Below, in pieces: positions 1-64,000 of a stretch of 64,000 bases of DNA (its first letter is position 1; each line of letters begins with the position of its first letter). The DNA is from Clitopilus passeckerianus (Eukaryota > Basidiomycota > Agaricomycetes > Agaricales > Entolomataceae), in assembly GCA_944990035.1 (NCBI GenBank), contig CALYLX010000158.1, positions 248,001 to 312,000 on the forward strand. The letters run 5' to 3'. Made by a program: the position numbers and the translations under genes. The notes under the pieces are model-generated. The model was given only the letters and a program-made list of their open reading frames with translations. It had not been told where the DNA came from and searched no databases.

Positions 1-3000
1 AGCTACAGAAGCGGCAGAGGTCGACGGGGTGGACATATGTTGATGGTGAGCTCCGCTAGCACCAGCTCCAGGCGTCTGCGTCTCGAAGACAGATTTCGGT
101 GCACTCGGCACCTCCATCGTTGCTTGCTTCTTCGAATGTTGCTTTTGCTGATCATGTCCAGCTCCCCTCCGGCTACCTCCTCCCTCATCGCCACTAAGCC
201 TCTCCAAACTCCTCCCCCTCGTCACACCATGCCCAGTGCCTCCTATATGCTGATGCTGAGCATGTGAGGTATGATGTCCCCCTGAGCCCGACCCGCTAGC
301 ACCTTGGACCTCCTTCTCCAACTCCTCCCTCTCCACCCTCCTCGGCGCCTTCACCTCCATCCCCGTCGACAACGGCCTAGCAGCACCAGCAGCAGTGGAA
401 GCAGCAGGCTTAGTCCCAGTACCCGACCCAGGCCCATGCACCGAAGCAGACGCTGGAGGTGGTGCACTCGGAATGACGAACGCCTGTGTCTGTGTCTGTT
501 GCGAATGCGGTTGTTGATATTGATGCTCTTGCTGATGCGCAGTATTGGGAACATTCACGCTCGCAGATCTCCTCACATGTCCTTGTCCTTGTCCCCGCCC
601 ACCAGTCGCTACTCCCCGCGTGCTTCTCTCTCCAGCAACCCCAAGAGCAGATCCACCATGCCTCGTGCCACCCCTCTTCCCAGCACTAGCTTGTCCTGCA
701 CTTGCTGCTCCCCCAGAACTAGGAGCAGAGACAAGTAACAGAGGTGGTGCAGATGCCGCAGACGCCAAGCTTGAATTTCTCGACAGGTTCGCGCCTGCAG
801 TAGGGTGAGATGTCGTCAAGTTATGGGCATTCGAATTCGAGGGTGCTGAGGAGGAAGAGGGTAGAGCAGTAACGAGAACCACACCACCCGCATGATGTGT
901 AGTTATCTGGTTGGGTACAGCCGACGGTCCTTGGACTGGTGCTGGTATCTGTGACGCCGTCTTTCCAGCATGATGCGAGGAGGTGGCCGTAGTCGGAACA
1001 CCAGCAATATATGTCGTTGTCGTAGCTGTCGTGGTTGGAGGAACACTCGAACTCCTCCTCGCCTTCCCACCCACAGATTTTGTGGATTTCGCCCTCTTCA
1101 CCTCCTTCCCACCCTCCCCACCCACCGCAACCGCGACCGCCTCCCCATGTCCCTCCTCACTCCTCCCACTCTGAATTGTAGCAAGCGTCGGTACCTGCAT
1201 CCCCGTACTACTTGGACTCCTCTTCTTCAACTTCCTCCCCCCACCCCTTCCCCCAGCCGCACCATACGCACTGCTATCACTCGGTGACCTCGCCATACCC
1301 GGCCGTGTGGGTGACGTAGGGGATGTTGGAGACGAAGAAGCGTTGTTGGTGAGCGAGGTCGCAGAGGCCGAAGTCAATCTCGTCGGCGTCATATACCCAA
1401 CATCACTCGCCACCCTCTTCCTAGTCCCCGTCCCCGCCGCCGTTGTTGTTGGACCCGCGCGTCCAGCACTCGCAACAACCTCCCACAAATCCGGCCCATC
1501 CACATGTCTTATCGGGGCCGGGATGTTGTTAACCTGGTCCACACTCCCCGCTCTCCGATGTCCAACTCCAAAGCCATGTTTCCTCGGATTCTCAAGCGCA
1601 TGAAGGTTCCTATCCGTCCTCGTATCCCACTTCTTGCTTCCCCCTGCGCCAGAGCCGGAGTTGTTCGAATGATGGAACAACCCCTTAATCCCCTTCCTCC
1701 CTCCCGCTCCCGCTCTTCCCCGCTCATCATCCGAATCTCCCTCGTCCTCATCCGAGCTATCCTCCTCATCCTCCCTTGCATACGCCCCCGTCCCTACAAG
1801 GCGAGGTCGAGATCTCCCCGCACTCGGCGAGGCGTTCAAATCGATAACTCGTGTTGAAGGACCAGCTTTATTCGGAGATGGAGGAACGTTGATGTTCGTC
1901 GAAACCTCCGACCCCTCCCTCTCCCTCTCTTTATCCTTCTTCCGTCCACCAAATAACGACCTCCCAAGACTCCCAAAGAACCCGCTCTTGCCAGTGGAGT
2001 GATGATCACCAGCCTGCGACCCGGCAGCTGAAGAATCATAACTCTCTCTTCTATTCTGCGCCCCAGCCCCAGTCCCCAGTCCAAACCTCCGATGTGGACG
2101 GTGGGGAGAGCCGAGGGGTGCGTAAGTGGCGGATTTATCAGTTGGAGGAAGAGGTTGAGGTTTCGTCGACCGAGTAAGGGAGATTTTGGACCCGTTCGTG
2201 GGAGGGGCAGAGGCAGGAGGAGGAGGTGCATATCGAGGATTCTCAACAACCTGTAACGTCTCTGTCGGCGGGGTGGGTTCGTTGACGGACGAGCTGTCGT
2301 CGTTGGTGATAATTTCCTCCTCCTGGACCTGATCTTCTTGGGCTTGGGCAGAGGCTTGGTGAGGAGGAGGTTGGGTAGAAGGTTTCTCTGAGGGAGGTGG
2401 GGGAGGAGGTGCAGCCGCTGCGTCGTGACTATGACCATCGCGAGAGGAGCTTGCAATGGTAGCCAACTCCTCCTCTGTTATCCTTCTCGAAAGGACATGT
2501 CGTGGTGAAGTTGCGCCTGTCCCAGTAGCCGCGGCAGCGTCGCCTCCTCCCATACCAGTAGACGGCGCAGGGCCGGAGGGTGCATACGGATAGAAATGCC
2601 CTTCAGAATCCGTAATAGCGTGCGCTGGTGGAAGGTGGAAGGTCCCAGTCCCAGTCCCATGGTCCTGAGAGTGAGAATAACTCGAACTCCCAGCGTTGTT
2701 GGGCTCAATCTGCGACGCAGACTGTGAAGGAGCTAGAGAAGACAGGTCGGATCCAGGTCGACTGGGATGATCGGGGAGGGGTTTGACTGTACCATTTGGA
2801 TACGTCGTCGCACTTCTAGCCACATTCTGCCCTGTGATCTGACTCTGAACCTGCGCTCCCGGCGCTAGCTCGTCCAAAGCTCTCAAACCTTCCTTTCCCA
2901 TCTCGCCCCAGACCCAACCGCATTCGACAAGGGCTCTCAGCCTCACGCTCATACCCTCCCTCACAGCACCCGCTCTCCGTTCTGCGAGTTGACGCTCTTT

Positions 3001-3627
3001 CAGTGCGAGATGAGTTTCGCAGGCTTGGAGCTCTGATTGTGCGGCGGAGAGTTTCTGAGAGGTGTGCAGTGGATTTGGGGACTGCGAGCCAAGAGTCGAG
3101 AAGGAGGATGCAGAGGATGCGGGAAATGCCCCAGGTAACGGGAGTGGAGAGGAACCTGACGATTGTAGTGAGGTTAGGCTGGATGTTGGTTGAAGTGTGA
3201 AGGAGAGACGGTTGGAGGAGGTGGGTTTGCTCGATTTGGAGGCTTTAATTAGGCGGGTTACACTAGGTTGGATTTGTAGTCAGTATACCTGTCAGATACC
3301 CAGAAGAGGGAGAATAACGAACAGAATCTCTCGATCCCTTAGGATATTGCCCACTTCGTCCTCGAGCTCTTTTAACCCTTTCAGGTGCGCGGAGCATTCC
3401 TCCACTGCACTCGCATATCGCCTGAGCGCCTCGTCGGCATTTGCCAAGGTGCCTGCTACGGCCAGAATAACATTCGATGTCGGCGGAGAAGAAGCAGAGG
3501 CGTAGGCTGAGAATGACGCAACAGAAGCATGAGATTGGTCAAGCAATGAAGCAAGGTGTTTGGAGTATTCTTTTTCTTGCGACAAGACATTTGTGAGTAA
3601 TCTCGAGTCCACCGGGCGGTGAACCAT
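1..3627 (-). CDS. BAR/Ivy1-like phospholipid-binding protein, 3' end beyond window
   Basis: Start ATG at complement 3627. Exon 1 is 3323-3627, then a 60-nt GT-AG intron (3263-3322, donor GTTCGT). Exon 2 stays open from 3262 to position 1 with no stop, so at least 1,188 residues are encoded and the C-terminus is missing. The N-terminus (HRPVDSRLLTNVLSQEKEYS near residues 3-22) and the splice-restored DREILVTRLIKASK near residue 100 resemble the helical BAR-type domain of fungal Ivy1-like proteins, which bind phosphoinositides on vacuolar/endosomal membranes; that match is from memory of the family. After about residue 230 the protein is low-complexity: a proline run near 2390-2412, an acidic Asp/Glu/Ser stretch near 1740-1790, Ser/Thr/Pro and Ala/Gly tracts, and a Gln/His-rich segment near 100-560. 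This suggests a long disordered tail. Gene structure is well supported; the family name is moderate. Confidence 0.75.
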
Positions 3628-4564
3628 TTAGTTGGTTAGGTCCCCGAGACGATGACAGATGGAGCTTTTTGAAGGACACGAGGGTTTTGAGGCAACCGTG
3701 GTTTGGCTTGTCGATGGCTGTGCAAGCCGAGTTATGTCAGCATGATGACGGCGAGTGCCCGAAATATGACGTCGGCGCTTGCAATTCGCCTCCGCTGGAC
3801 ATGGGGCCGTCGGTGACCTCGGTGGATGGAGTCGTGTAGAGGGCGACCAAAATAATGGGCTATATGCGCGTTGAAAATCTCTTGAGCTCGACTTTGATGA
3901 GCTATTACTCAAAATCGACTGCGATTGCGAGTGTGAATGAAGAAATAATCAACTGTGGCGCACCGATACTCAACCGTACGAGTAATAGGAACTTTCTTCA
4001 AGCTCGACGCAGAGGCAAACACAAGAAAAACTGGATGGCTGCCTTGATTGGGGAACGGAAGAGAAGGCAAATCGAAACAATGTGTAGCTTTGACAGTTTA
4101 TATAGAAACAATTATTTGCGCACGGACTCCTTCCTCGGGTGATGGGAGAAAATGAGAAAGAAAATATACTCACACCAAATAGGAAGGATACAAGCCAAAA
4201 TAGGAAAAGCGCACTGTCCACCAAAGCTTTGAACGTAACTAATCATTAATCACTATTCAAGTTACCCACAAGCTACGTGCATGAAGGCGAAAGATCGAAA
4301 CCCTTATAGTTAACCATAGGGGACCATAATGCTGTAGAACTCCCTGAGATACAAGCGAAATACCATAGCATCTTTTAGCACGCAAAGCAATTGTTAAATG
4401 TCAAAGAGCAAAGCTTGGAAGTTGGGGCAAGGTCGGTGCAATCGGCGAGTAAATGCGAACATCAATTGTCGCTTCGGACTCCGGAACCCGAATAGGCCTG
4501 GACCTTCGGAGAGTGAAATTAGCGCCTGGCTTTCACCCACACCATCATCTCGTCAGCATCACAC
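3628..4564. other. Divergent intergenic region
   Basis: About 940 bases between the minus-strand BAR-like gene and the plus-strand F-box gene, so it must hold both promoters. Short open frames occur on both strands (for example minus 3628-3912 and plus 3855-4142) but none has splice context or recognisable residues. I see no RNA gene. Confidence 0.5.
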
Positions 4565-6234
4565 ATGCATCCTTGCCTGGAGATTCTTGAGATACGAGTG
4601 TCTATTGCTACGTCGCTTAGAGGCGATAGCGATGAGGACCTAATCTTCCAAAATGAGGGTTCCCTAGCGGCTTTGGCTCTGACCTGTCGATCATTCCAAG
4701 GTTAGTAGTCTACCGTCTCTGCAATGCGCAGGAATCCAACCCGACTCCGTCCCACAGATCCGGCTCTGAATCTCCTCTGGGAGGTACAGGATCGTCTATC
4801 AACTCTTTTGCAAGTTATGCCAGATGACCTATGGGACTTCTCCTCTTCGGACAAAACGGTTGAGTTTTCAGGACTAGTCATGTTCAATGGATCGCTTACG
4901 ACGTGTCACATACATAGGAATTTGTGAGATGCCTCACGGAAAATGACTGGGATAGGTTCGACTACTACGCGCGCAAGATTCATATTTTGGATCTTCAGAC
5001 AGATGATACGTTCAACGTCGAGGAGATGGTCCTTCAACAATTATCTACCTACCGACCGGTCAAACGCCTATTGCCTCGACTAGAGGCCATTCGCGTATCT
5101 TTAGGACGGGAGGGGGTCTTTTATTGTATGGACTATTTACCAGTTTTTCTCGAAAGCTCTCTCAAGGAGCTTCGGCTGCGATATGACCTGGATATCTACT
5201 TAGCCGAAGAGCTCTCAGGGAGCAAGCCTTATGACCGCCATCATACGAGTATCAAGCACCTGCTCAATTCGGTTAAAAGATGCTGCCCTCACATCCACAC
5301 TGTACATCTTCCTAAGCTTCTGCGTAAGCCCCCGAACGATGCTCTAGGGATGGAAGCCATTCTCGATTTGCTCCTTTGCAGCCTCCAGGATCTCAAATCC
5401 CTCTCTTTAAGCCTCTACGACGCCACCCCTCGTCTTCTACGTAACATAGGACAACTTCCCAAACTATGTCGACTTTTGGTTGGAGGAATCGATGGTGAGG
5501 ATTGGCCATCCGAAGAAACTGAGGCATCGCCTTTCACGACGGCGTTGTTCTCCGACACCTTTTCGTCACTCAAGTACCTGAAAGTTTGCAACGTTTCAAC
5601 TGATGCCCTCAAAATTGTTCTCAACCACGCACCCACCACTCTTACGGAGCTACAAGTCTCTAGCCCGTATGGTGTCGCCATCTTCAGCGAGCTGGTTGGC
5701 CCTCTTCATCGGTTTATTAATGTTACATCCCTTACCGTCAGGCTATTAACGCTCTCACCGCACACCGATATTCCCTCTCTTTTGCCTGTCTTGTCCCTTC
5801 AAAAGATCCGCTACATTACTCTGGAGGGCCTCCCCGCCGCTGCCCTGTCCAACGACTTCTTAAGTCGTATTCCGGAGGCCTGGCCACGCCTGAAATCACT
5901 TGACATATACCCTGCAGGTGAAACAAGGATGACTCTTGCGGGTCTTATTCCTATCTCTCAGAAGTGCACGGAGCTAAAGGAGCTTTCCATCCTCCTCATC
6001 TGTCGACCTTTCGACACGGAACGGATTGACTTCAGTCACAGAACCAGCGGCCTACAGTCGTTGGATCTACGTCACTCCCCCGTACGGCAGCCGCTGGCAG
6101 TGTTGCGGTGTATCAACATCCTTTTTCCTCGGTTGAAGCGAGCTATAGCAGACGATATCCCTAGAAGAAAGCGAGAGAAGGCAGCATTAAACTTCAGCGA
6201 GGTCTTACGAAAAGCATTTGCTCACACTCGATGA
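4565..6234 (+). CDS. F-box-like / leucine-rich-repeat protein 1
   Basis: Three exons: 4565-4700, 4758-4858, 4918-6234, giving 517 residues. Introns are 57 and 59 nt (donors GTTAGT and GTTGAG). The start is MHPCLEILEIR, shared with the two paralogues in this window. Residues 1-75 hold an F-box-like segment (LAALALTCRSFQDPALNLLW, then MPDDLW), the usual link to Skp1 in SCF ubiquitin ligases. From about residue 80 (EFVRCLTENDWDRF) the protein is Leu-rich with irregular LRR-like repeats (LPRLEAIRV, LPKLCRLLV, FSSLKYLKV, LQSLDLR), the presumed substrate-binding part. The same exon phases (1, then 0) and the same splice positions recur in the genes at 8902 and 52681. An AATAAA lies near 6320. The substrate is unknown. 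The upstream open frame at 4398 was not used because it lacks family similarity. Confidence 0.85.
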
Positions 6235-7210
6235 CGGAGACGGGTAGAACGAGCGTTCTTCGGACTGGTTTGGTTGTCTACTACCATGATGGTTTCGAAC
6301 TTCGTACGATACATTAGTGAATAAATAATATAGTACTGCTCTGATTTCTTTCTTCTCGAGACTTTAACTGTGAAGATACGAAATGGTAAGCTATGCTTGA
6401 CGGCGCCTATATGAGGACCACCAGTACGGAGGTGAGTTCCTGCTCCTTACCCTCCTGAGTACGCTATGCCGGACCTCGTCGAGGACTCATGGAGTTCATG
6501 ACGCTTCTCTCGTCGTGTGCGCACAGGATGGTAACAATCTTACCAGATGCGGCTGCGCACTCGGGTCATCTCCCAGTGGACCATCAGTACCGTGTTGCGG
6601 CACCCTATTCACGGGTCGAAACCTCTTAGCTTCACAAGCAGACCCCACCTCCCGACATGCCAACATCCTCTGTCCGGCTGTTTCCCGACCATTTTCCTCC
6701 GTAGCAGCCCCGGCTTCTGTTCCTGCTGTTGTTGCTCCTGCGAGTACTCCCAAAGCTCTCGACATGCAGGACCTGCTACGACTGACCTTGCAAGCGTGGT
6801 TTCCACTTCCAAGGATTCGCAAAGTGCGGAGTCGTCGGTGGACCGGGCGTTAAGAATGCCACCTACAATCGCTAGGCGGTATCGCTACAGGTCTCTATCA
6901 CGAATCGTAATCACCCTTGTACAATCTCGAGCAGGTAAAGGCGGAATACAACGTCAACAGCAGCACAGTTTCAGTCTATGCTAGTTCCAGTCCGATACAT
7001 CAAATTCAAGTTTCATACAGGAACATACCATGTGTACCGAGAGCACGTTTCTGCATTTAGCTTCGTGTATGAGATGTTATAAAGATTTGTTTCAAACTAT
7101 TCATTGGACCATTCGTATCAAAGAATGCAAGCCATGGCAATACAAAAAGAAATTCATCAGAGCCTCGAGTCGGAAGTCTGTTAGACTACTCGTAAAGTTC
7201 TACGAATACA
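6235..7210. other. Intergenic, with a decayed coding-like fragment
   Basis: Nearly 1 kb between the 3' end of F-box gene 1 and the 3' end of the inhibitor gene. Around 6500-6960 three overlapping open frames occur. The stretch near 6755-6785 (a ctctcgacatgc...cctgctacgact pattern) resembles, in the opposite orientation, pieces near 12640-12670 and 27660-27700, so it may be a degraded copy of the same sequence. No complete gene is visible. Confidence 0.35.
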
Positions 7211-7834
7211 TCACTCCAGAACCGGCTGGATCTTGAACAATTCGAAAGGGGGGTAATAAGGAGGTTCGCTGGGACCCACGATGAGAGGTCTGACAGCAAT
7301 CTAAAAAGAAAAAGTTTCATCAGGATATCGCGTACACTGCATTGTGCGAAAAACTTACAGGCGAGTAGTTATCGTCCTGCTGAGTCACCCAGCCTCCTCT
7401 GCGGTCGGCAGTTTCAATGCTAAGTCACCATAAGCCGGGGTCATCGTAAACCGATCTTACAAGCAGCTTACATGAATACACCATTTCCATGATTTGGAAC
7501 GGCTGTAATTCTCCATTGCTGAGGTGGAGGTTGATCCAGGAGGGCCGCGTAGAGCAAATTGTCGTTCACAAAAGTAGGGGCATGGTCATTGAGAAGTGTG
7601 TAGGTGTTGTCTGATCCTTTACGGATTTCCCACTAAACAGAGCCCAGTAAGGAGGCTTGATTTTATCCCTAAATAGAGCTCACTTACGGCGACCCTGTGG
7701 GGACGGGAGTTTTTTGGGTTCAGAACAACCGGCTTGGGCCTGAGAGACAAGTCTTCTCGATCCGCCCGGGAGACAAAGCCACCTTGGCCTCCAAGAGAGG
7801 TAATGGTGTAGAGTCCAGATGCGAGAGGGGCCAT
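7211..7834 (-). CDS. Beta-trefoil serine protease inhibitor-like protein (I66/cospin type)
   Basis: Four exons on the minus strand: 7688-7834, 7472-7632, 7359-7419, 7211-7300. All splice sites are GT-AG and the frame is kept throughout, giving 152 residues, the usual size of this mushroom inhibitor family. The start MAPLASGLYTITSLGGQGGF and the SRADREDLSLRPKPVVL segment match the first strands of the family. The middle has DNLLYAALLDQPPPQQWRI, followed by GGWVTQ and IAVRPLIVGPSEPPYYPPFE near the C-terminus. There is no signal peptide, as expected for cytosolic fruiting-body lectin-fold inhibitors of trypsin-like enzymes. Likely role: defence against grazers or control of endogenous serine proteases. 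The specific target cannot be read from the sequence. It lies between two F-box genes on the opposite strand. Confidence 0.82.
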
Positions 7835-8901
7835 AGTAATGGTGTTATGCGAGAAGTATTCGGCGATGAATAGAACAATTCGAGGTTGTTGGTAAAACGG
7901 TCAAGCATAGTCTCCGTATTTATACCCCTCTCAACCTCCTGTCTGGAGAATGCCGTACCAATCGCCTGCTTCTGTAGCTAGCCAAGGGTCAGTGACATAT
8001 ATGACAGGCTCTATGAAGGGGAATCGAAAAGCATGTCGGATCGGCAGGATGAATATCGATGAATGCTCAGACGCACTTTTGCGAGACAACCGAACAACCC
8101 AGAGCGACTACTTGTTAGAGGTCTGAAGTACTCTCTCTTCAACCTCATAACATTCCAAGATTACGGAGGTGTCTTCCGCATTTAAAGGTGTCTTCCCAGA
8201 ACCGTCGAATTCCAACGCTTTATCCCAGGGAGAGAGCCTTCTCGTCTCGTAACATCCTTATTTCATTTAATAATACGCCACAGTACGGTCCACCAATAGG
8301 CCAGATCAAGAGAAGCTGTACAATTGGGGGTGGCTGAGCGGTATGAAGTTCAATAGAGGCCTCATGGTATGTTAAGCGGGTGAAACACGACTTCGGCTCC
8401 AGGCTCGAGACCCTGGTTCTCTCCTCGATATGATCCATCCCTGGTGCATGAATGCTGAATGCCAGAGGTCGAAGCGAAAAGCGTCACGGATATGGCTTTT
8501 CAGTCCGTGAAGCGACAGCTGGAAGAGTGTCAGAGACCTTCAGTTGGCCTAATCACTGGGTGCTACGAGGGGCGGTACAATTGTGTGTACAGGTGCGCTG
8601 GCATTCAAGCCACCAGTCCGAAAGGGCGGTCTATGAGGCTTATAAGCTGCAACGAGAGTTTATTTCTTGATGGTATGAGGCCGATGTCATGAATCAAAGG
8701 CAAGCGAACAAGACTTTCGTAGACACATGGCCTAATGCTCGTGATGTCCTCCATACTAGATTTCGTTGACTAAGCAAATTCGTGCTGTCCCACGCTCTGT
8801 GCTCTCGGCCCGACTTGACGCCTTTTTCGGTAAACTCCGAACTTGGTCCTCCTGGCCCTCAGGCTGACGCACTCTGACAGTAGTGACAGTGACACTACGA
8901 T
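7835..8901. other. Intergenic, inhibitor promoter and F-box 2 promoter
   Basis: About 1.07 kb shared by two divergent genes. Open frames such as plus 8452-8670 and minus 8220-8438 are short and show no family features. A tRNA-like phrase near 8322-8430 was examined and rejected. Confidence 0.45.
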
Positions 8902-10538
8902 ATGCATCCATGCTTGGAGGTTCCCGAGATACGAATGGCTATCGCTAGGTCATTCTCGATATCTAATAGATCTAATCAGTCCCTCGCGGCTTTGGCTCGA
9001 ACCTGCCGCTCCTTTCAGGGTAAGTTGGTTTATCAGCACACCCACAAATGTTTGATCTGGTGTACAGATCTCGCACTTAACGTTCTTTGGCGAGAACAGA
9101 ATACCTTATCACGATTGGTGCTGGTTATGCCAAGTGACTTATGGAGATTAGAGGATGAAGACAAACTAATTGTAGGTGAAGATTTACGTCCTTTATAGTG
9201 GGTTCCTTACCATCGAACATATTCCAGTTTCTCAGGTGCCTCACGGAGAACGACTGGGAAAGGTTCGAGTACTACGGTAGCAAGATTCACGTTCTTGAGT
9301 TGAAAACCTCTGAGAATTTCGGGGTCGACGTGACCGTTCTTCGGCAACTATCGACCTACCGGCCTGTCAAACAGCTATTCCCTCGACTCGAGTCGCTCCA
9401 ACTAGTCCTAGGAACAGAAAATACATTCTCTTGTATAGAGTATCTACCGGTTCTTCTGGCTGATACTCTTACGGAGCTCTCCATAACACGTAATTTTCCA
9501 GGCACAGGCTTCAACAACGACTCTGCCTATCATGATTACAGTATCCAACATTTTCTCTGTTCGTTAGCAAGATGTTGCCCTAACCTGAATTACTTACACA
9601 TACCTTGGCTTATGCATAGAGGTATGATAGCGCCGGGGATGGGATTCACCTTAGAATCATTTTTCTCCAACGTCAATAATCTCAGGACCCTTATCATGAG
9701 CCTCCAAGACGTTACACCGAACCTCGTACACAGTCTTGGACGACTCCCCAAGTTATCAACTCTCCTCGTTGACAATCCCCCCGGTTTTAATCGTCGACCG
9801 CAACACCTGTTGCTTGGGCAACCCCAATCCCGCTTCACGGCCTCCTCTCTTTCAGCCGGCTTCGCGGAACTCACATCCCTGGAATTAGGCCAGTTTGGAG
9901 CACAGGACCTCGAGGTTGTTCTTAACCATGTACCGAATACTCTTACGGAGATTGAAGCCTCTGGTGCACGCGGGCCTGCCGATTTTATTGAGCTCGTCAC
10001 CCCACTTCGTCGTTTCACTAATTTAACGACCCTCACACTCTTCTTCGACAACTTCAACCTCCACCCTCTCCACCAAAATACTGCCCTAATCTCCTCCATA
10101 ATTGCCCTTCCAAAACTTCGATCTGTTTGGCTGGAGGGCTTTCCAGTCGACGCATTGACGGATGACTTTTTGAGTCATATTCCAGAGGCCTGGCCGTGCT
10201 TGGAATCACTCGTGGCTGCCCCAAAGCGTCGGGAAAGACCGTGCATGACCCTCGCGGGTCTGATACCCATTTCGCGAAAATGCGCAACACTGAAAGAGCT
10301 CACCATTGCCGTCATCTGCCAACCCTTCGATGTAAATCGGCCTGACTTTACCACTGGAGTCAGCCAGATTGAATCACTAGATCTACGGAACTCACCCGTA
10401 GAACAGCCAATGGCTGTTCTACGCTGTATTACTCTCCTATTCCCGAAGCTGCAGAGCGTGTATGCTTTGAGAGGTAACAAGGATATTAATCCTGAATCAC
10501 ATGAATTCTGCAAGGCGTTACAAGAAGCATTCCCCTGA
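8902..10538 (+). CDS. F-box-like / leucine-rich-repeat protein 2
   Basis: Three exons: 8902-9019, 9068-9171, 9228-10538, giving 510 residues. Introns are 48 and 56 nt with donors GTAAGT and GTAGGT. Starts MHPCLEVPEIRMAIARSF. The F-box-like part (LAALARTCRSFQDLALNVLW, MPSDLW) is followed by FLRCLTENDWERF and Leu-rich repeats. It is clearly paralogous to the gene at 4565: both keep YRPVK, LTPFE-type LRR strands, PISRKC/PISQKC and a near-identical C-terminal block with LRNSPVEQPMAVLRCI. Probably the substrate receptor of an SCF ubiquitin ligase; the substrate is unknown. Its tandem position with gene 1 suggests local duplication. Confidence 0.85.
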
Positions 10539-11049
10539 TCACGTTGAATGGAATACGCTCAGCGAGGTCGAGGGGCTCAAGGGAGTTTGGGAGGAAAAGC
10601 AGGACCCTTGTTGGATCCAGATGATCTACCAGTGCGGAGGATATCGTCTACATTACCGCTGCCACAGTATGGGAATAATCTAAACTTCTGACTCCAACTC
10701 TGAGTTACGTACTTAGCTGTCGTTTCCCGGAGGAAATTCACAAAATAGAGTACCACAGAAATGCCAGGGAAAATTACATCTCAGGTACCCTATGTTGGAT
10801 TCACGATATGGTCTACGCCTCTAGTAAATACCGGTGTCTGTCAAAGGAAGGTACATGCTCGCTGTCACTCTGAGTGGATCATTGTCAAGGAACAGGTCAA
10901 GGAACCCAAAGACAACAATGATTCCATCGTATTTAGAGAGGAGTCGGTGGTGCACAACCTCCGGGTCAAGAGCAATACATAAGACTCGAACCTGTTAGCA
11001 ATTCGATCTAATTCCTCTTCTGACTTCAACTCTCGAATTCCTAAAAAAA
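10539..11049. other. Intergenic with an orphan open frame
   Basis: Contains a 73-codon open frame at 10761-10982 on the plus strand, rich in Lys/Glu/Val, with no recognised family. It could be an upstream exon of the following gene, but no splice arrangement I tried links them convincingly. Confidence 0.3.
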
Positions 11050-11678
11050 ATGGCAGCAAATTTAGGTGATCCGGGGGCTTACTTCATCGTCACGCCTAGC
11101 CCTGTAGGCCTTTCGTGGCATGTAAGGGTAAGCTAACAGTCTGAATTCGTTCAACGGACGACTAGTAATTGAACCAATAGGGAGAGGCATTCAACAACGA
11201 GACCGTCTTGGTCTTCATCAAGTTTGGAGATATAACTCACCGAGCCAACTACAACGCAACCTTGGATTATCTGTATAGCAACCGATATGCGACCGGGAAC
11301 CCGACATGCTCGTACGTCGCCTGATACCGTGATACTGTAAAAAATATGTCTGGTACTAATCATCCAGTATCTATTCGTAGGATCGCCTTGGACCCCAACC
11401 TCACGCCCCGCAATCCCGTGACTAATCGAGGTTACGGCAAGGAGCTCGAGGACAAAGTACTCGCTCACAAGCCGTGGGCAACAAATGGAGGGGTAGTTAC
11501 TGAATGGCACCAGATCAAACTGGCGAATCCCGCAAATGTTGTAACCTTCACAGGTGAGCTGATGAGGTTACAGAGGAAATTCAAGAGGACGCCGACCGCG
11601 GGAGATGCGGGTCATGCGAATTTTGCCCTGAATTTCGAGCAGGACTTCGCGAACATTTTGGGGGTGTACTCACCTTAG
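11050..11678 (+). CDS. Hypothetical protein, 168 residues, three exons
   Basis: Exons 11050-11127, 11181-11311 and 11381-11678 are joined by GT-AG introns of 53 and 69 nt. The first has donor GTAAGC and branch CTAAC; the second has donor GTACGT and branch TACTAAT. The frame is kept across both. The start ATG follows a run of A (aaaaATGG, good initiation context). The product begins MAANLGDPGAYFIVTPSPVG, has a middle block NNETVLVFIKFGDITHRANY and ends GHANFALNFEQDFANILGVY followed by SP. No signal peptide or membrane segment is seen, and I do not recognise the family. In the second intron the nearer AG (11367) would bring a stop, so the AG at 11380 is preferred. The gene model is inference from splice signals and frame. 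Confidence 0.55.
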
Positions 11679-12288
11679 TAGGAACCTATGGATGTATGTA
11701 CTCGAAGTGCAGTGCTGAATCAGAAAGTTCTTTGAAGTTGAAAGACTTTTGATAATCCTTAATTATTTCTCTCAGAGTCGAGGCCTGCACAACCATGTCC
11801 AAGACTTTCAGTTCGAACTGTAAAGCATGGTGAAAGACTGCCTATATTAACGAAGGGATGTAACGTAGCAAAATTAAATGGGAGAAACTGCAATGATAAT
11901 GAGGTGGTTTATCGTGACGTGTAAAATACGTGTTAAGGTCATGAAGCCGAAAGAAGTACCACGAAGTGGAAGACTACGTCGATGGCAACAAACTACAGAA
12001 ATGTTCGTCCATGTGTATGGTACGGTACCGGCTCCCTCTTGAGCAACAATCGCGAGAACGGTCCGAAGACACTCCTGCATGCTGATTCCCTGTTACGGAA
12101 GGCAGGGAATAACTTCGACCACGCCATCCCTTCCTGAGCGAGTGCACGACTTTCTCACACCACCTGGACGAGAGCTGGCAGTTTTCCAAACGACGCCGAA
12201 GGCGTCATCAAAGGCTCACGCTCGCTGTAGTGTTCGTCAATCCACGAAGCCGATGCTATCTTCCGGGACGATACGGATGGTGTGGCAG
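11679..12288. other. Intergenic, nothing recognised
   Basis: Short overlapping open frames on both strands only. No splice-consistent gene, RNA or repeat is seen. Confidence 0.4.
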
Positions 12289-13180
12289 TCATTGAGCCAG
12301 AGTTCGGCAGGGAGTGTCGTTACGAATCGGATTCGCTGCATGAGGGCCCAGCGGCGCTGGAAGAGACAGTGGGAGACGTAATATCGCATGATTGTGGTAG
12401 TAAAACGACGTGTGCATCGGTTTGGGTGCTTGGCATAGGGGTGGTGGCCGTGCCGCAGTTGATGCATTTTCTGCCACATCTGCCTTGAAAGTGTAGGGCC
12501 CGAAAAGCGTACAAGTGCCATAAGGAACACCAGTGGAAAGGCATGCAGCGACACAATCTGGCGCATAATACGGGCCTTTCTTCACGCCCCGTCTATCCAC
12601 GATGTCGCCCCCTGCCGGCTCTACGAGGATGATGCGGCATGGTCTGGTCCGTCCGTCGTAGCAGGTTCGTGCATCCGGGGAGTTTTGGAAACGGCGGTAG
12701 CTGCAGCAGAAATGCAAGCAAAAGCTGCCACGCAGAAGATTGGTCGAGAGTCGGAAAGTGTGCATCTCTGAGGCGGCCCTGATTCTTGCGGGTCCACTGT
12801 GGCTGCTTGTCGAGCTGGCAGGTTTTGACGGGATGAATAGGTTACTGGGGACGGCCGGTATTGCTGGTCAATCAGGACATGATCCAGCTGCGCTACCGCG
12901 TTTGTTGATGGTGTTGTGCGCGACGTACGGAGCAACATTATACTCCATGAATGCTCGTCGAGGCCCAGAATGCCTGGAAACGGCGTAACATGCCCCAGAG
13001 GTGAGGGATCCGACTTCGTGTTGGACTGGAACTGGTTTGAGGGCTGGCTCCGTTAACTCTGCCAAGGTGGGTATCGCCGAGGTACATGGGCCTTTCTTGA
13101 GCGTAAACGCCGAGTCAGAAATGAGAGGTTTGGTGGCCAAAGTTCGGATACTAGAGAGGGAGGATCGCATCAGATGGGTT
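12289..13180 (-). pseudogene. Decayed minus-strand coding sequence, copy 1
   Basis: Two open frames on the minus strand, 12289-12765 (158 codons, with a Cys-containing block near YYAPDCVAACLSTGVPYGTC) and 12868-13170 (100 codons), do not join into one frame by evident splice sites. The plus-strand text at 13120-13160 (gaggtttggtggccaaagtt...) is repeated with changes at 27970-28010 (gagatttggccaccgaggtc...), so this is one of two diverged copies of a larger unit. Product unknown. Confidence 0.4.
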
Positions 13181-14270
13181 CCAATATAAATTGCAAAATG
13201 AAAAAAGGAGGATATCTAAGTTTCGAGGGAAGCACTCAGAGGAGAAGCGCATAGAGGAAAAGCAACTGATGGATGAAGCCATGAAAGATGATGTAACCCA
13301 CCTCGAGCACGTCTGGCCGAGCTCTCGCTGACCATATTGGGTGTCTTCGTTCTGATGAACTCCTTGTTCATTGACATCAACTCTCCTGTAAACCGTTGAT
13401 TAGCGTTCCCAGTTTCATGACGTTAATGAAGCTGCCGTACCTGTTTGACGGGCGAGCAGCCATTGATATTTGCTAGTCATCCGCCAACGATGGACGGCGG
13501 AGAGAGAAATCGACTAGCTGCTACAGCTCGTGTTGGCCAGACCGTAGTCGGGGCTGGATAGCTTGGCCCAGGAGGTAAAGCGCGAATACCAACAAGGAGC
13601 ACGGGGAGAAGTTGTTGGGGCAAAACACCGTTGTCGTTGATTTGATTTGCCGGTGTAGAAAGCTTGAAAACACCATTGTCCCTATCTAGAAAAGGGAGTT
13701 TAGTTTTGATGTTCACAACAGATACGACAACGAAAGGAAAGAGCTGCAGTCGACTCTTAATTCCACCGGACCACGCCAGCAACCCTGAGAAGCTGACGTC
13801 CATGATTTCGACCCAGCCATATGTTCCACCGGCGACTCTCGCCTCGGGCTAGCGGAATGAACCAGACTCACCTCAGAATCAGGAAGCGCGCCAGTCTCGA
13901 TATGGATGCCTTGTCCGTGAAAATGTTTGTGGCCAATTCCGCTGTTACAGGAGCGTTGGAGACTTGGGAGCGTGTGGTGCGTTGGGGAGGTCGTTAAACT
14001 CTGATGAGCCTTCCCCTATCTTATGGTAAGCTCGAGCGCCCATGGTTAGTGTTCATCTCTGCATAGGCGGAACTGAGGCAGATGACGACGGAGAGACGAA
14101 GGTTGAAGTGTACTGTAGAGAATCCAAGTTAGAAGCGAAAAGTGGGAATGGATGTAGGACGTACCATCTCGTTCGATTTATCAGGGTTCGGTTAGCTCCA
14201 GTGTTTGATCAAAAGGCTGGTGTAGATGTTCGATAGTTTCTAGCATTATGACATTTGAAGCCATGCAGGT
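13181..14270 (-). pseudogene. Decayed minus-strand coding sequence, continuation of copy 1
   Basis: Includes an open frame at minus 13477-13803 (108 codons, hydrophobic centre, no family recognised). A shared block near 14150-14185 (acgtaccatctcgttcgatt) matches 28615-28640 (acgtaccaactcgttcgatt). A second shared block near 14022-14070 matches 28480-28530. Read on the minus strand, the first looks like an exon end followed by a GTACGT donor, so an old spliced gene is plausible. Stops interrupt the downstream exon in the second copy. Confidence 0.35.
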
Positions 14271-15100
14271 GAGGTTGGCAAGGCTAATGTTGCTTAGTCA
14301 ACGAGTCAACTTTGGGCAATAATTCCCACGACCACTTTCCATATTCTCGCTCACACCTTCCTCAGCCGAAACGAAGGAATTTGCAGCCTAGATCTGGATC
14401 TGACGCTTGAAGCTTGAAGTCTGACTAGTGACTTGTCCGCCGCATCTCTTCCTTCAACGTTCTCCGTTAAGAGAAAACGGCTCCAAAATCGACTATATGC
14501 GCTCACCCCTTTCCATGGGCTCCAGTGCTCCTGGACGACCTTGTCTGGTGTCGCCGCTTTCATTTTTGAGCAACGTAAAAGGGGTGCCAATGCGGTTGTT
14601 GACCTAGTGCACGATCACGCACCCTATCCACCATCTCGAGCCCGGGAAGCCAACAATCTTATCGCAACGGAAGGGTATATTCTCCCGTCCTCAAGCTACA
14701 TCTAGCATCCCCATTACTTGCTCCTCGCTCGCGATCACTATCTTTCTGCTTAAGGCTATAGCGCACGCTCAAGGTCACCTCAGGCCACATTAGTTGATCA
14801 TCTGTCTTCGGACACACCACTCCCTCGGCCAATTTCTTCCTCGTGGTGACTGTTGGAAATGGAGGAGGTAATTCGGGACAGAAAAGCAGGGAGCAACACA
14901 CACGGGAATGATCAACTCCTCACACCATCGCATCCCCTTTGTCTCATTCTCTCTCCGTCACAGATGCAGCCATATCACCGCAAGTCCCCTTGATTCACCG
15001 AGGATCCAGCTTCTCACTTCCCTACCAAACCAGCTCCCTCCGCGCTCATGTTACAACGCTCTCCATTGGCGTTATGATGCATGGACTAACCAAGGCCGTA
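14271..15100. other. Intergenic, upstream of HET1
   Basis: Short open frames only (for example plus 14433-14705). No gene, tRNA or transposon ends found. The conserved HET upstream block begins near its right end. Confidence 0.4.
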
Positions 15101-15571
15101 GGACCACGGAGAACACGTTTGGAACGTGTTTTTCCGATTAAGCTTAGCGCCTTTCATGATGGAGGTCGCCTGACCTTCACACTCCCGAAGCAGCGCCTAA
15201 TCGATGGTCATCGTGCGGTGTCATGTGTCTGGCCAAGGCTTGATCGCATCTGCCGTATCATCTCGATAACTCAATGATATTCATTTCCAACCTGTAGTGG
15301 GCACCGGCGATGTGCAGAGATGTGACTACAGGCCTAATATAGTCAAAGATTGACAGATAGACGTCCTGACGGGCCCTCATCCGCCACACCCTCGCGTGCG
15401 ATGTAATGATCAATCGATGAGCTGCGATTAGAAGGATTGTTATCGGCAACCTGCTAAACCAATCAATCGAAGGGGTAATCTCTGTCTCTTGCCTCCTGCT
15501 TCCATCCTCATTTCTCTCCTCGCTGCCTTTTGCCTTGTTCGAATACGAACTTCGTTCTAACCTCTCTCGAG
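15101..15571 (+). promoter_or_regulatory. Conserved HET1 upstream region
   Basis: This block is shared, with substitutions, by the regions before HET3 (40650-41190) and HET5 (54930-55469). Landmarks in order: a CACGT-type element at 15112-15130; a ggtcgcctgacctt block near 15166 followed by cctaatcgatggtc near 15198; an atcaatcgatgagctgcgat element near 15410; and a pyrimidine-rich leader with ctcgctgccttttgccttgt near 15519. The leader just before the ATG is also found in HET2. Conservation in order and spacing across paralogues points to promoter and 5' leader sequence copied with each gene. Confidence 0.6.
15112..15130. promoter_or_regulatory. 8-bp perfect palindrome around CACGT
   Basis: AACACGTT, three bases, AACGTGTT: a perfect inverted repeat 440 bases before the HET1 start. 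HET3 has a related pair at 40667-40685, but there both halves read AACGTGTT as a direct repeat. HET5 keeps only one degenerate half near 54931. It is a candidate dimeric transcription-factor site (E-box-like core); the binding protein is unknown. Confidence 0.4.
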
Positions 15572-18500
15572 ATGGTGAGCGGTATGAACCGCGCTATTGC
15601 ATGAATCTGCTTATGATATCAATCTCAGGCGGATACGGAGCAACTTACCAGTCATGTATGAGTTCGAAATGAATTATTCAGTATTTCGTTTCTTTAATAT
15701 GATATTCGTTCGCAGAGATTGGAAGTATGTCAACTCAACCGGATACTGTCTGCGGTCAACCATTGACCACGCGTGGTTGAACACCCCACAGTTCGTGAGT
15801 GATGACGTTCTCTGAAAGAGATATTACACCTCAACATCTTATCTAATTATCTACATCAGGATGTACGTGGTTTCTTCAACGATGGTGGGGCCAGGATGAA
15901 GACGTCTTTGTGGTGGTTCTCAGTGGGTGCGTATGATCTCGTTGCACTACCACAACGGCTTTGCGAATATGATATACTCACTTGTATCGGCAGGCTGTAC
16001 GTAAGGGCATCAAGCAATTGTAATATACTGCCTGACTGGATGTACTATTGGCCCGTATTCAGAGAGTACGTGAGGCAAGAAATATTACCTATCCATTCGC
16101 TGATCTCCTCTTCAGAAAGTAGGTGGATCATCATCCAACGTTGTCAATTTGCTTGCTGATGTCTCTGCAGTTCGTAAGTGAATCATCCTGCGTCATCCAT
16201 TCACTGACTGAGCTCATCTTCAGGATGTAAGTGAATTGCTCAGTGACATCCATTCGCTTACTAGACTCGTCTTCAGAACGTAAGTGAATCATCCAACGTC
16301 GTCCGTTCGCTCGCTGATAGCACATTCACTGTTCAGGAAGTAAGTTGATCGTCCAACGACCTCAATTCGCTCGGTGATGGCGTCTTCAGGGAGTAAGTGA
16401 ATTATCCAGCGTCGTCCATTCGCTCGGTGATGGCGTCTTCAGGGGGTAAGTGAATCATCCAGCATTCTCAATTCGCTCCCTGATGGCGTATTCAGTTCGT
16501 AAGTGAATCATCTTGCAACGTCCATTCATTGACCGACCTCGTCTTCAGGGAGTAAGTGAATCGCTCAGCGACGTCCATTCCCTTGCTGACCTCGTCTTCA
16601 GTTGGTAAGTGAATCATCCAGCAATGGTGTCAATTCGCTCGCTGATCTCGTCTTTAGCTGGTAAGTGAATTATCCGGTATTTTGAATTCGCTCGCTGACG
16701 TCGTGTTTAGAATGTAAGTAAATTGTCCAGCGTTGTCCATTCGCTCGCTGACCTCGTCTTCAGAAAGTAAGTGAAATCATCCAGCATTGTCAATTCGCTC
16801 GCTGATGTCTTGTTCAGGAAGTAAGTAAATAATCAAGCGTTTTCCATTCGCTCGCTGACCCCGTCTTCAGAAAGTAAGTGAATCATCCGGCATTGTCAAT
16901 TAACTCGCTTATGGCTTCTTCAGGCGGTAAGTGACTCATCCCGCGTTATCCATGCACTGACTGATCTTGTCTTCAGGCAGTACGTGACTCGCTGATTGAC
17001 GTCTATTTGCTCACTGACCTCGTCTTCAGAAAGTAAGTAAATCATCCAGCATTGTCAATTCGCTCGCTAATCACGCCTTTAGCTAGTAAGTGAATCATCC
17101 GACATTGTCAATTCCCTCCCTGATGTCATCTTCAGATGGTAAGTGAATTATCCAGCGTCGTCCATTCGCTCGCTGACCTCGTCTTCAGTTCGTAAGTGAA
17201 TCATCCAGCAATGGTGTCAATTCGCTCGCTGATCTCGTCTTTAGCTGGTGAGTGAATTATCCGGCATTTTGAATTCGCTCGCTGATGTCGTGTTCAGGAA
17301 GTAAGTGGATCATCCGGCGTTGTTCATTCGTTCGCTAATCTCGCCTTTAGATGGCGAGTGAATCATCCAGCGTTGTCAATTACTTCGCTGATGTCACCAT
17401 CAGTTGGTAAGTGAACCGTCGAGCATCGTCAATTCGCTGGCTGATGTCGTCTAAAGATCGTAAGCGAAATCATCCGACGTCGTCCATTCGCTCGCTGATG
17501 GCGTCTTCAGGGGGTAAGTGAATCATCCAGCGTTGTCAATTAGCTGGCCCATGTCGTCCCCAGGAAGTAAGTGAATCATCCCGCGTTATCCATTCACTGA
17601 CTGAGCTCGCTTTCAGGTGGTACGTGTCTCCCTCAGTAACCTTCATTCGGTTACTGACCTCGGCTTCAGAAAGTAAGTGAATCATCCAGCGGTGTCAATT
17701 CACTCGCCCATGTCGTCTCCAGGAAGTAAGTAAATCATCCAGCGTTGTCCATTCACTGACTGATCTCGTCTTCAGGGAGTACGTGACTTGCTCAGTGACG
17801 TCCATTCGTTCGCTGACCTCGTCTTCAGAAAGTGAGTGAATCACCCAGCGTCGTTTATTCGCTCGCTAATTTCGCCTTTAGTTCGTAAGTGAATCATTCA
17901 GCGTTGTCAATTCGCTCGCTGATGTCGTCTACAGGTCGTAAGTGAATCACCCAGCGTCGTCAATTCGATCGCTGATGGCGACTTCAGGAAGTAAGTGAAT
18001 CACCCAGCGTCGTCAATTTGCTCGTTGACCTCGTCATCAGAAAGTAAGTGAATCATCCAGCGTTGTCCGTTCGCTCGCTAATCTCGTCTTCAGCCCGTAT
18101 GTGAATCATCCGCCATTGTCAATTGGCTTGCTGATGGCGTCTTCAGGCGGTAAGGGAATCATCCCGCGTTATCCATGCACTGACCGATCTCGTCTTCAGG
18201 AAGTACGTGGCTTGCTCAGTAACGTCCATTCGCTCGCTGACCTCATCTTTAGGAAGTAAGTGAATCATCTAGCATTGTCAATTCGCTCGCTGATCTCGTC
18301 TTTAGCTAGTAAGTGAATCATCCGACATTGCCAATTCCCTCCCTGATGTCATCTTCAGATGGTAAGTGAATTATCCAGCGCCGTCCATTCGCTCGCTGAT
18401 GTCGTCTTCAGAAAGTAGGTGAAGCGTCCAGCAATGGTGTCAATTCGCTCGCTGATCTCGTCTTTAGCTGGTGAGTGAATTATCCGGCATTTTGAATTCG

Positions 18501-21500
18501 CTCACTGACGTCGTGTTCAGAATGTAAGTAAATTATCCAGCGTTGTCCATTCGCTCGCTGACCTCGTCTTCAGAAAGTAAGTGAATCATCCAGCATTGTC
18601 AATTAACTCGCTGATCTCGTCTATAGGTAGTAAGTGAATCATCCAGCGTTGTCAATTCGCTCGCTGATGTCGTCTAAAGATCGTAAGCGAAATCATCCAG
18701 GGTTGGCAATTCGCTCGCTGATAGCGTCTTCAGGGAGTAAGTCAAGCATTCCGCGGTGTCCTTTCGCTGGCTAACCTCGTCTTCAGAAAGTAAGTCAATC
18801 ATCCCATGTTGTCAATTTGCTCGCCGATGTTGTCTTCAGTTCGTAAGTGAATCTTCCTGCGCCGCACATTCACTGACTGATCTGGTCTTCAGGGAGTAAG
18901 TCCATTGCTGAGTGACATCCATTCCCTCGTTGATGTTGTGTTCAGCAAGTAAGTAAATCGTCGAGCGTTTTTCATTCGCTCGGTGACGTCGTGTTCAGAA
19001 AGTAAGTGAATCGTCCAGCATTGTCAAATTTGCTCGCTGATCTCGTGTTTAGGTAGTAAGTGACTCATCTGGCGTCGTCGATTCACTCGCTGATGCGTCT
19101 TTAGTTCGTAAGTGAATCATTTGGCATCGTCGATTCACTCGCTGATCTCGTCTTCAGGAGGTAAGCAAATCATCCAGCATTGTCAATTCCCTAGCCGACG
19201 CCATCATTAGCAAGTAAGTGAATCCTCCAGCGTTGTCCATTCGCTCGCTAATTTCGTCTTCAGTGGGTAAGTGAGTCATCCAGCGTTGTCACTTAGCTCG
19301 CTGATGTCATCGCCAGATCGTAAGTGAATCATCCAGCGTTGTCCATTCACTGACTGAGCTCGTCTTCAGGGAGTACGTGACTTTCTCAGTGACGTCCATT
19401 CGTTCGCTGACCTCGTCTTCAGAAAGTGAGTGAATCATCCGGCGTCGTTTATTCGCTCGCTAATTTCGCCTTTAGTTCGTAAGTGAATCATTCAGCGTTG
19501 TTAATTTGCTTGCTAATGTCGTCTAAAGATCGTAAGTGAATCACCCAGAATCGTCAATTCGCTCCCTGATGTCGCCTTCAGGATGTAAGTGAATCACCCA
19601 GCGTTGTCAATTTGCTCGCTGATACCATCTCCAGGAAGTAAGTGAATCATCCGGCGTTATCCGTTCGCTCGCCGATTGCCTCTTCAGTTGGTAAGTGCAT
19701 CATCCAGCCTTGTGCATTCATTCTCCGATGTCGTCTTCAGGATGTAAGTGCATCATCCGGCGTTGTCACTTCGCTTGCTGATGTCGTCCTCAGTTGGTAA
19801 GTGAATCATCGGCTGTTATCAATTCGCTCGCTGACCTCGTCTTCAGAAAGTAAGTGAATCATCCAGCGTCGTCAATTCGCTCGCTGACCTCCTCTTCAGG
19901 ATGTAGGTGAATCATCCAGCCTTGTCAATTCACCTGCTAATCTCGTCTTCAGTGGGTAAGTGAATCATCCAGCCTTGTCATTTCGCTCGCTGATGTCACG
20001 TTCCAGGAGGTAAGTGAATCGTCCAGCGTTCTCAATTCGATCTCTGATGCTCTCTTCAGGAAGTAAGTAAGCCGCTTAGTGACATTCATTCGCTCGTTGA
20101 TGTCACCATCAGGAAGTAAGTGAACTTTCGAACATTGTCAATTCGCTCGCTGATGTTGCCTTCAGTTCGTAAGTGAATCACGCAGCGTTGTCAATTCGCG
20201 CACTGATGGCGCCTTCAGGAAGTAGGTGAATCATCTAGCGTTGTCGATTCGCTTGCTGATCTCCTCCTCAGTTGGTAAGTGGACCATCCACCATCATCAA
20301 TTCGCTCGCTGAACTCGTCTTCAGAAAGTAAGTGAATCATCCTGCGTCGTTAATTCGCTCGCTGATATCCTCTTCAGTTGGTAAGTGAATCACCCCGCGT
20401 TTTCCATTCACTGACTGATCTCATCTTCAGGAAGTAAGTGAATTACTCAGTGACCTCCATTCGCTCGCCGACCTCCTCCTCAGAAAGTAAACGAATCTGC
20501 CAGCGTTGACAATTCGCTCCTTAACCTTGTTTTCAGTTTGTAAGTGAATCGTCCAGGGTTGTCCATTTGCTCGCTGACCTCGTCTTCAGTTAGTAAGCGA
20601 ATCATCCAGGGTTGTCCATTTGCTCGCTGATGCCGCCTCCAGGAAGTCGGTGAATCATCCACCATTATAAATTCGCTCACTAATGAAATCTTCAGGAAGT
20701 AAGTAAATCATACAGCGTCGTCAATCTTCTCCCTGATGTCGTCTTCAGGATGTAAGTGACTCATCCAGTTGCATTCGTTCGCTACTGATCTCGTTCTAAG
20801 CGGGTAAGCTTGTTTATAATCTTCAACTATCCCTGTCAATGACATTTTGCGCTCTAGAGGGTGCGTACTTCCATTATATACTTTGCACATAATCCCAAAA
20901 TGCATTCCCTGATTTTCTGCTTTGAAGGTCGCCTATATGCAACGTATGTTTATGCCCCTTCTGAAATGTGGTTTGCCATTGAATCTCCTTAACCAAGTCA
21001 TCCACAACGCCATTGATGAGTACATTCACAACAACCTTCCGATATATCTCCTTACGCTTGAAGGCATGAAACTTGTCCGGAGGGGTGCTATCAAAGGCTA
21101 CATTGAAGGCGCTGTCGTCGCATTCATTAACGAGCTTTTACCGTCAAACAACCCCTTAGAGTGGGTTCATCTAACCGAGAATGATATCAAGGCGAGCACG
21201 GGGAAATGGATTACGGAGAGGACGGAATATGCAATTTTCTCTCATCGGTGGCTTGACATGGGCGAACTGACCTTCCAGGATGTATTGAAGATTGGGGAGC
21301 TTTCTGTAGAAGGAATTCGCAAGCTTTCCGAGGATCGCACAACGAAACGAACTGGAAGAGAGATACTGGACTTCTTAGCTAGTTACACTCGTACGGCCGA
21401 GGAAGCGGAGGATTCGGGGTTGCTGAAGGAAATGAAGGCATTCTGCGATGGGCTATCAGACAGCCAACGAGCCCGTTGCAAGGACCTTGTCAAGCTCGTC

Positions 21501-22556
21501 GAATTCTGCAACATTGCATCGCAGTATGGCTGCAGCTTTGTCTGGTTCGATACTGGTTGCATTGACAAGAGTAGGAGTGCCGAGCTCGAGGAGTCCATCA
21601 GATCGATGTTTAACTGGTACCGTGACGCCAAGATTTGCATAGTCCACCTCGCCGAGACCACCAGCGTTTTCACTTTCCAAAGTGATCCATGGTTCACAAG
21701 AGGTTGGACGCTGCAGGAGCTTTTGGCCCCCAAAAGAATCGTCTTCTTTGGGAAATCCTGGGGTCGTATCACCAGTAACAAAGAGGGGAATGACAAAGTC
21801 CTTGATGACGTCTTGAATATTCCTCTCTGGAAGACAATCTCCCAAGTTACAGGGATTGGCACCAATCAGCTTCTCAACTTTGCTGCTGGTATCGATCACG
21901 CCAGAGATGCTCTCACGTGGGTATCGAGAAGGCAGACTACCAGAATCGAGGACATGGCGTATTGCCTCATTGGCTTGTTACAAATTCCCATGACAATCGC
22001 GTACGGCGAAGGGGATATGGCATTTCATCGACTCCAGGCGGAGATTCTGCAGCGCAGCGGTGACATGGGCTTATTCGCTTGGACAGGACGCCCTTCCCCC
22101 TTCAATAGTATGCTCGCAGCCAATGCGGGTTGCTTTTCCCCTCTTCCACTACAGCCCCTCGTGATCAAGCCGGCGAAGGACACAAATTTTACCTGGGACC
22201 AAGCCTGCTCTACCGATCAGGCTTTACGGCTTACCAACCAGGGATTGCGGATTCCGTTGGTGGTTTATAACGCAGGCATTCGGAATCAGAGAAGCGCCGA
22301 ATACCAATCCGGGATGGCGGAATCTTGTTTGGGATTGACAGGACTGAACCAGGAAGTCACTGTGGTGTCCGAGAATTTGGGGGGTTATCATCATCTAGGG
22401 GTCGCCGTTCTAACCGGGGTGGCCGACGAATCGCGTACCCTGGCTATCTTGCTCGGTATGCAAGGAAATCGCTGCACAAGGGTCCCGACTAAAGAACACA
22501 TCATGCTATCTCCTATCCCGAAAACGAAGAAGTCCGCCGTCAGATTCATCGAGTGA
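15572..22556 (+). CDS. HET-domain protein 1, about 100 exons with one-codon microexon array
   Basis: Proposed structure: exon 1 is only ATG (15572-15574) before GTGAGC. Exon 2 (15629-15655) encodes ADTEQLTSH and exon 3 (15716-15724) encodes RLE. Then come 95 exons of exactly 3 nt, the first at 15792, 15860, 15924, 15994, 16063 and 16116 and the last at 20801 and about 20858. A 16-nt exon (20928-20943) and the terminal exon 20998-22556 follow. Predicted product 632 residues. The terminal exon carries the HET domain: YAIFSHRW (191-198), VWFDTGCIDKS (from 295), DPWFTRGWTLQELLAPKR (near 343-360), then ARDALTWVSRRQTTRIEDMA and the AYGEGDMAFHRLQ region. HET domains trigger incompatibility cell death in ascomycetes; the role in basidiomycetes is not established. 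Microexon residues 14-108 are about 43% charged. A conventional annotation would start inside the terminal exon and lose the N-terminus. Confidence 0.85.
16066..20927 (+). repeat. HET1 tandem intron/one-codon exon array (53-bp units)
   Basis: About 90 tandem units of roughly 53 bp: a 50-nt intron plus 3 nt. Consensus intron start GTAAGTGAATCATCCAGC, then a variable TTGTCAATT/CCATT middle, GCTCGCTGAT (branch site) and TCGTCTTCAG or CTTTAG. Between the AG and the next GT there are always three bases (commonly gaa, aaa, ttc, gga, gat, ttg, ctg). From exon AAA (16116) to CGG (20801) the mean intron length is 50.2 nt. Units are diverged, so this is not a simple microsatellite. Higher-order duplication is visible: the order cta, atg, then aaa or ttc, then ctg recurs at about 17090-17240 and 18300-18470. 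Donor, branch and acceptor positions stay constant. Confidence 0.9.
20928..20943 (+). other. Invariant 16-nt frame-restoring exon of HET1
   Basis: Flanked by an AG acceptor and a GTATGT donor. It encodes VAYMQ plus the first base of a Leu codon completed by the terminal exon at 20998. Exons of the same 16-nt length and phase stand at the same place in HET2 (34798), HET3 (42281), HET4 (50500) and HET5 (56129). Confidence 0.85.
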
Positions 22557-23120
22557 ATTTTGTGATGTGCTGCGACAAGTTCGCCAGGTGAGCTGCATGA
22601 CTCCCTTGACTACATGATGAGGCTGACGGGGTCATATGTTCTTTTAGTGTCATTAAGGTTCCCAAGTCACGCTTTTACTTTAACGGTTTCATTTCTTTCC
22701 GACGTTTCTTTGAATATGCAATCCATGGCCACTCTATGTACTCTCTTCGTTTATGGTTCCTCTTTGTATGATACTCTGTTGACGGACTAGGTTTTTTTCT
22801 TCTATGACATATGCACACCTTACATGCTTCCCTTTCATCACCATGCTTTCTATTTCCCCTACTACGTATGCTTCCTCCACATTGCTTACTGTTACGTCGA
22901 GTTTTTCGGCTGGTCTTCAAAACGGACACTCTACGGTACCACTTATTAGGCTTTTTACATCGTCTCCGGAGCCTGTGTCGTCCTCTTCAGCGCTCCACTC
23001 CATACTCTTTTTTTACCAGAGCAAGTCTCAACCTCGTAGCCTTATTGCACTCAATGTATTCAATGCTGTCCTATCTCGAGCCTAAGCCAAGTAACCAAGG
23101 AAGAAACCATTGAATTTCAA
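22557..23120 (+). other. HET1 3' flank, shared by the HET paralogues
   Basis: About 560 bases after the stop that recur after every HET gene. Landmarks: gccaggtgagct just after the stop, a ggccactctatgtact phrase near 22724, tatgacatatgcacac near 22802, and a gtctcaac...cactcaatgtattcaatgc phrase near 23025-23065. Probably 3' UTR and downstream sequence copied with the gene. The CCAG/GTGAGC pair near the stop could be a 3'-UTR splice donor. Confidence 0.6.
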
Positions 23121-25600
23121 GCAACCACGACCATACATTTCCATGAACTATCAATACCAGATCGAATAATCGCAGTCCTCCCCTCGGCTCCATTCTCTTC
23201 TCGGATTCCGACGACTTCAATATGAGTACTTCGTCAGCCTTCCCCTCCATGCGCTCTCGAACAACCTCATTAAAAAGGCCTGCGTTTCTGTTGATCGCGT
23301 CCACTACCGTCGGCGTAGTGAACCTCAGAGCCAAAAACACATCGAGGCCTTTGACCTACAAAGCTTTCGGGGAGGACGAGGTCTGTAATCTGTAACGATA
23401 GGTTGTGTAGATATTTATCTCGGCTCGTCCACGAGATTGAAAAGGAGAAAGAGAAAGAGAAAGGAATGTAGGGGAAGGCGTGATGAGTGCAGGAAGGGCG
23501 TGCGAAGTGGGAGGTGGAGGAATGATGCAGTAAAGAATGAACGTAATTCAAACGATCTTGTATCCGGAAATGACGAACGTCAGCCGGGGATGACTGGGCG
23601 ACGTTGGCAAGGATAAGCACCTTGAAGACGCTGTTATGGCGTTGGGGATAGATGATCAGAGTCGAAGGAGGACCGGAGAGGTCGATAGATGAAACGAATA
23701 TAGTGAATACGTCACCTTTCTAAGTCTCATTACTGGATCCTTGAGGCGAGTGGTTGTTCCCGGGAGATATGTTAACAATGCGGAGGAGAGCATAGGGAGT
23801 GAGGAAACAGCGATGAACCGAGGGAAACGGATATTAGTAGAGCCGTGAAATGTGGTGCGCAAGGCGCTGTGAAGTTGCGAAGGGACAGGCGATAGCTATG
23901 GTCAACAGAAAGAAGAAGGCAGTATCTTATGGGTTGACGAGAAAAGATGAAGGGACGGAGGGATGGGACGGACAAATGGTGAAACGGAGATGAAAGAAAA
24001 TCAAGAGTTACGAGGTGCTTACAATTTCAGAGCTTTGAATAGTGCACATCTCGCCGGTTATTGACGGACAGTACGAGGAACGAGCCTAGGGGATGCTACC
24101 CCTGGGATCAAGTTTCATGCAGATGAACGTTGGAGCGTTGATTGTCGCAGAAGGGACAACGGCTGCAGTGGCCCAAGACCAGGGTTTGGAGATTTAGATG
24201 TCCTGTGAGTCGTGGTCAATAGCTGACGGTGGGTGAACAAACTAGCACATACCAAGCAATACAAATCTAACAATCGATTGAAAGCTGGAGCATGGCAGCG
24301 AGAAGAGATATTCTAGGTTGGCTCCGTATGCAGGTCCGTACAAAAATAAAGAGATGGAGCTTCAGAGCCGCAATCTGTACGGAGTTAAGACGCGTCGCGT
24401 TATGTCGAGGATTGCGGAGAAAGTACCTAAGACTATAGTTCATACTCTACGGGTGCCGTTGTGCTTCTGTACCTTGACAGGATTTTGGGGACTTTCGAGC
24501 ATGGAGTTGAAGAAGCGAAGATTCAGACGTAGACGTGTGCAGAAAACCCGATGTAGGTGGCCGGACTTGAAGGGGAGGCGGAGTGCCCAGTTGGGAATCT
24601 TGAAATGCTACGGTCAGACGGTTTCCATTGAAAAGAGTGCATCTTGGTTTCGAGGCTGCGGAATACAGCGCAATTGCTAAAGCCCACCTCAGGCTGGACA
24701 ATTTAAAGTTCGGCGTGATCATGTCACGCGTGACAAGCCTGCTTTCTGGCCTTTCTGAGGCTTTCATGCAACTTTCGTGGCCATCCAGTCCTCCTCACCT
24801 TCGAATATCACCGGCACCCCCAGATTTATCGTAGGGCCGGAACCACCAAAACTACGAGGCTTGAAACACTGGTGACAGCACCGAGCTCTTTGTGAAGCCT
24901 TGAAGGACCACATGGACTAAACGTACGTTTGCCATGTTACTTCCTTACTTCAGACTTTCTCACTCATTCCTATCTTCAATACAGAAACCCATCCAACTTC
25001 AACCACTGCGCTTCCCTGGAGTGATACTGCCCTATTGTCGCTATAGGGTCTGAACCCCTTGTTCGACGTCGAGCGGAACGAGTCTGTGTTTAATTAAGGA
25101 AGTTCAAATCGTGGGTGGTATGTTTTACCCGCAATGGCGCCTACTAACAACGTTACTTAGCTTCTGGTAAACAAATCTTCCTTGGTACTCGTAGTCGGAA
25201 GGGGGTTTTGGCCAAATGCTACACTCCGTCCTCGCAAGAATCTGGTTGATCGGTAGTTTTCTTTGCCAACCGTCGGTCAAGCAATCTTGAGCAATCTCCT
25301 ATAGGTGAGCTCCCTCTCATATTTCCACCCTCCGGTTCCTAACTCGTACCCTTTTTGTTAGTACCTGAAGCCCTCTTCGCCGGTCAATTTGGTTTGTATT
25401 GGCCGGCTTCGTGTTCCAACCCGTGCGTTCTATCTTGTTATGGCTGGTGGTTCAGGACTCTTACTTTCCATTGCAGACTCCTGCGACATCAATGTTAGTG
25501 AAGAAAAGTGGACTCTCTTCCTGCGGAGTGGAAACAAAGCCTCATATTGGCCTCACAGGTAGGCATCGTCTTTTTCGGTTTTGAGCACACAAATTAACCG
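23121..25600. other. Intergenic, degenerate coding-like sequence
   Basis: Open frames on both strands (for example minus 23270-23620, minus 24447-24767, plus 24318-24680) without recognised domains. Pyrimidine tracts and possible splice signals near 25290-25360 hint at an old multi-exon gene on the plus strand, but no frame can be joined. Confidence 0.3.
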
Positions 25601-26720
25601 ATGGGTACAGGTTGCGCTACCGGAAGCATTGACACCTTCCAGGCCCCCTACGACGTTTCTTGGGGTCAAGCGCATGGGATATGCAGCAGCCCCCCGAAAT
25701 CAGCGGTATCATTATCAGGCCATCCCGGGCGACGATCACCAGTAACGATGCAAAGTGTTCGGGTTCTCATATATGGTCATCCAAGCCCACAAACCCGTGC
25801 TTCAAGATTCGTTGTCCTCGCCTACCTTCCCTTCCTCCCTGCTATCCTCCCTACCACTGACGGAGAAAACTCATATCATGGGCCACATCATCTTTACCCA
25901 TGGTAAAGCTAGCAGCAGCAGCTTTAGGGAAGAAACATCCGTTGCTGAATGACCCGAGGAACCCGCCCAAGGATGTCAATATGGAGGTCATCAGCGACCT
26001 CGGAAACGACTACCACGACCAGTCTAGGTTCTGGGTACTTCTCAGCCCTCGCGGAACTGGGCTCCTGTACCCGCCGCGAGCGAAGCAGCTGTGGAGGTAA
26101 CATCACCTGAAGCACCAGTGGTATTGGTGGACGACGTGGTGGATGTGGCAGCCGCAGGGGAGAAGGCGGCAGAGATGACATCAATGTACGGTCGAACGGA
26201 GAGGCTGTTGCTGACGCTGCACAAGTAGATGGGTGGGATCCCCCGACTTCGACCTCCCTCGCTTTGATCCATCACCGTCTTGAACCCCAGAGCCGAACTT
26301 TGAATAACAGCTTTCCGTGCAGAATTGGGTCGTTTGAGTGGTACACCGGTCGCCAACAGAAGATGCGTAATTCACTCCGGTATCCCCGAGGCAGCGCAGA
26401 TCACTCTGGAAAAAAAGCGCTCTTGCGGTCCTGGCCTACTTTGGACGCTTCGCAAACTCAAACGCAAGGGACGCAATGCCCTGTGTCTCTTCTTCAAGAA
26501 CCCCATCACATCCACTCAAGACGACGACAGACCCAGTGGCAATGCAAGCTTCTTGGCCCTTCTTATGTGGTCATCCAAATCCTCATCCAATGTAACGTCC
26601 TCGCGTACTGCCATTAGACCCGTTATCCCAACCATCAGGTTTACGACTGCCCACCAAGCGGGCTCCGTTGGCGAATTCTGATGATGACATGTTATCCCCC
26701 ATAGACCTACTGCAGTAGCA
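25601..26720 (+). pseudogene. Plus-strand copies of the FLR-module family
   Basis: Two diverged copies of the coding-like module that is otherwise mostly on the minus strand. One centres near 25740-25860 and the other near 26530-26650, each with an acccagtggcaatgcaagc / ccagtaacgatgcaaagt start. A related plus-strand copy lies at 62590-62960: both regions share the phrase cagaagatgcgtaattc / cggaagacgcgtaattc (26358 and 62690). Frames are broken, so these are treated as decayed. Confidence 0.4.
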
Positions 26721-27640
26721 CCAGGTTTGGGGAAGCAGCCACTATTCCCCAATGGTCCAGAGGAGCGTATTGCCTCTTGAGATGCCGATATGGAGGTCAG
26801 TAGAGACCTCTCGTATGGCTGGGATGATGGGCGTATACTAGTACTCAAACATCATGGGCCAGCACCCTTTCCGGCCCTAACGAAGATGAAGTGGTTGAAA
26901 CGGCAATATCTCTAGCGGGACCGATGGTGAGGGAAAATGACGAGGCAGGAGTAGCAGATGGGAAGGAGATACGGCCTTTAGGAACCACTCGCAAAAAATG
27001 GCAGCTTCAGTTCGCGAGTAGACCGACGGTGAAGATGATAGCTCGCAACGTCCACCTCTCCCGTTTGAAACAATGCTGGGAGCAGTGGAGTTTATCTCCA
27101 TTCACGTATCTGCCGTAAATTTCGTTTGGAAGCTTCGTCTCTTTATTTAGTGTACATACGACCTTCCGTTGTTTCCGGTACTCGTACAACTATGACACAA
27201 CCTATTCTTCGAGCTTACAATATTTAGATACCAATATTTCCAGTGGTTTACCTTTGTAGTACGGAATTTCAATTTCAACCTCCTAGGTTCTGTCCCAGCC
27301 TCTGAAGTCTCCAAACGTTTAGAATTTGAATTATGTATAGGCGCAATGATTCGGCACGTTTAGTGACAACGGAACACATTACAAGCCCACCTGGCTAACT
27401 CAGGAATTGCCAACATGAAAGTCATTCGAACAATATTGATATTTTCTCTATAACGCGGAAAGGTGTGTATACAGGATAACAAGAGCAGAGAGTTTAATGG
27501 GGGGTACTCCATAAAACCGACGGAGGGGCGATGAAAAGAAACCAGGGGAGTCAAATTGTAGAAACAACGAAAAGATCAGATACGGGCCCTTCTCATCGCC
27601 CACAAATGACCGCAGTTTGCAAGTTCTGGGTGGCAAGAGC
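26721..27640. other. Intergenic, no gene recognised
   Basis: Short open frames (plus 26891-27118, minus 26877-27101) and AT-richer sequence. Nothing with a recognisable family. Confidence 0.3.
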
Positions 27641-28660
27641 CACCTTTTCAGGATTTGGTCCTGTGGCACAGTAGGTTCGTGCTTGTCGAGAGTTTTGGAG
27701 GGTCAGTGGCTGATCGAATGGCAGCCGGAAAGGTGACGCCTATGCTACCACGGGAGAAGCGTGACACTCCGTAAGCCTTGGTGGAGGTGGTCCAGGCCGT
27801 CTGGAAACCGCGTCGGATGCTCAAGATGGTGAGGACGTAGGAAGTCGTGCTGGCGGCGACTGGTTCGAGGGCTTGTCCTCTTCGATATCGATGAGAAGAT
27901 GGGTCTTGCACTAGAGACTAGAGGTTCATGACTCGTTCATGAAGGCAAACCTGAAGGTGGTAATGGGAGATTTGGCCACCGAGGTCCGGGTGCTAGAGAA
28001 GGAGGAGGATCTTATTAGATAGGCTTGAATGAGGTGTAAAGTGAGAAAGGAGGATTTTTTTTTGAAATTCGGTCATAGCAAGTACTCGGAATGGAAGGAG
28101 AGATGAGAAGGTGAGGAGGAAAACTCGCAAGTGAAGCCACGAAGGATAATACAACCTACCTCGACCACGTCAGCCCCGAATATCCTTGAGCATATTCAAG
28201 GACCTCTTGCTTTGACCAACTGCTCGTCTACCGACACCAAATCTGCTGCAAAATGGTCGTCACTATCAGCATTTTCAAGCCATTAGGGAAGGCTGTGGTG
28301 CCTATTCAACAGTCGCCAGCAATAAGAAGCCCTCGTCCAGCCTCGACATAGGTGCCTCGTTCGTCAAGGTTGCTGTAGCTCTTCAAAGCCAACTTTGCTA
28401 CTACCGGCACCCTGACATCCGGACAGGAACTTGCCATGCAGTATTGAAGTTGGGATCGATGGAGGATTCGTCGTATCATGTGGTAAGCTCAAGAGACCAT
28501 GGTGTACATGAATCCCGATCCTAGGCGGACTGCTTCGGGGCCAACAAAGGTTTCAAAAGTGCGCCCTGAACGGAAGCCTAAGAATTGAGAAACAAGACAT
28601 CGAGAATAGACATAGGACGTACCAACTCGTTCGATTTCTCCAGGTTCTGTCACCCACCCG
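27641..28660 (-). pseudogene. Decayed minus-strand coding sequence, copy 2
   Basis: Second copy of the unit at 12600-14270, in the same orientation relative to the window. Matching landmarks: the block at 27970-28010 against 13120-13160, the block at 28480-28530 against 14022-14070, and the exon-end/donor block at 28610-28645 against 14150-14190. The open frame 27648-27911 on the minus strand (87 codons) is the longest remnant. Product unknown. Confidence 0.4.
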
Positions 28661-30200
28661 GATGAGGATATTCTCCACTTGGAAGCAGGATAGTCCGCTT
28701 GCGTTCTCCTTGATTGTTCCCCAACAGGATCAGCTAACGGCGTGGTTTAGGCCTCTTCTGGGGGAGGTACGGGTACCAACCCACCTTCGCCTGCGCCGTT
28801 GCTGGAAGTTGGTGCTGTGGTTGAAGACGGTAATGGTTGAGAGGTGGAGGTCGTTGGGTTCATCTACCTGCTCATGTGGTAGAACAGCCTTCCATCTGAC
28901 TTCTTCCCAGTCACCGTATCCACCGCTTCTTCTGCCTCCTCTGCCTCCACCTCCTCATCCACCACCATCATTTCCTCTGTTCATGTTGCCGTTACATCCG
29001 CCTCTGCCTGGAGGTACAGGCCGGCAGGCATTCTTCCTCCTGGTCGCCCATATCCAACATCCTCAGAAATAGCGCGCTCAGGCTCTCCTTAACATTGGGG
29101 AATGGTGATTGTTTCCTCTGAGCCGCTGCTGTTACCGCAGGCGATGCTGGGGTAAGGATGACATGTACTAGAGTTCGCCGACTAGTCGTAGGCCTGACAG
29201 CGGGAACGAGGTGTCAACGGCAGTAGATGGGGAGGAGGGTATGGCGTTGACGGTGAAGGAGGGTTTGAAGGAGTGCGTAGAAAGACCTTAACGCAGGAAG
29301 ATCCGAAGGGTTTGTTGTGCCCAAGGGCCTGTTGTCATCATCATCTTGCGTGGCCTGACGGCGGTGGTTGTGGTTGCAGGAGGAAGAATCAAGGATGTTA
29401 ATATCCCTAGGGCTGAGTTTGCGAAACCCTGAAAGCGTCTTCTGCTGGTGCTGGTGCAGCAATCGACCAGCTCGTTATGGAGCGCCGGTTCTAGAGGTTG
29501 GCTTGGTTAAAGACGAGGGTGGTCATGGCTGAGATCTGAGAGCGGGGAAGGTCGAAGTTAGGGGAGGGTCTTCTTCATCCAAGGTGCAACTGCCTTCCCA
29601 TTCGACTTTTCCCCAGAGGTCGTCCCCCCTGCTTCCTCTCGTGCCTCGGCCGCCATCGTTAGTTCCTCCTGCAACGTTGCCGTTATATTTGCCTCAGCCT
29701 TGGGTGGTACGGAAGGAGCCTCCTGACAAGGGTTACTAGTCCCCCTAGTCGAAGGCCTGACAGCGAAGAGGACATGTCGATGATGGGAGGTGAGGAGGGT
29801 AGTTGGCGGTGTGGGCGGTTTTGAAGGACGGCCTAGGAAGCTCCGGATTGCTTGTTGTGCTTGGGTGTCCACAGCCATCGTCGGAGATGGCCTAGCACCA
29901 ATAGTCTAGGTTTGGGGGCTCAGAGAAAAAGGCGAGGTGCATCGTGTTCCTTGAATAGGAGTAGAAGGTAGGTGCGGCACGAATGCAAAACGCTTCCTGA
30001 ATGCGACCTGTGCATGTTTTGTTAACTTCCACATCAAGGGATATCAGAACACACGGTACATACCTTCAACCATGAGATGGGATTATTCTCATTCAGAGAA
30101 AGAATAGTCCGCTCGTTTGGGACTCTCGCAGGAGCCTGTGAGCAGATGTCAGAATTCTGAACCATGAACGTTGCACCGTGACCAAACAGAACTCACAGCT
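28661..30200 (-). pseudogene. SVPPK/FLR module family, minus-strand copies
   Basis: At least two copies. The clearer one (minus 29558-29878, 106 codons) reads QQAIRSFLGRPSKPPTPP, then EAPSVPPKAEANITATLQEE and SNGKAVAPWMKK. A conserved intron lies on the minus strand at about 30002-30065, donor GTATGT after an exon ending ENNPISWLK. The same order of parts (ENNxxIS exon, 55-nt intron, FLR block, SVPPK block, NGKAV block) recurs at 37.1-39.9, 44.5-48.1 and 58.9-61.6 kb. Function unknown. Frames are mostly broken between blocks. Confidence 0.5.
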
Positions 30201-30785
30201 GTGTCGGGCACTCTGACTATGGATGGGGGCCTCGCAGAGGAAGAAAAATTAATTAATTAATTCAGAAGCAAGAACCAATCAGAATCCTCGATCGCGTCAG
30301 TGATGTGCAGTTGATTAAATAGGTATAACAATTTGCCTTACAGAGTAGGGCGGGTCAGAGCAATATACCATATATAGTATAACATTTCGAACTCAGCTAC
30401 AGACTGCCTCCGTTTAACGGGAGGTGCCATAATTCGGGTTTGTTGAGGGTTTAAGCTGAGAGACAGTTGACTCTGCGAGGTCGGGTGTACTTGGGTGGCC
30501 AAACCGCCGTACGTTCCGCGAATACGAGAGTCAAATGAAAACGATAAGAGACGCTGGGAGCGAGAAGAGCTGGGAGATGCTCAAAATATGTGGCGGGAGT
30601 GTGAGAGTATCACAGTCGCGTCACACGTAGCCTCGAGAGAGCAGGTGTAAGTCCTCTTCTATTCGAGATTGCTGGCCTCTCTAAGTCGTGTACAGGACCT
30701 TTATATACTAATTCCTAGGTATAGCTAACGTAATCTGTGAAGTAGCTACGATGTACGGATGTATAGAACGAGCTCGGAATAGTAA
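30201..30785. other. Intergenic before HET2, with a short TTAA run
   Basis: Contains four tandem TTAA at 30247-30262 and otherwise unremarkable sequence. No gene seen. Confidence 0.5.
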
Positions 30786-30962
30786 TCTAATCTTATCTGG
30801 ATGAAGTAAGCATAACGTTGTCACGTATTCGCCACAGATCGATATAGGCGATCGTATCAAACCAACCAGTTTGTGTCTCCTCGCTCCTGTTTCCGTCCTT
30901 ATTTCTCTCCTCGCTACCTTTTGCCTTGTTCGAAACCGAGCCGCATCCTAATCCTCCTCGAT
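30786..30962 (+). promoter_or_regulatory. HET2 leader, truncated version of the HET upstream block
   Basis: Retains only the proximal part of the conserved block: caaaccaaccagtttgtg near 30857, the pyrimidine-rich leader with ctcgctaccttttgccttgt near 30920, and cctcgatATGGTGAGTGG. The distal cctaatcgatggtc part seen before HET1, HET3 and HET5 is not found, so the duplicated block has a breakpoint here. Confidence 0.5.
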
Positions 30963-33900
30963 ATGGTGAGTGGTATGAACAGCTATTGTCCATTCGCTGG
31001 CTGATGTCATCTTCAGGACGTAAGTGAACCATCCAGTCTTGTCCATTCGCTTGCTGATCTCGCCTTCAGTTCGTGAGTGGATCATCCAGTCCCGTCTATT
31101 CACTCCCTAATCTACTCTTTAGCATGTAAGTGAATCATCCGGTCCCGTCCCTTTGCTCGCTGACCTCGCCTCAGGATGTAAGTGGATCATCCAGCATCGT
31201 CCATTCCCTCGCTGATTTCGTCTTCAGAGCGTAAGTGAACCATCCAGTCTTGTTCATTCCCTCGCTGATCCCTTCTTCAGGTCGTAAGTGAATCATTCGA
31301 TCTCATCTATTCACTCTCTGATCTCGTCGCAGATCGTAAGTGAATCATCCAGCCTCGTCCGTTCGTTCCCTGATCTTGTCTGTTCGCTCCCAGGCAGTAA
31401 GTGAATCATCCAGTTTCGTCCATTCGCTCTCTGATCTCGTCTTCAGGGCGTAAGTGAACCATCCTGTCTCGTCCATCCGCTCGCTGATCTCGTCGTCAGG
31501 GCGTAAGTGAACCATCCTGTCTCGTCCATCCGCTCGCTGATCTCGTCTTCAGCGAGTAAGTGAACCATCCAGTATCGTCCGTCCGCTCGCTGACCTCGCC
31601 TCAGGATGTAAGTGAATCATCCAGCCTCGTCCATTCACTCCTTGATCTTGTCTCAGATCGTAAGTGAATCATCCAGTCTCGTCCATTCGCTCGCTGGATC
31701 TCGTCTCAGACCGTAAGCAAATCATCCCCTCTCATCCATTCGCTCTCTGATCGCGTCATCAGCATGTGAGTGGACCATCCAGTCTCGTCCATCTGCTCGC
31801 TGACCTCATCTCAGCATGTGAGTGAATCCTCCAGTCTTGTCCCTTCGCTCGCTTATCTCGTCTCAGATCGTAAGTGAACCATCCAGTCTCGTCCATCCGC
31901 TCGCTGATCTCGTCTTCAGGGAGTAAGTGAACCATCCAGTCTCGTCCATCCGCTCACTGATCTCCTCTTCAGGGAGTAAGTGAACCATCCAGTCTCGTCC
32001 ATCCGCTCGCTGATCTCGCCTCAGACCGTAAGTGAACCATCCAGTCTCGTCCATCCGCTCGCTGATCTCGCCTCAGACCGTAAGTGAACCATCCAGTCTC
32101 GTCCATCCGCTCGCTGATCTCGTCTCAGATCGTAAGTGAACCATCCAGTCTCGTCCATCCGCTCGCTGATCTCGTCTCAGATCGTAAGTGAACCATCCAG
32201 TCTCGTCCATCCGCTCGCTGATCTCGTCTTCAGAACGTAAGCAAATCATCCCCTCTCATCCATTCGCTCTCTAATCGCGTCATCAGCATGTGAGTGGACC
32301 ATCCAGTCTCGTCCATCTGCTCGCTGACCTCATCTCAGATCGTAAGTGAATCCTCCAGTCTTGTCCCTTCGCTCGCTTATCTCGTCTTCAGGGAGTAAGT
32401 GAACCATCCAGTCTCGTCCATCCGCTCGCTGATCTCGTCTTCAGTCAGTAAGTGAATCCTCCAGTCTCGCCCTTTCGCTCGCAAATATCGGCTTCAGGAT
32501 GTAAGTCGATGATCGAGTGTTGTTGATGCGCTCGCTGATCTCTTCTTTAGAGAGTAAGTCGATCATCGAGTGTAGTTGATGCACTCGCTGACCTCTTCTT
32601 TAGAGAGTAAGTGAATCTTCCGCAGTTGCCCATTTGCTCGCTGACCCCATCTTTAGTGGGTAAGTGAATCATCCATTGTCATCCCTTTACTCGCTGACCT
32701 TGGTTTTAGGAAGTAAGTCAACCCTCCACTGTCGTCTGTTCACTTGCTGACCTCAGCTTTAGGAAGTAAGTGAATTCTGCCGTGTCGTTCATGCGCTAGT
32801 TAATTCGATCTTCAGAGAGTAAGTCAATCATCCAATATCGTCCCTTTGCTCGCTCACCTTCGCTTTAGGAAGTAAGTGAAAGCTCCACTGTCGTGCATTG
32901 CTCGCTGATCTCGCCTTTAGGAAGTAAGTGAATTCTTCCGTGTTGTTCATGCCCTCGCCGATCCCATCCTCAGAGAGTAAGTGAATGGTCCACAGTCGTC
33001 CATTTCCTCGCTGAGCTAGGCTTTAGGTAGTCAGTGAATTATCCCGCGTTGTTCATGCCCTCGCTAATCCCATTTGCAGAGAGTAAGTGAAACCTCCACT
33101 GTTGTTTATTTGTCCGCTGATCTCGGCTTTAGGAAGTAAGTGAACTATCCACTGTCGTTGATGCGCTCACTGATCCCGTCTCCAGATGGTAAGTGAATTC
33201 TCCAGTGTTGTTCATGCGTTCACTAACCCCGTCTCCAGAAGGTGAGTGAATCTTCCGCAGTCTTCTATTCTATCGCTCATCTAGCGTTTAGGAAGTACGT
33301 CAATCCTCCGCTATGGTCCATGCGCCCGCTGATCCCATTTTTAGAGAGTAAGCGAATCCTCCACTATCGTCAATTTACTTGCTAATGTCGACTTTAGGAA
33401 GTAAGTGAATCCTCCACTATTGTTCACGCGCTCGCTGATCCCATTTTCAGATAGTAAGTGAATCTTCGACAGTTGTCCATTTACCCGCTGATCTAGGCTT
33501 TAGGAAGTATGTGAATCCTCCACTGTCGTTCATGCGCTCGTTGATTTCATTTTCAGACAGTAGGTGAATACTCCAATGTTGTTCATGCGCTCGCTGATCT
33601 CGGCTTTAGAAAGTCAGTGAATCGTTCACTGTAGTTCATGTGCTCCCTGACCTCCTCTTCAGATTGTAAGTGAAGCCTTCAGTGTCGTTCGTGCGCTCGC
33701 TAACCCGATCTTCAGAGAGTAAGTGAAACCTCCACTGTCGTGCATTGCTTGCTGATCTCGTCTTTAGGAAGTACATGGATCCGCCACTCTCGTCTATTTG
33801 CTCGCTGATCTCGGCTTTAGGAAGTAAGTGAATCATCCCGTGTTGTTCATGAGCTTGCTGATCCCATCTTCAGAGAGTAAGTGAATCCTTCAATTTTGTC

Positions 33901-36502
33901 CATTTCCTCGCTGACCTTAGCTTTAGGAAGTAAGTGAACCATCCACTGTCGTCTATTTGGCCCCTGATTTGGGCTTTAGGAAGTAAGCGAATCCTGTACT
34001 GTCGTTCATACGCTCGCTGATCCGATCTTCAGAGAGCAAGTGAATCCTCCACTGTTCACCATTTGCTCGCTGATCTCGGATTTAGGAAGTAAGAGAATCT
34101 TCCACTTTCGTTCATGCGCTCGCTGATCCGATCTTCAGAGAGTAAGCGAATCCTCCACTGTTGTCCATTTGCTCGCTGATCTAGGCCTCAGGAAGTATGT
34201 GAATCCTCCACTGTCGTTCATGCCCTCACTGATCTCTTCTTTTCAGATGGCAAGTGAATGCTCCATCGTCGTTCATGTGCTCCCTGATCTCTTCATCAGA
34301 TGGTAAGTGAACCCTCCGGTGCCGTTCATGCGCTCGCCGATCCCATCTCTAGATAGCAAGTGAATCCTCCATCGTTGTCTATTTACTCGCTGATATCGCC
34401 TCTAGGAAGTGAGTGGAACCTTCAATGTCGCCCATTTGCTCGCTGATCTTGACTTTAGGAAGTAAGTAAATCATCCACTGTCGTCTATTTGCTCCCTGAT
34501 CCGGGCTTTAGGAAGTAAGTGAAGCCTCTGCTGTTCTTCATGCGCTCGCTGATCCGATCTTCAGAGAGTAAGTGAATCATCCAATGTCGCCCATTCGCGC
34601 GCTGATCCGGGCCTTAGGAAGTAAGTGAACCCTCCGCCGTTGTTCATGCGCCGCTGATCTCCTCTTCAGCGGGTAAGTTTGCTCATATTCTTCACTTATC
34701 CCTGTCGATGGCTTGTTTGTGCTCTAGAGGGTATGTATCTCGATTATCCATTTCACATATTATCCCAAATTCCATTCCTCAATTCTATGCTTTCAAGGCC
34801 GCCCATTCAAGAAGTATGTTTATCTCTCCCCGGTGGAATGTGAATTGCCATTAAATCCCCCAACCAAGTCATCCTGAATGTCGTTGATGAACACATTCAC
34901 AACCAACTTCCGATATATCTTCTGGAGCTTGAGGGCATGAAACTCGTCCGGAGGGCCACTGTTAAAGGCTACATTGAAGGCGCCATCGTCGAGTTCATTG
35001 ACACACTTTTACCTTTTCATGACCCCTCAAGGTGGTACGATCTACCCGGAGATGATATTAGGGCTAGTACGAGGAAATGGATTAAGGAGAAGACGGCATA
35101 TGCAATTTTCTCCCATCGGTGGCTTGGCATGGGCGAATTAACCTACCAGGAGGTATCGAAGATCGGGGAGCTTTCCGTTGAAGAATTTCAGAAGCTTGCG
35201 GACGATCAAACCACGGAACGAACTGGTAAACAGATTCTGGACTTCTTATTGAGTTCCCCCTCTCCGGCCAAGGAGGCGGAGAAGAATCCTGGGCTATTGA
35301 GGGTGATGAAGACATTCTGCGACAACCTATCAGACAACCAACGAGCCCGTTGCCAGGATCTTATCAAGCTTGTTGAATTCTGCAACATGGCATCGCAGTA
35401 CGACTGCAAATATGTCTGGTTCGATACCGGCTGTATCGATAAGAGTAGGAGTGCCGAGCTCGAGGAGTCCATCAGATCGATGTTTAGCTGGTACCGAGAC
35501 GCCAAGATTTGTATCGTCCACCTCGCCGAGACCACCAGTCTTGATACCTTCGAGCGTGACCCATGGTTCACAAGGGGTTGGACGCTGCAGGAGCTCTTGG
35601 CTCCGAAAAGAATAATCTTCTTTGGGAAAGACTGGGAACGTGTCACCAGTAACACGGAGGGAAATGACAAAGTCCCTGATGACGTCTTGCGTATTCCTCT
35701 CTGGGAGACAACTTCCAAGGTCACAGGGATCGACACCACTCAGCTTCTCAACTTTGCTGCTGGTATCGATCACGCCAGAGATGCTCTCACGTGGGTATCG
35801 AAAAGACAAACTACCCGAATCGAGGACATGGCGTATTGCCTTATCGGTTTGTTACAGATCCCCATGTCGATCGCATATGGCGAAGGGGATATGGCATTCC
35901 ATCGGCTCCAGGTGGAGATCCTGCAGCGTAGCGGCGACATGGGTTTATTTGCTTGGACAGGACACTCTTCCCCCTTCAATAGTATGCTCGCAGCCAATGC
36001 GGGCTGCTTTTCCTCTCTCCCGCTACGCCCCCTCATAACCGAGCCACAGAAGGACACAAAATTTGCCTGGGACACACCCCAACCTATCGATCGGGCTTAT
36101 ATGCTTACAAACAAGGGACTGCGAATTTCTCTGGTGGTTTATGGTGCAGACATTCGAAACCAGAGAAGGGTCTCGATGACTTATTACAAACATACTGCAC
36201 ATGTTTCTGATTATCGCTCAGCCACTGGGACTCGAGGGGGCCTCGAACCCGACACAAAGGTGGTGGAATTTCGGTTGCGGTTACCGGAGCTCAAGCAGGA
36301 AATTACTGTGGTGTCGGGGAATTTGGCAGGTTATCATCATCTAGGGATTGCCGTTCTCGACGGGTTGGCCGATGAATCAGGTACTTTGGCTATCTTGCTC
36401 GGTATCCGCGGAAATCACTGTACGAGGATCCCGACTTTGGAACACATCGTGCTATCTCCTATCCGGAAAATGAAGAAGCCTCTCATCAGGTTCATCGAGT
36501 GA
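30963..36502 (+). CDS. HET-domain protein 2, about 74 exons with one-codon microexon array
   Basis: ATG-only first exon (30963-30965), 71 three-nucleotide exons (first GAC before 31021, last CGG at 34670 and AGG near 34728), a 16-nt exon (34798-34813) encoding AAHSR plus one base, and the terminal exon 34869-36502. Predicted 621 residues. HET motifs: YAIFSHRW (155-162), YVWFDTGCIDKS, DPWFTRGWTLQELLAPKR, then the conserved IEDMAYCLIGLLQIPMSIAY block. None of the 71 codons is a stop. The last 43 array residues are about 79% charged, almost only Glu and Arg (for example EERVREMKEREIETK), like a single charged helix. The early part is different (Ile, Gly, His, Thr). Relative to the paralogues it has an insertion near 36170-36250 (TYYKHTAHVSDYRSATG). 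The ADTEQ exons of HET1/HET4 are absent. Confidence 0.85.
30966..34797 (+). repeat. HET2 tandem intron/one-codon exon array, two sub-arrays
   Basis: 70 introns from ATG to CGG with a mean length of 50.0 nt. Two unit families abut near 32480-32520. The first (30966-32500) is highly homogenised with cagtctcgtccatccgctcg middles; several adjacent units are nearly identical (31860-32220). The second (32500-34670) uses gttcatgcgctcgctgatc middles and alternates acceptors ...TTTAG before gaa with ...TTCAG before aga, which produces the Glu/Arg pattern. Three donors here are GC rather than GT (34036, 34250, 34356). Confidence 0.9.
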
Positions 36503-37090
36503 GTTTGTGTTCAGCTGCGACAAGTTCCCCAGGTGAGCTACATAACTCCCTTGACAAATGACGAGGCTGACGAGTTCATCTTTTCTTTGTCCCAGGCAGG
36601 TCCTCAAGTTACGTTCTCACCTTTACACTTTTATTTATTTCTTTTTACACCATGGCCACTCTATGTACCCCTTCACATATGGTTCTTTTTGTACGATACT
36701 CCTTGGTGCGTTGCTTCTTTCTCCATGACATATACGTACCCTATATGCCTCCTTTACATGCCTCCCTTTCATTACCATGCTTCTTGTTTCCCTTTACTGT
36801 GTATGCTGTCTCCGAATTGCTTATAGTTACGTCGAGCTTTTCAGCTAGTCTTCGTTACAGACACTTTTACGGTATCAGCTTCTCCTACATATCGTGTCTA
36901 GAGCCTGCATGGTCCTCGTCAGCGCTCATTCCGTACTTACCTACCAGAGCAAATCTCAGCTTCGTATCTCATTGCACTCAATGTATTCATCAATGCTGTC
37001 CCATCTCGAGCCCGAACCAACCGATCGAGGAAGCAACGATTCCCAAAGTAAGATGTAAGGTAAAACACGACCATGGTATTCCTCAGACTA
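36503..37090 (+). other. HET2 3' flank, shared by the HET paralogues
   Basis: Carries the same landmarks as the HET1 flank: ccaggtgagct near 36529, accatggccactctatgta near 36649, and tctcagc...cactcaatgtattc near 36955-36990. Confidence 0.6.
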
Positions 37091-39930
37091 TCGTATATCA
37101 ACACCCGATCGACTAATGAAAGTCCCTCCGAAAGAGGAAGGAAGATGGGAGAGGAGTAGCAGCACCCTTTCCGTTCGACTTTTCCCCCAGATTCGCAGCA
37201 CTGCCTCGACTTGCACCAACCCAACTACTCTTTCGGGCGAGTAAGGATGGTGTTGTGCATTTTGGGCACGCTTTCGCATACACGTGAAGGTCCGAGGGTT
37301 AATCACGAGGTGGTGATCGCTGAAATCGATAGGTTTCGCCTTCAACGGGCACAGAAGGAGCGTGCTTCTGCGATGTTTGACCCTTGAGGGCTGAGCAGTG
37401 TCCTGACAGCGATAGTCGCGATTTAGACGGTAAGAGACGGGTTGCTCTGTGTTCCTTGGGATTCTAGTTTGATATCGTGAAAGGTCGGTATGAACAGCGA
37501 GAACGAAGAATGCTTCGTGGAAGCAACCTGTCCCAGTATTCGTTAGCACAAGCACAAAATAAGACCACGACACGATACATACCTTTCCCACTGAGGTGGA
37601 TGTTATTCTCACTCGCGAGAGGATACCCTTGTTTGGACTGTGGTAGTCTAGGTGCCTGGAAGTAATTTGTTAGAACCCTGAATCATCCGCCGCGACCAGA
37701 CAGAACTCGCGAGCCGAGGTACGAAATTGACTAATTTGGCAGAGGAGTTATTGGTCCGAAGGCGAAGAATGTCTGGCACCGGTGTGGGTCTATCCTCCGG
37801 TCATCCAATTCCCAACATCTCGATTCCGAAGAAGTAGTGCGTTCCTCCGGATCATTGAGGAATCGTGGTTGATTCCCCTGAGCCGCTGCTCTCGTGCTGC
37901 TGCTGGTGCAGGCCATAGCTATGTCATCAACGTTTGCCGACTAGTCGTAGGCGGGTCGATGGCGATTGCAGTTGGTGAGGAGGTACGTCATTGACTATGA
38001 GGAAGGATTGAATGACTACATAGGGCAGCCCGAAAAGCTTGTTGTGCTTGAGCTTGAGGGTCTATCGCCGTCTTGGGTAGACGTAAGAAGGTTCTCCAGG
38101 TGTTAGGAGGAGGGGGCAAGGCGCTCTGTATCCCTGGGGATGCGGTTTTTGAAACGACAAAGGTAGACTCCAGCTTAGGTGGCGTCTTCTGCTAGTAGCA
38201 AGTGTACCAGTCAAGCCGCCTGTGCCGTTGCGAAAAGTTGGTGCTGAGGTCGAGGGCAGTGACGAACGAGATTGAGGGTGGTTGAGGTTGAGCAATCATC
38301 TTCATCATCAAGCTGTTCGAGAGCTACAACAGCCTTTCCGTTCGACTTCCTCCCGCCCGTCGTCTCCACTGCTCCTACTATTTCTTGCCTTTATCGCCTC
38401 ATCCACCACCGCCCGTCCGTTTGATGTTCCCGTTATACCTGGCGTCGCTCTTGAGAGGTACAGAAAGAGCTTGCTCCCCAGCGTTTGAGCAGCGAGGGTG
38501 GGTCGATGGCGGTATGTGGGGAGGGTACGTTCTCGACGGCGAGAGAAGATTCGAACGACCGCAGAAGAAGGTCCGAAGAACTTGTTGTGTTCTAAATCTG
38601 TCATCGTCGGCTGGGGTGATCTGATGGCGAGAATTCTTGCCCATGGAGGAAGAAACGAGGTGCTTCATGTTCCTCGTTTTCTTTGATTCGTGCTTGCAAA
38701 AGGTTGAAGGTGGATTTGGGCGGCGAGGATGCTTCACGAATGCGACCCACGTCAGCCACTTCAACCGATGCCCCCGCCTGCCTTTCCCCGCTATCGTTGT
38801 CTCCTTTGTTTATGTGGTCGTTTCAACGAGTTCATCCACGCTGCTGCTGCTGACACGCCGTATTCAACATCTCCAAGAACGGTGCGTTCTCCTGAATCGT
38901 TTGAATTCGAATCATCAAGGAATGGTGGCAAGCTGCTGCTGATGCTTCTGCGTGCCTCTCTTGTGGTAAGGACGACATCTCAAGAGAGTTCACCACTGGT
39001 GTCATCTTGAAGGGTAGTCGTAGGCCCTATAGTTCAGATGACGCCTCGACGGAGGTAAGGGAGGAGGATACACCATTGGGATCACGGTGTCGGGAGGTTT
39101 AGAGATTTGCGTAGGAAGGTCCAAGGAGCCTGTGTCACTGGTGCTGTCGCCGTTTGGGATGGATGTGATATGGCAGGATAGTCCGTGTTTTAGAGTAGGA
39201 GGAAATGGTAGCCGGGGGTTGAATGTTGAGTTTGCGGAACCATGGTGATGAAGATACTAGGACCTAGACAGCAGGAAGGCTTTCCCCAGTATGAGCGACA
39301 TCTTCCCTTGGTGGTGGATGTACCTTCCGGACGACCTGGTTCTTTACGGAGCGCCGTGACTAGACCCCCGAGCTGGTGCTGTGGATGAAGACAGTGACGA
39401 ATGAGAGTGGAGGGACGAGGTCGGAGGGTTGTCTTCTTCAGATCTAGAGGTGCTAGGGCGTTCCTATTAACGTCCTCCCATTCCCACCACTTTTCGTCTG
39501 CCACTGTCAGTTCCTCTGCTGATATTGCCGCTACCTTCGCCCCGGTCTAGAAGCGACAAAAGGAGGCTCCCGGCGTGTAGAGTAAGTCGTTGATGATGTA
39601 GGAGGTTTTGGACGAGCGCGAAGGAAGGCCCGAAAAAGTGGTTATCGTCTGGGGGTGGCCTGACAGCGGTAGTTGCGGCCTGGGAAGTATGAGACGGGCT
39701 GCTTCTTATTCCTTGGCGTCTCGTTTGTAGAGCGTGGAAGGCAGACGTGAATGGCGAGAATGCAACCTATGCTATCTTTGTTAGCTAGCTCGAGCATGAC
39801 AAAATAACAGGATATGCATACCTTGCTTATTCTCCACTCGGAAGGAAAATAATGAGGTCATTCTCATTCGGAAAGAGGGTAGTCCGCTTGTTTGGGCTGG
39901 AAGTGGTAGCGCAGGATTCTGCAATTGCAG
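37091..39930 (-). pseudogene. SVPPK/FLR module family, about three minus-strand copies
   Basis: Diverged coding-like modules. A 55-nt GT-AG intron on the minus strand at 37528-37582 lies between SENNIHLSGK and ASTKHSSFS. A second intron-like block is near 39765-39823. FLR blocks occur near 38010-38060, 38560-38600, 39090-39130 and 39590-39630 (AFLRARPKPPTSS). An SVPPK-type block is near 38450 (ALSVPLKSDARYNGNIKR). Reading frames shift between blocks, so no intact gene is proposed. Confidence 0.45.
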
Positions 39931-40649
39931 GAAGATGTAAGAATCAAGAATCATCGACGGACGTTGAACGTTGAAGCTTGACGCTTGAGCTTGAAGGCGA
40001 GAAGGTGGATTTCCCTGTTAGGGGGCATTCTAATCTTGCATCGAGCGGCCCGGGATGCACTGAGGGGCATTGAAAGTGTATTCCTGGTCAAGAACGCGAC
40101 GAGCAAGAGGCGATTGTGGTTCGAATGAGGGTCCCCACTTCTGCAAGATGATGTCACATGTCACAGGCGTCACAGCATTTTCCCTTACTCTTGCTCCCAC
40201 TTCGGCAATGGCCTTGATCTACGATTCCGAGTTGCAGCTTGATCCTCATAGTGGCGAACTCTATTCTATCTCTCTCTGTGCTGTATGCGGAACATCTGTC
40301 TTGATACCATCCTTGCTAAAGGCGAGGGGGACAAGTCTTGTTGAGAACGTTCAAACGTTCAAATCGCAACGGCGCCTGCTACTCAGCTTCTAATGGACGA
40401 ACCTGCGCAGGGAATATTATTACCAGCTCTAGCTGGGGTGTCGTGGTCCGATCAAGTACGAATAACCTTTTCTCGGTGTTAAAGGTATACACCGTTTGTT
40501 CTGGTGGGGTTTGACGCTAGAGTTTACGAACCCCGCACAGGTCGCCTTCAAGAAGCATTCCGTCATCCACGCCTGCCTTCCAGTTCCAAACGAGGGGCAC
40601 GAGGCACGTCGTCTCTTACTCCCCAAACTGGGATTACCTCCTTCAGACC
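39931..40649 (-). pseudogene. Inverted copy of the GTGACGCGTGACATCATC block
   Basis: On the minus strand 40135-40170 reads gcctgtgacatgtgacatca, matching plus-strand blocks at 45640-45665 and 61850-61880 (gcctgtgacgcgtgacatca) and a shorter piece near 48336. Here it is in the opposite orientation to those copies. No intact frame seen. Confidence 0.35.
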
Positions 40650-41190
40650 ACCTCCGACCACGTAGAACGTGTTTGAAACGTGTTCGACCTGTTAAACTTT
40701 AGGTGCAGCGCCTTATCATGATGGTGGTCGCCAGACCTTCGGATTCTCGAGCTGGCACCTAATCGATGGTCGAGCTACTATGTGTCGAGCGAAGCTCTAT
40801 CTTAGTCTCTTTGGCTAGACTGCATATATACTGACCACTGGGCCTTTTCGTTATCGTCGCTTTCATAGTATTTTGATAATACAATGGTTCTGGTTCTTCC
40901 GATTTCCAACCCCTGGGGAAGATCGGCGACCTGCAGAGATGTGATTATCGTCCTTGTGCCATCTAATTTTGACAGATAGACGCCCTGACATGCACCTGTC
41001 CACCTCACTCGCACGCTGCATGCATCGATAAATTGATTGGCTCCGATTGGGAGGGTTGATAAAGGCGATAGTTTTCAACCAACCAACCGAAAGGGAGGTT
41101 CCTATCTCTTTGCTCCTAGTTCCCTCCTTATATCTTCCCTCGCTACCTTTTGCTTTGTTGAAAACAATCCGCGTCCTAATCTTTCTCGAT
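40650..41190 (+). promoter_or_regulatory. Conserved HET3 upstream region
   Basis: Matches the HET1 and HET5 upstream regions: AACGTGTT twice near 40667-40685, ggtcgccagaccttcgga near 40727, cctaatcgatggtcgag near 40758, gacagatagacgccctgac near 40972, attgattggctccgattg near 41032 (inverted CCAAT), accaaccaaccgaaaggg near 41079, and ctcgctaccttttgctttgt near 41138, ending tctttctcgatATGG. Confidence 0.6.
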
Positions 41191-43913
41191 ATGGTGAGTG
41201 GGATGTATTACACTTATCCACTCGCTGGCTGATCTCATCTTCAGCCCGTAAGTGAATCATCCAGCCTTGTCTATTCGCTCTCTGATCTTAACTTCAGCCT
41301 GTAAGTGAATCATCCAGCCTCATCTCTTTACTCGCCGATCTCGCCTCCAGCCAGTAAGTGAATCGTCCAGTCTTATCTCTTCACTCGCCGATCCAGTCTT
41401 CAGAGAGTAAGTGAATTCTCGAGCCTTGTCTATTTGCTTGCTGATCTCTTCTTCAGATGGTAAGTAAATCATCCAGTCTCCTCTATTCGTTCGCTGATCT
41501 CGTCTTCAGTTGGTAAGTGAATCATCCAGCCTCGTCCATTCACTCGCTGATCTCGCCTTCAGTTGGTAAGTGAATCATCCACTGTTGTTCATTCACTCAC
41601 TGATCTCGTCTTCAGAGCGCAAGTGGATCATACAGCGTTGTCCTTTCGGCTCCTGACCTCGTCTTCAGCGAGTAAGTGACCCATCCACTCTGGTACATTC
41701 GCTCTCCGATCTCGTCTCAGGCAGTAAGTGAATCATCCAGCGTCGTCAGTTCGCTTGCTCGACACCTAATCTCGCCTTCAGGACGTAAGTGATTCATCTA
41801 GTCTCGTCCATCCACTCGCCGATCTCTTCTTTAGGAGGTAAGTGGATTATTCAGCCTTATGCATCCGCTCTCTGATCTCGTCTTCAGCAAGTGAGTGAAT
41901 CATCTAGTGTCGTCCATTCGCCCTCTGATCTCGTCTGTAGCGAGTGAGTGAATCATCCAGTCTTGTCCATTCGCTGTCTGATCTCGTCTTTAGAAAGTAA
42001 GTGAACCATTCAATGCCGTCCATTTTCTCACTGATCTCGTCTTCAGCGAGTAAGTAAATTATCCAGCCTCGCCCATTCACTCTCTGATCTCGCCTTCAGG
42101 AAGTAAGTGAATCATCCAGAGTAGTCCATTCGCTCGCTGATCTCGTCTTCAGCTGGTAAGTCATAGTACAGAGCTTTTTAATCCATGCTGACGTCCTTTC
42201 TTCGTGCTCCAGCGGGTAGGTACTTTATTCTCCACTTGACATGATATCATCAAACACACTCCGTCATTTCTGCTTCCCAGGCTTCCCATTCAGCCAGTAT
42301 GTTTGTTATGCCTTGGAGCAAAATTGAACTACCATTGATCTTCCTTGACCGAAGCCATCCATTATGTCATTTATGAGTATATTCACAATCACCTTCCGAT
42401 ATATCTTCTTCGCCTCGAAGACATGGAGCTGGTTGGGAGGGACAATGTTCAAGGCTATGTCAAATACCCTGTCGTGCGGTTCATTGACGAGCTTTTGCCT
42501 TATACGTACCCCTCAATGTGGATTAATCGAACCGAGGAACAGATTAGGACTAGTGCGAAGATATGGATCCGCGAGCAGATGGCATATGCAATTTTCTCTC
42601 ATCGCTGGCTTGAGATGGGGGAGTTGACCCTCCAGGACGTATCAAAACTTGCGGGACTCACCGTAGAAGGATTCCAGAAGTCGGTCGAGGATGGCGAAAC
42701 CAAACGAACTGGTAGAGATATCTTGGACTTAGCTACTAGGCGCACTTTCACGAACAAGCAGGGTTCGGGGTTGCTGAAGGGAATGAAGAAATTCTGCGAT
42801 GGGCTTTCCCCCGACCAGCGGATGCATTGCCAGGATCTTGTCAAGCTTGTCGAATTCTGCAACGTGGCGTCGCAATACGGCTGCAAATATGTCTGGTTCG
42901 ACACTGGCTGTATTGATAAAAGTAAGAGAGACGAGCTTGAGGAGTCCATCAGATCGATGTTCAATTGGTACCGAGACGCCAAGATTTGCATAGTTCATCT
43001 CGCCGAGAGCACTAACCCTCGGGATTTGCCCAGAGATCCATGGTTTACGAGGGGTTGGACGCTGCAAGAGCTCTTGGCTCCGAAAAGAATCCTCTTTTTT
43101 GGGAAATCTTGGGATCGTATCACCACGAACACGAAGGAAAATGACAAGGTCTCTGACGCCGTCATGGCTCAAGGCATTCCTCTCTGGAAGACGATCTCCG
43201 AAGTTACGGGGATTGACACCAAGCAGCTTCTCCACTTTGATGCTGGCATCGCTCACGCCAGGGATGCTCTCACATGGATATCGAGAAGACAAACCAAAAG
43301 GACGGAGGACATGGCATATTGTCTCGCCGGTTTGTTAAAGATCCCCATGTCAGTTGCGTATGGCGAAGGGGATACTGCATTCCATCGGCTACAGGTGGAG
43401 ATTCTGCAGCGCAGTGGCGATATGGGCTTGTTCGCTTGGACAGGACCCTCTTCCTCCCTCCACAGTATGCTCGCAGCCAACGCGGGTTGCTTTTCCCCAC
43501 TACCGTTTCAGCCCCTTGCCACCGAGCCAACAAAGGACCCGACCTTTTCCTGGAACCAACCCCGCCTTGTCGATCGAGCGCATGTGCTCACGAATAAAGG
43601 GCTACGAATTTCTCTGGTGGTTTATAATGCAGAAATTCGGAGCCAGGAAAACGTCAAATCGTCCCTGGTGAAATACCGGTTGAGATTGACGGAGTTACAC
43701 CAGAGAGTCACCATAGTGTCGTCTGACTCAGATTTGGGCCGTTATCATTACCTCGGGATCGCCGTTCTCCCCGAGTTGGCCGACAACTCAGGTACTTTGG
43801 CCATCTTGCTCGGTATGCATGGAAATCGCTGCACGCGGATCCCGACTCAAAAGCATATCGTGCTATCTCCCATCCCGACAGCTGGGGAATCCTTCATCAG
43901 GTTCATCGAATGA
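41191..43913 (+). CDS. HET-domain protein 3, about 22 exons with one-codon microexon array
   Basis: ATG-only exon 41191-41193, then 19 three-nucleotide exons spelling PPPRMLLSRADEQRKRELR, the 16-nt exon 42281-42296 (ASHSA plus one base), and the terminal exon 42355-43913. Predicted 544 residues. HET motifs: YAIFSHRW (103-110), YVWFDTGCIDKS, DPWFTRGWTLQELLAPKR. It differs from the others by VSDAVMAQGIPLW and by HFDAGIAHARDALTWISRRQ. One microexon (AGC at 41616) is followed by a GC donor. No codon in the array is a stop. The short array makes this the easiest copy to check by cDNA, together with HET5. Confidence 0.87.
41194..42280 (+). repeat. HET3 tandem intron/one-codon exon array
   Basis: Eighteen introns from ATG to CTG (42153-42155), mean 50.4 nt, of the GTAAGTGAATCATCCAGC...CTCGCTGATCTCGTCTTCAG type, then two longer non-repeated introns around CGG (near 42215) and up to 42280. 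One unit near 41740-41780 is longer, with an inserted cgacacct. Confidence 0.9.
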
Positions 43914-44400
43914 GTTAGATGCGATGCTTTCAATTCGCCAGGTGAGCTACATAACCACTTTGACTATATGACAAGCCTGACGAGTCTGCAAAGTCTTCAA
44001 AGATTTTCAAGTTACCCTCGTACTTTACGGCTTTCATTTTGTTCAATGGCCACTCTTCGTATATGTTTTTTTCTGCACGATGCTCTGTTGATGGATTGCC
44101 TTTTCTCTATGACATATGCACACCCTATATGCCTCCCTTCCGTCACTATGCCTTCTAGTTCTCTCGCTATGTATGTTTTGCTTACAGTTACATCGACTTT
44201 TTTTGGCTGGTCTTTGAAATGGACATTTTTACAGTACCACTTTCTCGTACATATCGTCTCTAGCGCCTGCATCATCCTTGTTCGCGCTCAGCTCCGTACA
44301 TATTTACCGAGCAAGTCCCCACTTCGTATCCTCACTGCACTCAATGAATCCAATGCTGTTCTATCTCGGGCCGAACCAACCGATTAAGGACGAACCCCTC
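43914..44400 (+). other. HET3 3' flank, shared by the HET paralogues
   Basis: Landmarks: cgccaggtgagctacataac near 43937, aatggccactctt near 44044, tatgacatatgcacac near 44109, ctgcactcaatgaatccaat near 44334. Confidence 0.6.
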
Positions 44401-45480
44401 TAGAAATTTAAATAAGAGATGGAGTACAGCACGAGCACGGTACTCCACGAACTATCGACACCACATCAAGGCTAATCGACGTCCCTCCCTTGATTCCATA
44501 CAATCGTCTTCTTCATCCGTCGACTCGTGTAGTTCACCTGGCTTCCTCTCAATTGCTTCCCAAGGACGCTGCCTCGTCATTCCCTGCTCCCCATCTTAGA
44601 AATGGACAAACGAGTGTTGACGGGACTCAGGAGGTAGTCGACTGTCGAGCGTCGTTGGCAGTAAACGAGGAGGTCTGTTACCCCCACATTTTCCCTAGGG
44701 TAGATGGAGATTTGGCGTTGGAAGCGCTGGCGGGATATGATAGGGTAATCCGGGTTTGACGAGGAAGAAGCAATTCTCTCGGAGTCCTTCGCGTCAAGGT
44801 CGCTCCTTCTTCTGCCTTTTCCCCGTCACCACCATATATTCTTCTGGAAATGGCGCCGTTGTATATCCCTCGCCCTCGGGAGGTACATCATGAGCCTCCT
44901 ACGGGTTCCTGCCTGAACTGACAGAGGGGAGGACGGGTCGATGGCGGTAGGGAAGGAGGGCACGTCGTCAACAGAGAGAGGATTTGGACGACCGTCCGAA
45001 GAGCTTGCTATGATCTGGGGTTCAGAGTCGCCGTCGTTGTCGTTTGGGGTGTACATGTAAGCGACGAGGTGGTTCGTATTCCCCAAGTTCCCGTTTGCAA
45101 AACCTTAAAGGAAGACGTCTAGACATTGAACAGGAGAATCCTTCATAAATGAGACCTGCGTCGGTTGTGTTAACTCGGGGATCAAAGAACACAACGACAA
45201 GGTGCATACCTTCAGTGGCAGGGCAAGGTGATTCTCATTCGGGGAAGGGGTATTCCGCCTGTTTGGACTAGGCCCAATGTTGCAGGGGTCTACAAGAATC
45301 CTGACGAGCGACTATGGGAATCCGACTGGAGAGAGGATAATGGGAAGCTCAAGCGCTCACCCTTTGTAAATTGCTCATTGACCGAAGATCTTCTTCATTC
45401 TAGCCATAGCTGACGACAAATTTCCCTAAGCAGGTTCGTCTATTAGGACAACGCATGCCACTCACGATCTGGACATTCTT
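44401..45480 (-). pseudogene. SVPPK/FLR module family, one minus-strand copy
   Basis: Minus strand: exon end PNENHLALPLK before a GTATGC donor near 45212, a FLR-type block near 44960-45010 (SQALRTVVQILSVDDV-like, with changes), and an SVPPK-type block near 44880. Frames are broken. Confidence 0.4.
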
Positions 45481-48100
45481 AACACAGACTTGCCCAGCTT
45501 ATTGCCTACAGGGTTGCATCAAGTTTGGCAATGTTTTCCAGAGCCTTCAGACCAGCGCATGGATGAGTTGAAGTACGTCATTGGGAGCTTCGTTTTTGAG
45601 GTGCTGGAGTCTGGTATATTCGAAGTAAAGAGAATGCCTGTGACGCGTGACATCATCCTGCAAAAGTGGCCAACCACCATCATCACTATTTTCAAAATTC
45701 GACTCAACATCGCCTCGACCTCTCATTCTTCCATCAGGTCTTCATCACCTGCTTCGCCCTCGCTGACTTCTACAGGTGCCTAAGCTTGGCCATCGGCATG
45801 CTGTCCTCGTCCCGTCTGGTGAAACCAGTAAGCTTGGACTGGGACTGATCCCGCCTGCGGAGGGAGCGGAAGAACGACTCTGAGTCTCTAGGTTCAAGGG
45901 TTGGGATGGGGGACCGAGGAGGGTAGAGAGTGGAAGCCTTGCACTATCATCTTCATCGTCCATCTGCTTGAGTACTCCAGCTGCCATCTCTTCAACACCT
46001 GCCTAAGATCGTTTTCCTTGCTGCTGCATCTGTCCCGGCCTCACCACTCCCCACCCCATCGGCTCCTTTGGTGGCGCTGGCAGTACAGCTGCTTTGTTTC
46101 CGTTTTCCGCGGGCATGGAAAGGAGGTAGGTCGATGATGTTCAAGTAATGTCTAGCACTGGTGTTGGGTCATCCTCCACTCATCCGAAAGCTCCAGTTTC
46201 AACATCTACAGACGCAGTGCGGTCTTCTGGATCATGGAGAATAGTAGCGTCACGATTCTTCCTTCGAGCTGCTTCTGCAGGTTGTGATGGTGGCGAGTAC
46301 GGCGTGTTATCAGAGTCCGCCAGGACCTCTGGGTGGGGAGTCGTAGATCTGAGCGTGGGGAAGATGGGTCGTAGGCGGGGAGCACACGCCATTTAAGGTG
46401 TTGGGAGGTTTCGACCTGAAGGTCTGTGTAGGAAGGTCCTGCAAAGCGCTTGCATCGCTACTGCTTCTGTCGTTATCTTGTGCAGCTGTGACAGCGTAAT
46501 CCAGCATTTAGGAGGAAGACGGTGCTCCATATCCTTCGGGTTTGGGTTGACGAATCCTTAACGCTATGCCCCACGCGGAAACGCTTCCTCCTCCACCATG
46601 AACGACATGACATCTTCTGCTAGAGTAGCAAGTGTACACCAGTCGACTTGGCTGCTGGCCTCGTTTTGGAGGACCGAGGGGCCTCTTTTCCCTCTTGTTC
46701 CGCCGTATCTGCCCCCGCCTCGTCGTTCGGCCCCACCATCGGTTCCTCCTGTGATGCTGCGTTTTCAAATTGCTTCATCTTCAGCGAGCACAGAATGCGC
46801 CTCTGTGATGTTTGAGAGTGTCCGGAATCGGTCTGTACACATCGTTCTAGTCATCCATTTCCAACATATCGATTCCGAAGGAGCCGTGCGCTCTTCTGGA
46901 CCATTGACGAATCGTGATTGATTCCCCTGATCTGCTGCTGCTAGGTGTGCTGGGGTGTAAGGACGACGTGTCCTCAGAGCGCCAACAGTCTCCTCTCTTC
47001 AGGTAGTCGAAGGCCCTATAGCTGAGATGACGCGTTGACGACGATAGGCGAGAATGATATACCACTTGGCGTTAGGTTGTTGGGAGATTTGAAGCCGAAC
47101 GTCTGCGTGGGTGGCAAGGTCCTTGCCGAATGTGCATCGTTCAGGCTGCTGCTGCTGCTGTCGCCGTCACGGGAGGAAAAGGCAAGATGCTTTGTGTCCC
47201 TGGGGTTGGGCACGCGAAAAGTCAACGGGAGAGCTAGACGGCGAGCCTGCTTTTTCCTCAGCATGAGCAGCTACCGGCGTGAATGGGGTCTCTTCCGCCG
47301 GTGGTGAGGGTACCAGTCGACTGACTTCTTTGTGGAGCACCGTTGTAGAGGCTTGGTGACGAGGTTCGAAAGGAGGGTGGATGGAATTGGGGGAGGTTGA
47401 CGTTGACATTGGTGAATCGTGTCATCTTCATCCAAGGTGCAACACCGTGGTTATCGTATCCACTCCTCCTTCTGCTTCTTCGCCTTTACCACCTCGTCCA
47501 CTACCATCCGTTCGTCTGATGTCACCGCTATATCTGGCCTCGCTCTTGGGAGGTACAGAAGGCGCTGATTCCGCGACGTTTGGGCAGTGGGGCTGGGGTG
47601 ATAGCGGAAGGGGAGTAAGGCACGTTCTTGGCGGTGTAAAAGAATTGGACGACAGCGTAGGAAGGTCCAAAGAGCTTGTCGTGCTTGAGCTTGACGGCCT
47701 GCAGTCGTCACCTTGGGTGGTCTACCAGCGGTAGTCGCGATTCCGGGAGCAAGAGACTAGGTGCGTCGTGTTCCTCGGGTATAAGGTAGTGGACGCGAGA
47801 GTCCTTCGTGAATGCGGCCTGTTCCAATTTCGTTAATACAAGTAGGAAAGAACATCAAAACACACGATACACACCTTTAACACCGAAATGTGGCTATTCT
47901 CACTCAGGAGAGGGCAGTCCGCAAGAAGGTTGTTAGGATCTTGAATCATCCGCCGCGGCCAGCTTGAAGATCTGTACAGGGTTCGTCAACTCAAGCATCA
48001 AGGAACACCAGGACGGAACGCATACCTTTAACGCCGAGATGGAGGTTATTCTCGTGCTCGAGAGGAGAATACTCCGCTGCTTGGCCTACGACTAACATCG
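45481..48100 (-). pseudogene. SVPPK/FLR module family, several copies, plus a block duplicated at 58.7-60.3 kb
   Basis: 45730-46100 matches 58780-59150 at length (shared gcttcgccctcgctgacttc, actgtcctcgtcccgt and gagcggaagaacgactctga). The region goes on with FLR-type blocks near 46400, 47060 and 47640, and with an SVPPK block near 47550 (SAPSVPPKSEARYSGDIRR on the minus strand). Intron-like stretches on the minus strand, with exons ending SENSHISVLK and HENNLHLGVK, lie near 47819-47876 and 47975-48028. Many copies in varying decay; no intact gene. Confidence 0.45.
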
Positions 48101-48399
48101 TAGGCGTCTGCAAGACGGTGTTAGACTTCTGAAGGGCGACTATGAGAATCCGACTGAAGAGAGGATAAGAAGCCCACCTTAAGAAATCGAACATTGCTTG
48201 AAGATCCGCCGCATTTTAGCCAGAACTGACGACAATAGAAGTGTTAGCAAGCGCTATCCTATACCAAACATGGCACTCACGATGTGAACCTTCTCAATGC
48301 AGAGGATGCTGGAGGAGAGAAAGTCAAGGAAAAGCCTGTGACGCGTGAGGCCTTGAGGGGTTGTTCTTCTCCTCGGGGATAACCTCACGTGTCCCAAAC

Positions 48400-48496
48400 A
48401 TGGTCCTATGACGTATCTCGATTCTCTCGCTCTCCTCTCTCCCTTTCGCTTCGTTTGACTTGCCCAAGAAGAAAGATTCTTCTAACCTCTCTCATC
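48400..48496 (+). promoter_or_regulatory. HET4 leader
   Basis: Short pyrimidine-rich leader (ctcgattctctcgctctcctctctcccttt region) ending acctctctcatcATGG, like acctctctcgagATGG before HET1. The longer conserved upstream block of HET1/3/5 is not recognisable here. Confidence 0.4.
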
Positions 48497-51400
48497 ATGG
48501 TGAGTGTCTCTAACGCTTCCATGAACTATACCACCATGTGATATGATATCTATCCCAGGCAGATACGGAGCAACCTACCAGTCATGTACGAGTTATTCGG
48601 TACATTCAAGTCGTTGCTTTAATCTAACACTCGTTTGCAGCGAATGGAAGTATGTCTCTAGTTTCACAATCTAAAAAAAAACATAGACTGCATTACCTGA
48701 CGACCCAACAGTTCGTGAGTGATGACCACCTCTGAACGGAAGATGTCTGCTCACCATTTCTATTGGTCATGTACGCCAGATTGTAAGTAACGCCTCGGAC
48801 GCAATAAACATTGAAATAAAGAGGCTGATGTCGCGGCTCTTAGTGGGTGTGTGTAATCTTGGTTTAAAATCGCAATGGCGCTCACCTGTAGCGGCAGAAC
48901 GTGCGTACGGTCCTTAAGGAAACCGACTGACTTGACGAACCATTCGAACGCATTCAGAGAGTACGTACAGCGACCAACTTCAATCCATATACGCATTCGC
49001 TAACTCCGACACCTTCAATAGGAAGTAAGTGAATCATTCAGTACCAAGCAACCCCTCGCCGATTCCGTCTTCAGAGAGTAAGTAACCACCCAATTCAATC
49101 TATTCGCTCACTAAGTAACTTCATCTCAAGCCCGTAAGTAATTCTCCCAGTTTCGTCCACTCGCCTGATCTCGTCTCCAGAGCGTACGTTCAACATCTTA
49201 TGATGCCTTTTCACTCGCTGGTCTCTGATCTATGTAATCCTCAGGGTGTAAGTGAACGTACTAATTTCACCTTTTTCGCTCGTTCATTCCACTTTCAGGA
49301 CGTAATTGGCTCACCTGGGAAGGCATATTCACTCGCTCAGTTCTTTTTTCCCAGAGAGTAAGCCCGTCACTCAGCATTTTGCAATCCCATCCTCTCCCCG
49401 ATCTCACTGACATCTTCAGACTGTAAGTAAACCATCCTGCACCAGTAGTTCATCGCTGACCTCGCCTTCAGAAAGTAAATGCTCATTTGATATCACCCGT
49501 TCACTTGCTAATCTTGGGTTTTCAGGACGTAAGTGCCCCCGTTAGGACCCCCTCATTCATTCCCTTGCTGATATAGCCTCAGAGAGTAAGTAGTCAAATC
49601 TCAAACCCCATCATCCCGGATCCAATTTCGCTTCATTTACCCACTGATTTTACTCTTAGAGAGTAAGCGACAATCCCGTAAAACCCTTCCTAATCGATTC
49701 GCTGATCTTGATTTCAGGAAGTAAGCCATTCGGTCTCATTTAATTTCTGTTTTGCGCTGAGCTTGTCCTCAGAGAGTACGTGTCAAGCGGTTCTATCGAC
49801 CCACTCTCACCCGCATTCACCTTGCTAATCTCATCCTCAGCTCGTAAGCAAAACATCCAACTCGAGTCCCGACCATCCCTTAGTTGATTCTGATCGCCTT
49901 TGCAGGACGTAAGTACCGAACCTCTCATCCGCATCTCTCCACTCGCTCGCTCGCTGATCTCGTCTCCAGAAAGTAAGCTTGCTGTCTAGTTTAATCTATT
50001 CGCTTGCTGATCCTGTCTTCTTCAGCTCGTAAGTGATCAATAACCTGCTAAGGCTCCTCCAACCCGCTTCTTTATCTCATATTCGTATTCAGCTCGTAAG
50101 TAGTTCATCCAGTTTCATTCATTCGCTCCTGATAATTTCGTCTCTAGAGAGTGAGTAAACACACTCCGTAAAACTCGTCGGCTGGCTGATGTTTGGTTTC
50201 AGGAAGTAAGTGACTCGTCGAGTTCGGTCTATATCCTCGCTGATTCCGGGTTCAGGAAGTAAGCAAATTACGCTCCTGTAATTTTGTTCATTCCTCGACC
50301 TGATTTCATCTGGTCTTTAGGGCGTAAGTTATTTATCCCAAGTTTCGTCCCGTTTGCTCATTGATTTTGTTGGTAGCTTGTAAGTGAAATATCTAGCGTC
50401 GTGTATAACCTCACGTTATCTCTCTTGACGCGTTTCCTTCTTCCTCCAGAGGGTACGTACCTCAATCATGCTTGTTTCAGACTGTGACCCGCTCCCAAGG
50501 CGCCCTACATCCAAAGTACGTCTCCTCACCCTCCAAAACCCAAACCAACCTCAGCTCAACCCCTCTAACCAAAAGTCATCCACAACGTCATCGATGAACA
50601 CATCCAAAACCGCCTCCCAATCTACCTTCTCAACCTCCAAAACATGCACCTCCTCCGCCGAAGTTCCATCAAATTACACCTCTCGAACTCCATCAATACC
50701 TTCATCGACCGCTTGTTACCTTTTGATCAAGATATGAAATGGATTAACCAAACTGAGGATGAGGTTCGAGCTGCGGCGGCGAGATGGATCACGGAGGAGA
50801 CGGGTTATGCGATTTTCTCGCATCGGTGGCTCGCGATGGGGGAATTGACGTTTCAAGATGTGTTGAAGATTGGAGAGATTCCTGTGGAGGGGTTTCGGGA
50901 ATTGAGTGAGGAGATTATGAAGGAACGGTGCGAATGGAGTGGGAGAGAGATGGTGGAGTGGTTATGTGCGCGTGGTGGTGAACTTTCGAATGCTGGCTCC
51001 ACCCCAAAGACCAGGGAGGAAGAGAATCCTGCGGGGCTCGGGCTACTGAGCGAGATAAAAACATTCTGTGACGGCCTCTCCTACCCCCAACGACGCCACT
51101 GCCAGGACCTAGTCAAGCTAATCGAATTCTGTACTATCGCCTCCCAATGCGGGTGTAAACTCGCGTGGCTCGATACAGGGTGCATCGACAAAAGTCGAAG
51201 TGCGGAGCTGGAGGAGTCGATTAGGTCGATGTTCAACTGGTATCGGGACGCTAAGATCTGCATCGTACACCTCGCGGAGACGACCACCCCTAGGACTTTC
51301 GAGAGTGATCCGTGGTTCACTAGGGGATGGACGTTGCAGGAGCTTCTGGCTCCGAGGAGGATTCTTTTCTTTGGGAAGACTTGGGGTCGTATCACGCCCA

Positions 51401-52203
51401 ACATGGATACGAACACGAACACGGAGGGAAACGATAAAGTCCCCGATGAAGTGCTGGGTATCCCGCTCTGGGAGACGATCTCTCAGGTTACGGGGATCGA
51501 GACGAGGGAGCTTCTGGATTTTGATGCTGGTATTGAGCATGCGAGGGATGCTCTTGGTTGGGTATCGAAGAGGTCAACCACTAGGGTTGAGGATATGGCG
51601 TATTGCTTGATTGGGTTGTTGCAGATACCGATGTCGGTTGCGTATGGGGAGGGGAGTATGGCATTTCATCGGTTGCAGGTGGAGATTCTGCAGCGGAGTG
51701 GGGATATGGGGGTGTTCGCATGGACGGGCAGGGGTTCGTCCTTCAATAGTATGCTCGCGGCGAATGCGGGATGCTTTCGCCCTCTTCCCCTACAACCCCT
51801 TGTCACTGAACCACAGACGGAGAGCACTTTCTCCTGGGATCAAGCTCAGTCTACCGATCAGGCGTATGTGCTCAGGAACAAAGGGCTCCGGATTTCCTTG
51901 CCCGTGTATGGCGCGTACATTCGTAGCCAAGAAGTCATCAAAGAGGGACCCAACTCGGGTATGGTTCGAACTCATCTTGGGCTGGTGGACATGGATCAGG
52001 AAGTTATTGTGGTGTCGGGGGAGTTGGGAGGGTATCGACATCTTGGGATCGCTGTTTTGACTGGGGTGGCTGATGAAGAACGGAATTTGGCTATTTTGCT
52101 TGGGATGAAGGGGGATTGTTGCGTAAGGATCCCGACGCGAGAGTATATCGTGCTGTCTCCTATCCAGAGAATGAAGCAGCCCGTTACTAGGTTTATCAAT
52201 TAG
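48497..52203 (+). CDS. HET-domain protein 4, about 35 exons, diverged one-codon exon array
   Basis: Exon 1 is ATG (48497-48499). Exon 2 (48559-48585) encodes ADTEQPTSH and exon 3 (48641-48649) encodes RME. Then 30 three-nucleotide exons follow, the first being TTC 48712, ATT 48780, TGG 48844, AAC 48898, AGA 48958 and GAA 49022, and the last AGG at 50450. The array begins FIWNRERPSG and ends DKLLREEGLR. The 16-nt exon 50500-50515 (APYIQ plus one base) and the terminal exon 50576-52203 complete a 590-residue product. HET motifs: YAIFSHRW (126-133), LAWLDTGCIDKS (here Leu for Phe), DPWFTRGWTLQELLAPRR. It has longer inserts at CARGGELSNAGSTPKTREEE and MDTNTNTEG. Codon use in the terminal exon is more G/C-ending early on and differs from its paralogues. 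The array introns are no longer obviously repeats, so this looks like the oldest copy. Confidence 0.83.
48715..50499 (+). repeat. HET4 one-codon exon array with diverged introns
   Basis: From GAA (49022) to AGG (50450) there are 24 introns with a mean of about 56 nt, longer and more varied than the 50-nt introns in the other arrays. The GTAAGT-type donor, CTGAT/CTAAT branch site and CAG/TAG acceptor stay in place, and the exons remain exactly 3 nt. The first introns (48715-49021) are not repeat-like at all. Confidence 0.82.
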
Positions 52204-52680
52204 GCATGTGGTGGGCTGCAACTGGTTTGCCAGGTGAGCTACATCATTTCTTTGACTATATTGCCCGACTGACGGATCGTCGAAGAATCTGAAATTTATC
52301 CCAGTACTTCAATGCGTTCATTTTATTCAATTGGCCATTCTTCCTTTGTGTACGATACTTCATTGGCGGACTGCATTTCTCCCCATGATACTAGTACACG
52401 CGCAACCTACTGTTACCTACATGCCTCCTCCCAGTTATGCCCTCCTATCCTCTGATCACGTACTTATGTCATGTTCATCCCAAAGCATCTAGATTAGGGT
52501 CTATATCGAGACTAGAGAAGCCACTCGCTACTAAAAGAGTAGTTTACTATTTGGTGGGGGGAAGAAAGAGTGGCGCTTATTGCTCCACAGCACTAATCTC
52601 GCGCTTCTGCCGGCCCTTAACCAGGCTTTCCCACCACATGCACTATCCCTCGCAACAAATTGCTTTCACGTTCATGACAG
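52204..52680 (+). other. HET4 3' flank and F-box 3 promoter
   Basis: Begins with gccaggtgagctacatcat near 52229 and ggccattcttcctttgtgta near 52333, the HET 3'-flank landmarks in shortened form. The rest serves as upstream region for the F-box gene starting at 52681. Confidence 0.5.
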
Positions 52681-54338
52681 ATGCATCCTTGCTTAGCTAT
52701 TCCGGAAATACGTTTGGCACTCGCACGGTCGTTACAGGAAGGGTTGGAGTGGCGTCGCTATTATGGCGAGAACTCGCGCACTCTTGTAGCTTTGGCTCTG
52801 ACCTGCCGATCTTTTCAAGGTCAGAAATTTTCAGACGCAGCCTTTGCCGAGAAAGCGAGCCCTGAACTTGTTCATAGAGCCGGCTCTCAATGCCCTTTGG
52901 GAATTGCAATCTAGCCTATCACCCCTTGTGCGAGTCATGCCCGGCGACCTCTGGAGCTTCGAAGATGGACAAACCAAGGATATAGTCGTGAGCCTTGCAA
53001 CCTTGTCTCCCCGAATAACCGCTGATGACATAAATGCAGTGTTTTACGAGGCACCTCACGGAGAATGACTGGGATAGATTCGATGCATATAGTGCCAAAA
53101 TCCGAACTCTTCATCTCTGGACCGGTGATACTTTTGGCGTCGATGAGACACTACTTCGTCAATTATCGACCTTCCGCCCAACAAGGCACCTACTGCCACG
53201 ACTGCGGACACTCATTCTAATTGTGGCAGGTGAAGATACATACTATCCTTGCATAGAATGCTTGCCAATTTTCCTGGGAAAATCTCTTACGGAGCTTCGA
53301 ATCGAGGCTGAGGATTATCTCGGCCCCGACTCTATCAGCGACTTCGACGAACCTCTCTACAGTGTTGAGGATCTTTCATCCGCGAAAAGAATTTGCCCCA
53401 ATCTGCACACTTTAATCATCCCTTACCTCATCCCAAGACCGGTGGACGATCCGAGGGAGGCATTCGCCTTGGAGTCTTTCCTCTGCGGTTTCAAGAATAT
53501 CCGATACCTTGGCTTCAGCCTCCAGAACGCCACACCCAGTATAATGCGGAAAATAGGAAAACTCCCCAATCTATCGCGCCTTGACATTGGCAATGTTCCT
53601 GATAGTAGCTGGGCATCACTACACTCAGATTCGGAGCACCCTGTTTCAAGTTTCACGGCGGCCTCCTTTTCCGACGCGTTCAGGGGGCTCATATCCTTGG
53701 AAGCATGTAACTTTGGGGCAAACGATCTCAAGACCACGCTTAACCACGCACCGATCACCCTCCAGTCCTTCCACGCCTACAGTTCGTATGGTTCTGTCCA
53801 TTTGAAAGAACTGGTCGACCCTCTCCAGCGTTTCACCGACTTGACGTCTCTATTGCTCCGTTACGACGAATTCGATTTCCACTCAGTAAAACAAGGATCC
53901 GCCTTGCTCGCGCCCATCTTATCTCTCCGGAACCTTCGCAATGCTCGACTGATGGGTTTCCCAACGAAACTCTTGACAGATGTCTTTTTATGTCGTATTT
54001 CGGACGCCTGGCCGCGCTTGGAATCGCTCGAATTGAAACCTCGCGGTGAAAGGAAAACGCAGATGACCCTGAAGGGCTTGGTCCCAATCTCACAGAAGTG
54101 TATGGCGTTGACGGAGCTTGATATCATCGTCCTCGCCCGACCGTTTCGGACAGAGGAGATTGAGTTTGGTGGCAGAGTCAGCGTCCTCCAGCGGCTGGAC
54201 CTTGATAGCTCACCGGTGGAGGAGCCTTTGGAAGTACTACGCTGTATTCAGATCCTTTTCCCTAGACTATGGGAGGCTCATGCTTGGGAGGCAGGACTCG
54301 GCGATGCATTACAAGAAGTGTATTCATGGCCATATTGA
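52681..54338 (+). CDS. F-box-like / leucine-rich-repeat protein 3
   Basis: Three exons: 52681-52819, 52878-52987, 53040-54338, giving 515 residues. Introns are 58 and 52 nt (donors GTCAGA and GTGAGC) in the same phases and positions as the paralogues at 4565 and 8902. Starts MHPCLAIPEIRLALARSLQE. The F-box-like part (LVALALTCRSFQEPALNALW, MPGDLW) leads into CFTRHLTENDWDRF and an LRR-like region ending with the SSPVEEPLEVLRCIQILFPR block. Likely an SCF substrate receptor with unknown target. It is placed between two HET genes, 42 kb away from its paralogues. Confidence 0.85.
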
Positions 54339-54929
54339 CAGGATATTCTCGATAGTCAGCAGGGAATGAAGGCAGTAACATTTTGGATAAGGCTATTTGT
54401 TAGACGACATCTACGAGAGTTCAAACATTTATTGGCTTTGATGGACTTTAATGACTCGTGTATGTTTAGCCAATATCAAATCTAACATTTCCAAATCGTG
54501 TTCCTTTGTCATATTACCATGCGCCTCCGTTCCAGCCGCCGGCAGCATTGAGATATCCAGTGAAACATCCTATGGTGTCTGGGCATCCACACCGTAGGAA
54601 CAAAAGTCAACCAAGTACATGTGGCCTGACAATGGGTGGCGCAAAATGTTGCATGGATGTATCCCTGAAGTTGAGCATACGAGAAGCCAACGGGAGAGCT
54701 AGATGGCGAACATGCTTTTGCCGGCATGACTAAGTAGCTACCACCGCCCCTAGTAATGTCGTCATTATACCCGCCGGGCCCTCGGGAGGTACAAAAGGAG
54801 CTTGTCCTTCCACATTCGACTCTTGAGCGGTACCCTAGCATGAGCGAGCTGGACACCGGGGTCATCTCCAATTCTCTGCTAGCCTTTATATCCACGTCTC
54901 CAGAAGCTTGCTGATCCCTCTGGGTCATT
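54339..54929 (-). pseudogene. Intergenic with a fragment of the SVPPK module
   Basis: Near 54680-54830 the text agccaacgggagagctagatggcgaacatgc and gggaggtacaaaaggagctt repeats the module found near 47220-47270 and the ggaggtac.gaaggagc phrase of other copies. It is a fragment only. No intact gene. Confidence 0.4.
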
Positions 54930-55469
54930 GAAACATGTTCGGCCTGTAGGTGCAGTGCCTTATGTGCATAGTAGCGGTCGCCTGACCTTCGGATTCTCGA
55001 AGTAGCATCTAATCGATGGTCGAGTGCTACCACGTGTCAAGCGAGGCTCTGCGGCATTCTCACCGGTCAGACTGCATATGAACTGAGCACTAGGCCTTTT
55101 CGTATCGTCGCTACCATAGTATTTCGGTAATATAATGGGCCTTGTTATTCCAATTTCCAACCTTTAGAGGACATCGGCGACTTTCAGAAATGTGTTTCGT
55201 CCCTGATACAGTCTAAGATTGACGAGTATACGCCCTAAAACGCACCCAACACGCACCTGTCCAGCTCACTCGCACGGTGCATGTGTACATCGATCAATCG
55301 ATGGGCTGCGATTGGGATGATTGATATATAGGAGATCATTTTAAACCAACTAACCGAAAGGGTAGTTTCTGTCTCTTTGCGCTTGTTTCCATCCTTGTTT
55401 CGACCTCCGTTCTCTCCTACCTACCTTTTGGCTTGTTTGAAAACTAGCTTCGTTGTAATCTTTCTCGAT
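54930..55469 (+). promoter_or_regulatory. Conserved HET5 upstream region
   Basis: Same order of blocks as HET1 and HET3: ggtcgcctgaccttcgga near 54968, tctaatcgatggtcgag near 55008, catcgatcaatcgatggg near 55288, gcgattgggatgattgat near 55308 (inverted CCAAT), aaccaactaaccgaaagg near 55345, and ctacctaccttttggcttgt near 55417, ending tctttctcgatATGG. Confidence 0.6.
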
Positions 55470-57772
55470 ATGGTGGGTATTATGAACAGCCCTCGTCCAT
55501 TTGCTCTCTGATCTCGTCTTCAGCTCGTAAGTGAATTATACAGCCTCATCCATAAGTTCCCTGACCTCGACTTCAGGCAGTAAGTGAATTATCCACTCTC
55601 GTCCATTTGCTCGCTGATCTGGTCTTCAGCGGGTGAGTGAATCATTCAGTGTCGTCCATTAGTTCCCTGACCGGTACCTCGTCTTCAGGCGGTAAGTGAA
55701 TCATCCAGTCTCGTCCATTTGCTCGCTGATCCGGTCTTCAGCGGGTAAGTGAACCGTCCAGCCTCATCCATTCGTTTCCTGACCTCGTCTTCAGGCAGTA
55801 AGTCAATCGTCCAGTCTCGTTCATTCGCTCGCTGATCTCGTCTTCAGGCAGTGAGTGAATCATCCAGTCTCATCCTTTCGCTCGCTGATCTTGTCTTCAG
55901 GAGGTAAGTACATCATCCAGCGTCGTCCATTTCCTCACTGATCTCGTCTTCAGAAAGTAAGTGAATCATCCAGGCTCGTCCACTCGCTCGTTCGCTGATC
56001 TTGTCTTCAGAAAGTAAGTCATATTACAGAATCCTTTAATCCATGTTGATGGCCTTTCTTTGTGCTGTAGCGGGTAGGCACTTTGATTATCCACTTGGCA
56101 TGCTCATTCCCACACTTCTGCTTACCAGGCCTCCTACTCAGAAAGTACGTTTTTATCCTTTGGAACAGAAATGAACTACCATTGAACGTCCTTGACCGAA
56201 GTTATCCGCAATGTCATCGACGAGTACATTCAAAACCAACTTCCGATATATCTCCTTCAGCTGGATGGTATGAAACTGGTCCGGAGGGGCGCTGTCAAAG
56301 GCTACGTTCAAGAAGCCATTGCCGAGCTTTTACCTTCTAATAGCATCTCATGGGGGCGTCTAGCCGAGAAAGATATCAGGGCTAGTGCGGTCGAATGGAT
56401 CACGAAGGAGACGGGATATGCAATTTTTTCTCATCGGTGGCTTGACACGGGCGAATTGACCTTTCAGGACATGTTGAAGCTCGGAGAGATTTCCGTTGAA
56501 GGATTGCAGCAGCTTGCGGAAGATTGGACCACAGAACGAACCGGTCGGGAGATCCTGGACTTCTTAGTTGATTCCACGTTTACAGCCAAGAAGGAGGAAG
56601 AGAAATCGGGGTTGCTGAGGGCGCTGACGACGTTCTGTGATGGGTTATCCTACAACCAACAAGCGCGTTGCCAGGGCCTTATCAAGCTCCTCAAATTCTG
56701 CAACATGGCATCGCAGTATGGCTGCAAATTTGCCTGGTTCGATACTGGCTGCATCGATAAGAGTAGCAGTGCCGAGCTCGAAGAGTCCATCCGATCAATG
56801 TTTAAGTGGTACTGTGAAGCTAAGATTTGCATAGTTCACCTCGCCGAGACCACCACGTGTTTTGATTCCGCTCGAACCGTCGTTTGGGAGAGCTTCGAAC
56901 GAGATCCATGGTTCACGAGGGGTTGGACGCTGCAGGAGCTCTTGGCTCCTAAAAGAATCATCTTCTTTGGGAATGGCTGGGGTCGTCTCACCAGCAACAC
57001 GGAGGGGAACGACAAGGTCTCTGATGACGTCTTGGGTATCCCTCTCTGGGAGACAATCTCCCTCGTTACAGGGATCGACACCGATCAGCTCCTCAACTTT
57101 ACTGCTGGCATCGATCACGCCAGAGACGCCCTCACATGGGTATCGAAAAGGCAAACCACCAGAATCGAGGACATGGCATATTGCCTTATCGGTTTGTTAC
57201 AGATCCCCATGTCTATCGCATACGGCGAAGGGACTATGGCATTCCATCGGCTCCAGGCGGAGATCTTGCAGCGTAGTGGAGACACGGGCTTATTCGCATG
57301 GACAGGACACCCTTCCCCCTTCAATAGTATGCTTGCAGCCAATCCAGGTTGCTTTTCCCCTCTTCCGCTCCAGCCAGTAACGACCGAGCCAGAGAGAGAC
57401 CCAGAATTCACCTGGGACAAAGCACCCTCTCGCGATCGGGCTGCTACTATGCTTACGAATGAGGGGTTGCAGATTCCCTTGGCGGTTTACAGCGCGACGA
57501 TTATGAGTCAGAGCGAGGTCGACTTCGAATTAGGGACGGTGGAATCTCGGTTGGGGCTGTTGGACCAGGAAATTATCGTTGTGACCAAGAATTTGGATGG
57601 TTATCATCATCTAGGGGTAGCCGTTCTCCCCAGGTTGGCTGACGACTCACGTACTTTGGCTATCTTGCTCGGTATCCGCGGAAATCGGTGCACAAGGGTC
57701 CCGACTCAAGAGCACATCGTGCTATCTCCTATTCCGACCAAGAAGCAGCCCGTTACTTGGTTCATCGAGTGA
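55470..57772 (+). CDS. HET-domain protein 5, about 14 exons with short one-codon exon array
   Basis: ATG-only exon 55470-55472, then 11 three-nucleotide exons (CTC 55524 first; AAA 56011 and CGG 56071 last) spelling LARARAAEKKR, the 16-nt exon 56129-56144 (ASYSE plus one base) and the terminal exon 56202-57772. Predicted 540 residues. HET motifs: YAIFSHRW (90-97), FAWFDTGCIDKS, DPWFTRGWTLQELLAPKR. It is five residues shorter than the others before the first motif, and carries an insertion CFDSARTVVWESFE before DPWF. It has CEAK for the RDAK seen in the paralogues. No stop occurs in the array, and the frame is restored exactly by the 16-nt exon. Confidence 0.88.
55473..56128 (+). repeat. HET5 tandem intron/one-codon exon array (shortest)
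   Basis: Ten regular introns of about 50 nt from ATG to AAA (56011), then two longer non-repeated introns (56014-56070 and 56074-56128). Exons in order: ctc, gca, cgg, gcg, cgg, gca, gca, gag, aaa, aaa, cgg. Confidence 0.9.
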
Positions 57773-58430
57773 ATTTTGTGTCGCGCTCTGACACGTTCCC
57801 CAGGTGAGCTACATAACTCCTTTGAAGAATGATGAGGCTGACGAGTTCATCCCTTCTTTTGTGTCAAGAAGGTCCTCCGAGTCAAGTTACGCGCTCAGTT
57901 TTACGCTTCTATTTCTTTCTATTTACACCATGGCCACTCTATGTACTCACTTTACATATGGTTCTTCTTATACGATAACTGCTTCTTTCTCTATGACATA
58001 TGCGTACGCTACATGCCTCCCTTTTATTATCATGCTTCCTGGTTCCCTTACTACGTATGATTTCTTCGCTATGCTTACATTTACGCCAAGCTCCTTTGCC
58101 TGGTCGTCGAAACGGACAATTTTACGGTACCCCCTGTTCGTACATATCGCGTCTAGAGCCTGCATCTCCTTCATTGGCGCTCATTCCGTACTTACTTATC
58201 CGGGCAAGTCTCAATCTCGTCTCGTCATTGCACCCAATGTATACAAAGCGGTCCTATCTCGAATGCGAACGGACTAATCGGAGAGACTGCTCCAAAGTAA
58301 CGAGAGGTTGCGTAATTCCCGACCATAATTTCCTATGAAAGAAACCGCCGGATTTCAGCGACCATGACCAAACTATTTTCTCCTTAACTATCAACGTTAT
58401 CATAAATTGGCCGAAAAGAGAAGAGAAAGA
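57773..58430 (+). other. HET5 3' flank, shared by the HET paralogues
   Basis: Landmarks: ccaggtgagctacataactc near 57801, accatggccactctatgta near 57926, tatgacatatgcgtacg near 57992, cattgcacccaatgtatac near 58225. Confidence 0.6.
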
Positions 58431-61400
58431 TCAAAGATGACCGCGACGAAAGGACGAGCATGTAAAGTAGAAAGTGGACGAATAACGCAGTAAAGAACAA
58501 AAGTCCGGGGGTAAAAACGATGAATGTAAGCCATGACAGACTGGCGCACGACGACAAATATAAGCGTCATGGGTATACTGTAATGGGGTCGGCGCTGGCG
58601 TGTTAAACACAGTGTTGCAGACAGCCGACCAAAGCTGAACGAAAAAGGGCCCGGGAGAGGGCCGTAGATGAAAGCAGCACGGTGGAGGAGGATGAAGGCT
58701 TTTCGTGGTGATGATGGGCCAATGCAAGGACCAGCTTCTGAAGGATATGTTCCTTCCACCTCCGATTCCTTCACCAGGCCTTCATCACCTGCTTCGCCCT
58801 CGCTGACTTCTATAGGTGTCCGTACCTGGCCGGGCGCACACTGTCCTCGTCCCGTCGGGTGAAAACAGTAAGCTTGGGACTGGGCCTGATCACGCTTGCG
58901 GAGAGAGCGGAAGAACGACTCTGAGTCTCAAGGCTGAAGCTTGAAGGGGTGGGATGGGATGGGATGGGATGGGATGGGGGAGCGAGGTGGCTGGCAATCG
59001 CAAGAATCATCTTCATCGTCATCCGCCAACTCGTGTACTGCAACAGCCTATTTCTTTGACTGCTTCCCGGATACACTTCCTTCCTCTTGCTCTGCTGCGT
59101 CTGCCCCTGCCTCGTCACTCCCACCCCCATCCGCTCCTCTGGTGACGTGGTGGTTCAGCTCCTTTGTCTGCAGCGAAAGTGCGCAGGCTCATCCCCTTCG
59201 CATCGGGAGGCCTCTGCTGACCTCCAAATCCAATACCTCCAGCAGCCGTCCTGTTCTGGATTATGAGGGTTGCTGCCGACTTTGCTGGGGTGTAAGGACG
59301 ACATGTCCTCGGAGCGCCAAGAGTCTCCCTCTGCGGGTACTCGAAGGCCCTATAGCTAGGATGCCGCGTTGACGACGGTAGGCGAGGAGTATACACCACT
59401 GAGGGAAGATTTTGGACGAGCGCATGGCAAGGTCCAAGAAGCTTGAATCGCTGCTGCCAGTGTTCTTGTGGTCGTCTTGGATAGCTGTGCCAGCGTAACC
59501 CCGAGTTTTCAGAGGAAGAGGCAAGATGCTTCGTATCGCTGTGTTAGGGTTTGCGAGAGTTTGAAGGCAGACCTAGAGGGCGAGAATGCTTCCTCCAGCA
59601 TGAACAGCTTCGGGAGTGGCAAAGGTATCTTCTGCTGGTGGTAAGGATGCCAGTCAACTGGCTTCGTTGTTGGGCGGCGTTGTAGAGGTTTGGTGGTAAG
59701 GTTCGGAAGGGTGATGGATAGGGTCGGGGGAGGCTGGAAAGGGGGTCGTTTTCTTCATCAAAGGTGCAACAGCCTTCCCGTTCGAATTCGCCCTAATATC
59801 GTCTCGAGAGTCTATTCCATTCTCCCGTGCGTCTGCCTGATTCACAATCATCGGTTCTTCTGGTAATGTTGTCGTTATATTTGCCTTAGTCTTTGGAGGT
59901 ACGGAAGGACATGTAGTTCCTGGTCCTCCTCGTCGTAGTCGTAGGCCCGACAGCGAGAGTGTGGGTCGATGGTGGAAGGTGAGGAAGGTATATCCTTGGC
60001 GGTGAGAGAAGGTTTGGGTAACTGCGTAGGAAGGCCCAAAGCGCTTGTCGTGCTTGAGCTTGAGGGTCTACAGACGTCGTCTGGGGTAGTCCAACAGCGG
60101 TAGTTTTGGTCTTGGGGTTAGGAGACGAGGTGCGTTGTGTTCCTCGGGTTGGCGTAGAAGGTAGAGGTGGACGTCGAGGATCCATAATCCTTCCTAAATA
60201 CGACCTGTGCCGGTTTCGTTAATACACGCAGCAAAGAACACCAAAACACACGATACATACCTCTAATGTCGAAATGTGGTTATTCTCACTCTGGAAGAGC
60301 CGCTCGTTTGACTAGAAACGATGTCTTCATAGGCGTCTGCAAGACGATTGTAAGAATCTTGATTTATTCGCAGCGACCAGACAGAACTCACCGACGGTGG
60401 TACGAAACCGGTCTGATATGACAGACGAGTACCAGCTAGCAGATGGACCAGTCGACCAACTGCCTTACAGAGCGCTGTTGCCGGAAGTCGGTGTTGGGGT
60501 TTTACATGAGGTCGGTGACAGATGTGAGCGGGGGAGGTCGAACTTGGGGAACCATTTTCCTCATCCAAGGTGCAATTTGAACAGCCTTCCCATTCGATTG
60601 CTCCCTAGATCTCATCTCCACCGCTTCCTGTCGCGACAATCCATTATACAACCTCGTCCCCTGAAGCCACCGGTCCCTCTGGTAATGTTGCCCTTTGAAT
60701 TCGTCTCGGTCTCTGGAGGTACGGGAGGCCATGGATTGTTGGTCCTTCTAGCCGTAGACTTACAACGGAGGCGAGAGGTCGATGGGGGTAAGGGAGGAGG
60801 ATAGATCATTTGGGGTCACAGTGTTGGGAGGTTTAGAGATTTGCGAAGGAAGGTCCAAGAAGCGAGCCTGTACAGCTGTATCACTCTAGGGCTGCCGCCG
60901 TTTGTGATGGATGTGATATGACGGGGTAGTCTGTGTTTTGGAGTAGGCGGGGTTGAGTTTGGGGCACCATGTAGACAGCGAGAGCGCTTCCCACAATATG
61001 AGCGACACGTTCCCCTGGTGGCGGATGTAGCAGTCAACCAGCCTCTGTACGGCGCTCGGGGGCCGTGACTAGAGCTTGATGTTGGTGCTGTGGATGAAGA
61101 CAGTGATGGATGATGGATGAGGGCGGGGGGAGGTCGAAGTTGGAGGATTGTCTTCTCCATCTAAAGGTACGACAGCGTTCCTGTTCGATTTCTTCCTAGA
61201 TGTGGACCCTGTTTCGAGCTTGCCTCTACCTCTCTGACACATTGATGACAGGAAAGGAGGATTCGCCGTGGACGGTGTAGCAGGTTTTGGACGACCGTGT
61301 ATGAAACTCTGCAGAGGTATGTCGTCGCGGTCTGGGGAGGAAGAGAGGGGTGGCTTTGGGTTCCTTGGGTTGAAGTAGAAGGTAGCCTGTGGGCCGCGAG

Positions 61401-61560
61401 GTTGCAAAATGCTTCCTGAAGTCGACCTGTACCAAGTTCATAATCATTAACTCGACTCGACCATCAAAGAATAGCGGGAGACATGATGATTACCTTTAAC
61501 CCAGAGATGCGGTTGAGGGTGTCGCAGGAGTGTACAAGCAGATGTCAGAATCCTGAAGAG
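58431..61560 (-). pseudogene. SVPPK/FLR module family, several minus-strand copies
   Basis: 58780-60300 parallels 45730-47900. On the minus strand: QARQALWAFLRSYPNLLSPP near 60000-60060; CPSVPPKTKANITTTLPEE near 59850-59910; SNGKAVAPLMKK near 59760; exon end SENNHISTLE before a GTATGT donor near 60262. Further copies lie at 60480-60860 and 60900-61500. Minus open frames reach 143 codons at most, and blocks fall in different frames, so no intact gene is proposed. Confidence 0.45.
58946..58980 (+). repeat. GGGAT microsatellite
   Basis: Five tandem GGGAT (58951-58975) flanked by GGGGT and GGGGG. The G-runs could form a quadruplex. The paired block near 45900 has only gggttgggatggggg, so the repeat expanded after duplication. 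Confidence 0.8.
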
Positions 61561-62100
61561 CAAGCATGAGAATCCGTCCAGAGATAGGCTGGGAGGAAGC
61601 TCACCTTCGGCAATTACTCATTGACCGAAGATCCTCCCCGTTCTACCCAGAGATGACGACAACGTTCCCTAAGCAGGTTCGTCTATTAAAAGCTGAACCA
61701 GGGCAACGATTAGCAGACGCTATTGTATCCCAAGCATCGCACGCGGAGTTGTCCAGCTTGTTGACTTCAAGGCAGCATCAGGATCGCCAATGGACCAGCA
61801 TATGGTTGAGTTGAAGTACGTCATTGTGTTAGTCGAAGTGGGAGAGGAAAAGCCTGTGACGCGTGACATCATCCTGGCAGAAGTGGGCGACCATCATCAT
61901 CGCTATTTTCAAAATTCGAGTCAAAATCACCTCTTGCTTGCCGCCTTCTTGACTAAATGGCACCTCTGCACATCTGGAGTCGCTGGCGGCAAGATCGTGA
62001 TGTCACATAACCGGAAAACCCATCTTCTCGCCTTCAAGAGCTTCAACATTTCAAATCACAACCCCAAGGAAACCGTGTAGATCGATATCCTAACTCTCCT
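61561..62100 (+). pseudogene. Plus-strand block paired with 45480-45800
   Basis: Shares gttgagttgaagtacgtcat (61803 against 45567), cctgtgacgcgtgacatcat, and cgctattttcaaaattcgag / cactattttcaaaattcgac with the block at 45480-45730. Open frame 61790-62080 (96 codons) has no recognised domain. Confidence 0.4.
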
Positions 62101-64000
62101 CGTTGAGAGGGTTTTTGGGTGAGTTAGCGTCATCTGTAGCATGGCCATATTGCTAACCGTTCCCCGTCAAGTAGGTCTACATCAACAAGCTCCAATTCGA
62201 CCACACTCAAGCTCCTCTATCTCGACACGGCCGATGATTCTGGATTCTGACATCTTCTTATAGACGAAACTGTTACAACACGAATCCAACGCACGCCAAG
62301 CACCTCGTCCCTGCTGCATAAACCGGCACCACCTCGTCAGACCCCAGATGGCGACCGGAGCCTCGAGTTTAAGCACGACAAGCTCATCGGCCTGCTTGCC
62401 TACTTGGCCGTCCAAAACCTCCTACACCTTTAACGACGTACTCTCGTCACCTACCGCCATGGACCCGTCTCCCCCGTCGTCAGCCTTATAACTATGGTGG
62501 ACGAGGATGTAGGGGCAGAAGAAGCGCAAGAAGCTGTGGAGAGGACGTACAGGCTGCCGCACCTTGGATGAAGACCATTCCCCGACCTTGACCTCCCTCT
62601 TTCTCATCCCTCACCGTCCTCGTTCAAACCTCAGCACCAAGCCTCTGGCGAGAGCGCAGGCAGGTTGACTGGTACTCCCGTTCCACCAGCGGAAGACGCG
62701 TAATTCGCTCGCCATCAAGGCCTACCTTCCCCGTTTTGCAAGCTCAACCGCAGTTGACATCAAGCACCTTGGCTGCTCCTCCTACAGGCCAGACTACCCT
62801 TCCAGGTCTACCCAAAGCGAGGACAGACCCAGTCGTGATGCAAGCCTCCAGGACCTTCCTACGTCAATCTCCAAATCTCTCAACACCCAAATGGTGTGTC
62901 CTCCTCCCCAGTTACCAGGCTTATGACCGCTCACCGATGATACTCCCCCGTCACCCCTAGATGAAACACCATTGTCACCTCCAGGTCATGCAGCTGCTGC
63001 GCATGAGAACTTCCGGAAATGTCGCTTTTGGCCCCATGGCGGAGATTTGAGAGGCGATGACGACAGTGTTCTTCCCATGCTTATGGAAGATGAAGCTTTG
63101 AAGCACCGGAAACAGCAACATCTCGGGAGGAACTGATGGTGGTAAAGAATGTCGAAGAAGAAACCTGCGGCGGCGGTAGCAGCCCCCAGGGTCTAGGAGT
63201 GCGCTGCTGCTGGAGATGTCGATATGGAAATCAGAATGACGACAAGGGGCAGATGCGGCGGGATGGAGAAGAAACGGTCCTCGGGATGCAGTTGAGGGGG
63301 AAGGTGGCCGAAGTGCAGCAGCAAACGGATGATGGTGAAAACGATAGCCACGACTCCCCTCCTTCATTCCTCGCTCTCCTCATACTTCATCTCGGTCCTT
63401 TGGACAACCTCCTTGTTGCCTTCAACGCCAACCACCGATCCCATCTCTGCTTGCGCTGCTTCTCCCTGTGTAACGCTGGTCGTGCTGGGGAAAAGCGTTC
63501 TCGCCCACCCAGACCCACCTTCCTGGTCTCGCAAACCCTAACCCTAACCCCAGGCATACCAGACACCTCGCCACTTTCCCCTACAACCCAAATCGTACGG
63601 TTAGAGCTACGCAGATGGCGACAACGACAGACTCGGAGCACAACGAGGAATTCGCGCCTTCCTTCGTCGACCTCCAAATCTCCCAATTCCCCGACATGGT
63701 ATCTCCTCCACACCTACCGCCATAAACCCGCTCCTCTCAACTATCAGGCGTACGGCCACCAACCCACCAACCAGGATGGTCAAGCAATGACCAACAAACA
63801 GACGGATGAGGACGGTATTTCGTAACGTCTACATCCCACTCCCTATCCCAGTCCTTCGGAACCCCTCCTCATCGCCTCCGACCTCAAGCATATATCCCTG
63901 CTTGCAGTATTTCTTTCTATGCAACGCCGGGCATGCTGGAGGGAACATTCCAGGCCGTCCAGGTCCACCTTCATGGTCTCGTAAACCCTAACCCCAAGGG
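62101..64000. other. Coding-like repeats near the right edge
   Basis: Contains a plus-strand FLR-type copy at 62590-62960 (VMQASRTFLRQSPNLSTPK), a minus-strand frame at 62975-63367 with SLPPSVPPEMLLFPV (another SVPPK-type block), and a two-copy repeat at about 63445-63560 and 63895-64000. In that repeat the plus strand reads SLCNAGRAG and FLCNAGHAG followed by a Pro-rich stretch. The 229-codon open frame 63136-63825 overlaps these and is probably chance. No intact gene is supported. Confidence 0.35.
63530..63556 (+). repeat. Short telomere-like CCCTAA run
   Basis: aaaccctaaccctaacccc, two full CCCTAA units plus partials, with a one-unit version (aaaccctaacccca) near 63980. Each follows the same ctggtctcg/catggtctcg phrase, so it belongs to the two-copy repeat rather than to a chromosome end. 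Confidence 0.6.

Follow-up and report, generated by a model that had tools for sequence, protein, structure and literature searches.

HET Genes of the Locus

The window analyzed here is the whole stretch of 64,000 nt from Clitopilus passeckerianus (GCA_944990035.1, CALYLX010000158.1, positions 248,001 to 312,000, forward strand), and all coordinates below are counted within it. It contains five genes, HET1 to HET5, all on the + strand, in each of which a start codon is followed by an array of internal 3-nt exons, a connecting exon of 16 nt and a large exon encoding the HET domain. In HET1, the start codon (15572..15574), which precedes a GTGAGC donor, is followed by two leader exons of 27 nt (15629-15655, encoding ADTEQLTSH) and 9 nt (15716-15724, encoding RLE), an array of 95 exons of 3 nt (15792..20860) arranged mostly in 53-bp units with 50-nt introns, the 16-nt exon (20928..20943), and the HET exon (20998..22556; PF06985, 7.2e-9). 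HET2 comprises a start codon (30963..30965), 71 exons of 3 nt (31017..34730), the 16-nt exon (34798..34813) and the HET exon (34869..36502), while the corresponding features of HET3, with 19 such exons, are found at 41191..41193, 41245..42215, 42281..42296 and 42355..43913. HET4 has its start codon at 48497..48499, leader exons of 27 and 9 nt (48559-48585, 48641-48649), an array of 30 exons of 3 nt (48712..50452) with diverged introns of 47-74 nt that went unreported by Tandem Repeats Finder and whose codons are conserved with the gene C106c, the 16-nt exon (50500..50515), and the HET exon (50576..52203). The HET1 leader (15629..15724) is nearly identical to that of HET4. In HET5, the start codon (55470..55472) precedes a GTGGGT donor and is followed by 11 exons of 3 nt (55524..56073), the 16-nt exon (56129..56144) and the HET exon (56202..57772).

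The models of these five genes, the only ones finished by hand, with the exons overlooked by the scan (the leader, the last ones and two in HET4) placed by sequence, contain 99, 73, 21, 34 and 13 introns, respectively, a total of 240, all of 47-74 nt. They reproduce exactly the 226 exons of 3 nt counted in the preliminary description, as well as its 99 introns for HET1, and its coordinates hold. All 226 exons are in phase 0, and each model is open from its ATG through the 16-nt exon into the HET exon, at the end of which stands the single stop codon. Introns were said to begin with GT, which is the case for 235 of the 240; the other five begin with GC (one in HET1, three in HET2, one in HET3).

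In all five genes the array lies 5′ of the HET exon, so that the encoded tract is N-terminal and not C-terminal. Pfam places HET (PF06985) above cut-off in each of the five HET exons and no other Pfam domain, i.e., NACHT-ANK was not found there. A search of NCBIfam with three of the proteins gave no match, and the best match in a search of solved structures reached only E 1.6. When the spliced HET4 protein was used as a query, coverage was at most 92% in all 120 listed of 3166 database homologues.

Distribution in the Genome

The host is an agaric, and its RPB2 has its nearest match in Lyophyllum. The family is larger than the five genes originally described, since 19 HET genes were found in the 64.8-Mb assembly, all 19 with an array upstream; the HET exon appears to be broken or interrupted in three of them (C34b, C97a, and C106e). 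The genome-wide Pfam HET scan, which missed HET5, gave 18 places above cut-off. Exact matches to two 15-base intron heads occurred exclusively inside HET arrays (43 of 43 and 64 of 64). It has to be noted that the three-donor pattern used to find arrays is strict and finds none of those on C97 and C157, so that diverged arrays may be present elsewhere in the genome. Pattern searches beyond this genome gave 22 matches in genome_contigs, with two loci, both from a single deltaproteobacterial MAG, encoding a relative, and 12 in viral_contigs, none of which encodes one. An open 69-bp array used as a protein query for other arrays returned a single weak match, to an LRR-type protein.

Exon Length and Splice Sites

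The exon length of 3 nt emerged from three kinds of search. With exon length left free, 344 strong donors with an upstream branch-like site and YAG were found in eight regions, and 334 of them lay exactly 3 nt after the YAG, whereas the antisense control gave 12 such donors, none at 3 nt. The pattern GTAAGT-intron-YAG-exon-GTAAGT, with exon lengths of 0-12 allowed, returned a length of 3 in 251 of 256 cases. Finally, a chain model that scores donors and acceptors separately and allows exons of up to 45 nt assigned 3 nt to 654 of 685 exons in 17 of the 19 genes, returning no chain for HET2 and C97b; in six of these 17 chains the phase-0 frame continues without a stop into the HET exon, and the others misplace the last exon or exons.

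In the 15 of 20 array clusters regular enough for comparison, diversity is lower at the donors than inside the introns without exception, and lower at the acceptors in 14, C36b being the one that deviates. Array codons avoid AAG and CAG, either of which would create a second acceptor: AAA outnumbers AAG by 63 to 2 and CAA outnumbers CAG by 26 to 1, as compared to 181:236 and 126:212 in 17 HET exons. This deficit is only partly specific, since third positions generally prefer A over G.

Reading Frame and Codon Conservation

The absence of stop codons from the 3-nt exons, claimed in the preliminary description, stands for the window (0 of 226), and the 210 triplets found there by the scan have none against a mean of 9.5 and a minimum of one over 5000 within-array column shuffles; reading the joined exons in either of the two alternative frames gives 18 and 11 stops of 205. 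Counting only the 83 distinct-per-array triplets of the window makes the test weak when taken alone, as 5.6% of shuffles also reach zero. Genome-wide, there are no stops in 753 triplets, for which shuffles give 42.7, while 58 of the 61 sense codons are used and the shifted frames of the joined exons contain 25 and 42 stops of 733. Over all 20 clusters the distinct-per-array test is strong, the 301 triplets containing no stop (shuffle mean 12.9; zero reached in 0 of 2000 shuffles). The 53-bp arrays, with mostly 50-nt introns that do not permit in-frame read-through, have no stop in 307 triplets against 13.1 expected. The 69-bp arrays offer a weaker test, because frame +1 across their joined exons shows just 4 stops among 436 and because phase 0 stays open through many of the introns.

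The latter property invites the reading that the 69-bp arrays escape splicing and are translated into repeats of 23 residues, in keeping with the C34a introns whose length is a multiple of three, 46 of 49 of which are open in phase 0, and with the 540- and 511-aa ORFs found there. Long ORFs are also present on the antisense strand of the C34a array. However, introns with a length divisible by three are open in only 16 of 31 cases in C97.2 and 33 of 55 in C157.1, further introns have lengths that are not multiples of three, and the donors remain conserved, which together make this reading highly improbable. The window's 53-bp units, not being multiples of three, cannot be read through and hence do not form an in-frame coding minisatellite, which for 69-bp units elsewhere is formally possible.

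The best evidence for translation, as far as sequence comparison can provide it, comes from two diverged gene pairs, HET4/C106c (a comparison that took in 24 of the 30 HET4 microexons) and C97b/C157c. Of their 58 one-codon exons, 53 are identical, five differ synonymously and none carries a replacement, while the introns of the same pairs have changed at 326 of 3463 positions (9.4%). Codon positions 1 and 2 changed at 0 of 116 sites as against the introns (p 2e-5), and position 3 changed at 5 of 58, an intron-like rate. The earlier proposal of one translated codon per exon thereby gains support. Other pairs are less conserved, the amino acid differing at 4 of 10 aligned codons in HET5/C106d and at 38 of 81 in C97a/C157a, where the first part of the alignment is poor, the local count leaves out 34 of the 81 codons, those with flank identity under 0.8, and the conserved run of 27 codons was chosen by eye. 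On these comparisons, purifying selection on codons is demonstrable for HET4, for C97b and for C97a near the HET exon, and not for HET1 to HET3.

Such codon conservation would speak against transcripts that start downstream of the array or lose it as a whole. Translation could in principle begin in the HET exon, leaving the array as a regulatory 5′ leader, and ATG is indeed the first full HET-exon codon in all nine genes on C34, C36, C97, and C157; yet the five window genes have isoleucine there and an in-frame ATG before the array, which, together with the conserved array codons, renders such a start very improbable. Similarly, the tandem structure and unit turnover would suit a noncoding minisatellite within one large intron, its splice sites kept only by repeat homogenization. 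This is very unlikely given that phase 0 lacks stops, that two gene pairs whose introns have diverged show no codon replacement, and that the codon sites within arrays, although generally more diverse than the introns, never become stops.

Variability of the Arrays

Apart from the conserved pairs, other arrays are hypervariable. C34a and C36b, which are probable alleles, have 50 and 40 units, respectively, and their codon orders align no better than shuffles. A corresponding allelic relationship of C155 and C106 was considered and not established, as their flanks match at 66-80% and in pieces only. Linkage between a codon and its neighboring intron in seven arrays is weak or absent (for codon and preceding intron, 0.088 against 0.102, p 0.003, in C34a, and 0.248 against 0.285, 0 of 300 shuffles, in HET2), so that a simple history of units copied whole is insufficient. 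The encoded tracts show no amphipathic-helix periodicity above shuffles at 100 degrees, and the best of 13 angles and two residue sets gave z 2.5 at 120.

Proposed Model

The arrays are probably parts of protein-coding HET genes in which an N-terminal segment is spelled one codon per exon and spliced intron by intron. Under intron definition, the short introns, which measure 47-74 nt in the window, would each be recognized as a unit and removed singly, so that the growing exon gains a further codon with every removal. Since every unit exon has 3 nt and is in phase 0, a skipped unit should preserve the frame. The same property, together with the close likeness of splice sites within arrays and the way in which the truffle precedent discussed below is described, would also suit programmed alternative splicing, with transcripts including subsets of units and each gene giving rise to a large pool of in-frame N-termini. 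DNA alone cannot separate subset from full inclusion, and the conserved codons of HET4 and C97b argue for usual inclusion at least there, so that this alternative is possible but rather doubtful.

In the preferred model of intron-by-intron splicing, the marks of translation on the codons suggest that the run of tiny exons writes a fast-changing front end of the protein. Codons of older genes (HET4, C97b) and of the HET-proximal part of C97a are kept by purifying selection, as the comparisons show, whereas elsewhere the unit of intron plus codon may act as a minisatellite, with units gained and lost and codons changing fast. This would account for the probable alleles, whose encoded tracts do differ in both length and sequence. 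The array most likely encodes a fast-evolving, mostly charged N-terminal tract attached to HET as a cell-death domain, and, in the weakest step of the model, this tract may tune how the HET protein selects its partners or assembles during nonself recognition. Both array splicing and the role in nonself recognition are inferred. Tentatively, and with slightly less than an even chance, the arrays may represent a spliceosome-read minisatellite serving as a hypervariable region in allorecognition, in which single codons are gained, lost or rewritten and the choice of splicing adds a further layer, so that the encoded tract could change residue by residue while the frame never shifts.

Comparison with Known Systems

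HET is described as a TIR-related cell-death domain, and the Podospora het-B Bh alleles are reported as single-exon genes with an N-terminal HET domain (PMC10890737). They share with the present genes, as far as described there, the HET domain and diverged alleles (here probable alleles); in C. passeckerianus the microexon tract precedes HET. Fungal introner-like elements are, in available accounts, many similar short introns inserted in many genes, whereas the tested intron heads of the HET arrays are confined to these arrays and not dispersed. The Schistosoma MEGs, which encode secreted proteins, are reported to have 10-20 short exons per gene, of 6-81 bp (3-81 in the abstract) and mostly 15 bp, separated by introns of 0.1-5 kb (PMC10526429). 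Runs of tiny exons are common to both, those of the MEGs being described as mostly multiples of three, but in the HET arrays the unit exon measures 3 nt and the introns, of about 50-70 nt, are not long.

The preliminary description knew of no gene with such arrays on this scale, but a precedent of this kind, and the closest one, is the nank (NACHT-ANK) family of Tuber melanosporum, reported to contain tens or dozens of codon-sized, alternatively spliced 3-bp exons (PMC4986451, PMC9815663, PMC10197012, PMC3689799). According to these accounts, both systems combine tens of 3-bp exons with an expanded fungal family and a link to nonself recognition, the truffle genes being ascomycete NLRs in which the exons reportedly diversify the recognition domain at the C-terminus. 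The HET arrays differ in belonging to another phylum (an agaric), in being part of HET-domain proteins and in encoding the N-terminus, with 11 to 95 exons per window gene. With the HET genes, codon-sized exon arrays are known from two fungal phyla and from two families with ties to nonself recognition, suggesting that splicing has been recruited convergently for fast-changing protein segments. Ordinary gene prediction may miss the N-termini of array-bearing genes, and the HET arrays constitute a severe test of the spliceosome on serial 3-nt exons.

Architecture and Extent of the Arrays

The five HET genes of the window (C155:248001-312000), HET1 to HET5, all lie on its plus strand, and their gene models share a single order in which an ATG is followed by introns spaced by exactly three bases, then by an exon of 16 nt, and lastly by the HET exon (518-543 codons); in HET1 and HET4, two leader exons (27 and 9 nt) additionally precede the array. 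The microexon counts of the preliminary description (95, 71, 19, 30, and 11) were obtained again in these models, and the reading frame is open through all five, with the 16-nt exon leading into the HET exon, which confirms the observation of one-codon exon arrays. The 240 introns of the models are 47-74 nt long, and five of those within the arrays are of the GC-AG type (one in HET1, three in HET2, and one in HET3). Among the matches listed, the HET4 model is closest to Flammula alnicola (49%), and an RPB2 query has its nearest matches in Lyophyllum atratum and Arthromyces matolae (96%), which identifies the host as an agaric. Three mutually similar ORFs of 434-452 aa are found among the HET genes (window 4918-6234, 9180-10538, and 53034-54338), one of which gives a weak LRR match under Pfam's cut-off and the last of which has a further copy along C155 at 78% identity, and a GGGAT short tandem repeat of 6.6 copies is located at 58946-58978.

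A Pfam HET profile search of the assembly (64.8 Mb, 160 contigs) matched 18 places; HET5 is not among them and scores above the Pfam cut-off when scanned directly. At least 19 HET genes, a lower bound for the assembly, are known on contigs C34, C36, C97, C106, C155, and C157, and all 19 carry an upstream array, making up 20 clusters of microexon junctions, with two upstream of C97a (genes outside the window being named by contig). On C155 and C106, the repeating unit, one short intron plus one codon, is mostly 53 bp long, and on C34, C36, C97, and C157 it is mostly 69 bp; in HET4, C106c, C97b, and C157c, the one-codon exons are separated by introns that have diverged and differ in length. Searching the assembly for a strict three-donor pattern gave 180 matches, versus 0 in the reversed control, and since the examined HET loci account for all 180, no match lies outside them, a negative that covers strict-pattern arrays only, as the pattern misses those of C97 and C157. 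Two 15-base intron heads, with 43 and 64 occurrences, are found exclusively inside HET arrays, and these introns are therefore not a dispersed family. The open frames that begin with the HET exons of C34b (L010), C97a (L015), and C106e (L016) reach only 168, 227, and 400 aa, and these exons are either broken copies or interrupted by extra introns. Relatives of the agaric HET protein (39-45% identity) are encoded on two deltaproteobacterial MAG contigs (L024 and L025), reflecting contamination or transfer.

Exon Length and Splicing Signals

A position-specific scan yielded 753 junctions genome-wide, with 4 antisense positions over the same cut-off; as it presupposes 3-nt exons, it cannot serve as a test of exon length. 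Three further tests do address it. In eight regions examined, 334 of 344 strong donors sit 3 nt past a branch-plus-YAG site, and 251 of 256 GTAAGT pairs with an exon length of 0-12 have a length of 3. Chain models, which set no prior on lengths up to 45 nt, were obtained for 17 of the 19 genes and returned 3 nt for 654 of 685 exons; in 6 of the 17, the phase-0 frame continues uninterrupted into the HET exon with no manual adjustment.

The donors of the 753 junctions are GT in 745 cases and GC in 8, the acceptors are AG in 751, and CTRAY lies upstream of 426, as compared to 14.6% at random positions. AAG and CAG exons would make a further strong acceptor, and these triplets hardly occur (2 and 1, respectively), whereas GAG is tolerated (34). 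Compared with 17 HET exons, the arrays show A:G odds shifted approximately 40-fold for K and Q and 6-fold for E; control families are also shifted, from below 1 up to approximately 13-fold, so that a general preference for A accounts for part of the AAG/CAG deficit.

Coding Capacity of the Microexons

Stop codons are absent from the 753 triplets, even though a single change would turn 425 of them into one; 58 of the 61 sense codons are used, and within-array shuffles predict 42.7 stops (34.1 for TAA and TGA alone). It has to be noted that, in the 69-bp arrays, many of the 66-nt introns can be read through in phase 0 (46 of 49 in C34a), which makes the 53-bp set, with 0 stops in 307 versus 13.1 in shuffles, the clean test. 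For the window triplets by themselves, made distinct, the stop test is weak, as 5.6% of shuffles also reach 0 stops. The 69-bp array of C34a (L009 4085-7588) contains in-frame ORFs of 540 and 511 aa, as well as long ORFs on the antisense strand, and intron retention there would often preserve the frame.

Comparison of gene copies is the direct test of coding, and two pairs support it. In HET4/C106c, 22 of 24 microexons are identical and 2 synonymous, with introns 8.2% diverged, and in C97b/C157c the figures are 31 and 3 of 34, with introns 10.1% diverged; pooled, there are no replacement codons, and codon positions 1 and 2 show 0/116 changes versus 326/3463 in introns. For C97a/C157a, whose first part aligned poorly, the 81 aligned codons comprise 38 identical, 5 synonymous, and 38 replacement, the 47 well-aligned ones 37, 2, and 8, and a run of 27 closest to the HET exon, picked by eye, 26 identical and one synonymous (CGA/AGA, position 1). 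Conservation of this kind is not seen in HET5/C106d, where 10 codons comprise 4 identical, 2 synonymous, and 4 replacement, and codon sites differ at 12/30 versus 49/423 in introns (p = 1.6e-4). Overall, it is very likely that the arrays code for protein by one-codon exons.

Variability and Possible Role

Unit-to-unit diversity was compared in the 15 of 20 clusters of sufficient regularity, in which the fraction of unit pairs that differ at codon sites ranges from 0.22 to 0.80 and mostly exceeds 0.5, versus 0.07-0.37 for intron interiors; in C36b the latter differ by less than 7%, yet 8 codon types are present. Linkage of a codon to its neighboring intron is weak.

C34 and C36 probably represent two haplotypes, since the gene upstream of C34a has a counterpart near C36b at 92% identity and no other close copy, and RPB2 has two near-equal matches in the assembly, part of which seems to be present as two haplotypes. 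Near-equal RPB2-family matches lie on C19 and C111, and two other places (C127 and C66) are without such a partner. The HET exons of C34a and C36b share 94% protein identity; their arrays number 50 and 40 units, and no alignment of unit order exceeds shuffles (z 1.7). Introns diverge by 9.0% between the two genes, 9.7% inside C34a, and 6.6% inside C36b. The difference between the arrays fits fast codon change by selection, and it also fits reshuffling among a few founder units; hypervariability of the arrays in part of the HET family is well supported.

E (21.5%), R (15.1%), and K (8.6%) are enriched in the encoded tracts as compared to the HET exons (6.6, 6.9, and 4.8%), with exceptions such as C36a, whose tract is rich in G and P; helical periodicity of the tracts was tested and is not significant. 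The HET domain is described as a TIR-related cell-death domain, and in Podospora the known incompatibility genes reportedly comprise only 4 of 132 HET genes; a nonself-recognition role would thus be plausible for the genes described here.

Comparison with Known Systems

Among the literature matches listed, available in part, no array of one-codon exons was found for a HET gene or a basidiomycete. As described there, the schistosome MEGs, plant microexons, and the single microexon of Trichoderma all differ from the C. passeckerianus arrays in size or scale. The closest system is that of Tuber melanosporum, whose NACHT-ANK or NLR genes are described (PMC4986451, PMC9815663, PMC10197012, and PMC3689799, citing Iotti et al. 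2012) as having tens or dozens of codon-sized exons, each 3 bp long, that are alternatively spliced, which gives codon-sized exon arrays as such a precedent in truffles.
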